The notes under the pieces: generated by a model
Seen by the model: only the letters and a program-made list of their open reading frames with translations
The model's database searches: none
What the model was told of the DNA's origin: nothing
Shown: positions 1 through 64,000 of the stretch, one piece after another
Position numbering within the stretch: the stretch's first letter is position 1
Layout: each line of letters begins with the position of its first letter
Assembly (NCBI GenBank): GCA_945860955.1
Contig: CAMATH010000021.1
Location: 1-64,000, forward strand
Reading direction: 5' to 3'
DNA: 64,000 nt
Source of the DNA: Planctomicrobium piriforme
GTDB taxonomy: Bacteria > Planctomycetota > Planctomycetia > Planctomycetales > Planctomycetaceae
Translations under genes and position numbers: made by a program

Positions 1-2519
1 TCCCACGGTCGCGACGGTGCGAAAACCCCCTCAGCGAACTGCAGTCCCAGCGGAGCGCCCCACAAAAAGTCGTACAGGAATTCAAACCGCTCGCCATTCC
101 ATGTGAACAGAAACGGGCACGACGTCGATTGCACCTGACCCTCACACACCGCGATGTCCGGTTCGAGCCGATCGATGCGCGGTTGGGGAATGCAGTTTGT
201 CCAGATCGTCCGCAACATGTCGGGCTTCTCAATCTCTCCCAGCCCGAAATGCGTGAACTGTCCGGTGACAATCTGCCGTCGCACGTCCCGCCCCCGCCAC
301 ATTTCCAAAGTGCTGCCCAGCCCCAGGTGATTCACACGCGCCACTTCGTCAGCCGGCTGAGCCCGCAGTCTCACTTCCGTCCAGTGGTTCTTCCCCGCCC
401 CCTCGTTCGCGAAAAACTTCACCCCCTCGGGGCCGGCGACCGCCAGATCCCAATCCCCATCCTGATCCAGGTCACCGGCCGCGAGGGCGAAGACCGGCCC
501 GACTGGAAGGCCGACTGTGGAAGACGGTTCCGTGCTGAAAACTCCTTTGGGGCCACCCAACAGAACCTGCGGACCCCCATCGCCGGCCTTCGTCCACGTC
601 AGCAGATCAAACCAGGAGTCGTTGTTGAAGTCGACCGTTAGGAATCGGTTACCGCCGGTCGATGACAGCGAACGGACATCCACCGCCGCGATCGTTCCCA
701 CATCCGCCGCGCGACTCAGTGCCAGTCCAACCCCCGCCTTCCCCACCCCCACCAGATCCCAGTCGGCGTTGCCGTCGGCATCAATCACCGCGACGTCACT
801 CATCCCCGAAAATTCCGCGAACCGGCCGGTCAACTCCTGCCAGCGGAAAGTCGAGTGCCCCAGGTTTTCAAAGAAACCCACCCTCCCGGCAGCCGTCGTC
901 GCGACAATGTCAATGAAACAATCATGATTCCAGGGAGCCGGGAAGAACGAAGTGATTTTCGCGTTCTCGGGCAATGCCTGAGATCGCCGCGTGACGTCTT
1001 CCAGCGTCAAGTCCCCCCGATTCCGCCAAAAGCGGACTCCCGACTCCAACGCGAGAACCAGATCGAGATCTCCGTCCTGGTCGAAGTCGATCAGTGTTGC
1101 GGTGCGCACATCTCGCTGAGCCGAAAACGCTTCCGATTGTTCAACCGCCACGAGATGGCGGCCTGTTCCCTCCGTGACCAGTTCATTGCGGAGGATCACC
1201 ATTCCCCCCGAACCCGCCATGACAAAATCGATGTCCGCGGTGTCACACACACGTGGGTCGGCGAGCGGAGTTTGTTCCCCTTGAGGGATCGGCTTCTTTT
1301 CGGTGTTCGTTTCGTCCCGGTCCAGGTCAGCGACCAGAACCTGATGGAACGGCCCCTCTGCCACGTACTCCAGCAAAGGTTCCCACTCCGCCCCCTGACG
1401 TGTCAGAACCCGCAAACCGTTCGCCGAAAGCATTACGAGGTCAAGCCGACCGTCGTCGTTGGCGTCGGCCAGTTTCAAGTCGGTCACTTCCGTCGCGGAC
1501 GTGACAGCGGCCAGTCTGTCCATGGCACGGAATGAAATCGGCTGACTCTCGTGCGACTTCGAATGTCCCGCCGACGCGATCGGCGTGCTGAAATCGAGCG
1601 CCACATGCGCCAGCGGATTCGGTTCCAGCCGACGCAGATCACTCCGCACCCAGTCCTGCCGCTTGATGATGTTCCCCAGCCGTTCGCTGGAGACCATCGC
1701 TTTCGACCAGTCTTCCCGCTTGACTGCCGCGACAGCGTCGTCGATCAGTTTCTCGGGATCTTCCTTCGTGTCGGGCATGCGACGCACCAGCTCCAAAAGC
1801 GCCGTCTGACCGCGGAGCGTCTCGAGCACGTCGACCGCCTGGGGATCCTGCGACTCGGCAAGCGATTTCGCCTGCAACCGCAGCAGTTGTGAGTTCGTGG
1901 GGTCGAGCGCGAGCGCTTTCGTGAGCGCGACTTTCGCACCCTTCACAACCTCGGCGTCATCCGGAAGAAATTCCGCGGTTTTCGCCAGCGAATACCATGC
2001 GATCGGGTCATTCGGTGCGAGTTCCACCGCCTTTTGGACCTCCGGAAGCATCCGCTCACCATCGCCACTCTTCTCCGCGACCTGGCCAGCCAGCAGGTAC
2101 GGTATCGCGGACTTGGGATCCGCTTTTTTCAACGCCTCAACCGCCTCGAAAACCCCGTCAATTGTGACGTCCGGGGTGGTCGCTTTTCCCGCGGTTTGTA
2201 AAGCCTCAATGAAAGTGATCGCCCGATTCTGGGTGACGAATCGATCACCCGGGAGGATCTGTTCAATCTCGTCCAGTAATTCCAGCGCGTGCTTCAAATC
2301 CCCCGTACTGAGCGCCGCCTCGATCTCTCCCAACGCCAGGTTCCGTAACGCGTAGAGATGTTCATACTGCGCCGCCGACAGCTTAAGCCCCTGCGACTCT
2401 TCCGTGGGTTTAGGCATCAGCCGATAGGCAAAGTAGACCGCGCCACCAGCCAGCAGGAGCGACACGATCCCTTTCCAGAGAGCGAAACGGGGGGCGGGGG
2501 GTTGACTTGACTGCGACAT
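1..2519 (-). CDS. Membrane-anchored TPR / FG-GAP repeat protein with ASPIC/UnbV-type end (partial)
   Basis: The gene starts at the ATG whose complement ends at 2519 and runs off the left edge, so the C-terminus is missing; about 840 residues can be read. A short N-terminal tail is followed by one hydrophobic helix (about residues 13-33), then TPR-like helical repeats (about 45-260). After these come several FG-GAP/VCBS blade motifs with Asp-rich loops, for example DANDDGRLDL, DFDQDGDLDL and DQDGDWDL. At the edge is a segment rich in WTN and SCPFLFTWNG motifs that resembles the ASPIC/UnbV (CRTAC1) region. The family folds as a beta-propeller and is common in Planctomycetes. I infer an extracytoplasmic protein tethered by its N-terminus; no substrate is known. 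It is divergent from the downstream hydrolase gene, with 195 bp between the two starts that must hold both promoters. Confidence 0.85.
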   Translation of the reverse strand, partial: MSQSSQPPAPRFALWKGIVSLLLAGGAVYFAYRLMPKPTEESQGLKLSAAQYEHLYALRNLALGEIEAALSTGDLKHALELLDEIEQILPGDRFVTQNRAITFIEALQTAGKATTPDVTIDGVFEAVEALKKADPKSAIPYLLAGQVAEKSGDGERMLPEVQKAVELAPNDPIAWYSLAKTAEFLPDDAEVVKGAKVALTKALALDPTNSQLLRLQAKSLAESQDPQAVDVLETLRGQTALLELVRRMPDTKEDPEKLIDDAVAAVKREDWSKAMVSSERLGNIIKRQDWVRSDLRRLEPNPLAHVALDFSTPIASAGHSKSHESQPISFRAMDRLAAVTSATEVTDLKLADANDDGRLDLVMLSANGLRVLTRQGAEWEPLLEYVAEGPFHQVLVADLDRDETNTEKKPIPQGEQTPLADPRVCDTADIDFVMAGSGGMVILRNELVTEGTGRHLVAVEQSEAFSAQRDVRTATLIDFDQDGDLDLVLALESGVRFWRNRGDLTLEDVTRRSQALPENAKITSFFPAPWNHDCFIDIVATTAAGRVGFFENLGHSTFRWQELTGRFAEFSGMSDVAVIDADGNADWDLVGVGKAGVGLALSRAADVGTIAAVDVRSLSSTGGNRFLTVDFNNDSWFDLLTWTKAGDGGPQVLLGGPKGVFSTEPSSTVGLPVGPVFALAAGDLDQDGDWDLAVAGPEGVKFFANEGAGKNHWTEVRLRAQPADEVARVNHLGLGSTLEMWRGRDVRRQIVTGQFTHFGLGEIEKPDMLRTIWTNCIPQPRIDRLEPDIAVCEGQVQSTSCPFLFTWNGERFEFLYDFLWGAPLGLQFAEGVFAPSRPW

Positions 2520-2714
2520 GCGATCTCCAGGGGAAAGTGTGCCGCGATTGTTTACGCCAGCGAAGTCCGAAGCAAGGGAAAGAAATGGAAACTTCGTCGG
2601 GAAATCTCTGGCACGGCGGCTTCCGAACGCCCTCACGATTGTCAGCCGGCGCGCCCGTTTCTACAGTCGGCGGCTGACTCTTCGCAGGAATCCCTTTCCA
2701 CGCAGGATCGTTGC

Positions 2715-3674
2715 ATGCGCTTTTGCCGATTTCTCGACGCCGGTACCCCCCGCACCGCGTTCTACTCCGAAGATCGACTGATCCCCCTGGCGGCCGCGTC
2801 GGCCATTTACACCCAGCGAGTGGGCGGTCGGATGGATGTTCCCGAGAGCGACGATCTGCTCCTCTCGCTTCCCGGCGGGGCCGCTCACGACGCGGTGTCG
2901 CGGTTGTCGGCCTGGGTGAGTGGCTCGGGGGCCGTTGATGTCGCGTCGATCGCGCTTCCCACCGCCGGCGTCCAACTGCTGGTTCCCATCCCCCGGCCCA
3001 ACAAACTGTTCCTCTTGGCGGGGAACTACGCCGACCACATCAAAGAAGGGGGCGGGATCGCTGCCGAGCGGGCCGAGACGTTTCCCTACGTCTTCATGAA
3101 ACCTCCCACCACCACGCTCACGAACCCGGGCCAGCCGATCCGCATTCCCCAAGTCTCCCCCGGCGCGATCGATTGGGAACTCGAACTCGCCGTCGTGATC
3201 GGCAAGCGCATCAAGGGGATTTCCGAGGCCGACGCACTTTCCGCCGTCGCTGGCTACACCGTCATCAACGATATCTCCAACCGCAAGTTCAAACCCAACC
3301 CGACTCGGAAGGAACGGGCAAAGGACAACTTTTTCGACTGGCTGCACGGGAAATGGCACGACAGCTTTTGTCCGTGCGGGCCGTGTGTCGTCTCGGCGGA
3401 CGCGATCCCCGACCCCCAGACGCTTCCCATGTGCCTCTCGTTGAACGATCAAGTCCGTCAAAACGCCTCGACCGCCCTGATGATCTTTCCGGTCGCCGCC
3501 ATCATCGAGTTCATCTCCAGCTTTGTCACGCTGGAACCGGGCGACATCATCTCGACGGGAACCCCCGCGGGCGTTGGCAGCACCACGGGGACGTTTTTGA
3601 AACCGGGTGACGTTCTCACCGCCCACATTGACTCGATTGGCACCTTGGTGACCCCGGTCCAGAGCGAAGAATGA
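2715..3674 (+). CDS. Fumarylacetoacetate hydrolase (FAH) family protein
   Basis: The 319-residue protein has a short N-terminal region and a complete FAH-type C-terminal domain (about residues 95-315). The conserved segment GNYADH holds His108. The likely metal ligands are Glu155 and Glu157 in WELELAVVIG and Asp186 in VINDIS, and the domain closes with the glycine-rich GDIISTGTPAGVG loop. The family cleaves or decarboxylates C-C bonds in acylpyruvates, 2-hydroxyhepta-2,4-dienedioates and related dioxo acids with a bound divalent metal. The exact substrate cannot be read from sequence. The protein is soluble with no signal peptide. The start is the ATG at 2715, preceded by a weak AGGA. A glycosyltransferase gene follows after about 30 bp, which suggests cotranscription without an obvious pathway link. 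Confidence 0.9.
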   Translation: MRFCRFLDAGTPRTAFYSEDRLIPLAAASAIYTQRVGGRMDVPESDDLLLSLPGGAAHDAVSRLSAWVSGSGAVDVASIALPTAGVQLLVPIPRPNKLFLLAGNYADHIKEGGGIAAERAETFPYVFMKPPTTTLTNPGQPIRIPQVSPGAIDWELELAVVIGKRIKGISEADALSAVAGYTVINDISNRKFKPNPTRKERAKDNFFDWLHGKWHDSFCPCGPCVVSADAIPDPQTLPMCLSLNDQVRQNASTALMIFPVAAIIEFISSFVTLEPGDIISTGTPAGVGSTTGTFLKPGDVLTAHIDSIGTLVTPVQSEE

Positions 3675-3708
3675 CCACCGCCACAAGTCCCGTACCGGTC
3701 GTCTGGTG

Positions 3709-4773
3709 ATGGGACACAACGCGCGTGCCGCGGAAATTCGCGGACTCACCCCCAGCCGAATCGCGGTGATCAAACCGAGCGCGCTGGGAGACATCGTGCA
3801 GGCGTTGCCGCTGGCCCGGGTCTTGAGCCGCGCCTATCCCGGGGCCGCGATTTCCTGGGTCGTCAATCGGGAGTTTCAGGAGCTACTCGCGGGGCATCCC
3901 TGTCTCGCCGAGACAATCCCGTTTGACCGTCGCGGCGGATTAAAATTGTACTTGGCGTTATTGCGAACGTTGCGTTCCAAACGCTTTGATCTGGTGTTTG
4001 ACTTCCAGGGACTGTTGCGCACGGGCTGCATGACGTGGGCGACCGGCGCGCCGGTTCGCATGGGATTGCATACGGCCCGTGAAGGTTCGCGATTCTCTTG
4101 CACCGATCTCATTCCCGAGACGGGACGCGACGTTCCCGCCCATCTGCGCTATTGGCGGGTCGCCGAGTACCTGGGCTTCGCCGAAGTTCCCCCCTCTGCG
4201 GAGATCGCCATCACAGCGGAAGAACAAGCGTGGGTCTACGAACAGCTTCGCGGTCTGCCCCGGCCAGTGGTCGCGGTTCATGCGGGAGCAGGCTGGGTGA
4301 CCAAGCGCTGGCCTGCGGAAAACTTCGCGTTGGCGGTTCAGGGGTTGGCCGGGTCGGTCGTGGTGGTGGGATCACGGGGGGAACAACCGCTGGCTGACGC
4401 GGTCTTGGCCAAGCTGCGGGAGAGCGGGTCATCCGCCCCTGCGATCAGCGTTGCGGGTCGGACGAATCTCAAACAACTCGCGGCACTGCTGACCTCAGTC
4501 GACCTTGCAGTTTCCAACGACTCGGGACCAATGCATCTGGCGGCCGCGCAGGGGACACCAGTGGTCGGCGTCTTCACCTGCACGAGTCCCCGCCTGTCAG
4601 GCCCGGGGGGGCCGCAACACGAACTGGTCGCGACCAGTGTCGACTGCGCCGCCAGCTACTGCAAACTCTGCCCCAAAAAGGGGCCGGCACACCTGGCCTG
4701 TTTCGACGCGCTCCCGATAAGTCGGGTTCGCGCCGCCATCGAACGGATTCTCAATCGCGCGCCCGCGCGTTGA
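3709..4773 (+). CDS. Glycosyltransferase family 9 (heptosyltransferase-like)
   Basis: The roughly 354-residue protein has the two Rossmann-like halves of family 9. The N-terminal motif IAVIKPSALGDIVQALPLA is followed by a FDFQGLLR segment. The C-terminal nucleotide-sugar site includes HAGAGWVTKRWP and the family signature NDSGPMHLAAAQGTPVVG. Heptosyltransferases of this family add ADP-heptose to the lipopolysaccharide inner core at the cytoplasmic membrane; in Planctomycetes the acceptor is uncertain. A Cys cluster near the end (CAASYCKLCPKKGPAHLAC) occurs in several heptosyltransferase-like proteins and may bind metal. An in-frame GTG at 3706 lies directly before the ATG at 3709; I chose the ATG. 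The gene follows the FAH gene by about 30 bp and precedes a secreted protease gene. Confidence 0.88.
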   Translation: MGHNARAAEIRGLTPSRIAVIKPSALGDIVQALPLARVLSRAYPGAAISWVVNREFQELLAGHPCLAETIPFDRRGGLKLYLALLRTLRSKRFDLVFDFQGLLRTGCMTWATGAPVRMGLHTAREGSRFSCTDLIPETGRDVPAHLRYWRVAEYLGFAEVPPSAEIAITAEEQAWVYEQLRGLPRPVVAVHAGAGWVTKRWPAENFALAVQGLAGSVVVVGSRGEQPLADAVLAKLRESGSSAPAISVAGRTNLKQLAALLTSVDLAVSNDSGPMHLAAAQGTPVVGVFTCTSPRLSGPGGPQHELVATSVDCAASYCKLCPKKGPAHLACFDALPISRVRAAIERILNRAPAR

Positions 4774-4828
4774 ATCACCGTGACTCATCATTCCTTCCGT
4801 CTGTCCCCAACCTCTGCGGCTGCCTCCC

Positions 4829-5671
4829 ATGCGAAATATGCTCCAGCTCGTGACGTTACTCGTCATCTCCAGTTATTCGACCGGGGTCATCGCGGAGGAT
4901 CACCCGACTCAGGTGTTACTGGCGACGGTGAAAATCCAGCATGACGCGTCGACGGCGACCGGCTTTCTGATTGTGCCCAAATCCGGCGTGAATGCCGCCG
5001 CCCGCGAGTCGCTGCTGGTGACGGCCAATCATGTGTTTGAGCCGATTCCGGGAGAAGTCGCCCCCATCATTCTCCGGCTTCCTCAACCCGACGGAACCTA
5101 TCAGCGAAGAGATCTACCCGTCGCGATCCGCGCGAACGGAAAACCACTCTGGATCAGGCACCCGCAACATGATGTCGCCGTCGTGAAGGTGACACTCCCT
5201 ACAGACGTTGAAGCACAGCCGTTGCCGTTTGACTCACTCGCCGACGAAGCGACCCTCAAACAACAGCGGGTGCGAATTGGCCGACGATTTCTAGCGTTTG
5301 GGTATCCGGCGCGCGTCGAAGCGAACCCAGCCGGCTTTCCCCTCGCCCGCCATGCGTCGCTCGCGAGCTACCCGGTAACACCCATCCCGCCGCACCCGCT
5401 GATGATGCTCGACATGTCGGCCCACGGCGGCGACAGTGGCGGTCCGGTGATGCTGGAGACCGCCGACTCACACCGGGAAGAGTCCGGCACACCAATTCTC
5501 GTGGGGCTGGTCGTCGGAAAGGTCCAGCAGGACGAACGCATTCAGACGCTGTACGAAGAACGGACCGTGCATCACCCGCTTGATCTGTCGATCGCGGTCC
5601 AGGCGCATTTCATTCGTGAGACGATTGGACTGTGGGAGAAGTCGGTCGCCCCGGCGACGAGCGGAAATTAG
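4829..5671 (+). CDS. Secreted trypsin-like serine protease
   Basis: The 280-residue protein starts with a signal peptide (about residues 1-22, cleavage near VIAED). It has a chymotrypsin/HtrA-like domain with a complete catalytic triad: His68 in LLVTANHVF, Asp115 in HDVAVVKV and Ser203 in HGGDSGGPV. There is no PDZ domain and no second membrane segment, so it is smaller than DegP-type proteases. I infer a periplasmic or exported protease; its targets are unknown. It lies 55 bp after the glycosyltransferase gene on the same strand and is followed by a strong hairpin that also ends the convergent gene. Confidence 0.85.
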   Translation: MRNMLQLVTLLVISSYSTGVIAEDHPTQVLLATVKIQHDASTATGFLIVPKSGVNAAARESLLVTANHVFEPIPGEVAPIILRLPQPDGTYQRRDLPVAIRANGKPLWIRHPQHDVAVVKVTLPTDVEAQPLPFDSLADEATLKQQRVRIGRRFLAFGYPARVEANPAGFPLARHASLASYPVTPIPPHPLMMLDMSAHGGDSGGPVMLETADSHREESGTPILVGLVVGKVQQDERIQTLYEERTVHHPLDLSIAVQAHFIRETIGLWEKSVAPATSGN

Positions 5672-5703
5672 GTTTTCGCTCAGCAGAAAATTAGGAATCG
5701 AAT

Positions 5704-5763
5704 CCGAGCCGCGCCCGTCAGGAAGCGGTTTTCAGGCACCTCTTCCTGACGGGCGCGGCTCGG
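5704..5763. repeat. REP-like perfect inverted repeat, probable bidirectional terminator
   Basis: Two arms of 22 bp (5704-5725 and 5742-5763) are exact reverse complements around a 16-nt loop. The arms are GC-rich and contain the core CCGCGCCCGTCAGG. The element lies between the convergent protease and small secreted-protein genes, where it would fold strongly in either transcript. Its length, perfect pairing and intergenic position resemble REP-type dispersed elements. I did not find a second copy in this window. Confidence 0.75.
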
Positions 5764-5789
5764 CGTAATCCCGTTGCTGGCGGTACCTG

Positions 5790-6185
5790 TTATTCGTCGA
5801 GTGCCGGCAGCGGAGCGTCCTCACCGGGGGTCGGCAGCGGCGTCAGTTCAATTGTCTCAGTCGACCGGATCGGGTCGGGGGGGACGTTGGGTCCGCTGGA
5901 GACTCCCATCGGCGCGACCAACAGTGATCCCGTGAGCGTCCCGACGGGATAACCGTACCCCTGGTAGGTGTATCCGTTACGACCGTAATGGAACCCCCCT
6001 CGACCGTACGGAACATGTGGCTGGCACTGTTCACGGCGGGCGGCATTCGTATGGCGAGCGGGGGTCATCTGCCGGGAGTATCGCCACAGGAACCCGCCCG
6101 AGGCTTCCGCGGAATCTCCCACTCCCAGGATGACAGTTCCCATGCCGGCGAGAATCAAACTGGTGACCAGATGACGACGAAGCAT
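5790..6185 (-). CDS. Small secreted Gly/Tyr-rich protein of unknown function
   Basis: The open frame extends further upstream, but I place the start at the ATG ending at 6185. A GGGAG ribosome-binding site sits about 7 nt upstream of it, and the residues that follow (1-28) form a clear signal peptide ending near AEASGG. The mature part has a Gly/Tyr/Arg-rich stretch (about residues 60-80), a short hydrophobic patch and an acidic Pro-rich tail. Small secreted proteins of this composition are common in Planctomycetes and may sit in the cell wall, but no family function is recognised. It is convergent with the upstream protease gene and has the same orientation as the formylmethanofuran dehydrogenase-like genes, 210 bp beyond fhcA. 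Confidence 0.65.
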   Translation of the reverse strand: MLRRHLVTSLILAGMGTVILGVGDSAEASGGFLWRYSRQMTPARHTNAARREQCQPHVPYGRGGFHYGRNGYTYQGYGYPVGTLTGSLLVAPMGVSSGPNVPPDPIRSTETIELTPLPTPGEDAPLPALDE

Positions 6186-6395
6186 CGGATTTCTCCCGTG
6201 CGAATTGGACCGCGTCGAGTCACGACGCAATCCATAGTTCGTCGCTTCGACGCCACGGGAACCACCCGTCGACGGTTGACCCGGTACGGTTGGCATAGTC
6301 GGTGCGTTCGACTGGTATCCAGTTTCTCCACGGAGGAAAAGTGGATTGTTGAGATTCACCGGGGGATTCATGTGACATGCCAAGGGGGGGGCAAA

Positions 6396-8060
6396 TCACA
6401 ATCCCATCGGCACCAGTTCCGACTCATGCAAATAATCCGCGCTAACCGGGTAGTTTCGCCACCGGATCGAATAGTACTTCTCGAACCAGTCCTGAATGCC
6501 CTGTTCCATATCCTGATCGTAACCCGGCGCGACATGCAGGGTCTTTCCCGTCAGCGTGTCACGGATCTCTCCCTGGTCGACCAGCACCCGCCCCGATTTG
6601 ATCACCATCCGCGGCAGTTCGAACATCACTTCTTTGTTCTCGTGCGGCGTGTAGATGGTGATGTCGGCGTCCGCTCCCGGCCCCAGATGCCCCTTGTGTT
6701 TGAGTCCCAGAATCCGCGCGGGGCCGGCCCGTGTGATGATCGCGATTTCGTTCAGGGTGTACTCACGCGTCAAATCCCCCAGACTGCACCGCTCGCGAAT
6801 CATTGGGTGACACGTCTTCAAAATGTCCTGCCGATAGGTTCGATCCATCAGCAACCGGATGATCTGCGGGTAAGCGAGAAACGAACCGCCGTTGGGATGG
6901 TCGGTACTCATCACCACCCGCCAGGGATCGTTCACCATCAGATACCATTCCAGCCCGATGGCCCATTGCAGGCCATGCACGAGGGACTTGTTCTTGTATT
7001 TGATGGGGGTAATACCGCAGCCCGATTCCATTTCGGTGTCGCTGCTGAACCACTTTCCGCCATAGACCTTCGAGAGGTAATAGCCGAGCGGACCGTCCCC
7101 TGTCATGCTGGTCGTTTCACCGAACAGCACCTGCCCCACGTCGATCGTCAGGTTGGAATGCGAGTTGATGTAGTCGGCCAGTGGGGCGACCTTGCTGTTG
7201 AACGTGTTCTCGTCGGCGTCTCCCCCGCCGTAGCTGTGGAATTGCGCGTGCGTGATGTGCCCGCGATGTCCCTCAAACGCCTTCATCGTCTCCAGTGTTG
7301 TCGCCCAGTTTCCCGGCATTCCCAGGTTGTTGCAGTGGATATGCACCGAGTGCGGCAGCCGCAATTCGTCGACCGCCTGCGCCATTCCCCGGATGATTTC
7401 GCGGGGTGTGACTTCAAAGTGGTCGACTTTTGAATCCAGCCCGCTGACGTTTCCCGCCTGGTGCGATTTCCAGACCTCGACTCCACCCGGATTGACCAGT
7501 TTGGCGGCGAACCCCTTGGTTGATGAGAGGAGCCAGGCGACGAACGCCTTGAGTCGCTCCGGCTCCTTCCGCTGAATCGACTGCATCACATAATGGTTGT
7601 TCCCCATCAGGACGTAGAACCCCTTGTCGAGGCAGGGGGTGTCGTCGAATTCCTCGTGAGCGTGGCGGGCACCGAGCGGGGGAATCGCCGCGTCGAACGC
7701 CGTGGTATACCCCAGCCCGATGTACTTGTACCCGGTGGCGAATGTGCTGGGGACGCTGCCCATGGTACCGCTGTGGGTCACCTTCGTCCGGTGCAGCTTC
7801 TCCCCTTTGCGCTTCTCTTCCGGACGCATTTTCCGAGCGACATTCACTTTCGGGCCGGCGATATGACAGTGCATATCAATCCCCCCGGGCATCACCACCA
7901 GACCGCTGGCGTCGATCGTTTTGGAAACGACGGCGTCGGCGTCGGTGGGGGGCTCGACGATTTTTCCGTCGGCGATCCAAAGGTCACGTATCAACCCGTC
8001 GATCCCATTGGCGGGGTCGTAAACCGTCCCTCCGACGATCTTCGTATATTCCAGGGGCAT
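6396..8060 (-). CDS. fhcA: Formylmethanofuran dehydrogenase-like subunit A (FhcA/FwdA amidohydrolase)
   Basis: The 554-residue protein belongs to the FwdA/FhcA branch of the amidohydrolase superfamily. It shows the metal-binding HxH (His64 and His66 in GIDMHCHIAGPKVN), later His-containing strands (HSVHIHCNN and GHITHAQFHSYGG) and the family's Asp in STDHPNGGSF. In archaea this subunit interconverts formate and formyl-methanofuran using a binuclear metal site. In bacteria the homologue belongs to the formyltransferase/hydrolase complex of H4MPT-linked C1 metabolism and acts on a methanofuran analogue. The gene is 114 bp downstream of fhcB on the same strand. The start ATG at 8060 has no strong Shine-Dalgarno. 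The genes for FhcC and FhcD (Ftr) are not in the window. Confidence 0.92.
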   Translation of the reverse strand: MPLEYTKIVGGTVYDPANGIDGLIRDLWIADGKIVEPPTDADAVVSKTIDASGLVVMPGGIDMHCHIAGPKVNVARKMRPEEKRKGEKLHRTKVTHSGTMGSVPSTFATGYKYIGLGYTTAFDAAIPPLGARHAHEEFDDTPCLDKGFYVLMGNNHYVMQSIQRKEPERLKAFVAWLLSSTKGFAAKLVNPGGVEVWKSHQAGNVSGLDSKVDHFEVTPREIIRGMAQAVDELRLPHSVHIHCNNLGMPGNWATTLETMKAFEGHRGHITHAQFHSYGGGDADENTFNSKVAPLADYINSHSNLTIDVGQVLFGETTSMTGDGPLGYYLSKVYGGKWFSSDTEMESGCGITPIKYKNKSLVHGLQWAIGLEWYLMVNDPWRVVMSTDHPNGGSFLAYPQIIRLLMDRTYRQDILKTCHPMIRERCSLGDLTREYTLNEIAIITRAGPARILGLKHKGHLGPGADADITIYTPHENKEVMFELPRMVIKSGRVLVDQGEIRDTLTGKTLHVAPGYDQDMEQGIQDWFEKYYSIRWRNYPVSADYLHESELVPMGL

Positions 8061-8174
8061 TGCGCGAGTGTCTTGGGGTATCGGTGACGTGGGGCGAGGG
8101 ACGGGAGGAACTCAGGGCGAAATCGAGTTGGCCGTCGCTTTTCAAAAACGTGCCGGGGTGAACGTTTTTGCAGC

Positions 8175-9512
8175 CTAGCAGGTGACGCCGACCAGCGTCT
8201 TCACACGCTGTTCGATTTGCGTCAGAACCTCGAAGTCGCTCGGGTGCGGCGATTCAAACGCGGGGCGCAACGGGAGCGGAACATCATCCATGCGGTAGAC
8301 GGTCCCCCCGGTGTTGATGCCATAGGTGGCCACCGTGAACGCGACCGTCGCGGCCCGCGACGTGGGAGTCTCTTTGGTGTCGAGCGCGATCAGCGGAATT
8401 CGCGCGAGATGCTCGCGCGCCGGTTGCGAAAAATTCGCCATGGGGTCGCAGGCGATCGTCATCGCGCAGTCGGCTTCGCCATTCGCGAGTGTGTCGGATG
8501 TGGTGTACTCCCCCGGGTTAAACCGTGGATAACCCCGGTTGTGGTTCACGCCGAACGAATAGCCGGTACGCCACGCCACCACGTTGTCGGCACCGGTCAC
8601 ATTCCCGTGGCCCCGGTTCGGCTTCGCGACAAACCGGGTGTAGGCGTTCATATCCCGGGTTAGCGCGAGCAAGGCCTCGGTATTGGCGTGCTTGCCACGC
8701 GTCATGGTAAGGCCCATTCCGAAGAAGATCACGCCGAACTTGGCGGCTTTCATCCGCTCCATCAGGTTCTGCCAGACCGACAATTCCACGCCGGTGTCAC
8801 GTAGCACCTGCTCGGGATCGAGTTCCACATCCTTCGCCAGTGCCCGCAATGTCCACAACGCCTCGAAGTCGGCACGGGGCTTGATCGGAATGAAGATATC
8901 GGCCGCCTTGGCGCTCTTCGTCTTCCGCACATCGACGACGACGCAGGTACGATCCTTTCGCCCGTTGGGGAGGAACATCCCTTTGGGCATCAGGCTGTAT
9001 TTCGAAAAGTGCCGGGGATGACTCTCGGCGGGATTGGAACCCCAGAACATTATCAGATCGCCCCGGTTGGCGACTTCACCCAAAGAACAGGTGACCTCCC
9101 CAACCCCCTGGAACGCCATCCCCGAGGGACCGTGGCAGACGCTGGTGGTGGTGTCGATCGTGCCGTCGATCCAGTCGACGATGCTGCACGCAACCCGCTG
9201 GGCTTCGCACGGGGAATCGCTGAGGCCGTAAATGATCGGGTATTTCCCCTCGACCAGAATCCTGGCGGCGCGGTCGTAGCCCTCTTCGAGCGACGCGGGC
9301 TTTCCTTCAATCAGGCAACTCGGGCGATCTTCAATGCTGTGGTTGAGGAACCACGCTTTTCCCAGGACGCAGGCGCGCTTCGCCTCAATGATATGGCTGT
9401 CCTGTACGGTGAGTTCGATGTCGTCGCAAACGCAGCCGCAAAACGTGCAGACGGCGTCTTCAATGACTTTCAACTCTCCAGGAGCCGCGGAGGGAGGGGC
9501 GGCGGTAATCAT
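8175..9512 (-). CDS. fhcB: Formylmethanofuran dehydrogenase-like subunit B (molybdopterin/tungstopterin-binding)
   Basis: The 445-residue protein matches FwdB/FmdB. It has an N-terminal [4Fe-4S] motif (CTFCGCVCDD, with Cys22, Cys25 and Cys29, and a fourth candidate Cys48 in KRACVLGKAW). It also has the SVCHGPSG motif (Cys126), which aligns with the Cys/Sec that ligates the metal in archaeal FwdB. Some proteobacterial FhcB proteins lack redox motifs; this one appears to keep them, so a metal-pterin-dependent formate/CO2 step is plausible. That is an inference. The start is the ATG at 9512. The gene precedes fhcA and is separated from the next upstream pterin-domain gene by an unusually long 604-bp gap. 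Confidence 0.9.
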   Translation of the reverse strand: MITAAPPSAAPGELKVIEDAVCTFCGCVCDDIELTVQDSHIIEAKRACVLGKAWFLNHSIEDRPSCLIEGKPASLEEGYDRAARILVEGKYPIIYGLSDSPCEAQRVACSIVDWIDGTIDTTTSVCHGPSGMAFQGVGEVTCSLGEVANRGDLIMFWGSNPAESHPRHFSKYSLMPKGMFLPNGRKDRTCVVVDVRKTKSAKAADIFIPIKPRADFEALWTLRALAKDVELDPEQVLRDTGVELSVWQNLMERMKAAKFGVIFFGMGLTMTRGKHANTEALLALTRDMNAYTRFVAKPNRGHGNVTGADNVVAWRTGYSFGVNHNRGYPRFNPGEYTTSDTLANGEADCAMTIACDPMANFSQPAREHLARIPLIALDTKETPTSRAATVAFTVATYGINTGGTVYRMDDVPLPLRPAFESPHPSDFEVLTQIEQRVKTLVGVTC

Positions 9513-10116
9513 GTCGTTGTGTATCTGCTTCCAGACGATGGAATCGAGTCGAATTCAATGCCCCCAGTGTATCGTACCGCCTCACCGCGACCAACCGCTA
9601 TTTCGCGACTTCAGATAGATAATTCGGTCGACTGCCCAGATTCCCGTCGCTGGAATTTAGCCGGCATGTGTGATTCGAGGTGGGCAGCGTGGATTTTCGA
9701 TTCCACGCGGCCGAAAACGCGGCATTGCACTTGAGCCGGATGGGGGCGTGGCAGAGCCGGTTGGCGGCTGGTATTGGCGACGGCCCCATCCACCTTGTGT
9801 GGATTGGTGAATCCGATCTTCGCTCTGCCTGCCACACACGACGCCGGTAACCAAGTCAACGGGCACCACCCGCGATGTCGTGGTGTTTGCGAGACATGAA
9901 TAAGTTTCGTGTTACTTGCGACGATTGGCGACTAATCGCGTAGCGATCCGGACGGGTTTCGTCTGACATCGACCTTGTCTGACAGAGCGAGGATCTCATT
10001 CACCAATCCACACGAGTTGGATGGGGTCTCGGAACCGTGGAACGATGAGAGGCGATGTATTGATCTTACCTCTTCACCACCGCACCGCATGTCGCGCTCA
10101 GCTACGAACGCCAGCG
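9513..10116. other. 604-bp intergenic region inside the C1 gene cluster
   Basis: No convincing gene is seen here. Several short minus-strand frames (60-82 residues) lack a family match or ribosome-binding site. The region holds a 7-bp-stem hairpin at 9687-9708 and a 44-bp imperfect inverted repeat pair listed separately. All other gaps in this minus-strand cluster are under about 170 bp, so this stretch may be an insertion, or a promoter and regulatory region for fhcB and fhcA. Confidence 0.6.
9784..10026. repeat. Imperfect 44-bp inverted repeat pair (arms 9784-9827 and 9983-10026)
   Basis: The left arm and the reverse complement of the right arm agree at about 39 of 44 positions, including an uninterrupted GTGTGGATTGGTGAAT core. 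The arms enclose 155 bp with no gene. The match stops abruptly on both sides. This arrangement suits a short non-autonomous mobile element or two copies of a dispersed repeat in opposite orientation. I see no target-site duplication that I can call with confidence. Confidence 0.7.
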
Positions 10117-10473
10117 TCAAACGGCCGGCGCCGGAATCCGCTCCATGGTTACGTCGATCCCTTTGCTGGTCGGCATGCCCGAGCCGTGCGTATCGCCTCC
10201 CATAAGTCGGCTCGAAATGTCTCCGTAGGCGATAAACAGCACACCGACGGGCAGTTCATCACCCTTGGCGGCGACAACGGCGACTTCCACCTGACCGAAA
10301 TCACTGGTGAGCCGAACCCGGTCTCCCTGCGCCAGCCCCAACCGCTTCATGTCTCCAGGTGCGACCTGCAACGAGTTGATCTCGCGCTGGTATTTCTCCA
10401 AAAATTTCCCCTCGCTGATGCCGCACCCCTGGTCACTGGTTCGGCCGGGAATGAGGATGAAGGTCTCGGGCAT
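10117..10473 (-). CDS. Formylmethanofuran dehydrogenase subunit D-like, molybdopterin dinucleotide-binding protein
   Basis: The 118-residue protein is a stand-alone molybdopterin dinucleotide-binding beta-barrel domain of the FwdD type. Signatures are FILIPGRTSDQG at the N-terminus, LGLAQGDRVRLTSDFGQVEV in the middle, and the GDTHGSGMPTSKGIDVT stretch near the end that contacts the cofactor in this fold. FwdD normally completes the metal-pterin pocket of FwdB, so its presence supports a redox-active FwdB here. It lies upstream of fhcB on the same strand, beyond the 604-bp gap, and 102 bp downstream of a small membrane protein gene. Confidence 0.85.
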   Translation of the reverse strand: MPETFILIPGRTSDQGCGISEGKFLEKYQREINSLQVAPGDMKRLGLAQGDRVRLTSDFGQVEVAVVAAKGDELPVGVLFIAYGDISSRLMGGDTHGSGMPTSKGIDVTMERIPAPAV

Positions 10474-10575
10474 GGGGACTCACAAGGGGGGAGAACAAAC
10501 AACAGTTTCGGCAGTCGCGCCGGGACAGCGGGTGTCGAGGGAGTGAATCCATCTTCACGGGAGGTGATTTCCGCG

Positions 10576-10884
10576 TCAATCGTCTGGATTACGGTCGGAC
10601 CGCTGAGAGTCGATCGTCTGCCGAATTCTCCAGAACTCAATCGCGACTGAGAGGAATACACAGATGCACGCTCCCTTGAGGAGCAGTAGCCAGAACGGAC
10701 GCCACCAGGCTCCGGTCTGTGATTCAATGACGTCGCTGATACTGAACACCAGGTACGCAGCCGACAGAATCGAATACAGCCGGCGACGACTTCCCGAACT
10801 TCGCAACGCGCGATAAGCGACCAGAACAGCAATGACCAGCCAAAGTGCCGCCTCGAGCAAATTCCCGGTGACGGTCAAATCCAT
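10576..10884 (-). CDS. Small membrane protein of unknown function in the aldehyde oxidoreductase operon
   Basis: The 102-residue protein has about three hydrophobic segments (roughly residues 8-26, 40-52 and 63-83), with charged termini and an Arg-rich loop (RALRSSGSRRRLYS). I recognise no family. Its ATG overlaps the end of the aldehyde oxidoreductase gene by 10 bp, so translational coupling is likely. It could be a membrane anchor or electron-transfer accessory for the soluble oxidoreductase, but nothing in the sequence shows cofactor-binding residues. Confidence 0.7.
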   Translation of the reverse strand: MDLTVTGNLLEAALWLVIAVLVAYRALRSSGSRRRLYSILSAAYLVFSISDVIESQTGAWWRPFWLLLLKGACICVFLSVAIEFWRIRQTIDSQRSDRNPDD

Positions 10885-12704
10885 CCTTCGGCACTCCAGC
10901 CCCGAGCCAGGTTGTACGCTCGAATCAGCCCGCCCAGGCTCTCTTTCGAAAGCGCGGCCCGGGGATCATCGGGGAGTGCCTGTCGAAGCATCCGGGGGGG
11001 CAGCGTGTCTTCGTCCGGCGTCCAACCCGCACGAATGTTGAAGCGTTTCTTGTTCGTGACGATACGCCCCGCGGTCTGCCGCAGTTCGTTGGCCGTCACT
11101 TCCCAGCCGGTGACCAGCCGCAAGATCTCCGCCGACTCGGAAAAAAAATCGGTAAACACGCCGCGCAGAAATTTGCAGAGAATCAACGAATCCATCAGCG
11201 CCGCCTTGTCTTCGGTTTCGACGGCCAGATGGGCCGACTCGGGACCGACATTGCAGCGATCGACCGCCGTCGAGAAATCGACTTCGTACGCCCCCGATCG
11301 ATTGTGGTCGGCACCGCGCGAACCGACGGCGAAACCGAGCGCCATCGTCTGCAAACCGCGCGGGTCGTAACCGGGAATCTCCAGCCCCTTCACCTGCGGG
11401 GCGAAATCGATCGAATCGTGACCAATCGCGTGCGCCATGCGTCGACTCCCCTGCGCCAGCAGTTGACCCAGTCTATCGCCAGTGGCAATCAAGTCGAGCG
11501 AGCGTAAGAGCGACGCTCCGTCGCCGAACTTTAACCACGGCTCATCTAGCAAGCCACGTTCGACGCATTCCATGGCGAACGCGATGGTGCCTCCCGCGCT
11601 GATCGTATCGAGTCCCAGGTCATCGCACAGCCGCGACGCCGCGAGGATCACTTCGGGGTCGTCGATGCCACACAGCGGGCCGAGGGCGAAGAGGTTTTCG
11701 TATTCGAGCCGGACCGAACCTGTGCCGTTCTGGAGTCCGTAGAGGTGTTCGCAGCCGATCGTACACGCCATGCAGGAGCTACGGGTCCGTTCCCGTGCGA
11801 CGCTGATCTGCTCGGGGGAAATCGCCTCCGCGCCTGCGAAACTCCCCTGCTGGAAATTGCGGGTGGGGAGAACATGCAGCCGATTGAACGTGAGGAGATT
11901 CGACGCGGTCCCCAATTCACGGTACTTGGCGGTCGCCGGCCCGAATGACTTTTCAGAGAACTTGCGGGCGAGTTCGACCAGAGCAGCCGGTTCCGCCCAG
12001 TGGGGACGAACACTCCCCCGGACGGCAATCGCCTTGATGTTCTTGGATCCCAGGACCGCGCCGCTTCCACCCCGTCCCGCGTGCCGACCGTCGTGCGAAA
12101 TCGTCGCGAACAACACCTGGCGTTCGCCTGCCAGCCCGACCGTCGCGGTCTGGAATTCGGAACCCAGGTTCTCCCGCAGGCGTCGTTCGGTCTCGCGGGT
12201 TGAAAGTCCGCGATACGCCTCGGCGGACTCCAGGCGGACGCCGCCCTCGTCGATCACCAGAATCGACAGCCGTGGTGCCCGACCCGTTAGAACAAGCGCG
12301 TCGTGTCCCGTCTTTTTACCAGCCAGGGCGAACCCGCTGCTGGCGAGAGAATCGTTGATCCGCCCCGTGAGGGGACTTTTGGAAACAACGGCGAATTTGG
12401 CGGAGGTCGTCAACGGGCTGCCGACGAGCGGGCTGAACACAAACGCGATAGAAGCGTCAGACGACAAGGGATCGCACTCAGCGGCCCCCGCGCGCAGCAA
12501 CAGTTCCACCCCGAGTCCACTCCCGCCGATTGTCGAGCGCAGCAGTGTTTCATCGAGTGCGACCTGTCCCGAGACGCCGGTTGTGAGGTCGATTCGAAGC
12601 AGGCAGCCGTGGTAACCGGGGAGAGAGGAGTTCATCAAGTGAATCGAATCGGTGGTGCGTTGTTGCGAAGGTGAAGTGGCGGGAACGGTTCGCGCTGAAA
12701 TCAT
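10875..12704 (-). CDS. aor: Aldehyde:ferredoxin oxidoreductase family protein (tungstopterin, [4Fe-4S])
   Basis: The 609-residue protein has the expected AOR length and order. The N-terminal domain carries LLRIDLTTG and GGSGLGVELL, then SGFALAGKKTGHDAL and GRGGSGAVLGSKNIKAI, which bind the bis-pyranopterin. The [4Fe-4S] ligands are Cys311, Cys314 and Cys318 in SSCMACTIGCEH, with Cys510 in LILCKF. The family oxidises aldehydes to acids and passes electrons to ferredoxin, usually with tungsten. Its ATG at 12704 overlaps the stop of the MoaD-like gene in an ATGA arrangement, which fixes the start. An internal Met24 is an alternative start that would remove an N-terminal tail not typical of the family. 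Position beside FwdB/D/A genes suggests shared tungsten or molybdenum cofactor supply or linked C1/aldehyde redox chemistry. Confidence 0.9.
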   Translation of the reverse strand: MISARTVPATSPSQQRTTDSIHLMNSSLPGYHGCLLRIDLTTGVSGQVALDETLLRSTIGGSGLGVELLLRAGAAECDPLSSDASIAFVFSPLVGSPLTTSAKFAVVSKSPLTGRINDSLASSGFALAGKKTGHDALVLTGRAPRLSILVIDEGGVRLESAEAYRGLSTRETERRLRENLGSEFQTATVGLAGERQVLFATISHDGRHAGRGGSGAVLGSKNIKAIAVRGSVRPHWAEPAALVELARKFSEKSFGPATAKYRELGTASNLLTFNRLHVLPTRNFQQGSFAGAEAISPEQISVARERTRSSCMACTIGCEHLYGLQNGTGSVRLEYENLFALGPLCGIDDPEVILAASRLCDDLGLDTISAGGTIAFAMECVERGLLDEPWLKFGDGASLLRSLDLIATGDRLGQLLAQGSRRMAHAIGHDSIDFAPQVKGLEIPGYDPRGLQTMALGFAVGSRGADHNRSGAYEVDFSTAVDRCNVGPESAHLAVETEDKAALMDSLILCKFLRGVFTDFFSESAEILRLVTGWEVTANELRQTAGRIVTNKKRFNIRAGWTPDEDTLPPRMLRQALPDDPRAALSKESLGGLIRAYNLARGWSAEGWI

Positions 12705-12964
12705 CCCCCCGCATCCAGGGGAAGCAACAACACGGTGTCTCCGTCGGCGAGGGGGGTGTCAGGCGCGGTCACAAAACGTTGGCCTCCCAAGTTCGCCAGA
12801 AACCCCGGCCGCAACGTCCGCCCCGCGATGCACGACTCGGCTAACGGGGGAAACTGCGCCGCGAGATCCGCCAGCACATCACCCAGACAGTCGCCGACCG
12901 CAGTCGTTCGAGCCACCCCCGCCCGCGCCCGGGCGATTCCAAACAACTCAACCACAACCTGCAT
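12701..12964 (-). CDS. MoaD/ThiS-like sulfur carrier protein
   Basis: The 87-residue protein is a ubiquitin-fold sulfur carrier. It begins MQVVVELFGIARARAG, has the central hydrophobic strand region, and ends with the LLPLDAGG tail whose terminal Gly-Gly is adenylated and thiocarboxylated. The open frame extends upstream, but the ATG at 12964 gives the usual family length. Such proteins supply dithiolene sulfur for molybdopterin or tungstopterin. MoaD-like genes are a common partner of AOR genes, and here the two overlap by 4 bp (ATGA). This makes cofactor assembly for the neighbouring oxidoreductase the most likely role. Confidence 0.85.
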   Translation of the reverse strand: MQVVVELFGIARARAGVARTTAVGDCLGDVLADLAAQFPPLAESCIAGRTLRPGFLANLGGQRFVTAPDTPLADGDTVLLLPLDAGG

Positions 12965-13126
12965 CGCCGCGCACCGCCTGAGACCTGAATCCGCCTCTCT
13001 GGTGTGGATGATAAGCGGTCCGCGGGAACGCCGAAAGGTACGACCGCCGAAAACCGCTGCGGGGTGTGTAGCTTTTGGGGTCCACGTCACCCGAGGCTCC
13101 GGGAGAAGTGGTGCCGTAATCCGTCG

Positions 13127-14350
13127 CTACGGAATTTGAGTCGCGTTTTCGAGAGGTTGAGAATTTGAAAACCGCTTCAGGTTACGATGGGTTTCCGTAT
13201 TGAATCGATCCTCAAACGTGTCCCGATTCGCGAACACGAATGTCAGTCCCAGCCAGGTGTAAGAGCGGATCGGCTCAAGGTTGTCGTAGAACTCAGGGGC
13301 CGCCCGCCGCAATGCCGGAAGTCGAAACCAGGGAATCCCAGCGAGGTCATGGTGTTCGACATGCAATCCCGCGTTGAAAGTTGTCAGATTCGTCAGCCAG
13401 CCGTATTGCGAAGCGGTGGGCTGATAATTCCGCCGACCATGAAAGTGGGAAATGCCCAGCACCCATCCCAGACAGTACGGATGGAGAAAACCGGTAAAGA
13501 ACACCTGACTGAGGAGCAGGTACAACAGCGGCTTCAACCCGCCAAACCACACCAGCGTTCCATACATCACGAAACTCAGCAATGGATAGATGACCGCCCA
13601 GCGAGTGATCTTTTCTTTGACATAACCCGACGCCAGATGTTCGTCGGCAAGGATCGAAAGTGTTGTATTGGTTGGCTCCAAACTCCCCCGGAACAGCGAA
13701 GTCCAGACATAAAACAGCAGTCCGACGAGGCTGCGAACCAACTGCATCACCGCCATCACCAGCGCGTAGGGAAAAAAGAGGGGTGATCTCTGACGAGTGG
13801 CGAGAAAGAAAGAACGGCGGCGTGTGATGAAATCCTTGGTTGCACTCATGTCATTGTGGTGAACAATGTGTTCGGTCCACCAAGTGTGATGCGCTGATAG
13901 AAACATGGGGATCGATGTGACGGTGAACAGGTAGCGATTCCAGAATCGCGACTTGAAAACCAGGCAGTGGTCGCACTCGTGTGCGAGTTGGAACAGTGTG
14001 ATATTGATGAGCGCGCCGACGCAGTACGACATCATCACCACTCCCCACCAAGGCGCTAGCGAGGCGGTCGCCGCCAATGCCACCTGGAGAGCGGCTGCAA
14101 GCAGGCACCACACCGCAGTTGACGGGGCATGTCCGAACAGTTCGCGGATCTCGGGATGGGCCGCGAGAATCTGCCGCGCTCGTTCCCGATGCCAGACAGC
14201 ATCCGGCTTCTCGTTGTCGAGAACCCGGTCGCAAATATCGACCTCAAACCCCGGAAAAACTGGAGCGGCACTTCCGACCATCCCCAGTTTCCAGCCCCAT
14301 TGAAATCCCCCGAGTGGAGTAACGGCCTTCTCGGCTTGGGTGGTCGCCAT
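13127..14350 (-). CDS. Membrane fatty acid desaturase, sphingolipid delta-4 desaturase-like
   Basis: The 407-residue protein has the membrane di-iron desaturase layout: two hydrophobic hairpins and three His boxes, HECDH (residues 124-128), HIVHH (161-165) and a late HVEHHD (near 335). The late box followed by PALRRAAPEFYDNL resembles the dihydroceramide (sphingolipid) delta-4 desaturase branch more than acyl-CoA delta-9 enzymes, which is unusual for bacteria. The lipid substrate is not provable from sequence. The gene is the first of the minus-strand run, 162 bp upstream of the MoaD-like gene; whether they share a transcript is unclear. The start ATG at 14350 follows a GGATCC-type purine stretch. 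Confidence 0.85.
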   Translation of the reverse strand: MATTQAEKAVTPLGGFQWGWKLGMVGSAAPVFPGFEVDICDRVLDNEKPDAVWHRERARQILAAHPEIRELFGHAPSTAVWCLLAAALQVALAATASLAPWWGVVMMSYCVGALINITLFQLAHECDHCLVFKSRFWNRYLFTVTSIPMFLSAHHTWWTEHIVHHNDMSATKDFITRRRSFFLATRQRSPLFFPYALVMAVMQLVRSLVGLLFYVWTSLFRGSLEPTNTTLSILADEHLASGYVKEKITRWAVIYPLLSFVMYGTLVWFGGLKPLLYLLLSQVFFTGFLHPYCLGWVLGISHFHGRRNYQPTASQYGWLTNLTTFNAGLHVEHHDLAGIPWFRLPALRRAAPEFYDNLEPIRSYTWLGLTFVFANRDTFEDRFNTETHRNLKRFSNSQPLENATQIP

Positions 14351-14640
14351 TTGGGATCCTTTCGGATTCGTCGAGTCGTCGTGGAATCATCGCGTCAACT
14401 CAACCGGGCGATGTGCAGCATGGAGTGTAGGTTAAGTCAAGTGGATTGCCCAGTGCGTTCCCAGCGGGGCACGACGTGCTGACGTGCCGAAACGGGTGTG
14501 ACGGGAATGCACCGCCCCCTCGGCAAGCGGTCGCAATAACGCGGGAAATGAAGAGGATGAACAGGATTCCCTCTTTATGAATACCGCGAGATCGCGCGAC
14601 TCCGCAGGAGCGTCGTCGCGACATGTGGCGGACGGCGTTC
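14351..14640. other. Intergenic stretch with a short copy of the ATCCTCTTCATCC-type repeat
   Basis: No gene is supported. Positions 14547-14567 carry a 20-nt match to one arm of the dispersed repeat seen near 24.6-24.8 kb and 27.0 kb. The remainder should include the promoter of the desaturase gene. Confidence 0.5.
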
Positions 14641-15108
14641 CTACGACTCCGCGTCGCTGAACGACTTTGGAGGAGAATGGTCTCCAAGCGTCGCTTCTCG
14701 GGACGCAAGTTCCGGATCAAACCACACACCTTCGTAGCCCGGCCCAATCAGAAACCTCCAGCCAGTGGGAAGCTGAAGGTATTGGACAACCGCCGGACAC
14801 CACGCAGTGAGATGCTCGACATGTAAAGGAACAAAAAACTCCGGATCCTCGGAGAATTCGCAACCACCCCACAAGTACCAGCCCGACACGTCGCCTTCAG
14901 CCTTCACCCGCAGGCCGTTGATCGGCTGGATTCCCGTTTGAACACTCCTTGAGATTCCAACTTTCGAATGGGAATCGCATGGCAGCGGGGTTGCCCCAAA
15001 GCGGAGGCACATTGCCAGTTGCTCGCGCTGAGCTGTGTGGTCCACGTCACTGTCCGAAAACTGGGACCATTCGGTGCGATTGCGGTAAACGCCCCCCGGA
15101 GTGAACAA
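14641..15108 (-). CDS. Putative immunity-type protein (WYLWGG / GWRFLI family)
   Basis: The conserved-looking core is in the second half: SGWYLWGGCEFSEDPEFF, VPLHVEHL and GWRFLIGPGYEGVWFDPEL. This pattern occurs in small cytoplasmic proteins that I associate with polymorphic-toxin immunity families of the Imm33 type; the assignment is from memory of the motif and is tentative. The first codon of this frame is a TTG at 15108, with a stop 18 bp further upstream; a GTG at 15045 is a possible internal start. The N-terminus is therefore uncertain and the gene may be shortened. It stands alone, with no cognate toxin next to it. Confidence 0.5.
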   Translation of the reverse strand: MFTPGGVYRNRTEWSQFSDSDVDHTAQREQLAMCLRFGATPLPCDSHSKVGISRSVQTGIQPINGLRVKAEGDVSGWYLWGGCEFSEDPEFFVPLHVEHLTAWCPAVVQYLQLPTGWRFLIGPGYEGVWFDPELASREATLGDHSPPKSFSDAES

Positions 15109-15307
15109 ATCCGAGGCGCTGCGTCACTCGGCCGGATTCTGGTGAACTTGGTGACATTCCGCAAGAGATTCCACGGTCCACCTGGTTGATGCGTTCCCAG
15201 AAATCGTTTTTCACCGCGTGACATACGCCTGCCACTCTCGCCTGTATCATGTAGGTGATTTCCGATGCCGATCCCCGGTGTCGACGAGAGGCGTGTGAGG
15301 GACGGTC

Positions 15308-18300
15308 ATGAACGAAGTTGTGATTCTGGTGGTTTTGGGTCTGCTACTCCTGGCAGTGATTGTTTTCGTGCCGATTCTGGTGATCACGCTGTGGAGCCGG
15401 GTCAGCACGTTGGAAGGGAAACTCCGCCGACTGGAAACCCGTCTGGACGAGCAGTCGCGACGACTGGCGACCCGGGAGGTCGCAGTTCGCAGTCCAGCGG
15501 TCCCTCCGGTCCAACGTCCTGTTTCAGTGCCAACCACCCGACAGACGGAAGAAGCCGCTGTTCCCGCGATCCCCTCGGTCCCCCTCGATCCCGTTGTTCC
15601 GGTTGCTGCTATAGCGTCGAAAACCGCGGCGGACGAGGAGAGCGGGATCTGGATCGAGGAACTCGAGTCGGACCCCGTTTCGCCGACTCTCGCCCCGGAC
15701 TCAGAAAAGTCGGCCGACGGCGCGGGAAATCGCCGCAAACAGGCGGCGGCGAAACCAGAGCCAGCCACACCGAAATTGTCGCTGGAGGAATTGCTCGCGG
15801 GTAAATGGCTGACGTGGGTCGGGGCGATCGCGGTGGTGATTGGTGCCGGCTTCGCGTTCAAGTACGCGATCGACCAGCAATATCTCGGACCGGCAGGTCG
15901 CGTGATGCTCGGTCTGCTGGCCGGCATGGTGTGCCTGGTGGGGGGCGCTTCGGGCATCTCCCGCGATTACCGCGCGGTGGGACAGGGGCTGGTCGGGACC
16001 GCGCTGGGGATCCTGTATATGGCGCTCTACGCCGCCGCCCAGTGGTATCAACTGATCACTCTGGACGTGGCGTTTGGCGGAATGACTGTCGTCACCGCGA
16101 CGGGATTGGCGATATCCACCCTCTTCCGGGCAGAACCGGTGGCGATTCTGGGGCTGCTGGGTGGCTTCATGACCCCGCTGATGCTCAGTACTGGAGCCGA
16201 CGCCCCCTGGGTGTTCTTCCCGTACCTGTTGATGCTGGATGTCGGCGTGCTGGGGATCGCCCTCTTTCGGCGGTTTCAATTCGTTTCCCTTGTCGCCCTC
16301 GCGGGGACGGTGCTGATGTGGCTGGGCTGGCTCGAACGGCACTACGCCCCCGAGAAGTTCACCCTGGCGCTGGGATTCATGAGCCTGTTCTTCGTCGTGT
16401 TCGCGTTGATGGGAGTGGTGCGTAACATCCTGCGGAAAGAAGCGCTCACACCGCTCGATTTGATTGTGTTGCTGGCAACCCCGGTCTTTTACTTCGCCGG
16501 CCTGTACGGCATCACCTACAAGGACTACTCCGCCTGGCAGGGACTTTTGGCCGTGGGGATGGGGGCGATCTATCTGGGACTGGCGGCGGTTGCATTAAGA
16601 CGCACACCTCAAGTGTCCCCGCAGGGAGTCACCCCGAGTTCCCGGGGTGCGGTGCTGGCACTCGGCGGAATCGCGGCGTCATTCCTGACCGTGGCGATTC
16701 CCCTGCAATTGACCGGACACTGGATCGCCATCGCGTGGGCGGCCGAAGCGGTGCTGTTGGTGGAAATGGGATTGTACATCCGCGAACGAAAATTACGGGC
16801 TGCCGGATTCGGATTACTGATTGTCGTCCAGCTCATTCTCGCGAGCTACACCGTCGAGACCCTCGACCATCCCGGTCGCTTCAGCACGCGTTTCCTCCGC
16901 GATCCCGTGGTCGACACCGTCGGCCTTCCGACACAGTCCGCACTCGAGGTTGACCCAAGCTGGACCGATGTGTTCAACGGCCGGTCGCTCAGTTTTCTGA
17001 CGAGCGCGCTCGCGATGGGTGTGCTGGCGTGGGAATACAAACGGCGGTTGACGAGTGGGTGGTTTGATCTGGATCCCCACGCGCCAACGGCTTCCGCAGC
17101 GTCACAGTCCACGGATCTCGACGCACGTCCTGCGACCGTACCTTCAGTGTCGAAGACGGTCCCAAAACGACGCGAAACCACGTCGCCCAGCCGGTCGTAC
17201 GAAGCGATGATCGCCAGTCTGGTGTTGTTGGGGGGAGTCCCCGTCACGCTTTTGGTGATGCTGGTCGTCGAAACCGTTTCGTTCGGGTACCAGCGACAGT
17301 GGATTGGCGCGTCGTTTGGAAGTTGTTTCACCGTCTGGACGGCAGGATGTGCGGCGGCGATCACGTTCCTGGCGCGAGACCGCTCGTCGCGACCGCTCAA
17401 ATGGCTGGCCGCCGGTGCCTACGCGGTGTTGGCCCTGCTGGTCGCGATCAGCCTGTTTGATACGCTCGATCGTTCCAACCCGTTCCGTTATTCCTACACG
17501 ATGAATGATAGTCTTGTGGTCGCCGATTCCCCGTGGCTGACTCCGTTGTTCAATCCGCGCGGAGTGGGCCTGCTGACGGCGATCGCCTCGGCCGCCTGGG
17601 CCGCGATCGTCTTGCGAAACATCGGCCGGGCCGAGTCCGAATCGGCCATAGGAGCGGACCATTCGGAAGGAGAAACCAACACATCGAATACACTGTTGTC
17701 GCAGGTCAACCTGCTGGTAACACTGGCCCACCTCACCGGACTGGTGCTGGTGACGACCGAAGTCTACTCTCAGGGAACACTCCGCGACTGGGGAACGGGG
17801 CGCAGTCTGGGGATCACACTGGTGTGGAGTCTGTATGCGATCTTCACTCTTGGTTTTGGAATCTACATGCGGTCGTCCGCCATCCGCGTGCTGGGGTTGG
17901 GACTGTTTGTCCTCACCACAGCCAAAGTCTTCCTCTTTGATGTCTGGCATCTCAGTACCATGATTCGCACGTTCGCCTTCATCGGCTTGGGAGTCTCACT
18001 GATGCTGGTGGGGTTCCTGTACCGTCGCTTCCGCGATCGGATCCGGGAGTGGATGGCCCCCAGCCTCCTCATGATCGCCCTGGGACTCGCGTTCTCTGGA
18101 GCGACCGCAAGCGCCGCCGATGGACCCAGCGAGCTGGCGCGGGCGCTGTCGCATCGGATGGAGATCCTGCAGCTTGAGAACGCCGATGGAAATTCACCGC
18201 GACTGGCGAGAGTTTCCGTCCCGCCAGAATTCTATTCCACAGCCCGGCATGACCTGGCGGATCTACGGATTCTGGCGGGAGACGGTTCCGCCCCCCTGCG

Positions 18301-19396
18301 TGAGATTCCGTTTGTGGTCGTACACCCGCAAGATGTCTCCAGCATTGTCGAACGCAGTGCGAAGATGTTGAATCTTTCGGAAAGCGGGGACACGACCGAG
18401 TTTCTGCTCGACGCCAGCGGTGCCAAGGAGACGATCAACAGTCTGCTGATTCAGGTCGATGACGCGAGCCGAAATTTCGAACGGCCGGTTCGGATCTTCG
18501 GCTCGAATCAGCCCGACGCGACCGACTGGAATCTGCTGTCGGACAAAGGCTACCTGCTCGACGTCAGTCGGCCCGGGCATCGCATGGCCCTCAGTCGAAT
18601 CGAATTCCCCACCAGCCGATTTCCGTGGTACAAAGTGGTTGTCATCAACAACGGCGAACCGCCGCTGAAGATCTCGGGGGGGAAGTTGTTCGATCGCGTC
18701 GAGACGCGCGCTCCCCGACTGGAATGGGAGGCGAAACGGCTCTCCGCCGAGCATGACGCGCAGCGCAAGGAATCGCGGTTTGAATTCGACTTGGGGATGG
18801 ACGGGATTCCAACGAGTGAGGCATGGTTCGATGTCGCGTTCGATGGGAATTTCTATCGTACGGTGACTTTGCAGGTGGCCGACGACATTGGCAAACTGGC
18901 CCGCTGGCGGCTCGTGGGAAATTCCCAGTTGTACTCGGTGTCGCATCCCGATCTGCGGGCGCGCGACACCGCGTTGAGCTACGCCGAGGCGCGCGGACGT
19001 TACTTGCGGTTAACGATTCAGAATGGTGACGACTCGCCCGTCGACATCGTTCGCTGCCGAGCGTTCACAATCGACCGCGTCCTTGTGATTGATAACACGA
19101 AACTCCGTCAGACCGGAAACAATCCCGTCGGAATCTACGCCGGCAACGAGCGACTCGGCCCCCCGCAATACGACCTGACGCGCACAATCGGGCGATTCAC
19201 ACTCGAGCAGCTCCCGGCGTTGTCGGTGGGGCCACTCGAACCCAACCCGCTGTACACAGCCGGGACGCCCCCCGGTGCCCCCTGGAGCGAACGGCACAAA
19301 CCGGTGTTGTGGGGAGTGACACTTCTGAGTGTCGCCGTCCTGGGGGGACTGACCGTGCTGATTCTCAAGAAGAGTGCGAACCCGCCTCCTGGGTGA
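15308..19396 (+). CDS. DUF2339-DUF3999 fusion, polytopic membrane protein with extracytoplasmic C-terminal domain
   Basis: The 1362-residue protein starts with a membrane helix and a coiled-coil segment (about residues 28-60). A Pro/Ala linker leads to a long DUF2339 region that begins GKWLTWVGAIAVVIGAGFAFKY and has some twenty hydrophobic segments up to about residue 910. From about 938 to 1300 it matches DUF3999 in pattern (beta-rich, with VPPEFYSTARHDLADLRI), and a final membrane helix follows. DUF2339 and DUF3999 are often separate adjacent genes; here they are one frame. A hydrophobic segment at residues 916-936 looks like a retained signal peptide, beginning at an in-frame ATG (18053) and ending ASAADG. 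The function of both domains is unknown; a cell-envelope role is likely. Confidence 0.85.
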   Translation: MNEVVILVVLGLLLLAVIVFVPILVITLWSRVSTLEGKLRRLETRLDEQSRRLATREVAVRSPAVPPVQRPVSVPTTRQTEEAAVPAIPSVPLDPVVPVAAIASKTAADEESGIWIEELESDPVSPTLAPDSEKSADGAGNRRKQAAAKPEPATPKLSLEELLAGKWLTWVGAIAVVIGAGFAFKYAIDQQYLGPAGRVMLGLLAGMVCLVGGASGISRDYRAVGQGLVGTALGILYMALYAAAQWYQLITLDVAFGGMTVVTATGLAISTLFRAEPVAILGLLGGFMTPLMLSTGADAPWVFFPYLLMLDVGVLGIALFRRFQFVSLVALAGTVLMWLGWLERHYAPEKFTLALGFMSLFFVVFALMGVVRNILRKEALTPLDLIVLLATPVFYFAGLYGITYKDYSAWQGLLAVGMGAIYLGLAAVALRRTPQVSPQGVTPSSRGAVLALGGIAASFLTVAIPLQLTGHWIAIAWAAEAVLLVEMGLYIRERKLRAAGFGLLIVVQLILASYTVETLDHPGRFSTRFLRDPVVDTVGLPTQSALEVDPSWTDVFNGRSLSFLTSALAMGVLAWEYKRRLTSGWFDLDPHAPTASAASQSTDLDARPATVPSVSKTVPKRRETTSPSRSYEAMIASLVLLGGVPVTLLVMLVVETVSFGYQRQWIGASFGSCFTVWTAGCAAAITFLARDRSSRPLKWLAAGAYAVLALLVAISLFDTLDRSNPFRYSYTMNDSLVVADSPWLTPLFNPRGVGLLTAIASAAWAAIVLRNIGRAESESAIGADHSEGETNTSNTLLSQVNLLVTLAHLTGLVLVTTEVYSQGTLRDWGTGRSLGITLVWSLYAIFTLGFGIYMRSSAIRVLGLGLFVLTTAKVFLFDVWHLSTMIRTFAFIGLGVSLMLVGFLYRRFRDRIREWMAPSLLMIALGLAFSGATASAADGPSELARALSHRMEILQLENADGNSPRLARVSVPPEFYSTARHDLADLRILAGDGSAPLREIPFVVVHPQDVSSIVERSAKMLNLSESGDTTEFLLDASGAKETINSLLIQVDDASRNFERPVRIFGSNQPDATDWNLLSDKGYLLDVSRPGHRMALSRIEFPTSRFPWYKVVVINNGEPPLKISGGKLFDRVETRAPRLEWEAKRLSAEHDAQRKESRFEFDLGMDGIPTSEAWFDVAFDGNFYRTVTLQVADDIGKLARWRLVGNSQLYSVSHPDLRARDTALSYAEARGRYLRLTIQNGDDSPVDIVRCRAFTIDRVLVIDNTKLRQTGNNPVGIYAGNERLGPPQYDLTRTIGRFTLEQLPALSVGPLEPNPLYTAGTPPGAPWSERHKPVLWGVTLLSVAVLGGLTVLILKKSANPPPG

Positions 19397-19478
19397 CAAC
19401 GCTCGCGCGACCAACCATTGACATCATCCCGCATCGATCGAGGTCAATGGTGTCCATTACTTTTCCCAAACGCGGTCG

Positions 19479-20555
19479 TCACCCGGAGTTCCGTTCCAGC
19501 CGCTCAATCGCCCATTCGACGGATTCCCGAACGATGGGATCAGGATCGTTCCGAAACTGGGCCAGGTGTGGGATGTTCGCCGGGTTCCCGGAATTACCGA
19601 TCACAATCGCGGCGTTTCGACGCATTCCGTCGCGCCCTGGGCGTTGCAGCGGAGTGTCAGCAAACCGAGCCTGAAACTCCTCTTTGGTCATTCCCAGCAG
19701 TTCACACGCGTTGACCGTAGTCAGGTTGTCTTGGGAGCGAAACGCCGGCTCTTTGGCTGCGGCCCCCTTGCGATTCCAGGGGCAAACGTCCTGGCAGACA
19801 TCGCAACCGAAAATCCAGTCGCCCATCCCCCCCCGCAGTTCCTCAGCGATCGTTCCGCGGAGTTCGATTGTCAGATACGAAATGCACTTGCGGGCATCCA
19901 GCACGTACGGCTCGACAAACGCGTCGGTCGGGCAGGCGTCGAGGCAGCGGGTGCAGGTGCCACAGTGACTGGCCGAGTGAGGCAAGTCGTACTCCAGTTC
20001 GATATCGACCAGAACCGCCGCGAGAAAGAGCCAGCTACCCAGCCGCTTGTTGATGAGCAGCGTGTTCTTCCCGAACCAGCCCAGACCGGCGGTGCGGGCG
20101 AAGTCCCGTTCCAGAACGGGAGCGGTGTCAACAACTCCGCGCCCCTTCGCGCCCGGCGCAATCTCGCGGATCTGGCGAATCAGGTGGTGCAGCCGTTCGC
20201 GAATCAGGTCGTGGTAGTCCCGTTCGCCTTGCGCGTACCGTGCGACGCGGCCCGCGACGCGGGGTTGTACCAGAGGCACTTCGCCTGTCCCGCCGGTTGT
20301 GCCGTTGTAGCTCATTCCGAGCGCGATCACGCTGCGCGCTCCGTCGAGAACGAGCGACAGATCGCCGTACGCAGCTTCGCGGCGGGGAATGTACGACATT
20401 TCGCCGTGATATCCCTTGGCGATCCATTCGACCAGATGAGAAAACCCACCGGGTACGACGGCGGGAGCGATTCCAACCAAATCGAAACCGACCTCCTTGG
20501 CGGCGGCCCGAATCGCTGCAGACACGTCACACGTGGCGGTCGGTGGTGGTGTCAT
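19479..20555 (-). CDS. queG: Epoxyqueuosine reductase QueG
   Basis: The 358-residue protein has the full QueG pattern. The cobalamin-binding domain includes GRGVVDTAPVLERDFA with the probable catalytic Asp143. The ferredoxin-type clusters use Cys198, Cys201, Cys204 and Cys208 (CGTCTRCLDACP) and Cys224, Cys251, Cys254 and Cys258 (CDVCQDVCPWN). A C-terminal HEAT-like pair of helices follows. The enzyme reduces epoxyqueuosine to queuosine in tRNA wobble positions using B12 and iron-sulfur clusters. The ATG at 20555 gives the usual length; an upstream extension of the frame to 20894 is not supported. The ATG overlaps the stop of a small upstream frame (ATGA). Confidence 0.93.
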   Translation of the reverse strand: MTPPPTATCDVSAAIRAAAKEVGFDLVGIAPAVVPGGFSHLVEWIAKGYHGEMSYIPRREAAYGDLSLVLDGARSVIALGMSYNGTTGGTGEVPLVQPRVAGRVARYAQGERDYHDLIRERLHHLIRQIREIAPGAKGRGVVDTAPVLERDFARTAGLGWFGKNTLLINKRLGSWLFLAAVLVDIELEYDLPHSASHCGTCTRCLDACPTDAFVEPYVLDARKCISYLTIELRGTIAEELRGGMGDWIFGCDVCQDVCPWNRKGAAAKEPAFRSQDNLTTVNACELLGMTKEEFQARFADTPLQRPGRDGMRRNAAIVIGNSGNPANIPHLAQFRNDPDPIVRESVEWAIERLERNSG

Positions 20556-20836
20556 GATTCGGGGGTGGCGACCGAGGAGTTGACGAATTGGGTGTTGCGA
20601 CACCCATTTTCGGGGAGATTCCGTACTGCGAGAAGCGTGGAATGGGCGTCTTCGAAGTCGACCAGTTGCTGGGAGAATCGGAAGCGAGCCCTGCTGATAA
20701 GCAACTCGCCGAGGAATATCCCAGTCCAGAGCACGTCCATGACGCGGGTCGTCATCCGATTTCGTGTGGAGGACGAGTCGTTCTCGATCTTCATCTCGGC
20801 CAACAGGAGATCTTCGAGGGAGACTTGAGCGTTCAA
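20552..20836 (-). CDS. Possible small protein between PIN toxin and queG
   Basis: This 94-residue frame starts at a TTG that overlaps the stop of the PIN-domain gene (TTGA) and ends in a TGA that overlaps the queG ATG. The double overlap is what suggests it is translated. The sequence (SLEDLLLAEMKIE, then Arg-rich and mixed segments) matches no family I know. It may be a degenerate fragment that happens to keep the frame open. Confidence is low. Confidence 0.35.
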   Translation of the reverse strand: MNAQVSLEDLLLAEMKIENDSSSTRNRMTTRVMDVLWTGIFLGELLISRARFRFSQQLVDFEDAHSTLLAVRNLPENGCRNTQFVNSSVATPES

Positions 20837-21249
20837 ATGGAGGAGAGGGAAACAACTGAAAAGCCCGTCGCCGCATTCGCAAACTTCGTGTCATTGCTGA
20901 CGAGCGGGCATCCCTCGCGTTCTGAGAGCGCCAGATAAACGGCGTCGTATACCGAGACTCGAATTCTCGACGCGATCGCGTATGCTCGCGGGAAGAGAGA
21001 GGCCGACTGATAGAGGATCGGAAGGGTTCGCATCAGATCAGCGAACATCACCGGCAACCCGCTTTGCGGGATCTTGCCTGACCGCGCTGCATTCACCAGC
21101 GTATTTCCCACTTCGAGTAGGTATAGGTCGGGGGCGAGAAGTTCGTGGATGCCGCTCCGAAAGTCTGCGGAAAGCTGCAAAGCCCTTGCCGTGTCTGCCT
21201 CAGGAAGCAGCGCCGACAAGCCGATGTTGGCGTCAATGACCAGCTTCAC
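20833..21249 (-). CDS. PIN-domain ribonuclease toxin (VapC-like)
   Basis: The 138-residue protein is a PIN nuclease of toxin size. The acidic residues expected at the metal site are present: Asp6 in LVIDAN, Glu46 in YLLEVGN, Asp102 in SVYDAVYLALSE and Asp120 in VSNDTKF. VapC-type toxins cleave tRNA or rRNA and are held inactive by a small antitoxin. The ATG at 21249 overlaps the end of the upstream antitoxin-like frame by 17 bp, the usual toxin-antitoxin arrangement. The next frame downstream also overlaps, so the module is joined to queG. Confidence 0.85.
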   Translation of the reverse strand: MKLVIDANIGLSALLPEADTARALQLSADFRSGIHELLAPDLYLLEVGNTLVNAARSGKIPQSGLPVMFADLMRTLPILYQSASLFPRAYAIASRIRVSVYDAVYLALSEREGCPLVSNDTKFANAATGFSVVSLSSI

Positions 21250-21439
21250 GGGATTCGCGGACAGAGGATACGGCGATGTTCAGGTAGCCATGCCTAAGAA
21301 AAACCTGTTCGCGGAGTGCTGCTGCCCGTTCCTCAATGCGCTCCGCAACGTCCGTGGGGATCGGACGATGGGCCAGGAACGCGTCTGTGGCGATCTGCAC
21401 GTCTTCTTCGGCGGTGGGGATGGTTGTCGTTTCCATCAT
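21233..21439 (-). CDS. Antitoxin partner of the PIN toxin
   Basis: The 68-residue acidic protein (starting METTTIPTAEEDVQ, with the helical stretch VAERIEERAAALREQV near residues 35-50) has the size, position and C-terminal helical character of antitoxins paired with PIN toxins in Planctomycetes. I do not see a clear ribbon-helix-helix or AbrB DNA-binding motif, so the fold is unassigned. Two ATG codons (21439 and 21436) are possible starts; a TTG at 21481 would add 14 residues. Its end overlaps the toxin start. Confidence 0.7.
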   Translation of the reverse strand: MMETTTIPTAEEDVQIATDAFLAHRPIPTDVAERIEERAAALREQVFLRHGYLNIAVSSVRESREAGH

Positions 21440-21487
21440 GAGATTCTCGGAATTTGGGTGGTCGAAGTCAACGGGTTTCAAAGGAGA

Positions 21488-21763
21488 TTATTCTGCTTCT
21501 TCGGTTTGCCTGGTTCTGAGGCGTTTCGATTGGCCGCCCGGGGTGAGGTGCGCGAACCAGACTTGGTCGGAGAGGGCGGCGACGATCTCGTTGCGGCGGG
21601 GGGTTTGCGGAAAATACGACTGCCCATTCGGACCACTTGTTATCGGCTGATGAAATATGGACTCGACGTCGAGTCCTTCACGGATAATTCGGTTCCTGGT
21701 CGATGGAACCCATCGTCTGGCGACTTCATGGGCAAAACGAGAGGGCCAAAATCGCCGGTTCAT
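21488..21763 (-). CDS. Possible small hypothetical protein next to the barstar gene
   Basis: The frame from an ATG at 21763 encodes about 91 residues with a protein-like composition (FAHEVARRWVPSTRNRII, then ITSGPNGQSYFP and VAALSDQVWFAHLTPGG). It overlaps the 3' end of the barstar gene by 38 bp on the same strand. I do not recognise a family. It could be a small independent gene or the decayed end of a longer one; a longer reading from 21922 is not supported by its composition. Confidence 0.35.
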   Translation of the reverse strand: MNRRFWPSRFAHEVARRWVPSTRNRIIREGLDVESIFHQPITSGPNGQSYFPQTPRRNEIVAALSDQVWFAHLTPGGQSKRLRTRQTEEAE

Positions 21764-22070
21764 CCTGCTCAATACGACGGAAATTGACGATCGCCGAACA
21801 CTCAATGATCGCCTGATAGATCTCGGGACAGCGCCTTCTGAACCCGGAAGCATCCGTGAGGCACAGCACGATAACGTCGCCCCCGGCAACGTGAAGGGAT
21901 GACATGCCCGCGTTCGGGTCATCCAGGTATGTCATGCAGTCAATCCATGCGTTCATGTTGCGCCCATAGAAACCAGGAAAGCCGATTGACGACGCGAAGG
22001 TGTCGTGGAAAGAATCCCAGTCAAAGATCCGACTTGTATCGATCAAGACATTCTTTGTCATGAACTTCAT
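21726..22070 (-). CDS. Barstar-family (barnase inhibitor-like) protein
   Basis: The roughly 114-residue protein has the barstar pattern: an N-terminal strand (NVLIDTSRIFDWDSFHDTFA), then FYGRNMNAWIDCMTYLDD, the region that in barstar presents the Asp/Trp surface blocking the RNase active site, and later strands. Barstar homologues neutralise secreted or contact-delivered RNases. No RNase gene is adjacent, so this is an orphan immunity gene. ATG codons at 22070 and 22061 are both possible; neither has a strong ribosome-binding site. Confidence 0.75.
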   Translation of the reverse strand: MKFMTKNVLIDTSRIFDWDSFHDTFASSIGFPGFYGRNMNAWIDCMTYLDDPNAGMSSLHVAGGDVIVLCLTDASGFRRRCPEIYQAIIECSAIVNFRRIEQDEPAILALSFCP

Positions 22071-22254
22071 CCCGGAAGCAGACACCCAAAAACGCGACAA
22101 TCGATTCCGTTCAGCCAGACTGCGCGATCAGTTCCGGAATTCCAATGTGGCGATCGTTAAGCGGTCGGATCGCTTCTTACCATTCACTCTTCGGCCCGTC
22201 CCTGGACCATGGAATCAGGATTCCGAAGAGAGTCTGGGTGTCACCGCAACGGGC

Positions 22255-23013
22255 CTACGTCGGCGTCTGTAACCCCAATTCCGTGTGCTGTTCGAGATAC
22301 GAGGCTTCATACCGCTTGAAGCCCTCTTCATCCCGCTGGCAGCTCACCCCCTTGAATACCATCGCGAACGCCCGGCGGTTGCGGTTCGCGGAACCGTTCG
22401 GGTCGGCGCGGTGAATGGTCATTCCATGATGTGCCGTGGCGTCTCCGGGCTGCAAATGAATCCGTTGCTCGCTGGCTCCGTCCTCCGAGCCGTAGTCGGA
22501 AATCCCCTGCGAAAATCCCAGCACCCGCGACCGCGCGTGCTGCCGAAAACCGTTCCGGTGTGAACCCAGGACGTACCGTAGACACCCGTTCTCATCGTCG
22601 ACCGGATCGAGCGCGACCCAAATCGTCACCACGTTGGACGGGGTGAGGTTGAAGTAGTAGTTGTCTTGGTGAGGTGGCGTGGGATGCTGCGTTCCCGGAG
22701 GTTTGTTGAACCACTCGGGGGACTCGCACGCCGCCGTTTCACCCACCAGCGCCTCCGCCAGCGATTTCCAGCGGGCGTTGCCGACGTACTCGCGGAAAAA
22801 GGGATCCCCTTCCATGTGCTGCATCTGCTTCAGCGTTTCTGGCCGGGCGCGATCCTCGTAGAACGCGTGCCAGTCGGGAAGGGTCGGCACGACTTCGCCG
22901 ATGTAGCGATCAAGCTGCGACCGCAACTCCGCGAGCATCTCGGGAGGAAGAAAATTGCGGACGACAACGAATCCCTGGTTGTCGTATTCCGACTTGAGCT
23001 GCGAGAGGTTCAT
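22255..23013 (-). CDS. Phytanoyl-CoA dioxygenase (PhyH) family Fe(II)/2-oxoglutarate oxygenase
   Basis: The 252-residue protein has the PhyH jelly-roll pattern. The iron site is His115 and Asp117 in PPHQDNYYF with His201 in HHGMTIHRADPN, and the 2-oxoglutarate salt bridge is an Arg at about 213-214 in NRRAFAMVF. The family hydroxylates small molecules, including fatty acyls, ectoine and secondary-metabolite intermediates; the substrate is unknown here. Its gene starts 12 bp after the stop of the aminotransferase gene, so the two are very likely one operon and may act on the same amino compound. Confidence 0.88.
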   Translation of the reverse strand: MNLSQLKSEYDNQGFVVVRNFLPPEMLAELRSQLDRYIGEVVPTLPDWHAFYEDRARPETLKQMQHMEGDPFFREYVGNARWKSLAEALVGETAACESPEWFNKPPGTQHPTPPHQDNYYFNLTPSNVVTIWVALDPVDDENGCLRYVLGSHRNGFRQHARSRVLGFSQGISDYGSEDGASEQRIHLQPGDATAHHGMTIHRADPNGSANRNRRAFAMVFKGVSCQRDEEGFKRYEASYLEQHTELGLQTPT

Positions 23014-23025
23014 GAGTGGAGTTCC

Positions 23026-24360
23026 TTAGTTGACCAGTCGTCGAAACACTTCCTGTTGCGGAGTCGCCTGCAGCACTTCATGGAGGATCTTCTTTTCCAG
23101 AGCCCGGGTGATCAACTGAAACACCTCACGGACGGCGGCCAGCGTTTGTTCGAATTCCGCCTCCCCTTGGGCGGCGTTCAATCCAAACGACGCATAACCA
23201 TGACAACCCCGGCGGGCCATTTCCTGGATGTACAGCGTAACGATCTGGCTCTTGAGCGCGCCGTCGTCGCACTGGAACTGCAATTGCGGATACTGGATCA
23301 AGCCGGCGCACCGCACCGGGCAGCCGGTTTCGATCGCGACCGAATTCACCGCCGACTGGAGCCGTCTGCCAAAGTCGGCGATCTGCTCGGCCACCTTGCG
23401 CCGCCGCAGTTCCCGAATCGTCGTGAGGGCGGCTCGCAGTCCGATCGCGTCGCTCCAGTAGGTGCTGGAAATGAACATCCGCCCCGCCTGCTCCATGACG
23501 GCACGCCTTCCGACCACCGCGCCAAACGCGTACCCGTTCGACATCGATTTGGCATAGACCGCCATGTCGGGAACCACACCCGCGAATTGTTGAGCGCCTC
23601 CCATTCCGAATCGGAGTCCGGTAGACACTTCGTCGAAGATCAACACCGCCCCCGCTTGCTTCGCGAGTCTCGCGACTTCGTCCAGATAGCCCGCTGGCGG
23701 AAGTTCCGATCGGAAGGGCTCCATCATCACGGCGGCGACTTCACCCCGATGTTTTTCAAGCAGCGACTCCAGCGCGGGGATATCGTCATACGGAAACGGA
23801 ATCGACGTCCCCGCGAGCGCTTTCGGGACGCCGATCGGTTCGATGCCGGGAAAGAGGTGCGCGTTGAGCGCCGCGTCGGCTCCCAAATTGGCGGCCAGGT
23901 ACCAGTCGTGCCAACCGTGGTAGCCACAGAAGAGGATCTTGTCCCTTCCCGTCGCCCCGCGCGCGATTCGGACGGCGACGGTGCAGGCGTCTCCCCCGCC
24001 TTTCGTGTACCGCACCATCTCGGCGCACGGGATCGTCCGAATCAATTCCTCGGCGAGTTCCACCTCGACGTCGCTGTTGATCGAGAAATTGACCCCCCGA
24101 TGAATCTGCTCAACAACCGCCTCGTCCACCACGGGATCGCAGTAACCGAGAATGATGGCGAGAATTCCCGTCGCCCAGTCGATGTACTCATTCCCGTCGA
24201 GATCCCAGATCCTCGCTCCTTTCCCCCGCACGGCATAAACCGGGGAGACGCCATTGGCGAATCGCGTCGGGCGCCGGCTGACAAGTTGCGTTCCGCCAGG
24301 AATCAGCTCGAGGGCGCGAGCGTAGAGTGCGTTCGAGCGTGCGACGCGGGAATCGGGCAT
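23026..24360 (-). CDS. Class III PLP aminotransferase / glutamate-1-semialdehyde aminomutase-like
   Basis: The 444-residue protein is in the glutamate-1-semialdehyde aminomutase-like branch of fold-type I enzymes. The PLP lysine is Lys271 in VYAKSMSNGYAFGAV, with the ring-contacting Asp243 in IFDEVSTGLR and the phosphate-site region YTKGGGDACTVAVRIAR. It differs from HemL in motif details, so it more likely handles an amino sugar, amino acid or metabolite semialdehyde than makes 5-aminolevulinate. The start ATG at 24360 gives the usual length; the frame extends to 24549 without support. It is followed at once by the PhyH oxygenase gene. Confidence 0.88.
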   Translation of the reverse strand: MPDSRVARSNALYARALELIPGGTQLVSRRPTRFANGVSPVYAVRGKGARIWDLDGNEYIDWATGILAIILGYCDPVVDEAVVEQIHRGVNFSINSDVEVELAEELIRTIPCAEMVRYTKGGGDACTVAVRIARGATGRDKILFCGYHGWHDWYLAANLGADAALNAHLFPGIEPIGVPKALAGTSIPFPYDDIPALESLLEKHRGEVAAVMMEPFRSELPPAGYLDEVARLAKQAGAVLIFDEVSTGLRFGMGGAQQFAGVVPDMAVYAKSMSNGYAFGAVVGRRAVMEQAGRMFISSTYWSDAIGLRAALTTIRELRRRKVAEQIADFGRRLQSAVNSVAIETGCPVRCAGLIQYPQLQFQCDDGALKSQIVTLYIQEMARRGCHGYASFGLNAAQGEAEFEQTLAAVREVFQLITRALEKKILHEVLQATPQQEVFRRLVN

Positions 24361-24630
24361 GGTGGAGACAGCGGACGGGAATACGGACCGGCGAGTGTTG
24401 ATGCGAAGTGTACCGCGCGGCGGGTCGTGAACCAACCACGTCATCCGGTTTCGTTTCTTTTGTCCGTTACATCCAATTGCGAGGTCGAACGATGGCGTTG
24501 ACCCGATCCACTGAATATTTTCACCGGCCCGCTTCGGAGCTAGGATCACCGGACCTCCAACTCCCTTGCCAATTGACGCTTGCTAGCCGCGACACCCAAT
24601 TTAGCCATCAAGCGGGCCGTAGATTTTTTA

Positions 24631-24784
24631 GACAGGATGAAAGGGATGAAGAGGATGGACAGGATTGCTGAGGCGGCTGTCGATCGTGTGGATTGGGTGT
24701 TTTTCGATTTCAGCCACCTATCGAGAGAGTAGGAATGGCGAGCGACTCCATCCTGTTCATCCCTTTCATCCTCTTCATCCTGTC
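24631..24784. repeat. Imperfect 34-bp inverted repeat, ATCCTCTTCATCC-type
   Basis: The arms 24631-24664 and 24751-24784 pair at about 29 of 34 positions and are built from GGATGAA/GAGGATG-type units. The right arm lies within the 111-bp repeat that recurs at 27.0 kb, and a shorter match occurs at 14547-14567. The family looks like a dispersed intergenic repeat able to form a long hairpin. Confidence 0.65.
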
Positions 24785-24803
24785 AAATTCGTTCCGTCGG
24801 TCG
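24693..24803 (+). repeat. 111-bp direct repeat, copy A
   Basis: This segment (beginning TTGGGTGTTTTTCGATTTCA, ending TCCGTCGGTCG) matches positions 26963-27073 at about 104 of 111 positions in the same orientation. It lies upstream of the acetamidase gene; copy B lies beyond the DUF4058 gene, so the two copies bracket this gene pair. It contains one arm of the inverted repeat described above. Confidence 0.8.
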
Positions 24804-25038
24804 AATGAAAAGGATTGCTTCAATCGCATGTCAACTCTGTTCTTTGGGTGCTGCCTGATAAAGGATGAGTTCTCGGTCGTCTTGCCTCGGCAAACTGGGA
24901 ATCCGCCAATACACTGATTCAAGGTCGAGTTGCGTGCGTTCGCAGCGCGACTGTCGGCTTGGATCTCGCCGTCGCTCCGTGCGTCACGGGGTCTCTCATT
25001 CGGATCGAGACGTTCGTCCATTCCGTGGTGGTGGTTTC

Positions 25039-25920
25039 ATGCAGCGACTTGATTGCGACATCCTGTACTACGAATTCAACCGACAACATCCCGTCCGTCT
25101 GACGATTGACTCGGGCGAGACGATTCGTGTCACATCGGAAGATGCCCTGTCGGGACAGATTCGCCAGCCGGGCGATCGGCGGGACAAGTCGAAGATGCCG
25201 TACAGCAATCCGATGACTGGGCCGATCGCGGTTGTTGGCGCGGAACCGGGCGATGCGCTGGCGGTCACGATTCTGGGAATCGAACCATCGATCGCGCAAT
25301 GCGCGACGTACACCGGCGGTGCCCGGCAACTGTCGGAATGGCTGGGGGAGGGATGCCCGCACGGAGCGCACGTCTGCCGGATTGCCGACGGAGTCGTGCA
25401 CTGGTCCGAGGAGATCGAGATTCCCTACCGCCCCATGCTCGGATGCATTGGGACCGCTCCCGATTGGGGTTGTCCCACGACCGGTCCAGCCGGCGCGCAC
25501 GGGGGCAACATGGATCTGATTGAGGTCTGTCCGGGAAACACGCTCGTGTTGCCGGTGTTTGTCTCGGGGGGGCATCTTTACCTAGGGGACGCCCACGCGG
25601 CACAAGGGCACGGAGAACTCTCGGCGAACGGTCTCGAAATGCCGGCGCACACCACCATCCGCGTCGAACTTCGAAAAGGAAAACGACCACCCGGACCACG
25701 CATCGAGACCCCGACGCACATTGGAACGGTCGCCAGCGGTGGACCGATGGAACGGTCAATCGCCCACGCGTACTCGCTTCTCATCCTGTGGATGGAAGCG
25801 GAATTCGGCTGGGATCGCTGGCTCGCGTACGACCTGCTGACGCATGTCGGGGAAATCTCGGTTGGCTATCACGGCATCGGAACGGTGCTGGCGAAGGTCA
25901 AACGGGAATACCTCGAGTAG
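25039..25920 (+). CDS. Acetamidase/formamidase family protein
   Basis: The 293-residue protein belongs to the FmdA/AmdA family. Characteristic features are the early GDRRDKSKMPYSNPMTGPIAV stretch region, PYRPMLGCIGTAPDWG, the GAHGGNMD segment that holds metal-binding and catalytic positions, and GDAHAAQGHGE. These enzymes hydrolyse formamide or short amides to ammonia and the acid in the cytoplasm. The ATG at 25039 is chosen because homology-like sequence begins directly there (MQRLDCDILYYEFN). The gene is convergent with the DUF4058 gene, only 8 bp apart, and the pair is bracketed by direct repeats. Confidence 0.88.
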   Translation: MQRLDCDILYYEFNRQHPVRLTIDSGETIRVTSEDALSGQIRQPGDRRDKSKMPYSNPMTGPIAVVGAEPGDALAVTILGIEPSIAQCATYTGGARQLSEWLGEGCPHGAHVCRIADGVVHWSEEIEIPYRPMLGCIGTAPDWGCPTTGPAGAHGGNMDLIEVCPGNTLVLPVFVSGGHLYLGDAHAAQGHGELSANGLEMPAHTTIRVELRKGKRPPGPRIETPTHIGTVASGGPMERSIAHAYSLLILWMEAEFGWDRWLAYDLLTHVGEISVGYHGIGTVLAKVKREYLE

Positions 25921-25928
25921 CGGGGCGT

Positions 25929-26717
25929 TCAGCGCAGCCCCTTGTCCCGCAACAGCGCGTCGGCCCAGCGAGCATCGTCTTCACCGAGCGGAGGCGAAAG
26001 TTCGGCCGAATAGTTGATCTGGCTGTATCGTCCATCGCGATAGCAGTCGTCGAGTAGCGGTTGGAGCCGCAACACGATATCGGTGTCGGTCGGGCGCAGC
26101 GGGATGGGAAGATTCGGCAGCGGTTCCCGGAGTGGCGCGCGGTAGACTTCGCAAATCCCAGGCTGCACGACCCGGCGAATGCAGCAGAGATAGGGGCTGC
26201 GGTTTTTCACGGGCAGCCGGGATTCGGGGGCCGCCAGCACGTACTGCCCGGTGCGAATCAGGTCGATTTCCACCAGATTGACTCCCGACTCCAGATACCG
26301 CCGTTGCTTCTTTCGGTAATTGCGTCTGCCGGTCTCACCCGTCTTGTTGCCCGGACTGAGGACCTCGATCGCCGTCACGACGCGCTGACCCGAACGGGTG
26401 TCGATGATCTCCAAGTGACGTTCGGTTCTCGGCTCATCGAGTTCCACGACCGCCCACGGCTCTGAGAGTCCCACAACCCCCGGTCGGGTCCCCGGCCCGT
26501 TCGATGGCACCAGGACTTCGGCCACGCGAACATCGGGGTAATAGGTATTCCACTCCTCCCCCTCTTCGCCGACCGCCAGACTCTCTTCGATCCGCGCCTG
26601 CAAATCGGGAGGCAACTGCGCATTGATCTGATTGCTGGCGTACACCATCAACCGGGTGTGTATGTCGCTCCAGTGCGACTCGAGGTACGGGTCCATTCCC
26701 GGAAAGGGGCTTTTCAT
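25929..26717 (-). CDS. DUF4058 family protein
   Basis: The 262-residue protein begins with the DUF4058 hallmark MKSPFPGMDPYLES. It carries the conserved ITxR-like core with RHLEIIDTRSGQRVVTAIEVLSPGNK, in which the E-V-L-S-P-x-N-K pattern recalls PD-(D/E)xK-type nuclease folds, followed by EIDLIR. The family is common in Planctomycetes and Cyanobacteria and has no established function. I place the start at the ATG ending at 26717, since the hallmark motif begins there rather than at the upstream ATG at 26732. The stop is 8 bp from the convergent acetamidase stop. Confidence 0.8.
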   Translation of the reverse strand: MKSPFPGMDPYLESHWSDIHTRLMVYASNQINAQLPPDLQARIEESLAVGEEGEEWNTYYPDVRVAEVLVPSNGPGTRPGVVGLSEPWAVVELDEPRTERHLEIIDTRSGQRVVTAIEVLSPGNKTGETGRRNYRKKQRRYLESGVNLVEIDLIRTGQYVLAAPESRLPVKNRSPYLCCIRRVVQPGICEVYRAPLREPLPNLPIPLRPTDTDIVLRLQPLLDDCYRDGRYSQINYSAELSPPLGEDDARWADALLRDKGLR

Positions 26718-27129
26718 GGGAACGAGGGTCAATCAAGAGGCGTGACACAATCGTCGCAGTTTCAGATCGCTCCCGACCACACGACGGAAGCCTCGGTGAT
26801 GGGGATCGATCATACCCCGTGTGTCGCGAGTGTTCAAAGACCACACGATGCGCGTCCAGGGGGACGAGGACCATTGAACGCCAGCCGCACCCGTCAGAAG
26901 GCTGTTATTCCTCACACGGCCGGAAACGAGACAATTTCCGGAAGCGGTATCAAGCTCCCGCTTTGGGAGTTTTTCGATTTCAGCCACTGATCCAGAGAGC
27001 AGGAATGGCGAGCAACTCCATCCTGTTCATCCCTTTCATCCTCTTCATCCTGTCAAATTCTTTCCGTCGGTCGTAGCGCTCTCAGAGCCGAACAAGTACA
27101 TTCCGCAGTTCAAAAACAGTGTTGAGTGG
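26718..27129. other. 412-bp intergenic region holding copy B of the direct repeat
   Basis: Nothing gene-like is seen apart from the repeat copy at 26963-27073. The proximal part should include the promoter of the DUF4058 gene. Confidence 0.55.
26963..27073 (+). repeat. 111-bp direct repeat, copy B
   Basis: This copy differs from 24693-24803 at about seven positions. It lies between the DUF4058 promoter and the 3' end of a PPC-domain gene. Unlike copy A, no opposing arm was found beside it, so it is a single arm here. Confidence 0.8.
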
Positions 27130-29523
27130 TTACCCTCCGCGCCCGACCCCCACGACGATCAGCAGCTCCGTCTCGGACATCACCTTCCACTTTCCATCCT
27201 GTAGCGCGGTCGCACGCAGCAGTAACGTGTGTTCTCCCGCCACCGTCGCTTCGGTCGGCACGCGGATCTTGAGCATCGCCGTCGGCTGTTCCGCAGGCAT
27301 TGTCAACGGCTCGGCCGTGAACAGCGGAGTCTGGGTGTCCCCCGCGACGCGATTCCCCTTTTCCCCCACCAGCTCGACCCGGACCGTTTCCCGGAATTCC
27401 GGCGCGCGGGACAACGCGATCGGGACGGCAATCTCGGAACCCGGGGCGGCTTTGGGTTCTCCCGCCGAATGAGCCAGCTTCATCAGCGCTCCTTCGGGCA
27501 ATATCCCAATCCGCAATTCCTGACGTTGTAACAGCGTTCGCACATTCCCTTTCGGGTCGGCGACCTTCACGGCACCGTTCAAAATCATGCGGCTTGTTTT
27601 GGTCGTCTCGAGCCATTCGGGCACGAAGATCGGGTATTCCACCCGCTTCGCATCGGGAGGGACCGTGAATTCATCGCTCGCGAGTCCCTGACGATGCCGC
27701 TGTTGTTTCGCGGTCATTTCCAGCACGATTTCCCCCTGATAGCCTTCCAGACGGTCGAGCAGAACCGGGGCCAGAAACGTGCTGCCGCGGTGAACTTTGC
27801 GGACATCGTCAAGCCCTTCCGGAGTGATCTTGATCCGCGGCTTCATCACAACGGCCAACAGCACATTTCCAACCGGGCGAACCACCGACTGACCGCCGAC
27901 TGTTCCCGACGCGACGATCTGGCACAGCTTGGCGGAAGCGGGGGCGTCGGCGGCGCACATAAGTTCAAGCGTCAGGTCGCTCTTGTCGGCCGGCACGTTG
28001 AGGTCGGCTGGGGGCGTCACACCGTCGGGAAGTCCCTGCAGACTGAGTGTCACCGGGCCTGCGAATCCACCGCCACGCATGACTTTGACCGGCAGCTTGA
28101 ACTGCCCCCCCAAGGGAATCGAGGCGACTGGTGGAATCGTGACACTGAAATCCTCTTTCGGTTTCTCGATCAGCAATCGATAGCATGCCTCGCGCGTGCC
28201 GCTCTTTCCCGATCGATCGGTGACCACGGCCCGGTAGGTTCCATCTGCGGGGACTGTGAACAGCAGCTCGGCGTCAGTCGTTCCCGGAACATCATCGACG
28301 CGGGCGAGTTCCTTCCCATCGGGGCCAAGGACTGCCAGTTCCAGATCGAGTCGGCGGGCCGGGGAACGGGACTGGGCCACGAGCTTCCAGATCTCCCCTT
28401 TTTTCCCTGCGAATGTGTACTGATCGGTCCCGAACATTGTTTCCAGGGAACCAGTCACCGCGGTCGGCAGTTCAGGAAGCTGGGTTTCCGTCGCACCCGG
28501 AGTCTCTGCGAATTCGCGATCATCACCAATCGCCAGAGCAAACGACGTAGTCAGTCCAAACAGCGTCTCCAGCCGGTAGGGCAAAGTTTTTATGGCGGGA
28601 TCCGCAGGAAACGCGACATCCCGAGTCAGCGACTCCAACTGCGTCCCTCCAGTCGCCAAGCCGTAGCCAACGAATTCGATCGCCCGGGTTTCGCCGCGCC
28701 GGCCTGCCGCCGGATACGCCGCCAGCACGTGCGGACCGGGAGTGAGAATCATCCGATAGACGTACGAACGATCGCCGGCGAAATCGAGATCGTGAATCGA
28801 TACGGTGTACGACACGTCCTGTTGCGCCACGAACGAAAACGTCTGATCGCGCCCTTCGGTGTCGGCGGAATCCGCGACCAGCCGGCCCTTCGCGTCACGC
28901 ACCTGCACCATGGAATGCAAGGGCGAAGCGATCTGCCGCGCGATGACTTCGATTGTGACCGGTCCGGTTTTCGCAACCTCAAACTGATACCGATCGATCT
29001 CTTCAATCCGTCGAATCTGGCCGGAGATCATCACGGGGAGCGCCGGGAGTTTTTGGGGCGCGGCTCGATCCGGATCCTCCAGCACTTCGTTCCCCGAACC
29101 AACGTGGAATTGCGCGACCGGAGAGGGGCCATTCGCATTCGCGACCTGCCATTTCATGAGTCCCGAAGGAACATCGGCAGGGATCGTCAGCCGGGCGCGA
29201 AACTCCCGCGCCTGGGGCCAGGCATACCCGCGCGCCTTCGCGCCAAACCAATAGGGGGGTTCGGGAACCAGGACCGGTCCCGGCGGGCCGATCAGCTCGA
29301 GCTTTACCCGCGGATCGTGGGGAAACAATTGCATATCGGGGGTCCAGTCGAATCCCCCGAGTGTCACCTCGATTGTCTGGCCGGGCGATCCACCGGCGGG
29401 GAGCATGTACCCCACTTCCGGGACGAGTTGCGCATAGGCCGGTCGGCCAGAGAAAAATTCGGCGACCAGCGAAACGCCGGCGAGTAGCGCGATCGACCAC
29501 AGGCGTTTTGGGCGGGAAGTCAT
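27130..29523 (-). CDS. Secreted PPC-domain (pre-peptidase C-terminal) protein
   Basis: The roughly 797-residue protein has a signal peptide (about residues 1-31, ending GRPAYA) and then only beta-rich domains. First comes an Ig-like segment with GGSPGQTIEVTLGGFDW, then two PPC-type domains whose hallmark is an acidic DRYQFEVAKTGPVTIEV-like strand and YTVSIHDLDFAGDRSYVYR, and further Ig-like repeats. No catalytic domain is present. PPC proteins of this type are very numerous in Planctomycetes and often accompany DUF1549/DUF1501 genes. This copy is a paralogue of the 813-residue protein at 34564-37005. The ATG at 29523 has an AGGAG nine bases upstream and is preferred over the adjacent TTG. Confidence 0.85.
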   Translation of the reverse strand: MTSRPKRLWSIALLAGVSLVAEFFSGRPAYAQLVPEVGYMLPAGGSPGQTIEVTLGGFDWTPDMQLFPHDPRVKLELIGPPGPVLVPEPPYWFGAKARGYAWPQAREFRARLTIPADVPSGLMKWQVANANGPSPVAQFHVGSGNEVLEDPDRAAPQKLPALPVMISGQIRRIEEIDRYQFEVAKTGPVTIEVIARQIASPLHSMVQVRDAKGRLVADSADTEGRDQTFSFVAQQDVSYTVSIHDLDFAGDRSYVYRMILTPGPHVLAAYPAAGRRGETRAIEFVGYGLATGGTQLESLTRDVAFPADPAIKTLPYRLETLFGLTTSFALAIGDDREFAETPGATETQLPELPTAVTGSLETMFGTDQYTFAGKKGEIWKLVAQSRSPARRLDLELAVLGPDGKELARVDDVPGTTDAELLFTVPADGTYRAVVTDRSGKSGTREACYRLLIEKPKEDFSVTIPPVASIPLGGQFKLPVKVMRGGGFAGPVTLSLQGLPDGVTPPADLNVPADKSDLTLELMCAADAPASAKLCQIVASGTVGGQSVVRPVGNVLLAVVMKPRIKITPEGLDDVRKVHRGSTFLAPVLLDRLEGYQGEIVLEMTAKQQRHRQGLASDEFTVPPDAKRVEYPIFVPEWLETTKTSRMILNGAVKVADPKGNVRTLLQRQELRIGILPEGALMKLAHSAGEPKAAPGSEIAVPIALSRAPEFRETVRVELVGEKGNRVAGDTQTPLFTAEPLTMPAEQPTAMLKIRVPTEATVAGEHTLLLRATALQDGKWKVMSETELLIVVGVGRGG

Positions 29524-29694
29524 CAAACCAGTCTCCTGGAACTCGAAGGTGGGGGACCGGGTTTATACAGCTTTCGGCACCCGTTTGAGACAATTCACCC
29601 GCAGCAGAACTCATCCAAACCGGACAAAGCGAGGTGGGCGACCACAGATCTGTCGCACGACGGATTGGTTGTTTGACAGAGCCGCATCCGCCAC

Positions 29695-30312
29695 TCAGTT
29701 CTGCAGCTCAACATTCCAATACGCGTCATCCAGAAACTGTTTCCAGGACTCGTACTTGACAATTGTCAACTGGTGGGATAGCATGGGACTCCGTTTGGGT
29801 TTCACCGGCTTCTTAAACAGTCGCATGCCCGCCTGGTACGGCGTCCGTCCCCCTTTGCGGACGTTGCACTTCAGGCAAGCACAGACGATGTTCTCCCAGT
29901 TCGTCTGTCCCCCCTGGCTCCTTGGAACGACGTGGTCGAGACTGAGGTGCTGTGTCGAAAATTTGTGGCCGCAGTACTGACAGCGGTTTTCATCCCGCAG
30001 AAAGATGTTTCTTCGGTTGAACTTTACAACGTTCCGCGGGAACAGGTCGTAGCTCAACAAGCGGATCACCCGGGGAACTTGAACTTCGAAGTTCACCGAC
30101 TGAATCCAGTCTTCGTGTTCCTTCTTCCCCTCAATCTGCGCCTTCCACTCGCTCACTTCCCGCCAACTCTCGAAGTTGTACGAGACGTGCCCTCCGTTCT
30201 CGACCGACACCACTTCGGCCAGCCCCTTACACAGCAGACAAAACGCCCGCCGGACTGACATGACCTGAATGGCCACATACAGTCGATTCAACACCAAAAC
30301 ACTGGACTGCAT
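29695..30312 (-). CDS. HNH endonuclease
   Basis: The roughly 205-residue protein has an N-terminal domain typical of a widespread HNH subfamily (SSVLVLNRLYVAIQVMSVRRAF), then a Zn-type HNH core: a CQYC pair, LSLDHVVPRSQGG with the general-base His, the Asn of NWENIVCACLKCN, and the second CxxC. The subfamily is common in Cyanobacteria and Planctomycetes as a stand-alone chromosomal gene, and its role (DNA repair or defence) is not settled. ATG codons at 30339 and 30312 are possible; I chose 30312 because family similarity starts there. It is divergent from the DUF1549 operon. Confidence 0.88.
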   Translation of the reverse strand: MQSSVLVLNRLYVAIQVMSVRRAFCLLCKGLAEVVSVENGGHVSYNFESWREVSEWKAQIEGKKEHEDWIQSVNFEVQVPRVIRLLSYDLFPRNVVKFNRRNIFLRDENRCQYCGHKFSTQHLSLDHVVPRSQGGQTNWENIVCACLKCNVRKGGRTPYQAGMRLFKKPVKPKRSPMLSHQLTIVKYESWKQFLDDAYWNVELQN

Positions 30313-30573
30313 CGCCGCACTGGGCCGGGCCGCCGACATCGTGTCACTAGTTCCTGCGTATCAAGAAGGGAAGCATCTCTTCACGCCAAGACCGAACGAC
30401 TGCTGTCGCCGAGATGGTGCTCACGCGACTCGTCAAGAGCCTCGGCACAATCCTCTCGTACAGTAAGATCGAATTCTAACGGACGATTCCACAGGGGACA
30501 ACCGCACCCCCCCCGAGGTTCGCGAGAGTTTCACATTCCATTGGTACCCGGCTTCATCCATGGATATACTCCG

Positions 30574-33213
30574 ATGGCAAAGTCGGTGATGACTTGGCGA
30601 GCTCCTTTCCTTCTGATCCCGGACATGCGCGTGATTCGAATCTGCCCCACCAGCCGCCCGTCGCGGATTCTCCCCGGTTTCCGGGAACCGTCGGGGGTGC
30701 GCAAATTGGGGCTGTGTGGGATCGCGATTTTGGCGGTCATGTTCGCACTAGTGTCCGACCAACCGGCGGGCGTCTGTCGTGCCGAAGAAACCGCACCAAC
30801 TCGCACGGTGGGTCGAGAGGCCCGGCCCGCAGTCGATCCCTCCGACCGCATTGTGGAACTGATCATTGAGCCGGCCGACCTGGCGCTCTCCGCCGCCAGT
30901 CGTCAGCAGCAATTGCTGATCACCGGACGAACGTCGACCGAAACCGTGGTCGACGTCACCCGCGATGTCCGAATCGAGATCACGCCACGCCCGGGCCAAT
31001 CCGACGGCATCGCCCGGATGGAGGGGACCACTCTGGTTGGCGCCCATGACGGAGTTTCCGAAATCCTGTTTTCCCTGGGCGATGTGTCGCTCCGCAAGCC
31101 GTTGCGGGTGGCGGGGGTCGATGCGCTCCCACCGGTTCACTTCGCGCTGGATGTGGTTCCGATCCTCTCCAAGCTCGGCTGCAACAGCGGTGGCTGTCAT
31201 GGTCGGGCGAGCGGGCAGAACGGTTTCAAGCTCTCGGTCTTCGGGTTCGACGCCCCCTCCGATTATGAAGCGATCGTCCATCAGGCGCGGGGCCGGCGCG
31301 TCTTCGCATCAAACCCTCAAGAGAGCCTCATTCTGACCAAACCGTCGGGAGGCGTTCCCCATGGCGGCGGAATCCGGCTGAAAAAAGGCTCGCTCGATTA
31401 CCAGGTGTTGTCTCAATGGGTCGATCAGGGATTGCCGGTCGGTGATGCCAACGCCCCCCGACTTGTCGGACTGCGTGTCTCTCCCACGGAACGTGTGCTG
31501 CGAGCCGGTGCCGAGCAGCAGATTCTCGCGACAGCGCTCTATTCCGATGGCAGCACACGCGATGTCTCGTCCGCCGCCTTCTACTCGGGGAATGCCCCGC
31601 ATGTCGCGGAAGTCGACGCGCGCGGCTTGATTCGGTGCGGGCAAAACCCGGGCGAGGCGTCGATCACCGTCAACTACATGGGACAGGTCGCCGCCGTCCA
31701 GGTGCAGTCCCCCCGTGCCAATGGCCCGATCCCGTATCCCGAATTGCCGATCCAGAACGAAGTCGATCGTTTCGTCTGGGCGAAACTCCAGAAGATGGGA
31801 TTGCTCCCGTCAGAACGGTGTGACGACGCGACGTTCCTCAGGCGGTCAACGCTCGACTGCCTGGGAACGCTTCCCACGCCCGAGGAAGTCCGCGAGTTTC
31901 TCGCTGACCGCGGATCGGACAAACGCTCGCGCTGGATCGACCAGTTACTCGCCCGCGAAGAATTCGCCGACTTCTGGTCGTTGAAGTGGGCCGACATTCT
32001 GTTGGTCGACCGCGAAAAACTGGGGGACCGCGGCGCGTACGAACTGCACCGCTGGTTGCGCGAGCAGTTCGCGAAGAACCGCCCGTACGATCAATGGGTG
32101 CATGAGCTGCTGACCGCTTCCGGAGACTCGGCGAAGTCTGGTCCGGTGAATTTCTATCGCTCGTGCGACACTCCCGACGCCCTCGCCCGAACGCTCAGTC
32201 AGGCGTTTCTGGGGATTCGGGTCGAATGTGCCCAGTGTCATCACCACCCGTTCGAAAAGTGGTCGCAGGAGGACTATTACAGCCTCGCGGGCTTCTTTAA
32301 CGGAATGGAATTGAAACCATTGGCGAAGGACCGGGTGCTGGTGTTTCACGCGGGCTATCGCGATCTCGTGATTCCGCAGACGACTCAGGCCGTCGTCGCC
32401 AAAGTGTTCGACGCGCCGGTGTCTCCCCGACTCAAGACGGGGGATCCGCGCATCGTTCTGGCCGACTGGTTGACCGCAGCCGACAATCCGTGGTTCGCGA
32501 AACTCGCCGTCAATCGCCTGTGGAAACACTACCTCGGTCGTGGACTGGTCGAAGCGGAAGACGATTTGCGATCGACAAATCCTCCCACAAACGGCCCCCT
32601 GCTCGATTTTCTCTCCCAAAGACTCGTGGAGTCAAAATTCGACCTCAAAGCGACCATGCGATTGATCATGAACAGTCGCACGTACCAACTTGAGAGCGAA
32701 CCGAATGCCAACAACGCGGGAGACGAGCAGAACTTTTCGTTCTACATGGTGAAACGTCTTCCGGCCGAGACGCTGCTCGACGGGATCAGCGCGGTGACGG
32801 GAGTTGCCGAGTCGTTTCCAGGAAGGCCGCTGGGAACCCGGGCGATCGCGCTCTGGGACAATCGGCTGCCGTCGTACTTTCTGGAGATTTTCGGTCGCCC
32901 GGAACGAACGACTCCCTGCGAATGCGGTCGGTCGAGCGACCCGACCATGGCGCAGGCGTTGCATTTGATGAACGCTCCCGAGGTGGAGTCGAAGATCACC
33001 CACCCCGAAGGACGGATCGCCCGGTTGATCGCCGACGGTGCGACCGAGGAGCGTCTGGTGGAAGAACTGACACTGGCCGCCCTGGGTCGATTTCCGGACG
33101 AGAGACTCAAAGGAGTGGGGCGCAAGCTGTTTGCCTCTTCCTCACCCCGGGAAGCGGCCGAAGATTTTCTGTGGACACTGCTCAACTCGTACGATTTCCT
33201 GCTGATCAAGTAG
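30574..33213 (+). CDS. DUF1549/DUF1553 domain protein with CX4CH motif
   Basis: The protein (about 880 residues) has a long basic N-terminus with one hydrophobic helix, a beta-rich Ig/Big_2-like part, a CNSGGCHG motif (around 31180-31200) of the CX4CH type seen in planctomycete cytochrome-like segments, a second Big_2-like domain, then DUF1549 (from EVDRFVWAKL) and DUF1553 (from SPRLKTGDPRIVLADW). These domains have no proven activity; they are strongly expanded in Planctomycetes and pair with DUF1501. The start is uncertain: a TTG at 30541, ATG at 30574, 30589 or 30625, and a GTG at 30697 placed just before the hydrophobic helix are all in frame. It is first of a three-gene operon. Confidence 0.85.
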   Translation: MAKSVMTWRAPFLLIPDMRVIRICPTSRPSRILPGFREPSGVRKLGLCGIAILAVMFALVSDQPAGVCRAEETAPTRTVGREARPAVDPSDRIVELIIEPADLALSAASRQQQLLITGRTSTETVVDVTRDVRIEITPRPGQSDGIARMEGTTLVGAHDGVSEILFSLGDVSLRKPLRVAGVDALPPVHFALDVVPILSKLGCNSGGCHGRASGQNGFKLSVFGFDAPSDYEAIVHQARGRRVFASNPQESLILTKPSGGVPHGGGIRLKKGSLDYQVLSQWVDQGLPVGDANAPRLVGLRVSPTERVLRAGAEQQILATALYSDGSTRDVSSAAFYSGNAPHVAEVDARGLIRCGQNPGEASITVNYMGQVAAVQVQSPRANGPIPYPELPIQNEVDRFVWAKLQKMGLLPSERCDDATFLRRSTLDCLGTLPTPEEVREFLADRGSDKRSRWIDQLLAREEFADFWSLKWADILLVDREKLGDRGAYELHRWLREQFAKNRPYDQWVHELLTASGDSAKSGPVNFYRSCDTPDALARTLSQAFLGIRVECAQCHHHPFEKWSQEDYYSLAGFFNGMELKPLAKDRVLVFHAGYRDLVIPQTTQAVVAKVFDAPVSPRLKTGDPRIVLADWLTAADNPWFAKLAVNRLWKHYLGRGLVEAEDDLRSTNPPTNGPLLDFLSQRLVESKFDLKATMRLIMNSRTYQLESEPNANNAGDEQNFSFYMVKRLPAETLLDGISAVTGVAESFPGRPLGTRAIALWDNRLPSYFLEIFGRPERTTPCECGRSSDPTMAQALHLMNAPEVESKITHPEGRIARLIADGATEERLVEELTLAALGRFPDERLKGVGRKLFASSSPREAAEDFLWTLLNSYDFLLIK

Positions 33214-33224
33214 AGAGTCACCCG

Positions 33225-34553
33225 ATGCTGCCATCTTTCTGTGACGGAATCGACCGCCGGGGCTTTTTGAAGGTCGGTTCGCTCGGCGGCCTGAGCCTGG
33301 CGGAGGCGCTGCGGATGCAGTCGCTCTACGCGGCTCAGCCCGGTGCCACGCCGCGCAAGGACATCAACTGCATTTTCATCTTCATCATCGGCGGAATGGC
33401 CCACCAGGATCTGTGGGATCCCAAGCCCGACGCGCCGGCGGAGATTCGGGGGGACTTTACCCCCATCCGGACCGCCGTCCCGGGGATGTTCGTGTCGAAC
33501 ATTCTGCCGCACACCGCTCAGGTGACCGACCAGCTCGCGATCCTGCGGGGATTGACGCACACCGATCCCGACCACACCGCCGGCTATCATGTGATGATGA
33601 CCGGCGCACATCCCGGCACCGGAGGGAACTTCAACCGCAACAAGCAGGACAACAACGTTCACCCGTCGCTCGGTTCGATGGTGGCGAAAGTCGGGGGAGG
33701 GAACGGCTCGCTGCCGCCGTATATCTCGGTCCCCAATTTCCTCAACAGTGGTGGACCGGCGTTTCTGGGGGCGAGCTACGCGCCGTTCGTGATTGAATCG
33801 GACCCCGCCTCTCCCGAGTTTTCCGTTCGCGACATTGTGCTGCCGGAAGGGGTGGCCAGTGACCGTAGCGTGCGCCGGCAGACGGCATTGCGGGAAGTGA
33901 ACCGTTTTCAGCGGGAAGCCGAGCGGGCGAATAAGACGGTTCAGGCGGTCGACATCTTCCAGGAGAAGGCGTACAACCTGATGACGTCTCAGAAGGCGAA
34001 AGAGGCGTTCGACATCACGCGGGAAAAAGAGGAGACGCGGTCAAGTTACGGCATGACCAGTCTGGGCCAGTGCTGTCTGTTGGGACGCCGGCTGGTCGAG
34101 GCGGGTTGCCGATTTGTGTCGATTGAAAACGGGCACTGGGACACCCATCGCAAGAACACCATGAGCCTGCGGGATCTGCTGGTGCCCGCGCTCGATCAGG
34201 GGGTGGCGGCACTGCTGACCGACTTGAAACAGCGGGGAATGCTCGACTCGACGCTGGTGGTGGTGACAACGGAGTTTGGCAGAACCCCCCGCATCAATCC
34301 GATGGCGGGGCGTGACCACTGGCCCCAGGCGTTTTCGATTGTGATGGCGGGAGCCGGCATTCAAGGGGGCCGCGTGATCGGCGCCACCGACGCGCAGGCG
34401 GCCTACGTGACCGACCGACCGGTCACTCCACCCGACATGGCAGCGACGGTTCTCAAACTGCTGGGGGTCGATCCGGACATCGTCGTTCAGACGCCGGTCG
34501 GGCGACCGGTCCAGCTCGCCAACGGCGGCCACCCCGTCAACGAATTGCTCTAG
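33225..34553 (+). CDS. DUF1501 family protein (exported, Tat-like leader)
   Basis: The 442-residue protein begins with a DRRGFLKVGSLGGLSL leader, which resembles a twin-arginine or related export signal. The rest is a DUF1501 domain related to the alkaline phosphatase/sulfatase fold: FIFIIGGMAHQDLWDPKP near the start, MMTGAHPG, VTTEFGRTPR and the GRDHWPQAFS site near the end. DUF1501 proteins occur beside DUF1549/DUF1553 proteins throughout Planctomycetes, which suggests a two-component exported system; the substrate is unknown. A GAGAG precedes the ATG at 33225, 11 bp after the DUF1549 gene stop. The frame extends upstream within that gene but without support. Confidence 0.9.
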   Translation: MLPSFCDGIDRRGFLKVGSLGGLSLAEALRMQSLYAAQPGATPRKDINCIFIFIIGGMAHQDLWDPKPDAPAEIRGDFTPIRTAVPGMFVSNILPHTAQVTDQLAILRGLTHTDPDHTAGYHVMMTGAHPGTGGNFNRNKQDNNVHPSLGSMVAKVGGGNGSLPPYISVPNFLNSGGPAFLGASYAPFVIESDPASPEFSVRDIVLPEGVASDRSVRRQTALREVNRFQREAERANKTVQAVDIFQEKAYNLMTSQKAKEAFDITREKEETRSSYGMTSLGQCCLLGRRLVEAGCRFVSIENGHWDTHRKNTMSLRDLLVPALDQGVAALLTDLKQRGMLDSTLVVVTTEFGRTPRINPMAGRDHWPQAFSIVMAGAGIQGGRVIGATDAQAAYVTDRPVTPPDMAATVLKLLGVDPDIVVQTPVGRPVQLANGGHPVNELL

Positions 34554-34563
34554 AGACCTCGCG

Positions 34564-37005
34564 ATGCGCCGCACTCACCCTGGCGAGCGGGGGGCATCAG
34601 CCCCCTGCCCTCCCCCCTGTCGATCTCTCCAGTATCTTCTGTTCGCACTTGCACTCACTTGCGGCGTTGGCTCGAACGTTCACGCTCAACAAGTCCCAAC
34701 CGAACCGGCCAGCACCCACATCTTTCCCGCGGGGGGCCGGCGCGGCACTTCGGTTCCCGTTCGCGTCGGAGGTGAATTTCTCCCTCCATTCACCCGCTTC
34801 CGCCTGATTGGCGATGGTGTCGCCGCCCCGCCCGAACTGACGGAACCAGCCGTCGCGCATTACGAACCCTCCCCCCGACGCAAACCCGGGGGGACACCCA
34901 TCAATTATCCGCGGGAGTGGAGTTCAGAAATCACGATCGCGGCGGACGCCCCGTTGGGGCAAACGCTGTGGCGGGTCGCCTCGGCGCGCGGCGGATCGGG
35001 GGGACGCCCGTTTCTGGTGGGAGACCTGCCCGAATTCATTGAGTCAGAATCGAATTCCACGCCCGACAAAGCCGAACTGATCACGCTGCCGATCACAGTC
35101 AACGGCCAGATCGCCGGCGAGCGCGATCACGATTACTACCGCTTCGTCGTCGAGGCCGGCAGCGTCGTTTCGGTCGACGTCGCCGCCGGCCGGCTCGGCT
35201 CCCCGCTCGATCCGGTCGTCGAGCTGACCGATCCCGACGGACGTCGCGTGTCGGTCGTCGAACTCCGCCGGGGGAGTGATCCGGTCCTGGCGTTTCGCGC
35301 CCCCGTCCGTGGGGAATACCGACTGCTGATTTCCAACCTCAACTTCCGGGGTGGACCGCAATATGTTTACCGCGTGACGATGTCGACCGATCCGTACATT
35401 GTCGCGCCGTTTCCCGCCGGCGGACTGGCGGGGAGTACCGCCGACATCGAATTGCTGTCGCTGGCCGATTCGACCCGACTGGTGGCACGGTTGGTTTCCG
35501 TCCCATTCCCCGCCGACGCGCGACGCGAGTTTCTGTTTCCGGGAACGATTCCCACCGCGAATCGATTCCTCTTGGAGTCGACTGCCGTCCCGACCCCGGT
35601 CGAGCGGGAACCGAATGACTCCGTCGAGACCGCGACCGCAGTCCCTGCCGACAGCATCGCCTTTGGCCGATTCAGTTCACCCACCGACACCGACTGGTAC
35701 TCCTTCCAAGCGACCGCAGGGCAAGCGTTGACCCTGGAATGCCAGGGAATCCCCCAGGGGGCGGGGTCGCTCCCTTTGGTCACTGTGTGCGACGCCAGTG
35801 GAAACGCGCTGGCGAAGGCGAACGCGATTGAACTGTTTCCCCGTCCCTGTCGATTGGAATGGCGGGTGCCCGCCGACGGAACCTGGTTCATTCAAGTGCG
35901 GGATGTGGGACGCGGTGCCAGCGAGTCGGTCTATCGCCTGACGTTGCGTCCAACGCAGCCCGACTTTTCACTGACGGCCGCCGCCGACATTGTGAATGTC
36001 GTCCAGGGAAACCGGGGCGAAATTGATCTGAAGATCGACCGCCAGGGTGGTCTGACAGGCCCGATCGATTTGAAAATCGATGGGCTGCCCGAAGGGGTGC
36101 GTTGTGAGCCGGCGCAGATACCTGCGAATGTCGACAGCTTCAAACTGGCGGTCATCGCCGTCGACGACACGCGACCGGGCGATTCGGTCCTCAAAATCAC
36201 CGGGATGGCGAAGCACGGGGAAGTGACCATCACGCGATCCGCGACCGCCACGCATTTGGGGCATGATCTTGAAGGGGTTTCGGTCGGGTCGCCGATGACC
36301 GACCATCTCCAGCTCACCCTTCGGCACAAACAGGTGTTTCGCCTGTTTTGCAGCGAGGCGTATCAATACGCCCATCGCGGAACGATCTATCCCTATCTGA
36401 TGGAAGTCGAACGGATGAACGGCTTCGAGGGGGCGATTTCGATTCAGATGGGGGATCGGCAGATTATGGATCACGACGGGGCACAGGTTGTCGATGCGGT
36501 TTTCCCGGCCGGCGTCTCGCAGATCATGTTGCCGCTCTACATGCCCGAGTCGATGCACATCAACATTCAGCCACACTCGAACATTTACTCGCAGGGGTAC
36601 GTCGTCTTCAACGACAAGTGGGGGCAACGGCAGTCGATGGTGCAGGTGTCGGAAATGCGGTGCATGATTCGGCCGTTGCCCACCGTCGCCCGGCTGCGGA
36701 GCCGGGAGAAGTCGCTGACGATTCGGCCGGGGAAATCGGCAACGGTCACATTGCAGCTCGACCGTACCACCAATTTCGCCGGCCCGATGACGGTGGAACT
36801 TGTGAGTTCAATCGAAGGAGTCCGGATGACTCCGGTGGAGATTCCCGCAGGGCAGTCGCTGGCAGTGGCGACACTGGTCGTCGAACCGGGCTGCGTGTTG
36901 CCCGCGCAGAGTCAACTCACGTTGCGGGGTGTCGGGGAACTGCCTGGCAACGTCAAGGTGGCGAGTCTTGTCGAGCTGCCGGTGGTTGGCGGGACTGGAC
37001 GTTAG
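34564..37005 (+). CDS. Secreted PPC-domain protein, third gene of the DUF1549 operon
   Basis: The 813-residue protein begins with a signal peptide (about residues 1-42, cleavage near NVHAQQ). It then has Ig-like and PPC domains; recognisable strands are HIFPAGGRRGTSVPVRVGG, DHDYYRFVVEAGSVVSVDV, YRLLISNLNFRGGPQYVYRV and DTDWYSFQATAGQ. No enzyme domain is seen. The gene starts 10 bp after DUF1501, so the DUF1549-DUF1501-PPC order is one operon. It is a paralogue of the protein at 27130-29523. The PPC domains probably mediate extracellular binding or stability. Confidence 0.87.
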   Translation: MRRTHPGERGASAPCPPPCRSLQYLLFALALTCGVGSNVHAQQVPTEPASTHIFPAGGRRGTSVPVRVGGEFLPPFTRFRLIGDGVAAPPELTEPAVAHYEPSPRRKPGGTPINYPREWSSEITIAADAPLGQTLWRVASARGGSGGRPFLVGDLPEFIESESNSTPDKAELITLPITVNGQIAGERDHDYYRFVVEAGSVVSVDVAAGRLGSPLDPVVELTDPDGRRVSVVELRRGSDPVLAFRAPVRGEYRLLISNLNFRGGPQYVYRVTMSTDPYIVAPFPAGGLAGSTADIELLSLADSTRLVARLVSVPFPADARREFLFPGTIPTANRFLLESTAVPTPVEREPNDSVETATAVPADSIAFGRFSSPTDTDWYSFQATAGQALTLECQGIPQGAGSLPLVTVCDASGNALAKANAIELFPRPCRLEWRVPADGTWFIQVRDVGRGASESVYRLTLRPTQPDFSLTAAADIVNVVQGNRGEIDLKIDRQGGLTGPIDLKIDGLPEGVRCEPAQIPANVDSFKLAVIAVDDTRPGDSVLKITGMAKHGEVTITRSATATHLGHDLEGVSVGSPMTDHLQLTLRHKQVFRLFCSEAYQYAHRGTIYPYLMEVERMNGFEGAISIQMGDRQIMDHDGAQVVDAVFPAGVSQIMLPLYMPESMHINIQPHSNIYSQGYVVFNDKWGQRQSMVQVSEMRCMIRPLPTVARLRSREKSLTIRPGKSATVTLQLDRTTNFAGPMTVELVSSIEGVRMTPVEIPAGQSLAVATLVVEPGCVLPAQSQLTLRGVGELPGNVKVASLVELPVVGGTGR

Positions 37006-37147
37006 CCTGTTGTCGGGCGAGAATTCACCGAACAACGGTTTCAGGATTGGCGGGTGTTTCGAACCGCCGACTCGGGACACGAGCGACATTTAGGGACTCT
37101 GTACGCCTGTGCGGGGGGGCCCTTTATTCAGCCTCGGTCGCGACAAG

Positions 37148-37816
37148 TCAGACGGTGTCACCCAGGATTTCACGCAATCGCCGCAGTGCCCGCAGGTGTC
37201 GCATACCAGCGGCAGGCTCCGACAGACCGAGCAGTTCCGCAGCCTCACTGTTCGTCAGTTGTTCGAAATGCCGCATCGTGAGAATCTCACGGTCCGTTTC
37301 GTCCATTTGCTCCATCGCCGCCAGGAACTGTTCGCGCAGTTCTTCCCGCAGCGCATGGGCCGCCGGAGTCAGTTCGTGATCACGCAACTGGGCGGCGAGT
37401 TCCAGAGACGAGCGGTCGGAGTTCCCGGGAGGGGATATCGCTTGTTCGCGATTGACACTGCGCCGGACGGCGACAACATGCCGCCGATGCATGTCGATCA
37501 CGCGATCCTGCGCCAGTTGCCTTAACCACAGAGGAAACGGAATCCGCGGATCACGCAAATAGTCAGTCAGCCGCTGGCTCGCCTCGAGCATGACATCCTG
37601 CACAATGTCACTGGCGTCCACGCGTCGGGCGAGTTTCTGATCCATGCGGGCGTCGACCATTCGCCGCAGCCCGACGCGATGCCGCTCAAGCAGATCGTTC
37701 ACCGCTTCGGGGCGCCCCTCACGGGCACGGTTCAACAGCTCTCCCGTAATGGTGTGGTCGGGCCACGATCGGGGAGAATCGGCTGGGGTTGGTTGCGGTG
37801 CGGGCGAATCAGCCAT
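37148..37816 (-). CDS. ECF-type RNA polymerase sigma factor (planctomycete group)
   Basis: The 222-residue protein has a sigma region 2 (DASDIVQDVMLEASQRL, then LWLRQLAQDRVIDMHRRH) and a region 4 helix-turn-helix (MDETDREILTMRHFEQLTN, SEAAELLGLSEPAAGMRHLRAL). The N-terminal extension is Pro-rich. No anti-sigma factor gene is adjacent, so its control may be at transcription or by another signal. Its ATG overlaps the stop of the radical SAM gene by 8 bp (37809-37816), so both are translated from one mRNA. It is convergent with the PPC gene. Confidence 0.9.
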   Translation of the reverse strand: MADSPAPQPTPADSPRSWPDHTITGELLNRAREGRPEAVNDLLERHRVGLRRMVDARMDQKLARRVDASDIVQDVMLEASQRLTDYLRDPRIPFPLWLRQLAQDRVIDMHRRHVVAVRRSVNREQAISPPGNSDRSSLELAAQLRDHELTPAAHALREELREQFLAAMEQMDETDREILTMRHFEQLTNSEAAELLGLSEPAAGMRHLRALRRLREILGDTV

Positions 37817-39002
37817 GCGCGCCCATCCCGAAGAAGACCTGCTTTTTCAAAAAGCGATACAGCCAGTAGTCTTCGGGAATCTCCTCACCGGGCATATGGT
37901 GGCTGTTTCGCGGTGATCCCGAGGCGAGTTCCGTGAAGGCGTCGCGGGTCGAGAAGTCCTTCGCCCCCATGTCGTGGATGTAGTTCTTTAATTCCACGGG
38001 GTTTTCGAGAATCACGCATCCCTTGGTCCGCTCGTGGACAAAATCCTGGAAGCCGCGCAGAAACTGGCTTTCGTTGATCGTTTTGTACAAGTCACCGTTG
38101 TTGTCGGTCACCAGATCTTTGGCGAACGACAGCGCGGGACAGATCTCGATTCCACCCCGAGGGTTGACGTGGAATCCCAGCCCGGTGGCGGCGGGACAAA
38201 ACGCCTCGCCATCCGCGGTCCAGTACGTGTCGATGATGAAGATCGGATGCTTCTTGCGGAGCCGCAAGAGCCGTCGGCGGATTTCGATAAGCTGCTCTTT
38301 GGAGACGCAATACTCGGTGTGCGGTTCGGCCCCCATGGGGCGATAGACGTAGTACCAGATGTACAGCGCCCCGCGGTCGATGAAGTGCTGGAGATACTCG
38401 TCGGTCAGTACCTCGTCAACGTTTTGCCCGGTGATGGTCGTGGCGATGCCGTAGATGATCTTGTTCTTCTTGAGCCGCGCCATTCCCTCCTCCGCCGCCT
38501 CGAACACTCCGACGCCACGGCGTTTGTCATTATTGGCAGCGAACCCATCGATACTGATCAGCGGGGTGATGTTGCCCAGTTCGCGGATCCGGGCGGCGTT
38601 TTTCTCGGTGAACATCATCCCGTTGGTGATGATCTGGAAGTAGCAGTCGCTGTGCTTTTGCAATGTATCCCAGAGTTTGGGATACATCATCGGTTCGCCC
38701 CCCAGCAGTGTGTAATAGTGGGCGTTCCGCTTTTTCCCCTCATTGATGACCGTGTCGAGCTGTTCCTCGGGAAGGTAGTACCCCACTCCCTCCTTTTCGA
38801 CCCAGCAGCCGTGGCAGCGCAGATTGCACTTGTTCGTGAGGGCGACGAACATGAACGGGGGATAGAGTTCCCCTTTTTTGAGGCGACGTTTGTATGCCGA
38901 GATGGCCCGCATCCCTTTCCACGCGCAGAGGTAGGCCCCCTTGATCGCAAGTCGCGGAGAAATCTGCGTGGCAAGCCGCCAGGCAAGTTTGGGAATCACC
39001 AT
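37809..39002 (-). CDS. Radical SAM protein with SPASM-like C-terminal cysteines
   Basis: The 397-residue protein has the radical SAM CxxxCxxC motif (Cys59, Cys63 and Cys66 in NKCNLRCHGCW), the GGE motif in TLLGGEPMMYP, and further Cys residues in GEAFCPAATG, GIEICPAL and GCVILEN that could hold an auxiliary cluster. A hydrophobic or amphipathic N-terminal segment may dock it to the membrane. The branch resembles HpnH-like and peptide-modifying radical SAM proteins, but the substrate is unknown. The stop overlaps the sigma factor ATG. The start ATG at 39002 has only a weak GAGA upstream. Confidence 0.85.
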   Translation of the reverse strand: MVIPKLAWRLATQISPRLAIKGAYLCAWKGMRAISAYKRRLKKGELYPPFMFVALTNKCNLRCHGCWVEKEGVGYYLPEEQLDTVINEGKKRNAHYYTLLGGEPMMYPKLWDTLQKHSDCYFQIITNGMMFTEKNAARIRELGNITPLISIDGFAANNDKRRGVGVFEAAEEGMARLKKNKIIYGIATTITGQNVDEVLTDEYLQHFIDRGALYIWYYVYRPMGAEPHTEYCVSKEQLIEIRRRLLRLRKKHPIFIIDTYWTADGEAFCPAATGLGFHVNPRGGIEICPALSFAKDLVTDNNGDLYKTINESQFLRGFQDFVHERTKGCVILENPVELKNYIHDMGAKDFSTRDAFTELASGSPRNSHHMPGEEIPEDYWLYRFLKKQVFFGMGAHG

Positions 39003-39042
39003 CGTCTCGGTACCGTTGGGCTGACTGTCGGGAATACTGGGT

Positions 39043-39270
39043 GTGTGGGTCAGTATAGTGTATCAGCTTGGGCGTGGGGGTAGGAATCTCGGGTGCTTCG
39101 TCGCGACCTGTGGAAAGGAACCGGGAGAATTCAGTACCATTATGGGGATTGCCATTGGCGGGAAGGGCGAGTTCTACACCTGTGAGTTTCACAACCAGCG
39201 TGTCCAGAGATTCACGCTTGTCGGCGAATTCCCCGGCTCGTTTTCCGTGCAGCCGCACGCGTGTCAGTAG
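39043..39270 (+). pseudogene. Fragment of an NHL-repeat protein
   Basis: The plus-strand frame contains one clear NHL-like unit (PGEFSTIMGIAIGGKGEFYT, then NQRVQRFTL), about residues 27-62 of the frame. A full NHL propeller has six such units, so this looks like a leftover of a longer gene. The rest of the 447-bp gap between the radical SAM gene and the 1740-residue gene holds nothing else I can support. Confidence 0.4.
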
Positions 39271-39449
39271 CAATCTACCAGTTAACCACTTTCGCAGAGC
39301 CACCAGAGACACTTTGCGATCGGTCGATCGCGGGTTTGGCTCGACGGGTCGTCGGGTAATCCGAGTTGGCCCGGCGGAACCGTCCGTGTTTGCGACGAAC
39401 GCTGTGATTGGCACGCGCGGAGACATTCACCGATCAGCGACTTTCAGGC

Positions 39450-42400
39450 CTACGGCAATTCCAACAGTCCCGCCTGTCCGTTTGAGGTCTCATCAACAAT
39501 GATCTCACGTGACGTTTCCCGCCGCTTGTTGCGGAAGACGCCATTCGCCTTCAGCGTGTACTTGCCGAAGGGGACCTGCCTGATGACGAACTTTCCTTCG
39601 GCGTCGGTCTTTACGGACAAGGAGTTTTTGTCTGGGCCTGGGCCACGATCGCCTTCCTTTGCGGCTCCCGCCTTGCCGGCCGTCGCTCCTCCCTTGGGCG
39701 GATCGCCAGCACCCGCTGCACCCATGGCGGTTTCGGGAACGGGAATGAGGACCACGTCGACTTCAGGAACCGGGGTGCCGAAATACTCAACCCGGCCCCG
39801 CAGGATGGTTCGCTGAGCGGCTCGATCGCGGTCGAGGTCGGCTTGGGTTTCCAGCAACAGTGGCTGACGGGAGATTGGGCCGGCATTCCCCACCCGGTCA
39901 ATCGCCCGCAGCAGAACAAAATACTGTCCCGGTTTCAGTTCAGCCGTCGGTAGAGAGGCCTTCCAGCGACCGTCTTCATCTCGCGCGGCGGCAACCGGGG
40001 GAGGCTCTTTGACGAACTCACCGGTACCCGCCACGTCGAACGCGACTTCCACGCGGGCGACACCGGTTTGTTCTCCGTCGGTCGCCAGGGTGGTGATTTC
40101 CAATTCCGGCCCCACGATAGTCCGTTGGCTGGGGCCAACCACGACCCGCCGGATTCGCGGTCCCTCACCATCCAGAACCAGCTCCACCGGGCTGCTCCAC
40201 GAATCGCGGTCGGGAAGTACCGCATGAGCGATCAATTGCGGTCGTTCGTTACAGAGTCCGGTCAGCGGGAGAGAGACCGTGAAGTCACCGGCGCGGGCAT
40301 CCAGCACCACGCGGCCATCATCGGTGAAACCGCTGACAAACGTGCGGATCCGACGGTCGGTCGGGAATCGCAAACGCAAGTCCTCCTCCAGTTCTCGGTC
40401 CCGGTCGCGATCAATCCCGATCTCCCAGTAACCTCCCAGTTCGGGCATCCCGCCGGGTGGAGCGTCAATTTCCACGCGAGCCTTCACGGAGTCGAGCGGG
40501 CAGGGCAGTTCGGCACCATCCAGGGGATCGAGAATTCGGACCGCGAGCCGGGCGGTCTCTTCTTCGATCTCGCCGGGCGTCTGCGTGGCAGAAATCTGGT
40601 ACAGAAACGCCCGCGGGAAGCCGTCGACGGCGATCGCAAGTTGCAACGGTTCTTTTCCGGGCAGCGCGGCCAGCGTCAGACGAGATTCCGATGTACCGGC
40701 GGCAAGCTGAGCTACCACTCGGCGCGGAGTCGGATCGTTCGTCGAACGGGCGAGTTCACATTGCCAGTCGATCGCACGACCGGCTGCCACTCCCGGACGA
40801 CGCTTGAGTATCACGGAGATCAGATGTTCCTCCGCCGAGTACTCAACCCGGGGAATGACATATCGGCGGGGGCGTTGCACCATCAGATTGCACACGTGGA
40901 GCAGCGCATCGCCGGTTTCGACATCCGTGACAACAAACAACAACCCACCCGGGGTGGGGGCGTAACCGGGGAGCGGTCCGGTCTTTCCGACCGGTTTTTC
41001 GGTCCCGGGAGGAGCTGGTTTTGTTTCGGCAAGGTCTTCGAGCGGAGCGGGACCGGTCAATGGAACCGAGCGGGACGCTCCGTCCGCAAGCAGTTTGAAG
41101 GACGTGACTCGTGCGAGTTGTGGACCAGGATGGAGCTTTCGCAGCCATTCGTCAGCAAGTGCCGAGTCGATCGGACCGTCCGGGGGAGGAGCTTCGGGAG
41201 CGTGCGGCAGCGTGTACAATCGCACGTCAAACGTACGCGGCTTGCCCGTATTGCGAAGCAGAACCTGGAAAGCGTCGCGACGATTGGGGAAGGGATAGAG
41301 GACACTTCCCCCCGCAGTCGCATTCCAAATCCGGTCTGGAGCGGCGATGGTCAAATCGAAAGCCCGGGAAAGAGGCAGAGGGACATCGATCTCCGCGCGT
41401 TGCGTGTGCGGCGCGAACCCCAAAGTCCGATCGCTCGCGGGCGCTTCGTGTGATTCCCTCGTTGACGCGAGTTTCACGACGACCCGGGTGGGCCAGTCGC
41501 GCGCGCCCCGACGACGAATCACCAGGCGAAGGCGGCGCTCCGACTGGGCGGCGATTTTCAGCGATTGGCTCCCGGCTAGGCCGGCGAGCAGTTCGGCTTC
41601 GCGCCCGACCCGATCGAGACGTTTCCATTCGGGGCGCAATCGCTCGATTTTCGTCTGATCGTTAAACAGGTTTTCGTCTTCCGGAAGGAACTCAATGACA
41701 TCAGGGTCGTAATCAATGACCAGATGGACGGTCTGTTCGGTCGTGCCACGATTCACCACTTTGACTCGATAGGACAAAATGTCGGGTGATGAGTTGATGG
41801 GATCAAGCTCGGGAGAGATCACCAGCGCGATCGACTCAGATTGCCCCTCGGATCCAGCGGGAATGTTCGGGATCGAATCGACGGAGGTCGCCGACACCAG
41901 GGTTCGCAGTTTCGTGGAGTACGCCGCAAGATGTTCGAGTTCGGCGGGAGAGGCATCTTCCCGGGCGTCCCGCAGCGCGGTCAATTCGGCGATCAGCCAG
42001 TCGCGCCAGACCGCCTGCTCCATCCGCGCCAACCGCGTGTCGAGTTCGTTCGCGGACGTGTTATCACCCGGTAGAAGCGACAGGACCCGGGGTAACAACC
42101 GCAAGCTTTGAGATGGCACTCTGGCTCGCAGCCCGTTTTCCCGGAGGCGCGAATCCAATCCTTCCGCCCAGACGTGCCAAAGTTTTGAGAACCGTTGCGC
42201 GGCGGCGTGGGCTTCGGGAGACTCAGGAAAACTCCGCAGGTTGAGCGCCAGTTCGTCCAACTGACGCAACAGTTTGTTCGCGGCGGACGACTCGTTATCG
42301 GGTTCATCCGCTTCAGCCAACCGGGCCCAACGTGATTCGAGAGAGGCGAGCAGCGCGAATCGCTTGCGAGAGGTGAATTCTGCGATCGGACTGGGATTCG

Positions 42401-44672
42401 AAGCGACCTGAACCGCGAGATGGACGGCCTGAGTCTGCCGGTTGCGACTGTACTCCGCCAGCCAGGCAACCAGCGGAGGCCAGGCGGAAGGATCGACCAG
42501 AGATGTGGCCAGCAGGCCACGGATTTGCGAAGCACCGTCGACGGCATCTTCACGGCCAGGAGAATTCGCGAGCAACGCCTGTTGCGCTTCGGGTGTCACC
42601 CCCGACTCCACCGCGGCTCGTCGTGATTCCAGTCGAACCGTCAGATCTCGTAGTTCGGCGGCGCGGTCGGGGGAGGGCCTCTCGACAAGTTCCCGCAATC
42701 TGTGCAGATCGGTTAGCAATTCGTCCAAGGCGGCGAAGGGGGGGCCGGCGTTTGGGGAGTCGCTCGAGGCAACCCACCACCAGTTGATGTATTCACGGGT
42801 GCGCAACCAGAGGTTGCGCGTCAGGGCGCTGGCCTGGTCGTGATCGGTGAGACGGCTGGCTGCGTTTGTGACCAGACTGCGTGCGATCCGCACTGCCGTT
42901 TCCGCCCGTTCCCGACGATTCGACCGCAGGCCATCACGTAACAGCCGTTCAGACTCCCGTCGGGCCTTTCGCGCCTGCGCTAGATCCTCCGCGATCAATT
43001 CCCTGCGCCCCAGTCCGCGAATTGCGAGCTGGCACTCTGCACGCCGCATTTCCAGGAGCTTGCGCAGCAGCGGCCAGTCGAGGTCCGCAAGAGCCACCAG
43101 CTCTTCTGCACCATCCAACTCCTGGAACCTTTTGAAGGCCGGTGGAAGTTCACGCAACCATTCGTGGAAACCACCACGCTCGTCAGCAGCCAGAAACCCA
43201 TCCAGGCGGGTCAAGGCCTCGGCGATTTCCTTAGGGAGTGGCGTCGCGGAATCCAGGGCGAAAAACTCGTGGAGGGCGAGGCTCGGGTAATCTCCGGCCG
43301 CAATGCGCGAGGACCGAAGCCGATCGGCAAGCCGAGCCCCTTCACCTTCAGAGCTCGGTGGCACCTGAAGTTTTGGATCGAGGAGTGGCCGGAGTGGGGC
43401 GACGAAGAGTTCCAGGTCGCCCTGGTCGGTAACCGACCATCGCCCCTGGGTGGCGTGTAAGGCCGTCATCGCCCGCAGTTTCGCGTGAAACTGTCGCCAC
43501 AAATGGGGAGCCCGGACGACGGGAGACAAACCGGTCGTCGTTCGAGCGCCAAGTTCCCGATAGATCTTCCAGGCTTCGGCCAGCAGGCTGGCGGCCGCCG
43601 ATTCGTCTGCGAATGTTGCCGCTGGTTTGGCGGCATCGTCACTTTCGGATTCGGGAGCGGGGGAAGCCGCCGGGAGGTTTGCCAGTGCCCCCAGTGAATT
43701 CGTGTTGCGCGCCGGTGCCGGTGCCAGAACGCACGCCCGAGCCGCAGCATTGATCTGGTCGGCTTTGCCTCCCCAGAGCAGCCGTGGAGTCTGTGTTGCC
43801 ACACCGCGAGTCGACTCAAACACAGCCCGCGTGATCGATTCGGATGTGAACTGCGAAAGCTCTCTCAGGTCGATCTGGCGGTTGCCGTCGAAATCGGCGG
43901 CTCCCGTCAGACCCAACTCCAAAAAGAAGCCAAACAATGAACGCGTGGGGTCGCCGACAAGGTGCGACGTTTCGCCGCGCGAATGCGAGCAGAACACCCA
44001 CAGACGCGGGGTCTGGAATTCGCTCAGGCGTAGCAGTTCCGCCAGGCGAACGTCAAAGTCGTTTTCGATGAGGCCCCGATCGGGGATCGCTGACGCTTCG
44101 CCCGCGTCGAGCAGCACAACTACAGGGATCTCAGACTGCCTGAGCAGTTCACTGAGAAGTTCACGGACGGGCAACCGGCTGGTGCGTGAGGTCGGCCGCT
44201 GTCCGAAATCCCAGTCGAGATAGGGGATCTGTTGATCGACGACTCCCGTCGCGACGACCGACACGATGAGAACACCGCCCGGACTGGCGGGCGTGACCGA
44301 GAGCCGATCTCCCAGCCGCGTGAAGTCGGAGGGACCACGAAACGGTCCCGGGGAGAAGACGTTTTGCGGGTCGTGGCGACGCGCGATTTGCCATTCGACA
44401 CGGCGCAAGGCTTCTCGCTCGACGGTGACCCGGCGGCGGGGCGAGGAGCCAGGGTCGGCGAGGATCTCAGTGGAACCCGCCCCGGAGAGAAAGAGGATCT
44501 GCGGTCGCGCGTGTTGAAATGGGCGAGATACGAAGTAGGCGAAACCCAGCGCGCCGACCGTCAGGGCCACACCCAACGCAATCAGCCGCAGTTTGCGGTT
44601 GCGTCGAGAACGGGTTTGTCCCGTCGAGGCGTTGGGCCGCCACGTGTTCCATCCTCCGGTCACAGTCTTCAT
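39450..44672 (-). CDS. Giant anchored protein with degenerate caspase-like domain and Ig/carboxypeptidase-regulatory tail
   Basis: The 1740-residue protein has a basic N-terminus and one membrane helix (about residues 28-48). A caspase-like (C14) region follows (about 57-300), in which the usual catalytic His position reads VVATG (140-143) and the Cys position reads LLDAGEAS (187-194), so both catalytic residues are missing. The region ends in the EF-hand-like DFDGNRQIDLREL (260-272) and QTPRLLWGG, which is typical of this family. Next come long helical, Arg/Leu-rich segments (about 340-980), then Ig-like beta domains, and a carboxypeptidase-regulatory-like domain (about 1620-1740). It is a paralogue of the 1570-residue protein at 47506-52218, on the opposite strand. 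A scaffold role is inferred. Confidence 0.75.
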   Translation of the reverse strand: MKTVTGGWNTWRPNASTGQTRSRRNRKLRLIALGVALTVGALGFAYFVSRPFQHARPQILFLSGAGSTEILADPGSSPRRRVTVEREALRRVEWQIARRHDPQNVFSPGPFRGPSDFTRLGDRLSVTPASPGGVLIVSVVATGVVDQQIPYLDWDFGQRPTSRTSRLPVRELLSELLRQSEIPVVVLLDAGEASAIPDRGLIENDFDVRLAELLRLSEFQTPRLWVFCSHSRGETSHLVGDPTRSLFGFFLELGLTGAADFDGNRQIDLRELSQFTSESITRAVFESTRGVATQTPRLLWGGKADQINAAARACVLAPAPARNTNSLGALANLPAASPAPESESDDAAKPAATFADESAAASLLAEAWKIYRELGARTTTGLSPVVRAPHLWRQFHAKLRAMTALHATQGRWSVTDQGDLELFVAPLRPLLDPKLQVPPSSEGEGARLADRLRSSRIAAGDYPSLALHEFFALDSATPLPKEIAEALTRLDGFLAADERGGFHEWLRELPPAFKRFQELDGAEELVALADLDWPLLRKLLEMRRAECQLAIRGLGRRELIAEDLAQARKARRESERLLRDGLRSNRRERAETAVRIARSLVTNAASRLTDHDQASALTRNLWLRTREYINWWWVASSDSPNAGPPFAALDELLTDLHRLRELVERPSPDRAAELRDLTVRLESRRAAVESGVTPEAQQALLANSPGREDAVDGASQIRGLLATSLVDPSAWPPLVAWLAEYSRNRQTQAVHLAVQVASNPSPIAEFTSRKRFALLASLESRWARLAEADEPDNESSAANKLLRQLDELALNLRSFPESPEAHAAAQRFSKLWHVWAEGLDSRLRENGLRARVPSQSLRLLPRVLSLLPGDNTSANELDTRLARMEQAVWRDWLIAELTALRDAREDASPAELEHLAAYSTKLRTLVSATSVDSIPNIPAGSEGQSESIALVISPELDPINSSPDILSYRVKVVNRGTTEQTVHLVIDYDPDVIEFLPEDENLFNDQTKIERLRPEWKRLDRVGREAELLAGLAGSQSLKIAAQSERRLRLVIRRRGARDWPTRVVVKLASTRESHEAPASDRTLGFAPHTQRAEIDVPLPLSRAFDLTIAAPDRIWNATAGGSVLYPFPNRRDAFQVLLRNTGKPRTFDVRLYTLPHAPEAPPPDGPIDSALADEWLRKLHPGPQLARVTSFKLLADGASRSVPLTGPAPLEDLAETKPAPPGTEKPVGKTGPLPGYAPTPGGLLFVVTDVETGDALLHVCNLMVQRPRRYVIPRVEYSAEEHLISVILKRRPGVAAGRAIDWQCELARSTNDPTPRRVVAQLAAGTSESRLTLAALPGKEPLQLAIAVDGFPRAFLYQISATQTPGEIEEETARLAVRILDPLDGAELPCPLDSVKARVEIDAPPGGMPELGGYWEIGIDRDRDRELEEDLRLRFPTDRRIRTFVSGFTDDGRVVLDARAGDFTVSLPLTGLCNERPQLIAHAVLPDRDSWSSPVELVLDGEGPRIRRVVVGPSQRTIVGPELEITTLATDGEQTGVARVEVAFDVAGTGEFVKEPPPVAAARDEDGRWKASLPTAELKPGQYFVLLRAIDRVGNAGPISRQPLLLETQADLDRDRAAQRTILRGRVEYFGTPVPEVDVVLIPVPETAMGAAGAGDPPKGGATAGKAGAAKEGDRGPGPDKNSLSVKTDAEGKFVIRQVPFGKYTLKANGVFRNKRRETSREIIVDETSNGQAGLLELP

Positions 44673-44823
44673 CCCAGGGTGTAATGAAATGGCGACGGAA
44701 TTCCCCGCGCGAGTGGCCGGTCCGCCACAGTATCGTAACGCCCGCGACTTCCCGAGAGCAATTCAAGTTTCCCGGCGGACGGTTGGAGCCGCGCTGACGC
44801 TGGATCCCAGGAGAAATGGGTTT

Positions 44824-46203
44824 CTAATACGACCATTTCAATTCCACCCCGACTTGCTGCTGATACCAGCCGGTGTTGCTGGTGCAGAATCCCCCCGAAA
44901 TGCCGATTTCGCAAATTCCCAGATCCCCTTCCGGGCCCAGAACGAACCGGACTCCCGGGAGGATATTGGCGAAATTGGTGGAAGCGGACGCGAGCTTTCC
45001 GGCCGGAAGGACGGTGTTTCCCGCGTAGACTGGGAGCGTGGTTTGGCCGCCGTTGACGGAGTAGCCCATGATTTCGAGGATGGGCAGAATTGCGAACGAA
45101 TCGGTTTCGTACCAGACGTGACTGATACCAGCGCCGTAAGTGCCGACGTAGCCCGAGAAGTTCGCAGTTGATGCGAGGGGAATCCAATACTTGAACTGGC
45201 TGTGCAGGTAGGTACTGCAGCTCCAGCGATATCGCATCAGCAATCCCGGTTCCAGAGCCAGGTGACCGTTGGATGAGCCGGCGAAGGCCGATCCAGTCGC
45301 CAGAGCGGTCCGAAAGACCTGCGAGATCTGCCAGCGCTGACCGTCGACCAGCACGACCTTTGGCGTCAGGCTGATGTTTCCCAATCCCGACGACTGTCCA
45401 TTGATCTCAGAACTCAAAACCCGCATGGGAACTTCGGTGATGAAAGAAAATCTCCCCTGTCCAGCCTCCATCGTGAAGCGGAAGTCCTGATAGTCAACGT
45501 TGGTCTCGGCGAATTTCGGGCCGCTTCCACCGATTTTGGCCCACAAGTATTCGGCGCGATCCGGTGTCTGCAATCCAAAGGAAGATGCATACGCGAGCCG
45601 AACGTTGTTGGAGGGCTGCGACGGCTCGATCGCCATGGTGGCGAACATCACCCGCTCGTGACCGATGCCCACGTCGCCATTCGTCTGATTGAAATAGTGA
45701 AACCGTTCCAACGGCGACATCTCGTCGTCGCAGGCCAGGAACGGAAGCGAAACTTCCTCGGCGTACGGATCGACCGTATACATTTGTGGCTCGTGCCACA
45801 CGCCTGGTTCCGGGCTGGGAATCGGTTGGAATTCGGGCGAGGGAGGCAAGTCGGGGCCAGGGGGCATCAGTCGGGGAGGCAGGCCGACTGACTCTGACTC
45901 CTGCTGCCCGCCCGACAGGCCGATATCCGACACCGCCGGGAGATCTTCATCTTCAGCGACGTCGAAGATCACAGTACGGGTCCGGGGAACGAGATCTCGA
46001 ATCGTAGTGAATTCGACGTTTGGACGAAGTCCAGACGTTCCCTCGCCGGCCTGAGTGGGTGCGGAATGGGTGAACACCGTCGCCAGAAGCGTGGCCAGAA
46101 CGGTCTGGTAGAGGCCACGGCGGCGAATTCCCTTCGCGGTCTCATCAGAGACGGTCGACGAACCAGAACTCGTTCGACACACCGTCGGGGAATGACTGAG
46201 CAT
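44824..46203 (-). CDS. Predicted outer-membrane beta-barrel protein
   Basis: The 459-residue protein has a long N-region and signal peptide (cleavage near PTQAGEG, about residue 52), a Pro-rich linker, and then an alternating beta pattern with many aromatic strand ends. Examples are GLGNISLTPKVVLVDG, SQFKYWIPLA and a final VGVELKWSY, whose C-terminal aromatic residue is typical of outer-membrane barrels. I see no porin family signature. It lies 151 bp upstream of the 1740-residue gene start and is convergently or divergently arranged with the lipoprotein gene. An AGGGA precedes the ATG at 46203. It could be the outer-membrane partner of the neighbouring envelope genes; this is inferred only from position. 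Confidence 0.7.
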   Translation of the reverse strand: MLSHSPTVCRTSSGSSTVSDETAKGIRRRGLYQTVLATLLATVFTHSAPTQAGEGTSGLRPNVEFTTIRDLVPRTRTVIFDVAEDEDLPAVSDIGLSGGQQESESVGLPPRLMPPGPDLPPSPEFQPIPSPEPGVWHEPQMYTVDPYAEEVSLPFLACDDEMSPLERFHYFNQTNGDVGIGHERVMFATMAIEPSQPSNNVRLAYASSFGLQTPDRAEYLWAKIGGSGPKFAETNVDYQDFRFTMEAGQGRFSFITEVPMRVLSSEINGQSSGLGNISLTPKVVLVDGQRWQISQVFRTALATGSAFAGSSNGHLALEPGLLMRYRWSCSTYLHSQFKYWIPLASTANFSGYVGTYGAGISHVWYETDSFAILPILEIMGYSVNGGQTTLPVYAGNTVLPAGKLASASTNFANILPGVRFVLGPEGDLGICEIGISGGFCTSNTGWYQQQVGVELKWSY

Positions 46204-46466
46204 ACTCTAGGTCCCTTTTGTTCAGGACAACGCGAGGAGACTGCGTTTGGATCGAACGACCGTTGAATTTTCCGGTCAGATCAAGTGAATCGGTCGAACC
46301 GAAGGAATCGTCGGTTTTCAAATGAATCGACAGACGGCAGGGTGGAGTTCAATCCGTTTAATGACGGTTGTCGGTTTTGCATAAGCTGTAGCATTTTCTC
46401 CAGATATGCCGGCTGAGTCGACGATAACGAAGACGACCGTCCTTCGTTTTGAATTCGGAACTCAGC

Positions 46467-47333
46467 ATGCACCACGACCATGACCTTGGCGGCCGCAGGC
46501 GTCGCCCGTTGATCGGAATGCTGGTCGCCGCGACTCTCGCTTCGGGATGCGTGACGTCGCCCCCCTTGTCGGCTCCGCCAGCAGCGCCCCCGACGTCCGC
46601 CGCCGGCGGTGGATCGACTACGATTGTCGCCATCGCGCCACCTGCGCCGCCGACGACCAATCTGCTGGATTTCCTGGGCGTCACCGCAGTGTGCCAGGGG
46701 ATCGGCAAGGGAGCGATGTGCGTGACCGGGTTGATCCCCCGGCTGTTCCCGGGCTTTGGGTCCGGACTGACAGAACTCGCCAATCAGCCCCCGGTCCGGG
46801 CAGTGAACGATCCCGAAAACCTCAAGTCGAATAACCCCGCGGTCAAAGCGGCGGCGGCGGCGGCGGCCGAAGAGGATCTCGCACCGCAGAAGATTCAGGC
46901 GCTCAAATACATGGCGAAACTGGGATGTGCGGGCTGCTATCCTGGAGTTGAGGACGCTTTGTTGAATGGACTGGACGACTGTACGGAATCGGTACGGTTC
47001 GCGGCGGCGATGGCCGTTTACGAAGCTGCTGAACGTCCGTGTCGATCGTGTCGATCCGGGAACTGCTGTACACACAAACTGCGTGAGAAGCTGACGAAGA
47101 TGGGCTATTTGCCGAACGAAAAGACCGGATGTCCCTGGGAGCCATCGCCGCGCGTCCGTCGTGCCGCCAGGCAAGCCCTACTGGCGTGCGGCCCGAGCGA
47201 TTGCGAGCCGTATGAATCTCCGGCCGAGCTGCAAAAGCCAGCCGAGGGGCCGGATTCTCCGGAGCCAGCGGGACCGACGGCGGACAAAGGGCCGCCTGCG
47301 AAGGCGATCTTACAAACCGCCGTCCAGGACTGA
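46467..47333 (+). CDS. HEAT-like, Cys-rich lipoprotein
   Basis: The roughly 288-residue protein has a lipoprotein signal ending in the lipobox LASGC. An Ala/Pro-rich linker leads to a region with CVTGLIPRLFPGF, and then a helical repeat segment resembling HEAT repeats (APQKIQALKYMAKLGCAGC, VEDALLNGLDDCTESVRFAAAMAV). Several Cys pairs (CAGC, CRSCRSGNCC) suggest disulfides or metal binding. The composition and motif order occur in planctomycete proteins of unknown function. The ATG at 46467 is preferred; the frame opens with a TTG at 46449. It is divergent from the beta-barrel gene. Confidence 0.75.
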   Translation: MHHDHDLGGRRRRPLIGMLVAATLASGCVTSPPLSAPPAAPPTSAAGGGSTTIVAIAPPAPPTTNLLDFLGVTAVCQGIGKGAMCVTGLIPRLFPGFGSGLTELANQPPVRAVNDPENLKSNNPAVKAAAAAAAEEDLAPQKIQALKYMAKLGCAGCYPGVEDALLNGLDDCTESVRFAAAMAVYEAAERPCRSCRSGNCCTHKLREKLTKMGYLPNEKTGCPWEPSPRVRRAARQALLACGPSDCEPYESPAELQKPAEGPDSPEPAGPTADKGPPAKAILQTAVQD

Positions 47334-47505
47334 TCTCAGCGTCTAGTCGGGAACGAACGGTCTGGACAGTGCATCCAGGCGGGTTAGAATCGTGTTTCCG
47401 TAACGAATTGGGGGCGAGTGGTCGCTTGTCGCCAGCGCAGCCCCCGGGGGGGCGCCGCCTCGTCAGAATGTTTTCTACGCGATCGCGTGGAGAGGTCGAA
47501 TTGCG

Positions 47506-50500
47506 ATGACAACATCGGCGGAAGGTTCCGCGAGGCCGACTGGGTCGAACTGGCGAGGGGGGAAGAGCCCCACCGGCGCTGGAAAGTCGTCGCCAGAATG
47601 GCAGCGTGAGCCAGCATTGGCGGCAGGCGCGGACTCCACACACGGCAAGTTACGCAGTCTGTGGATCGCGGGCCTGTTGGGTGCCTGCCTGATCGGAGGG
47701 GGGTGGCTGACCTGGTTTGAGTGGCGTCCCAGCGCGAAATTGCCAATTCTGTCGGTAATGGAAGCGGACTACGACGATCCATTTCCTCCCAATTCCTGGG
47801 CGCGCGAAGATCGCGACGCGTACCAGACTCAAGGAGGCGGTCCCGCTCTGGACGGTGTCACAGTGCGGTTGTCTCGACACACGCTGACCGAGTTTTTGGG
47901 CGATTCGTCTCGGGCGCGCAATGGAAGCGGCACGCCCCCTGTTGCGGTGACCTATGTGTCGGCACATGGCTTGGTGAACTCACAAAATGAGCCGTGCCTG
48001 GCCGCGCGCGCGACCCGCGCGGACGACGATCGGAACTGGATCACACTGAGCCAGATCCTGAAACGCATCCGGCAGTCGCGGCCGCGCGGGCAGGTGTCAC
48101 TGCTCATTCTCGACAGCACCCGACATCCTCCTCTCGTGGAGGCCGGGCAGCTCGCCAGCGATTTTGTGGATCAAGTCATCGAGACCGTACGGGCGGAGGG
48201 AGGCGATGACCTTCTGGTTTTGACATCGGCGGGACACAGAGAACGAGCCTGGGGGGCACCCAGTTTTCGGGAGACTGTATTCGGCCACTTTCTGCGGCTG
48301 GGTTTGTCCGGATGTGCCGACCAGTCCGAGGGGAACCGGGACAGTCGAGTCTCGCTGAAGGAACTGGCGGCGTATGTCTCGAATGAAGTTGCCGGCTGGG
48401 CAGAAGCCAACCGAGGAGTGACGCAGCGGCCGCTCCTATTTGGGAAAATCGGTGGTGTTGAATTTCGCCCGGATGCTTCGGACACAACGGCTCTCTCTCA
48501 GGTTGTTCTGACCTGGACGCTTCCCGCCGAACAGTTGACCGAGATCGTCCAACGCCACAACAAGGATGCCAGTTCCGAGATGGAATCGCGCTCGCCTTCC
48601 GCGGAAGAGTTCGCGCAGGCATGGATGACCCTGAACAACCTTCAGAAGTCGGCATTGGGTACCAACGCGCTCAAAGTGGCTGGGCTGCGTCGCCAGCTTT
48701 GGCAGTTGGAACTGGAGGCCGACAGCGGTTCGCAATACGCCAGTCGCGTGAAAACCGGGCTCGATCACTGGAACCAGGAAGCAGCGGAACTCAAGTTGTC
48801 GTCGGTACCGTCGCAGGCCATTTCCCAAGGATTTCTGCCACCCGAAACTTCACCTGTGCCTTTGGGAGTATTTCTGGACCAGGTGGCGACACTTGCGGGA
48901 AACCGTGCAGCACCCAGCGAAGGACTGCTGAAGCTGGCGGAAGAATCGGCCCGGGCGGAGTCTCCCGCGGACGCGCGGGTCGCGCAGTGGATTTTGCCTC
49001 GATTAACCGTGGCCGCCGAGAAGCGGCGGCTGGCGGCCGACCGGGCGTTCGCGCTCGCGGCTCAAGTTGAAGCGAATCAAGAGTCGCGAATTGAAATTGC
49101 GGAATTGATCGCGGCGGCCAGGCGGGAATATGCCACGGCGCAACAGCTTAGCGACGAGATCGCGGGTGATTATGCGTTGTGCGATCACTGGGCGAACCGG
49201 TTGCCCATGTTTGTAAGATGGCTGCATTATGGTGGCCAGCCGGCAGACGACGCTGTCGTCAAAAACCTGTTGGCAATTGCCACTGCGGTCGTTCAACTGA
49301 ATGAGACCCTTGGTTCCGCAGCAGCGCAAACGGACGAGGCTGGTCCGTCGACCCAGCGGCTGGCAGCGCATCGCGAATTGTTGCACACCGCGACGGGAAC
49401 ATCACAAGGAACAACGATTTCGACGCTGGATGGGCTGGTCGACCGGGTCTATCAGCGATTACTTGCCCAGAATGCGCTGAGTGCCCCTGACATGGTCGAA
49501 ACTCAGGCTTTGCTGGCCTCCGGGCTGTTGCCGTCGGTCAGCGGACCCGACGGCAACCCGGTCACCCGTCGAGTCGAGCTGGAGCAGAAGTGTTCCAAGG
49601 TTCCCCAGTCCACAGTGGCCGGGGAACAACACTCCAAGAACGTTTTGTTCGGCGATCTTGAGAAAGTGGTTCAAAAACTGTTGGAACCTGCGTCTGCGGT
49701 TGCCGACGTCGATTCAAACGCTCGAACCGGGGAAGTGATTCGATTGAGTCTCAAACGGATCCAGGATGATCAATCCGCGGAATCCCCCGCATCTTCGCCG
49801 ACTAAGGCCAGTGATCCGTGGAAAGCCGACAACGCCGCCCGGACTGCCAGCGCCTATCTATGGCGATGTGACAGCCAAGCCCTGATTCACGACCGATTGC
49901 AGTACGAGGTGCAATGCCTGCAACTCGCTCGCGCCGTGACTGCACTCGATGACTTCTGGGGGAGAGCCGTGGCGGACGAAGCGCCTGTCTATGAACAGGC
50001 CGCGGTCGCGGCGCTGAAGGGGATTCCGTTTTCGCCGATTCACCGAGATTCGCGAAAACCTTGGTGGCGCGAACGACAGCACATCGTTGAGCGGCTGACT
50101 GACTATCGCCGGTTGAGCGAACACCTCATCAATCTCGAATCCGTGCCCCTGGTGGAGAAGGCGGGGTTGGATGAACTGGCGACTCAGATCCGATTCACTG
50201 CGAAACTGCCTGCCGAGAAACTGGTCGCGATTCCTGCAGGGACCGCCGTCGTGATCGCCCGGGACGTGGTCCGGGGTCTGCGGGGCAGCCGGAAGATCGA
50301 GGTCGATGGTCGGTTGAATTCGCGGCAGGTCAACGTGCCGTTGAATGCGGAGGAAATTGTGCCAGGAGAAGGAGGGGCTGAACCGGCCGCTTCAGCGGCG
50401 ACAGTTCCGTCAGGGGTCGCGACGCTGTTCTATCGGGGCCACGAGATTCAGGCCCCGCTCAAGATTCAGTCGGCGGACCGCACCGCGACGGTCTGGATGC

Positions 50501-52218
50501 CCCCACAGGTCGACCTGACACGGATCACTCTGCGGTCCACCGACCAGCAGCCGCAATGGGAAACGTTCATTCTCGACTGCTCGGCGAGCATGCGGGAGCC
50601 AGCACCATTCGAAGGGCAGGACCAGGGCGTCTCTCGATTTGAATCGGCTCGTGCCACACTCAATCAGCTTCTGGTGACGCTGGCCACACGCCAGGGAGAC
50701 CGGGTCGGGGTGATGCTGTACGGGCACCGGGTCGGCTGGAGTACGAAAGAGACAGGGCAGCTTCTGACTCAAACCGCCACCGATGTGAAGGTTCCGGAAG
50801 GGCTCATGCCGTACGAGGACGTCGAGTCCATCCTCCCCCTGGGACGGTTTGATGAAATCAACGCCGATCGTGTCCGGCGTCGCCTGGCTGCGGTGAAACC
50901 CTGGGGAGAGACACCGCTGTATCTGGCGATGACCCGAGCATTGGAGGAGCTGGGTCGCGAGGACCGTGGGGCGCAGCGCACGGTGATCGCGATTACCGAC
51001 GGGATGAACTACCAGTTCAATCCGACGCCGGAAAAGGCCCGGTCAGCCGACCAGGTGATCCGGGCAGCGGAAAAGCTGGGGGCACGGGTCTGTATCATCG
51101 GGTTCGGCATCGCACAGGCGGAAGCCGACGCGAGCCGACGGGAATACGAGCGGATTGCGAACAGCACCGGCGGGGTGTACGTGAATGTGCGGGATTCGCA
51201 GATGCTGCTGCGACAACTCGAGGAAATCCTCGGCCCCCGAGACTTCACGGTTCGTGACAATTCGGGAGAGACGCGACGCGAAGCGAAGGCGGGAGCGGGG
51301 CAGACAGTCGAATGGAAACTGACCGGCGGACGTCCTCAGGAGCTGGAGCTGCGTACTGATTTCCGCAGACAGAGTCTGAAAGTCTGGGGGGGGGAATCGC
51401 TGGAGCTACTCGAAACGCCAGGATCGTCTGAATTTCAGTCGGCCCCCTACGAGCGGGGTCTGATCCGTTACCATCGGCTGATCGACAGTTCCCGAACGGA
51501 TCTGGTCGGACTGCGACTGGGGGTGCATTCGCCCCGCCGCGATGGCAATCGCCTGGATTTCATTCTCTCCCTTCAAAACGCCGACGCGCGGTTTGTTTCC
51601 CGCCCCAGTGAAGTCTGGATCGAGATCACCCCGCTGGTGGGAGAAACACCACTGGAGACACACAAGATCCTGTTTCAGGATCTGTCATTCATGAATGGCA
51701 CGCCGGTTCCAGTACTCAAGATTCCCGCGACGCATTGGCCGGCGGAGGCGCGTCGGGCGCGCGTTGAGGCGTGGTGCCGGTGGGACGCTACAGCTCCTTC
51801 GCGGACGATTGAAGTCGCGTCGCTGCTGACTCCCGCGAGCGAACCCGCTGGGGACGAGGCGTGGCTGACACTGCCCGATGTCGAGGACTCGCAATATCGT
51901 GTCCGACTGGTGAAGGATTCTCCCTGGCGGGTTGAACTGGTGGAGAAATTCCCTCCGAATACCGTACCCCCTCTGCGTGTGGAACTGGCAGGAGGATTGC
52001 GTCCTTCCGAGGTCCGACGACAGTATTTTCCCGAAGCCGGACTGGCGCTGCATCAGTTTGAATTCAAAACACCCTTGCAGCTCCTGAGTAACGACCTGGA
52101 GTTGCGATTGGTCAGTCGTCCGCGAATGCAGCGCGACTCGGCACACTTGGAGTCGGCTGTTGAGGTCGTCGTTCCCCCGCCGTCAGATGCTTTGGCACCA
52201 AGTCTCGACCCTCAATAA
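47506..52218 (+). CDS. Giant anchored protein with degenerate caspase-like domain and VWA domain
   Basis: The 1570-residue protein has a basic tail, one membrane helix (about residues 50-69) and a caspase-like region (about 110-320). The catalytic His is kept (His154 in YVSAHGLVN), but the Cys position is occupied by Ser/Thr (ILDSTRHPP, 201-209). It ends in the EF-like RVSLKELAAYVSNEV block. A long helical middle follows (about 340-930). A VWA domain with a full MIDAS is at about 1018-1225 (Asp1024, Ser1026 and Ser1028 in DCSAS, a later Thr in GETPLY, and Asp in ITDGMNY). The C-terminus is beta-rich. A GGAGAGG lies about ten bases before the ATG. The gene is convergent with the tss-like operon; a metal-dependent ligand-binding scaffold is inferred. 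Confidence 0.78.
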   Translation: MTTSAEGSARPTGSNWRGGKSPTGAGKSSPEWQREPALAAGADSTHGKLRSLWIAGLLGACLIGGGWLTWFEWRPSAKLPILSVMEADYDDPFPPNSWAREDRDAYQTQGGGPALDGVTVRLSRHTLTEFLGDSSRARNGSGTPPVAVTYVSAHGLVNSQNEPCLAARATRADDDRNWITLSQILKRIRQSRPRGQVSLLILDSTRHPPLVEAGQLASDFVDQVIETVRAEGGDDLLVLTSAGHRERAWGAPSFRETVFGHFLRLGLSGCADQSEGNRDSRVSLKELAAYVSNEVAGWAEANRGVTQRPLLFGKIGGVEFRPDASDTTALSQVVLTWTLPAEQLTEIVQRHNKDASSEMESRSPSAEEFAQAWMTLNNLQKSALGTNALKVAGLRRQLWQLELEADSGSQYASRVKTGLDHWNQEAAELKLSSVPSQAISQGFLPPETSPVPLGVFLDQVATLAGNRAAPSEGLLKLAEESARAESPADARVAQWILPRLTVAAEKRRLAADRAFALAAQVEANQESRIEIAELIAAARREYATAQQLSDEIAGDYALCDHWANRLPMFVRWLHYGGQPADDAVVKNLLAIATAVVQLNETLGSAAAQTDEAGPSTQRLAAHRELLHTATGTSQGTTISTLDGLVDRVYQRLLAQNALSAPDMVETQALLASGLLPSVSGPDGNPVTRRVELEQKCSKVPQSTVAGEQHSKNVLFGDLEKVVQKLLEPASAVADVDSNARTGEVIRLSLKRIQDDQSAESPASSPTKASDPWKADNAARTASAYLWRCDSQALIHDRLQYEVQCLQLARAVTALDDFWGRAVADEAPVYEQAAVAALKGIPFSPIHRDSRKPWWRERQHIVERLTDYRRLSEHLINLESVPLVEKAGLDELATQIRFTAKLPAEKLVAIPAGTAVVIARDVVRGLRGSRKIEVDGRLNSRQVNVPLNAEEIVPGEGGAEPAASAATVPSGVATLFYRGHEIQAPLKIQSADRTATVWMPPQVDLTRITLRSTDQQPQWETFILDCSASMREPAPFEGQDQGVSRFESARATLNQLLVTLATRQGDRVGVMLYGHRVGWSTKETGQLLTQTATDVKVPEGLMPYEDVESILPLGRFDEINADRVRRRLAAVKPWGETPLYLAMTRALEELGREDRGAQRTVIAITDGMNYQFNPTPEKARSADQVIRAAEKLGARVCIIGFGIAQAEADASRREYERIANSTGGVYVNVRDSQMLLRQLEEILGPRDFTVRDNSGETRREAKAGAGQTVEWKLTGGRPQELELRTDFRRQSLKVWGGESLELLETPGSSEFQSAPYERGLIRYHRLIDSSRTDLVGLRLGVHSPRRDGNRLDFILSLQNADARFVSRPSEVWIEITPLVGETPLETHKILFQDLSFMNGTPVPVLKIPATHWPAEARRARVEAWCRWDATAPSRTIEVASLLTPASEPAGDEAWLTLPDVEDSQYRVRLVKDSPWRVELVEKFPPNTVPPLRVELAGGLRPSEVRRQYFPEAGLALHQFEFKTPLQLLSNDLELRLVSRPRMQRDSAHLESAVEVVVPPPSDALAPSLDPQ

Positions 52219-52294
52219 CCATGCGGGAGGGGGGCAGGCGGTGCCGGCTTTCAAACGGCGTCATCGACCCGATTCCCCATCTTGGCCAGCCGGC

Positions 52295-53191
52295 CTATCC
52301 TAGAGGCGCAGTGGCGGCCTGAATGGCGCGGTTGATGGCGTCACCCAGGATCGGTTCACGCTGATCGGGATTGATTTCGGCGGCCAGAAAGTTCCAGGCG
52401 GCATTCAGCGCTTTCGCCGTCAGGCCGGGCGCTGGAGCGATAACGGGTGTGCCGGGGGCCGTCAGACTCTCGCCACTCCAGACCGCTGCCAGCGCGACCC
52501 ACGCCGCCGCCGTCGATTGCTCATCGGACTCGACTCGCGATCGAACCGGCGACAGATTTTCGGCGGTCGGATCGGCGCCCCAGGCAGTTGTCGCTGACAG
52601 CAGTTCCTGTTCTGTCGTCGAGAGACTCTCGCCGCGGAGCAGGGTGAATTCCCGGGCGCTCCAGCCGACCAAACGGGATTTGCCCATCAGCGCGACCAGG
52701 ACCGACCAGGCGTCGGCCCAGAGTTTTTTGTCGACCAGTTTCAGCAGAAACTCGGTGACCTTGATTCCGTCCTCCAGCAGGCTCTTGGCACCGGGGCTCA
52801 AAGTCGCATGGGCACAGATAGTGCGCGCCTCGGGGACTGGTGGCGGTTGCGAAGGATCCTGGCCGGGCAGTGTTCCGAAAATCGATGCGGGGGCGGCTTC
52901 AAACTCCACCAGAAACTCGAGGCTGCCTGCCTGAATCTTCTGGTTGGAAAGGAGTTGCCGTTGTTTGACCGGTTCGCCGTCGACCTGAGTTCCCCGTCCT
53001 CGGGAGAGGTCAATCAAGATCACTCCCCGGGCGCTCGTCTCGAGCGAGAAGTGAATGTCGGCCAGGGCGGAATCGTAGGGAAACGCGCAGTCGGCCCAAT
53101 TGGTGCGGCCAAATCGAACCAGTTGTCCCGACCGAAGCAGAACGCTACTTCCCTTCTGGGGACCGTTTTGAATCGTCAGTCGGACTTCCAT
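52295..53191 (-). CDS. FHA-domain protein of the tss-like operon
   Basis: The 298-residue protein begins with an FHA fold (about residues 1-105): the conserved GR of RFGRTNW is present, but the usual Ser before the His (SxxH) reads LADIHF, and the N of the NG turn reads DG in GTQVDGEPV. Phosphothreonine recognition may therefore be altered or lost. The rest is helical and of unknown fold. FHA proteins such as Fha/TagH are known regulators of type VI secretion. The ATG at 53191 lies inside the end of the TssM-like gene (47-bp overlap); a longer reading to 53509 is not supported. Confidence 0.8.
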   Translation of the reverse strand: MEVRLTIQNGPQKGSSVLLRSGQLVRFGRTNWADCAFPYDSALADIHFSLETSARGVILIDLSRGRGTQVDGEPVKQRQLLSNQKIQAGSLEFLVEFEAAPASIFGTLPGQDPSQPPPVPEARTICAHATLSPGAKSLLEDGIKVTEFLLKLVDKKLWADAWSVLVALMGKSRLVGWSAREFTLLRGESLSTTEQELLSATTAWGADPTAENLSPVRSRVESDEQSTAAAWVALAAVWSGESLTAPGTPVIAPAPGLTAKALNAAWNFLAAEINPDQREPILGDAINRAIQAATAPLG

Positions 53192-54935
53192 CAATGGGCT
53201 TGCCGGTGCGAGGAGCGGATTCTGCCGACGAAGCACCACGCTCGCCAGCTTGCGATTGACGGGAGTCTGCCTGGGGATCGGCAGTCTTCGCGAACAGCGA
53301 GTCTTTGAACACGAGAATCGGAAACAGCAGGGCAAGCAACAGCGCGGCGATGGTCGCCACGAGTCCCAGCCGACGGACGCTTTGATCTTCCCGGACGGCT
53401 GCCGAATTCCATTCCAGCCGGTCTTGTTCGCCATCGATCTTTTCCAGAATTCCGCCAGTAAACGCGCGCTGGTCGGCGGAATTCCCCGTGGCGACGAAAT
53501 AACAACCACTGAAGAAATAAGGTGCCTGTTCGGGATCGGTTCGTTCGCTGTACCCGAATCCGTTGGACAGAATTCGGGCGAGCCGGCTCTTGAACCCCGA
53601 GCGGACCCGGCACAACAACGCGAACAAGGGGGAATTGCCAGGACGCTTCAGGACCTGGTCTTCGCGAAACAGGCCATAGACCCAGTCTTCAAAAACTCCG
53701 CAGACGTGGGACGCGAAGCTCTCCATCTCGGGACTGCTGGCGGGGGCACGCAAATCGTATCCCATTCCGAATCGACTGGCTTTCGACTTCTCGGGACCGA
53801 CCCGGCGCATCAGCTCACGGAACCCAGGCTCTGCCTGAAGCCCGGTGAACACCGCGATGACCGGAAACCGGATCTGCAAGGTCGCCTGGGCGGTCATGAG
53901 GTCGGCGTTCACCGCCTTTGAAATCTCCTCGATTTCAGTATCACTGGCACTCGCCGCGGCGAACGGCAACAGCATCAGGCAGCCGTTGACAGGGCAATAG
54001 GGGAAGCGGGCCGCCTTCGTCAGGTTGCAAATCGCTTCCAGACGTTCCTGTTGAAGCCGCGCATCGGACGAAGGGACGATCGCGGGGGTTTCGTCTTCGA
54101 TTTCCTGGTCGTCCCGCTGGTCGCCCGCCACGGGAGACCCCGAAATCGGGGCTGCTTCCGCGGGCTGGAACGCCATGAAGTTTTCGAGGCTGATCGACTG
54201 GGACGTGGACATTCCCGGTCCCGTCGCCGATTCTCCCAGCATCGCGGCACCGAAACCCTGGTTCGGGAGAAACGCGCCCGGACGAATTGTCGCCGAGGAG
54301 CGACCGTATCCGTCCACATCGGGCATCTCGGGGGACTGGTCGCCCCCCGCGCGCCGGTTCCCACGTCCGCGTCCGCGGAGATCAAGCAACCTCGCGACGG
54401 CGCTCATCCAGCCGGCGTCGGAACAACAGAGGAAGACCCGCTGACTGTCGACATACCACCGCAGGGGGCTGTCGCCGGTGGGTATTCCGCGAACGATCTT
54501 TCCGTCCGCCGCCCCCTCTAGAAACGCCCGTTCCATCGATTCGCCGGTCGAACCCAGAACCAGATAGACCGGGCGATCATTGAGATCAATTCCCTGTCGG
54601 CGGAGTTCGTCCCGCCCTGCGCGCCACGCCGAATCGAGATCGGGAAAAGGCGAAGATTCGGATTGGAACCACATTCGCAGAGCCTGATAGACGGCCACAG
54701 GAATCCCCACCATCAAAAGGAACACAAGAAGCTGTTGGTACCACGGCTGCGTCAGGCGCCACGCGACGTGCTGGGAATTCCACCGAGAATTGATCCAGGC
54801 GATCACCACGATGGCAAACAGCACGCAGGCGACAAAACAGGCGACGCGCGCAGGCAGCGACCAGGGACGAAGCAACCCGTGATACCACTTCTGAGGTGCG
54901 GGGGCTGCGGAATCGTCGGATGCGGGTGCAGACAT
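53145..54935 (-). CDS. TssM/IcmF-like protein, truncated
   Basis: The 596-residue protein has two N-terminal membrane helices (about 30-48 and 66-86), then a cytoplasmic IcmF-like domain. The segment RPVYLVLGSTGESMERAFLE stands where TssM has its P-loop, but the Lys is absent (GSTGESME, 128-135). Later FPVIAVFTGLQAEPGFREL matches the IcmF nucleotide-domain strand. A third helix (about 523-543) is followed by only about 53 residues, whereas TssM proteins of about 1100-1200 residues continue with a large periplasmic domain. It therefore resembles the inner-membrane half of TssM. It lies 66 bp downstream of tssL and overlaps the FHA gene. Confidence 0.75.
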   Translation of the reverse strand: MSAPASDDSAAPAPQKWYHGLLRPWSLPARVACFVACVLFAIVVIAWINSRWNSQHVAWRLTQPWYQQLLVFLLMVGIPVAVYQALRMWFQSESSPFPDLDSAWRAGRDELRRQGIDLNDRPVYLVLGSTGESMERAFLEGAADGKIVRGIPTGDSPLRWYVDSQRVFLCCSDAGWMSAVARLLDLRGRGRGNRRAGGDQSPEMPDVDGYGRSSATIRPGAFLPNQGFGAAMLGESATGPGMSTSQSISLENFMAFQPAEAAPISGSPVAGDQRDDQEIEDETPAIVPSSDARLQQERLEAICNLTKAARFPYCPVNGCLMLLPFAAASASDTEIEEISKAVNADLMTAQATLQIRFPVIAVFTGLQAEPGFRELMRRVGPEKSKASRFGMGYDLRAPASSPEMESFASHVCGVFEDWVYGLFREDQVLKRPGNSPLFALLCRVRSGFKSRLARILSNGFGYSERTDPEQAPYFFSGCYFVATGNSADQRAFTGGILEKIDGEQDRLEWNSAAVREDQSVRRLGLVATIAALLLALLFPILVFKDSLFAKTADPQADSRQSQAGERGASSAESAPRTGKPIDGSPTDDSKRSPEGK

Positions 54936-55001
54936 TCTCGGGCGTCGAATCGTGAAGAAACGGGAATCAACTCGGGCTGTCAGACGACACGGGGAGTGAA
55001 A

Positions 55002-55649
55002 TCACCCCCCGAGCGGCACGACACTTTTCAGCAGCCACACCACGTTGAGAACAAGCAGCACGGCTGCCGCCGCCACGAACCAGACAATTCGTGATCGATT
55101 CTTGCGCGGCGGCACTCCGACGATCTCCCGACGGGGGCGCGGCAGCGGGGCTCGCCCCTGACCCAGTCGAATCGCCAGCGCGGCCTGACGCGTCCACGTC
55201 ATCAGATCGGGGGGCAGTCCCAGCGCGGGGGTCAGGGCTTCGGCCAATCCCGGGTCGCGGTAGACTCCGCGAAAGCCCAGTACCACACAGTTGTAAAAGA
55301 CCTCCAGCGCATCACGGCGGGGCTGGGCGGCCGCCTCCTGCGCGCGAACGTAGAACCGTTCGTTGCACAGCCGAGTGTTGAAGTACTGGACTTCCAGCAC
55401 GTTGTTGCTCCACCAGTCACGCCCGACCCAGTCAGTTTCGACCAGCAGCTCATCAATCCACGACACCAGGGCGTACTTCGCGAGTTCCCACTCGGGCCCG
55501 GAGGTCGACGCCTCGGCGAGATCAATTGCGGTCGTCAAGCGAAATCGCTCGGACTGTGGCGACAGAGGCTGTCGCTGCTGAATCTGCTCCAACAGGTCGA
55601 GCATAGCCAAGAATACTGGATCGACCGCTTGTGCGAATTGTGGCGTCAT
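55002..55649 (-). CDS. tssL: TssL/DotU family inner-membrane protein
   Basis: The 215-residue protein has the TssL (DotU/IcmH) cytoplasmic hook: AKYALVSWIDELLVETDWVG, WWSNNVLEVQYFNTRL and YVRAQEAA, then FYNCVVLGFRGVY, with one C-terminal membrane helix (about residues 188-207) and a very short periplasmic tail. TssL binds TssM and TssK in type VI machines. It lacks a peptidoglycan-binding extension. The ATG at 55649 overlaps the tssK stop by 4 bp (ATGA). Confidence 0.9.
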   Translation of the reverse strand: MTPQFAQAVDPVFLAMLDLLEQIQQRQPLSPQSERFRLTTAIDLAEASTSGPEWELAKYALVSWIDELLVETDWVGRDWWSNNVLEVQYFNTRLCNERFYVRAQEAAAQPRRDALEVFYNCVVLGFRGVYRDPGLAEALTPALGLPPDLMTWTRQAALAIRLGQGRAPLPRPRREIVGVPPRKNRSRIVWFVAAAAVLLVLNVVWLLKSVVPLGG

Positions 55650-57115
55650 GAGTTTCGTGGGACCGCGAACAAAGCGAACTGCAACGGAACCCGTTTTCCG
55701 CGGGCGGAAACCTCCAACGTCTGCTGACCCTGTAACCGGTCGAGATTCATGATCAGCGAATCCCGCAGCCGCAACGCGAGTGTCTGTGTCATCTGCACAT
55801 CCCGCCAGGCCGGCTTTTCATCCCGTGGGATTTCGTAATACAGCCATTCGGATCGCGCGGGGAGCGCCCGGATCGGGCGGTCGACCGGAATGAGACTGAG
55901 TCCCTCGGCACGTTGTTTGAATAATGCCTCTACCATCCGCTCGCTGCCGAACTTCCAGTCGAGCTGGCCGGCCGAAAGCAAATCCAGGCACTCCTGCCTG
56001 GTGAGATCCCCCTTGTTCACACCGATGTACCATTCCCAGTCGGAATTGAACCATCGCGGATCCAAGGAGACCCGCATGCCCATTCCGACGCCAATGAACG
56101 GCCGTTTCTCGAACTCGAAATCGCGGACCGTGTAGATCAACGCTTCGATTCGCGTCAGCAGATTCCGAAAGATTGGTCCCAGATTATCGTGGTCGTAGAG
56201 GGGCAACTCCGCGGCCCGACGTTCGGGACTGAACAGCGAGAGTTGGCCGACGATCCCGCACAGTTCGCCATACGCCCACTGTGGGTGAATTCCTGGAGCG
56301 AACGCCAGCACCCGCAGAATCCCGTGGGCACGGTTGAGTTCTGACAACATCAGAATCCGTTCCAGATCACCCGGGTTCTGATTGTCCAATCCCACGCCGC
56401 GATTGATCACCTGCTGTCCCAGAACATCCATCTTGCGGCCGATGAGATCGTAGGCCGCACGAACAATGTCACGCCCCAGACCGGTCCAGGCATTGATCGC
56501 GATGACGGGAGGGACATAGTCGGAATCGACTTGGGGAACCGCTTCGCCTTCACCCGAACGCCGAATCTGGACAATCGGCAATGTCTCGTAGCCCGAGAGA
56601 TCCTGTGTCGACAGCATCAACCGGGCATTGAGCGAACGAAACGAAACGTCCTGGTCGTTGCCGCCCACGTTTTCGTCTTGAATCGGGGCGACCGTTTCGA
56701 CGTACCGGGTGGCCTCAGCCCCGCCTTCCATCCCCAGATTGCGACGCCCCAGTCGAGTGCGTGGAACCGCCAAGACCACCTGAACGACGGATGCTTTTTC
56801 AAATGCCTCCGCCAGCCCCGCGACCACCGAAGTCCCACCCAGCAACGGATCCTTGAGATCGACTCGGTCGGGTTCCGAATCGACCCCAAGCTCAACCAGC
56901 GTCCCGTCGCACAAGCGGGCACTGATCTGCTGAAGTTCGAATTTGTAATTGGCAATCGCCTCGTGACTGAAGGCGATACTTTTCAGTCCGTAGTGGCACG
57001 GATGGTCCCATTGCTCCGACTTGGAAACCAACTCGTTCCAGTGGCGCTCCGCCGACTGGAAATGCTGGGGACGAAGAAACAGGCCTTCGTGCCAATTGAT
57101 GGGAAGGTGCCGCAT
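55646..57115 (-). CDS. tssK: Type VI secretion baseplate protein TssK
   Basis: The 489-residue protein has the TssK signature at its very start (INWHEGLFLRPQHFQ), the three-domain length of the family, and later blocks such as WAYGELCGIVGQLSLFS, YDHDNLGPIF and YIGVNKGDLTRQECLD. In type VI systems TssK joins the baseplate to TssL and TssM in the membrane. The ATG at 57115 places this signature at residue 5; the longer frame to 57325 is not supported. It is the first gene of the operon tssK-tssL-tssM-like-FHA. No tail or sheath gene lies nearby, so what this adaptor connects is unclear. Confidence 0.92.
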   Translation of the reverse strand: MRHLPINWHEGLFLRPQHFQSAERHWNELVSKSEQWDHPCHYGLKSIAFSHEAIANYKFELQQISARLCDGTLVELGVDSEPDRVDLKDPLLGGTSVVAGLAEAFEKASVVQVVLAVPRTRLGRRNLGMEGGAEATRYVETVAPIQDENVGGNDQDVSFRSLNARLMLSTQDLSGYETLPIVQIRRSGEGEAVPQVDSDYVPPVIAINAWTGLGRDIVRAAYDLIGRKMDVLGQQVINRGVGLDNQNPGDLERILMLSELNRAHGILRVLAFAPGIHPQWAYGELCGIVGQLSLFSPERRAAELPLYDHDNLGPIFRNLLTRIEALIYTVRDFEFEKRPFIGVGMGMRVSLDPRWFNSDWEWYIGVNKGDLTRQECLDLLSAGQLDWKFGSERMVEALFKQRAEGLSLIPVDRPIRALPARSEWLYYEIPRDEKPAWRDVQMTQTLALRLRDSLIMNLDRLQGQQTLEVSARGKRVPLQFALFAVPRNS

Positions 57116-57390
57116 GCAATCTCCGGAATTGGAACGGACGCCGCGCTGAAATTTTCGCGGCCAAGCCGAGAATCTGGCACAGACTACCAGCCGCCACCAT
57201 GAACCTGCAAGTCGAAGTGAGGTGTTGAGGAAATCCGGTCGCGCAAAGGTGGCCGGAATCTCTGCCAGTTCGGTTTGTCGTGAGATTTTCGGTTGGACGT
57301 GGTTGGGTCGAATGAATCTTCCCAATCTGTCGATTTCACGGGAGTGGTGCCGTCCGAACGAAGTTCACTCGTTGTCCGCCAGGCGATCTC

Positions 57391-58098
57391 ATGGTCTCTC
57401 CCGCGCAGTTTGTGATACTCACCATCGCCTTCTCGCTCCCCGTTGCTGCGATCGCGGCGGATCCGGCTTTACCGGTGATTGATTCAACCGTAGAGACACC
57501 TACTGAGCAGCCGGACAGCCCCCCCATTCGACGCGCCACGCGCCGCAGAACGGTCTCGGCGAAAATCGACAATCAGGGACGAATCATCCCATCATCCGTT
57601 CGTGAGATCACCCCCCGGACTGCCATTCGCCCGGTGGCTGCCCAGATTGCCCATTCAGCCGACGCTGAAAATCCGGACTTGTCAGACTCGGGACCCACAC
57701 AAATCGTCCCCCCCGCACCGGACGACGAATACAAGTCGATTCTTCGCAAGCCCTTACGTGCCTTTCCGGAGCGTCACATCTCCCTCCCACCGGCCGGCGA
57801 GATCGACTTCGCTCCCCGGATGATCACGTGCTACAAACCGCTCTACTTCGAAGATGCCAACCTCGAACGGTATGGCTACAGTCGGGGGGGTTGCCTGCAG
57901 CCGGTCGTTTCCGGAGTCCACTTCTTTGGCTCCGTCGGTTTGGCTCCACTCAAGATGCTCGGTGTGGGTCCGTGCCAGACGGTCTGTCCTTTTCCCGATG
58001 CCGACGATGGGTACCGGTTGCGGCCAGCGCGGAATTTGTTTGGACCGACTCCCCGCTATGACCGGGTTTTTGGCCCCGCGTCGGGCAGCACGGAGTGA
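57391..58098 (+). CDS. Secreted protein of unknown function (CYKPLYFED motif)
   Basis: The 235-residue protein has a signal peptide (about residues 1-22, ending AIAADPA), a low-complexity basic and acidic linker, and a well-structured looking C-terminal part with MITCYKPLYFEDANLERYGY, SGVHFFGSV and CQTVCPFP. I recall this motif in planctomycete proteins of unknown function. It is divergent from tssK, with 275 bp between the starts, and convergent with the M50-type gene, 24 bp from its stop. Its position could link it to either system. Confidence 0.65.
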   Translation: MVSPAQFVILTIAFSLPVAAIAADPALPVIDSTVETPTEQPDSPPIRRATRRRTVSAKIDNQGRIIPSSVREITPRTAIRPVAAQIAHSADAENPDLSDSGPTQIVPPAPDDEYKSILRKPLRAFPERHISLPPAGEIDFAPRMITCYKPLYFEDANLERYGYSRGGCLQPVVSGVHFFGSVGLAPLKMLGVGPCQTVCPFPDADDGYRLRPARNLFGPTPRYDRVFGPASGSTE

Positions 58099-58122
58099 CC
58101 GAGAATTCCGAACAAATCCTCG

Positions 58123-60342
58123 TCAGACGGAAGGGATCCGGAACGTCTGCCTCAGGAATCTCCACATTCGGGGCAGCAAGGGAACCCAGTTCGTGCTGAT
58201 TCGTGCCTCGCCGGTATCTCGCAACAGGAGGGGGGGCGTCGCCTCGTTGAGCCGGACCCTGGCCCAGAATGCAGTGGAATGGCCATCCCGATGGTTGCGA
58301 GTTCCGATCGCATCCGGAATCAGGTCCGCATCGTCGGGTCGATACAGGCCGGGCTGGGTGCCAACCTCGGTCACTTCTCCCTGGTACACAATTCCGGGAA
58401 CCTGAGCCAGTCGCACCCGAACAGTCTGCCCCGACCGGATCAGATCGATGTCGCCGGGCTCGATACGGAGCGAGATTTCCAACCGGGTCGGGTCACCAAT
58501 CTGACCCAGCAACGTTCCACGCGACATCCAGCAGCCCAGATTGGCCCGGTCGAGGGGCCGACCCTGCCACGTCGGGAGCAGGTGGTTGGGGGAATCGGAT
58601 TCACGGGGGATGGACGGGGACAAAAAACGGCCCGCAATCGGGGCTTCAATTCGCAACCGATCATAATCGCGACGACGTTCCGCAAGTCGTCTTTGAGCGG
58701 CTGAAAGCGATTCAACAACTGCGGGAATCGCAGCCGCAGCGCGAGGATCTGACCCGCGTAACGCTTCGTTTTGTTTCAAGCGGTATTCGAGTTGGCTCAC
58801 TTCGGCTTCGTATTGGATGATTTCGCGACGCATCGCGGGGTTCTCGAGTCTCGCCAACGTCGTGCCCGCTGCGACGTCGGTCCCTTCCGCCACCGCTTCG
58901 ACAAGTCGGCCTTCGACGGTGACATACATCTGTGCGGCGGAGGGGGCGTCAACAATCGCGAGCGCCGCCACACGTCGCGGCAACGGCAGGAGCATTCCGA
59001 TCGCGATCAGGATCAACGTTCCGGCGACCCAGCCACTCAGACGACGGCGATCGACTCGATGACGCCAGGCGGGGTTGCTTAGCGCCGCGACGATACGCCC
59101 TGTGGGTTCCAGAACCATGGCAATCACCAGGAGCCAGGCGGCTGCGATCCCCAGTTCTCGCTGGTCAATTCGCGACAACAACAGGCAGATTCCCCAGGCG
59201 GCAATGACCAGCACGATGGGACGGTAGATGGCCGCCAACGCTCCGTAGACCGCCACGAATCGCGGGCGTCTCACCAGACCAGCGCTCTCCACGCGCGACG
59301 GCAGCCCCAAAACCGCCCGGCGGACTGCGAACCTCCAGAATTCGTCTCCCTTGCGTCCCAGATTCGGTTCGTCCATGGCGTCGGAAAGCAAGTAGTATCC
59401 GTCGTACCTCAACAACGGATTTCCATTGAGAAACAGCGTGTTCACCGAGCAGACCAGAGCGAGGGACAGTGCCATGGAATGCAATCCGCCAGGTTCGGTG
59501 AACCACCAAACCAGTAAACAGGCAGCGGCAATTTCCAATTCGGCGATCATTCCGGCCGCGGAAATCAATAACCGCGAACACCGATCGGGCATCAGCCACG
59601 TGTCTGAGACATCACAATACAGGCAGGGAGTGAACATCAGCAGCATGATTCCCACTTCCGGACACTCGCCCCCCCGCAGTCGGCAGGTCAGGGCATGAGC
59701 GAGTTCGTGAGCGCAGCGGGAAAGGCCAACCCCCAGCCATAACCACACCAGAAATCCGGGAGCCAAGAGTTCGACTCCCGCCGGGAACCGCTCCCGAACA
59801 GCGGTCGGATTCAGAGCCACCACCAGCAGTGCCGCTGTGGGAAACAGGGCGAGGACGATCATCCATACTGACCGGGGAATCGCCTCAATCCAGACTACCA
59901 TGCCGTCGAGAACCCGCGTTGGGTTGAACCCCCGAAATCGCCACGCGAAGACATTCAGCCAGCGTTGCCAGCGCTCGCGACGGCGGTGCTGACTCCGTTG
60001 TTCCGCCCAAGCCCCACCAAGTCCCGGGACATCGTCGATGACCAGTCCCGCGGCTCGCAGTTCGCCGAGATAGGCTTGGATCTGAGAGGAATCGACCGTT
60101 TTTGGTGCGAACTGTTCCTCAAACCGGTAACGCAGACCGGCGAGTGAAATCTCGCCGTCGAGCATTTCCAGGATCGCGTATTCCTGGTCCGTGAGTTCGA
60201 AATACGACAGGGCAATCGGATCCTTGATTCTCCAGACGCGTTCCACTCCCCCCCGCATCGGTTGGACAACCAGATCACCGCGCTTTCGGAGCCGCACGGG
60301 GCGCGCCTCGATCCCGCCAGAGAATTCCAGACCATTGCTCAT
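58123..60342 (-). CDS. PqqD/RRE-like, M50 metallopeptidase-like and HlyD-like membrane protein
   Basis: The 739-residue protein starts with a PqqD-type winged-helix segment (about residues 42-105: ALSYFELTDQEYAILEMLDG). Next is a multi-helix domain with the zinc motif HELAH (212-216) and the later NPLLRYDGYYLLSD (308-321) that marks putative peptide zinc metalloproteases of the YydH type. From about residue 490 come helices and an HlyD-like lipoyl/beta-barrel adaptor. PqqD-like domains often bind RiPP precursor peptides, so peptide processing or export is plausible. The ATG at 60342 overlaps the stop of the upstream HlyD gene (ATGA) and replaces a longer frame to 60450. Confidence 0.85.
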   Translation of the reverse strand: MSNGLEFSGGIEARPVRLRKRGDLVVQPMRGGVERVWRIKDPIALSYFELTDQEYAILEMLDGEISLAGLRYRFEEQFAPKTVDSSQIQAYLGELRAAGLVIDDVPGLGGAWAEQRSQHRRRERWQRWLNVFAWRFRGFNPTRVLDGMVVWIEAIPRSVWMIVLALFPTAALLVVALNPTAVRERFPAGVELLAPGFLVWLWLGVGLSRCAHELAHALTCRLRGGECPEVGIMLLMFTPCLYCDVSDTWLMPDRCSRLLISAAGMIAELEIAAACLLVWWFTEPGGLHSMALSLALVCSVNTLFLNGNPLLRYDGYYLLSDAMDEPNLGRKGDEFWRFAVRRAVLGLPSRVESAGLVRRPRFVAVYGALAAIYRPIVLVIAAWGICLLLSRIDQRELGIAAAWLLVIAMVLEPTGRIVAALSNPAWRHRVDRRRLSGWVAGTLILIAIGMLLPLPRRVAALAIVDAPSAAQMYVTVEGRLVEAVAEGTDVAAGTTLARLENPAMRREIIQYEAEVSQLEYRLKQNEALRGSDPRAAAAIPAVVESLSAAQRRLAERRRDYDRLRIEAPIAGRFLSPSIPRESDSPNHLLPTWQGRPLDRANLGCWMSRGTLLGQIGDPTRLEISLRIEPGDIDLIRSGQTVRVRLAQVPGIVYQGEVTEVGTQPGLYRPDDADLIPDAIGTRNHRDGHSTAFWARVRLNEATPPLLLRDTGEARISTNWVPLLPRMWRFLRQTFRIPSV

Positions 60343-61457
60343 GGCTGTTCCGTGGAATTGCCAACGCGCTCGGCGGTATTGACTGCGAGGACTCCCCGAA
60401 TCCCGGGCTTCAGTGTGTGCCGGGGACCAGGATTGTCGATTTCGGCCCACACCAGCACCTGTCCATTGACGGGATCGATTTCCGGACTGATGAATGTGAC
60501 GACACCGCGAAATTCCTTTCCAGGTCGGCCCTTTTCTGGCAGCTCAAATCGAGCCGACATCCCCTCTTCGATCTGCCGCGCCTCGTCCGCCTTAAAGAAC
60601 GTCTCGACGCGCAGCCGGTCGAGTCGCACGACTCGCACGACCCGTTCCCCCGCATCGACCCATTCCCCCTGGCGACTGTGCGTGCTGACCACCACGCCGG
60701 AAATCGGTGTACGGAGTCGGCGGCGATCGAGTTCCCGTTCCGCCGCGGAGACGCCATTGGCTTTCAGCCGGCAGGCAATTTGCGCCAAATCACGTTCTTC
60801 TTCGGCTTGAGTCAGTTCGGCACGGCGGCGTTCAACGGTCGCGGAAAAACTGACGATTTCCTGGACCTTGGCACGCACCATCAGAGCGGCGAGCGCCCGA
60901 TCCTGCTCGGCCTGTTGGACATCCAGACGAGCCCGTTCCAACGCCAGCTTGAGTTGATCGAGTTCACTCTGCGAAACGCTGTCGCGAATGTCGCGCCGCG
61001 CGTTGACGGCCCGCTGCCATTCCGCCTCGGCGACAGGTGCCGCCAGTTTCGCACCGCGTAATGCGATCTCGCTCTCCGCTTTGGTTTTCGCCCCCTCCAA
61101 TTCGACATTGGCCCGGGCAACGTCGGCTTCGCTTTCTGACAGTGCCGTACGCACCTGTTTCAATCGGGCATCGCTTCCCGCCAGTTTTTCGGCCGTTTCC
61201 AGTTCCAGCCGGGCACGTTCGAGAGCGAGCGTCGCGTCCGTGATGTCGAGTTCGACCAACACGTCTCCCGCCGACACCCGAGCCCCTTCCCGCACCACAA
61301 TTCGCCGCAGCACGCCAGCAGTTTCCGCGGGAACATCGGCCTGCTCGATCAACCGGGTGAGCGCCGTCCCGGAGACCAACCGTGTATCATCGGCTGAGAC
61401 AACGGCGCCCAGTGCCAGCCACGCCAGCGACCACCTCAGATATTTGCTGAACGCCAT
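60339..61457 (-). CDS. HlyD-family periplasmic adaptor protein
   Basis: The 372-residue protein has a signal peptide (about residues 1-22), a split lipoyl domain (PAETAGVLRRIVVREGARVSAG, then TPISGVVVSTHSRQGEWV), a long coiled-coil hairpin rich in Ala, Leu, Glu and Arg (about 75-240), and a beta-barrel end. Such adaptors connect an inner-membrane exporter to an outer-membrane duct. Its stop overlaps the start of the M50-type gene by 4 bp, and it follows the GAF-HlyD gene by 25 bp, so all three are one operon. Confidence 0.9.
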   Translation of the reverse strand: MAFSKYLRWSLAWLALGAVVSADDTRLVSGTALTRLIEQADVPAETAGVLRRIVVREGARVSAGDVLVELDITDATLALERARLELETAEKLAGSDARLKQVRTALSESEADVARANVELEGAKTKAESEIALRGAKLAAPVAEAEWQRAVNARRDIRDSVSQSELDQLKLALERARLDVQQAEQDRALAALMVRAKVQEIVSFSATVERRRAELTQAEEERDLAQIACRLKANGVSAAERELDRRRLRTPISGVVVSTHSRQGEWVDAGERVVRVVRLDRLRVETFFKADEARQIEEGMSARFELPEKGRPGKEFRGVVTFISPEIDPVNGQVLVWAEIDNPGPRHTLKPGIRGVLAVNTAERVGNSTEQP

Positions 61458-61482
61458 CGTCAGTCCCTTCGGCAGATTTGAA

Positions 61483-63507
61483 CTAGAGCTGAATCCAGCT
61501 CCGAAAGCCGCTGATCAACTCATGCAGCCAGACATACGCCGCTGGCCGCCAGCCACAGGAAATGCGGGCGTGAACCGCTTCTCCTGGCCGTGGATCGACG
61601 ACGGTCCCCGGATCCAGGCGCGCCGTCACCCGAACAACGGGGACGCCTTTCCTGTCGGAATCGACAACCGCCGCGATCTGTTCGACGTTGCCCCGGTACC
61701 ACGTCGACGGTTCCGTCGCCTGAGCGAACCTCACCCGGGGACTGGTCGAAATCTTGTCATGCGTCCCGGGGACGTGGCCGATCAATCGGTTGGGCACTTG
61801 CAACTCCAAACGCCACGGCCCGGTCGGATCGCCCACGGTCATCAACGCCTGGCCGCGCTGCACCGGTCGGGCCAGAAGGCGTTGCGACAGATCCCAGGTC
61901 AGAACTTTTCCCGCCAGCGGTGCCCGAACCTGAAGTTGCGCCAACTCCTCCTGCAACATGGCTGACTGAAGCTCGAGGCTGTTGACCAATTCTCGCAGTC
62001 CCGCTTCTTCCCCACTCAGATGGGGTGCCAGGCGATCCACTCGCAACGAGCCCTCCTCGGAACCGAGTCGCGCCGCTTCCAGCGCGTTCAGTCGTTGCCG
62101 CGTAGATTCGAGTTCCCCCAGAACACGGTGCCGCTCCAGGTCGAGCCGACTGCTGCGGAGGGTGGCCAGCAGGTCGCCGGCAGCGACCTGGTCACCATGT
62201 TCCACGTGCAATTCTTCGACAACAGCGTCATCCGTCGCAAACACGTCCCTTCGCTCCACGGGCTGCAGCTCCCCGTCGGCCGGAATCTCCAGATCCAGCG
62301 GGATGAGCGCACAGGCCACCACAATGACGGCCAACCAGATCCAACGGCGTCGCCGACTCCGTTCCGGTAATTCCGATCGCTGCCCCCAATAGGCCCCCCA
62401 AGGAATCCGGTGGAATCGCTGGGAATTTCGTAACGCCGTCGCGGACAGTTTGGAAAGTGTCCGCCAGCCAGCAGGAAGCCCCACCGGCGAATTGGTGAAC
62501 CAATCACAGGCGATCGCACCCACCTTGGGATTTTCGGCGTCCGGATCGGAGGAATCGGCGGGAGGCTCCAGCGGGAAAACCAGTACTGTCCGCGCCCCCG
62601 ATGCATCCAGGTACGATTCCAGGGAAACGGCGATGACAGGTTCGGCCGGTACTCCCTCGCGAGACAACGGTCCTGTTGGAAATTGGGCCGCTGCGCATGC
62701 CTGAACATGTTGCTCCAACCGCTGGATTACGTTGGCGCGGCGTTCCACTCCCGGCGCACCGCTGACCGCAAGTGCGTGATAGTCGGTTCCTTTCCGTTCC
62801 AGGACAGTGATTCGATCACATCCCATGATGGGTCGAAGCCCTTCGGCAATCGCAATCCCGGTGGACTCCAGATCCAGGTTTTTGCCAATCGCGGTGGCGA
62901 ATTCGATCAAAGTTGAGTTGTGCGTCAGTCGCGCTTCCAACTGCGCCAGCCGGCGGGAGCGAAAATACTCGGTACAAAGCGCCGCCACCGATTCTAGAAT
63001 CGCAATTCGTGGATCGTTCTCACCGACGTGATGCGACGGTTGTGAGCCGAGGTTTTCAATCAGTCCCAGAACGCCCCCCTGGTGCAGGATTGGCGAAACG
63101 AGAGTCCAGGCGGGACCGCTGTTTTCGTGAAGGGCAATTTGGGTTGGATTCTCGCCCGGAAAGGCAATCACCCGTGACTTCTGCTCACGAATGACAGCAT
63201 CCATCAATTCGCGGCGAGTTCGCTGCAGTCCGCTCCAGGACCAGCGGGTGGCCTTCGGACTGACAGACTCACCGGCGCAGACCAGCCCCGATTCCGTGTC
63301 AAACTGCCATAAACAGGCCGCCTCGCAAAACGTCCCCGCGAGCAGGCGCGTGGTCAGTTGTCGGGCAAAATTCTGCAGGGTGTCGTTTGACTGACTCAAT
63401 TGCGAAACTTCGCGCAACAACGCATCAACGCCGGCCCAGTTGAGTTCGTCGTGCCGCTGGCTTTGCGGGTCGATCTGCGGATCGCTGCTCATCGTGGGCG
63501 ACATCAT
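61483..63507 (-). CDS. GAF-GAF-transmembrane-HlyD fusion protein
   Basis: The 674-residue protein begins with two GAF-like domains (about residues 40-180 and 195-350), then one membrane helix (about 390-405), then an HlyD adaptor part (ELQPVERRDVFATDDAVVEEL, a coiled-coil hairpin and a beta-barrel end). The GAF domains would face the cytoplasm and the adaptor part the periplasm. GAF domains bind small molecules or sense redox, so the fusion may control an efflux or export complex. A GGGGAG lies just before the double ATG at 63507/63504. It is first of the operon. Confidence 0.88.
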   Translation of the reverse strand: MMSPTMSSDPQIDPQSQRHDELNWAGVDALLREVSQLSQSNDTLQNFARQLTTRLLAGTFCEAACLWQFDTESGLVCAGESVSPKATRWSWSGLQRTRRELMDAVIREQKSRVIAFPGENPTQIALHENSGPAWTLVSPILHQGGVLGLIENLGSQPSHHVGENDPRIAILESVAALCTEYFRSRRLAQLEARLTHNSTLIEFATAIGKNLDLESTGIAIAEGLRPIMGCDRITVLERKGTDYHALAVSGAPGVERRANVIQRLEQHVQACAAAQFPTGPLSREGVPAEPVIAVSLESYLDASGARTVLVFPLEPPADSSDPDAENPKVGAIACDWFTNSPVGLPAGWRTLSKLSATALRNSQRFHRIPWGAYWGQRSELPERSRRRRWIWLAVIVVACALIPLDLEIPADGELQPVERRDVFATDDAVVEELHVEHGDQVAAGDLLATLRSSRLDLERHRVLGELESTRQRLNALEAARLGSEEGSLRVDRLAPHLSGEEAGLRELVNSLELQSAMLQEELAQLQVRAPLAGKVLTWDLSQRLLARPVQRGQALMTVGDPTGPWRLELQVPNRLIGHVPGTHDKISTSPRVRFAQATEPSTWYRGNVEQIAAVVDSDRKGVPVVRVTARLDPGTVVDPRPGEAVHARISCGWRPAAYVWLHELISGFRSWIQL

Positions 63508-63726
63508 ATCACTCCCCTGGAGAGCGGGAAGAGACGACGGGCGAAAACCGGGCGTGCCGGGGTTGAGGAACCACCCCGATCAGCGTCCCGGCAGACCGCC
63601 GTTAATCTGGGGGCTTTTGGATTGATTTGCCGAATTCAGTGACCCTTTCGAATTTTCCTGTTGTGGTGACTGTACCGCGTCCGATGAAAGTGATGATGTT
63701 GTTTCGAGTTGTTCCGGATCCCCCCC

Positions 63727-64000
63727 ATGAGTCGCGAACCGCTGACACTGTTGAGAGGACAGGTGGCTTTCGCCCGCTGGCGAAAATCACTTGATCTGCT
63801 GTTCCGTCGGTTCCTCCACGCCTCTCTTGTCGGGGCGACCATGGTCGGATGCGCATCTCCGGTACAACTTCGAGAACCTCTGTCTCAGGTGAATCAAGAA
63901 TCAACCGTCGTCGCCCGTGGTTCAAGTGTCGAAGGAGCGCAGTCGGAAACCGGCATTCTTTCGCTCGAGCCCATCGATATCACGACATCCCCAGAGAATC
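63727..64000 (+). CDS. Lipoprotein, N-terminal part only; possible outer-membrane efflux protein
   Basis: The ATG at 63727 opens a frame that runs off the right edge; about 91 residues can be read. They show a basic, amphipathic start (RWRKSLDLLFRRFLHA) and a lipobox-like MVGCAS near residue 42, followed by a polar linker. A lipoprotein divergent from an HlyD operon would fit a TolC-family outer-membrane factor, but no TolC residues are inside the window, so this is a guess. The 219-bp divergent gap to the GAF-HlyD gene is otherwise unremarkable. Confidence 0.5.
   Translation, partial: MSREPLTLLRGQVAFARWRKSLDLLFRRFLHASLVGATMVGCASPVQLREPLSQVNQESTVVARGSSVEGAQSETGILSLEPIDITTSPEN

What the first reader, a model, noticed from the sequence alone, without database searches (positions are those of the whole stretch)
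39450..57115. Tail-less TssK-TssL-TssM-like-FHA system next to two giant pseudo-caspase proteins
A tight minus-strand operon carries tssK, tssL, a short TssM-like protein and an FHA protein, with ATGA and longer overlaps. It is convergent with a 1570-residue pseudo-caspase/VWA protein. Beside it lie a lipoprotein, a beta-barrel protein and a second 1740-residue pseudo-caspase protein. No TssB/C, Hcp, VgrG, TssE/F/G or ClpV is present. In known type VI systems TssK-L-M is the membrane docking part. Here it may dock a different machine, perhaps a trans-envelope complex using the giant proteins as periplasmic partners. This set is not one I know as a described system.
Basis: partly seen in the sequence, partly recalled or inferred. 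Interest (0 to 1): 0.88.

Follow-up and report, generated by a model that had tools for sequence, protein, structure and literature searches.

The report
Planctomycete T6SS with giant envelope proteins
This cluster is the membrane-side half of a complete type VI secretion system whose tail genes lie on another contig of the same genome, but the usual trans-envelope stalk (the end of TssM, and TssJ) is missing throughout this bacterial class and is most likely replaced by a pair of giant membrane-anchored proteins found only in genomes that have the system.

Summary
The genes are real and correctly placed, but "tail-less" is wrong. The same genome carries TssA-B-C-Hcp-TagJ-E-F-G-ClpV on contig C123 and VgrG on C40; the window supplies its only TssK, with TssL and TssM. 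In a close relative (a Schlesneria MAG) all of this lies within 43 kb on one contig, together with the window's whole gene set. So this is the docking half of an ordinary contractile tail.

What remains is unusual. In 22 of 22 relatives TssM stops right after its third membrane helix, about 600 residues short. The TssM C-terminal domain and TssJ are absent from all 99 class-level genomes searched, yet other classes of the phylum have full-length TssM. The two giants form a paired, homologous family: N-terminal membrane anchor, degenerate caspase-like domain, helical rod, beta-sandwich array; GiantA adds a VWA domain with an invariant MIDAS. Giants occur in 38 of 41 TssK-positive and 0 of 58 TssK-negative genomes, usually near T6SS genes, and their divergence tracks TssK, TssL and TssM. 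Best reading: a lineage-specific T6SS membrane complex in which the giants replace TssM's periplasmic part. Association is shown; function is inferred.

The parts
55646..57115 (-). TssK, baseplate-to-membrane adaptor; the only TssK in this genome
   Evidence: TIGR03353 2.3e-70 and PF05936 2.9e-64; ATG start; single copy genome-wide
55002..55649 (-). TssL/DotU, one C-terminal TM helix
   Evidence: PF09850 4.6e-31; TM at residue 188
53145..54935 (-). Short TssM: TM1, TM2, cytoplasmic IcmF-related domain without a Walker A motif, TM3, then stop; no periplasmic domain
   Evidence: PF14331 3.1e-11; 22/22 relatives short; collinear with full-length TssM up to TM3, hhalign 99.6%; Walker A motif in 0 of 22
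52295..53191 (-). FHA-domain protein with C-terminal DUF6931
   Evidence: PF00498 2.5e-5, PF16697 3.6e-8, PF22011 1.2e-22; ATG at 53191
47506..52218 (+). GiantA (1570 aa): N-terminal TM, degenerate caspase-like domain, helical rod, VWA domain inserted among beta-sandwiches
   Evidence: NF047832 5.8e-8, PF13519 3.9e-9; AF2 mean pLDDT 78; VWA matches with Z about 22; MIDAS conserved in 42/42
46449..47333 (+). HEAT-repeat lipoprotein, usually encoded between GiantB and GiantA in relatives
   Evidence: PF02985 4.3e-5; lipobox LASGC in the window sequence; lipobox in 19 of 24 homologues; gene order
44824..46203 (-). Conserved beta-rich secreted protein, possibly an outer-membrane barrel
   Evidence: no Pfam match; alignment A4; strong homologues beside TssK or the giants in close relatives, weaker ones elsewhere
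39450..44672 (-). GiantB (1740 aa): N-terminal TM, degenerate caspase-like domain, helical rod, Ig-like array, CarboxypepD_reg-like end
   Evidence: homologous to GiantA over the first half, hhalign 100%, E 3.7e-51; CarboxypepD_reg in 8 of 10; AF2 mean pLDDT 79

Best explanation
The window encodes the membrane side of a complete contractile type VI secretion system. TssK joins the baseplate encoded on contig C123 to TssL and the short TssM in the inner membrane. TssM here ends after TM3, and TssJ is absent. The trans-periplasmic part is most likely built instead from the two giants, anchored in the inner membrane by one N-terminal helix, with the HEAT-repeat lipoprotein as the outer-membrane-side anchor. 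The degenerate caspase-like domains would act as scaffolds rather than proteases, and the MIDAS-bearing VWA of GiantA would bind a partner or a surface ligand in a metal-dependent way. Shown: gene content, lineage-wide TssM truncation, co-occurrence, linkage, correlated divergence, domain architecture. Inferred: topology, contact with TssL/TssM, stalk function, the lipoprotein's location, and the roles of the VWA and caspase-like domains.
For: Complete tail set in the same genome with only TssK, L and M missing from C123. One-contig arrangement in the Schlesneria MAG; TssKLM next to TssA-G plus both giants, the barrel and the lipoprotein in G052. Short TssM in 22/22, aligned to full-length TssM only up to TM3. 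IcmF_C 0/99 and TssJ 0/99 with the E. coli control positive, while IcmF_C is found in other classes of the phylum. Giants in 38/41 TssK+ and 0/58 TssK- genomes, Fisher p 3e-24. 27 of 29 same-contig giants lie within 60 kb of TssK or TssB. GiantB-lipoprotein-GiantA order recurs in Rhodopirellula, Stieleria and others. Mantel r 0.77-0.88 against TssK/L/M; the two T6SSs of G063 each have their own giants. Precedent: Bacteroidota T6SSiii uses a different membrane complex including a VWA lipoprotein, TssR (PMC10781749).
Against: No interaction or phenotype data. The giants show no sequence similarity to TssM's periplasmic domain. Three TssK+ genomes lack a full giant match (G039 is 78% complete; G098 also lacks TssB; G079 has a weaker match in a 1333-aa frame), and in G045 and G086 the giants are far from T6SS genes. 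The Fisher and Mantel tests ignore shared ancestry. The lipoprotein lacks a lipobox in 5 of 24 homologues.
Confidence: 0.6

Rival explanations
1. The giants are T6SS-associated contact-sensing or adhesion proteins that work with the system but are not structural parts of the trans-envelope complex. The VWA domain, close in fold to integrins and pilus-tip adhesins, would bind target cells or surfaces and trigger firing.
For: VWA/hybrid-domain similarity to integrin beta and pilus adhesins; invariant MIDAS; a few giants are not physically linked to T6SS genes.
Against: It leaves the missing TssM periplasmic domain and TssJ unexplained; GiantB has no VWA yet is usually paired with GiantA.
Confidence: 0.2
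2. An ordinary T6SS with a shortened TssM, in which known accessory parts suffice or an unrecognised small protein supplies the periplasmic domain. The giants would be envelope proteins inherited with the island without a T6SS-specific role.
For: TssJ is dispensable in some lineages such as Acinetobacter, and is not found in 27.5% of other TssM- and TssB-bearing genomes (PMC10564176).
Against: 0 of 58 T6SS-less relatives keep a giant; 38/41 co-occurrence and correlated divergence; TssM's periplasmic region is described as an essential determinant of T6SS function (PMC4256274).
Confidence: 0.15
3. A tail-less TssK-L-M system docking a machine that is not a contractile tail.
For: No tail gene within the window.
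Against: Complete tail genes in the same genome with this the only TssK; everything on one contig in the closest relative.
Confidence: 0.02

Closest known systems
Canonical T6SSi (TssJ-L-M membrane complex)
   Same: TssA, B, C, Hcp, E, F, G, ClpV, VgrG, TssK, TssL and the N-terminal half of TssM; FHA accessory; TagJ
   Different: No TssJ; TssM ends after TM3 and has no Walker A motif; two giant inner-membrane-anchored proteins and a HEAT-repeat lipoprotein present instead
Bacteroidota T6SSiii (TssN-Q-O-P-R complex, PMC10781749)
   Same: A lineage-specific membrane complex replaces TssJ/TssM; single-TM periplasmic proteins with beta domains; one component has a VWA domain; one is a lipoprotein
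   Different: T6SSiii lacks TssL and TssM altogether, and its parts are much smaller; in TssR the lipoprotein and VWA are one protein, here they are separate; homology to TssNQOPR was not tested
Acinetobacter T6SS without TssJ (PMC10564176)
   Same: TssJ absent; lineage-specific envelope proteins compensate
   Different: Acinetobacter keeps the TssM C-terminal domain
T6SS-related genes noted earlier in Rhodopirellula baltica (PMC2660368, PMC5394234)
   Same: Same class; T6SS presence reported
   Different: The passages read mention presence only; neither the short TssM nor the giants are described there
EACC1-associated caspase family (NF047832)
   Same: Weak domain match in GiantA (E 5.8e-8, below the curated cut-off)
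   Different: Catalytic Cys absent in the window protein; embedded in a 1570-aa membrane-anchored protein

Membership tests
Type VI secretion system (broad sense) | Contractile sheath TssB/TssC and tube Hcp | tested here: met
   G000 contig C123: TIGR03358 2e-59, TIGR03355 7.3e-214, PF05638 2.3e-35
Type VI secretion system (broad sense) | Baseplate TssE/F/G/K, TssA and ClpV | tested here: met
   C123; TssK in the window
Type VI secretion system (broad sense) | VgrG spike | tested here: met
   G000:C40:18505-19962, TIGR01646 1.3e-154
Type VI secretion system (broad sense) | PAAR tip protein | not tested
Canonical T6SSi membrane complex (TssJLM) | TssL | tested here: met
   PF09850 4.6e-31
Canonical T6SSi membrane complex (TssJLM) | TssM N-terminal part with three TM helices and IcmF-related domain | tested here: met
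   PF14331 in 22/22; TMs at 31, 68, 525; collinear with full-length TssM
Canonical T6SSi membrane complex (TssJLM) | TssM periplasmic/C-terminal domain (IcmF_C) | tested here: not met
   0 of 99 genomes, E. coli control positive; 22/22 TssM end after TM3
Canonical T6SSi membrane complex (TssJLM) | TssJ lipoprotein | tested here: not met
   0 of 99 genomes, E. coli control positive
T6SSiii (Bacteroidota) | Absence of TssL and TssM | tested here: not met
   TssL and short TssM present
T6SSiii (Bacteroidota) | TssN, O, P, Q, R present | not tested
   no profile run
Active caspase-like peptidase (C14) | His/Cys catalytic dyad | tested here: not met
   window GiantA H154/S204, GiantB neither; both residues in 15 of 42 GiantA and 0 of 27 GiantB
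VWA domain | Fold and MIDAS motif DxSxS...T/S...D | tested here: met
   PF13519 3.9e-9; VWA-fold rows at Z about 22, e.g. 4wfq 22.4 with 185 residues at 2.1 A; MIDAS in 42/42

The most novel reading that the evidence does not exclude
Planctomycetia have a separate T6SS subtype whose trans-envelope complex is built from a short TssM plus two giant caspase-like/VWA proteins and a HEAT-repeat lipoprotein, unrelated to the TssM periplasmic stalk and to TssJ: a third solution to anchoring a contractile tail, besides TssJLM and TssNQOPR.
Probability: 0.55. Interest if true: 0.82.

Novelty: new variant of a known kind. Interest (0 to 1): 0.7.

Why it matters
TssM's long periplasmic stalk is treated as the core of the T6SS envelope channel. 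A whole bacterial class that keeps the contractile tail but discards that stalk, and consistently carries two giant inner-membrane-anchored proteins in its place, would show that the envelope-crossing part is replaceable. It would also give cultivable, non-pathogenic organisms (Rhodopirellula, Stieleria) in which to test how a contractile tail is anchored in an atypical envelope. It would supply profiles to recognise these systems in planctomycete genomes, and a role for caspase-like/VWA giants that otherwise look like unexplained large proteins.

Tried and rejected
Tail-less system: rejected. TssM interrupted by a frameshift, as in Citrobacter rodentium (PMC4256274): rejected here because the DNA after the stop carries the FHA gene and all 22 relatives stop at the same place. 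Giants as divergent TssM periplasmic domains: profile-profile comparison with 14 full-length TssM from other classes of the phylum gave probabilities of 0.3% or less, and PDB sequence searches found only VWA-type matches for GiantA (E 2.9e-9 to 8.6e-3) and nothing significant for GiantB. Fold searches list only VWA/adhesin and Ig-like folds, with no TssM or TssJ row among those shown; the helical rods were barely tested. A phylum-wide search with the GiantA profile failed twice on the tool side. Literature: nothing found describing this arrangement in the held library, which lacks most subscription papers and preprints.

Full report
WHAT IS THERE. TssK 55646-57115, TssL 55002-55649, a 596-residue TssM-like protein 53145-54935 and an FHA/DUF6931 protein 52295-53191 form a minus-strand run. 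TssK and TssL overlap by ATGA, TssM and FHA by 47 bp. Convergent to it lies a 1570-aa protein (GiantA, 47506-52218), then a HEAT-repeat lipoprotein, a beta-rich secreted protein and a 1740-aa protein (GiantB, 39450-44672).

THE TAIL IS NOT MISSING. The genome (G000, 8.4 Mb in 282 contigs, 98.9% complete) has one TssK, in the window, and one TssB, on contig C123. C123 carries TssA, TssB, TssC, Hcp, TagJ/ImpE, TssE, TssF, TssG and ClpV in one run and lacks exactly TssK, L and M. VgrG is on C40. In G037, a Schlesneria MAG, the same genes lie on one contig: TssA to ClpV at 29.4-40.4 kb, VgrG at 50.2 kb, GiantB-barrel-lipoprotein-GiantA at 54.6-67.8 kb and FHA-TssM-L-K at 67.8-72.8 kb. Across 99 relatives, 39 of 41 TssK-positive genomes have TssB and none has TssB without TssK. 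Split T6SS loci are known (PMC2660368). Whether G000's contigs are adjacent is not known.

WHAT IS UNUSUAL: TssM AND TssJ. TssM-like proteins of 22 relatives (the window's included) are 483-596 aa, and the only TssM domain any of them matches is IcmF-related_N. Aligned to 14 full-length TssM (1054-1332 aa) from other classes of the phylum, they are collinear from the cytoplasmic domain to the third TM helix and then stop (hhalign 99.6%). The Walker A motif, present in 13 of those 14, is in none of the 22. The IcmF_C and TssJ families are absent from all 99 genomes while the E. coli control is positive. In a 216-genome sample of the phylum IcmF_C is found in other classes (17 genomes, 12 above the curated cut-off) and in none of this class. 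In model systems TssM has about 750 periplasmic residues, and disrupting the TssM-TssJ contact abolishes Hcp release (PMC4256274).

THE GIANTS TRACK THE SYSTEM. A profile of GiantA finds extended matches in 38 of 41 TssK-positive and 0 of 58 TssK-negative genomes (Fisher p 3e-24). The exceptions are a 78%-complete genome, one lacking TssB too, and one with a weaker match. TssK-negative genomes show only shorter caspase-domain matches. Of 29 genomes with a giant on the same contig as TssK or TssB, 27 have them within 60 kb. In named genomes (Rhodopirellula europaea, Rhodopirellula sp. SM50, Stieleria sedimenti, TBK1r, SV_7m_r) the order GiantB-HEAT protein-GiantA recurs (in R. europaea with GiantB inverted), often beside FHA and T6SS genes. 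Distances between GiantA or GiantB proteins correlate with those of TssK, TssL and TssM (Mantel r 0.77-0.88, n = 10). G063 (Pan216) has two T6SSs, each with its own giants; the second is closest to systems in G072 and in G043, a different family, for both TssK and GiantA, so giants follow the system rather than the species. These tests do not correct for shared ancestry, but presence is patchy even within the genus: G000 and G002 have both, G001 and G003 neither.

ANATOMY OF THE GIANTS. Both have one N-terminal TM helix, a caspase-like domain, a long helical region and a beta-sandwich array; they are homologous over roughly their first half. AlphaFold2 models of GiantA 381-1570 and GiantB 330-1500 have mean pLDDT 78 and 79. 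GiantA's C-terminal half contains a VWA domain among beta-sandwiches; VWA rows reach Z about 22 (for example 4wfq, Z 22.4, 185 residues, 2.1 A) and pilus adhesins and integrins are among the matches. Its MIDAS is complete in 42 of 42 homologues, whereas the caspase His/Cys pair is complete in 15 of 42 GiantA and 0 of 27 GiantB. This pattern suggests that metal-dependent binding is conserved and proteolysis is not. GiantB ends in Ig-like domains (Z up to 10.8, weak).

HOW IT MOST LIKELY WORKS. Shown: a complete T6SS gene set minus TssJ and the TssM stalk, plus two giants that occur only with it. Inferred: TssL and short TssM form the inner-membrane platform for TssK and the baseplate; the giants cross the periplasm; the lipoprotein (lipobox in 19 of 24 homologues) anchors the outer side; the VWA binds a partner or surface ligand. 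The nearest precedent is the Bacteroidota T6SSiii complex TssNQOPR, in which single-TM periplasmic proteins and a VWA-bearing lipoprotein (TssR) replace TssJLM (PMC10781749). The Acinetobacter system, which lacks TssJ but keeps TssM's C-terminal domain, is a weaker parallel (PMC10564176).

STATUS. It is a T6SS in the broad sense; it fails two tested features of the TssJLM membrane complex and does not match T6SSiii, which lacks TssL and TssM. T6SS genes in Rhodopirellula baltica have been reported (PMC2660368, PMC5394234), but no description of the short TssM or of the giants was found in the held library. It is best filed as a new variant of a known kind.

Noticed in passing
G063 (Pan216, CP036279.1), L059-L062: About 45 VgrG-family matches in one genome with two T6SSs, against one or two in the other T6SS-positive planctomycetes checked: a large VgrG expansion.
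   Followed up: no
L165 (Candidatus Kuenenia stuttgartiensis MAG) 6227-16932: A GiantA/GiantB-like pair with nearby FHA proteins in an anammox planctomycete; no T6SS gene was recognised within the 22.7 kb held.
   Followed up: partly
L035 2624-3949 and L036 1-2391: Near the C123 tail genes lie a class 3 lipase (2624-3949) and a protein kinase gene; the first could be an effector, the second part of FHA-linked control. Guess only.
   Followed up: no
window 53145-54935 and alignment A3: The short TssM has lost the Walker A motif that 13 of 14 full-length TssM of the same phylum keep.
   Followed up: yes
G098 contig C69 4896-5936: A TssK match without TssB, giant or IcmF_C in the genome; a degenerating or incompletely assembled system.
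   Followed up: no
G000 contig C8, 8840-21717: Three further caspase-like proteins of 535-655 aa in this genome, on a contig without the T6SS genes found here.
   Followed up: no
window 37148-39002: An ECF-type sigma factor and a radical SAM gene overlap by 8 bp just downstream of GiantB.
   Followed up: no
window 58123-60450: A 775-aa membrane protein with a C-terminal HlyD-like domain near tssK; a frame of the same length with the same first TM positions lies beside TssK in G002 (L083 10975-13302).
   Followed up: no
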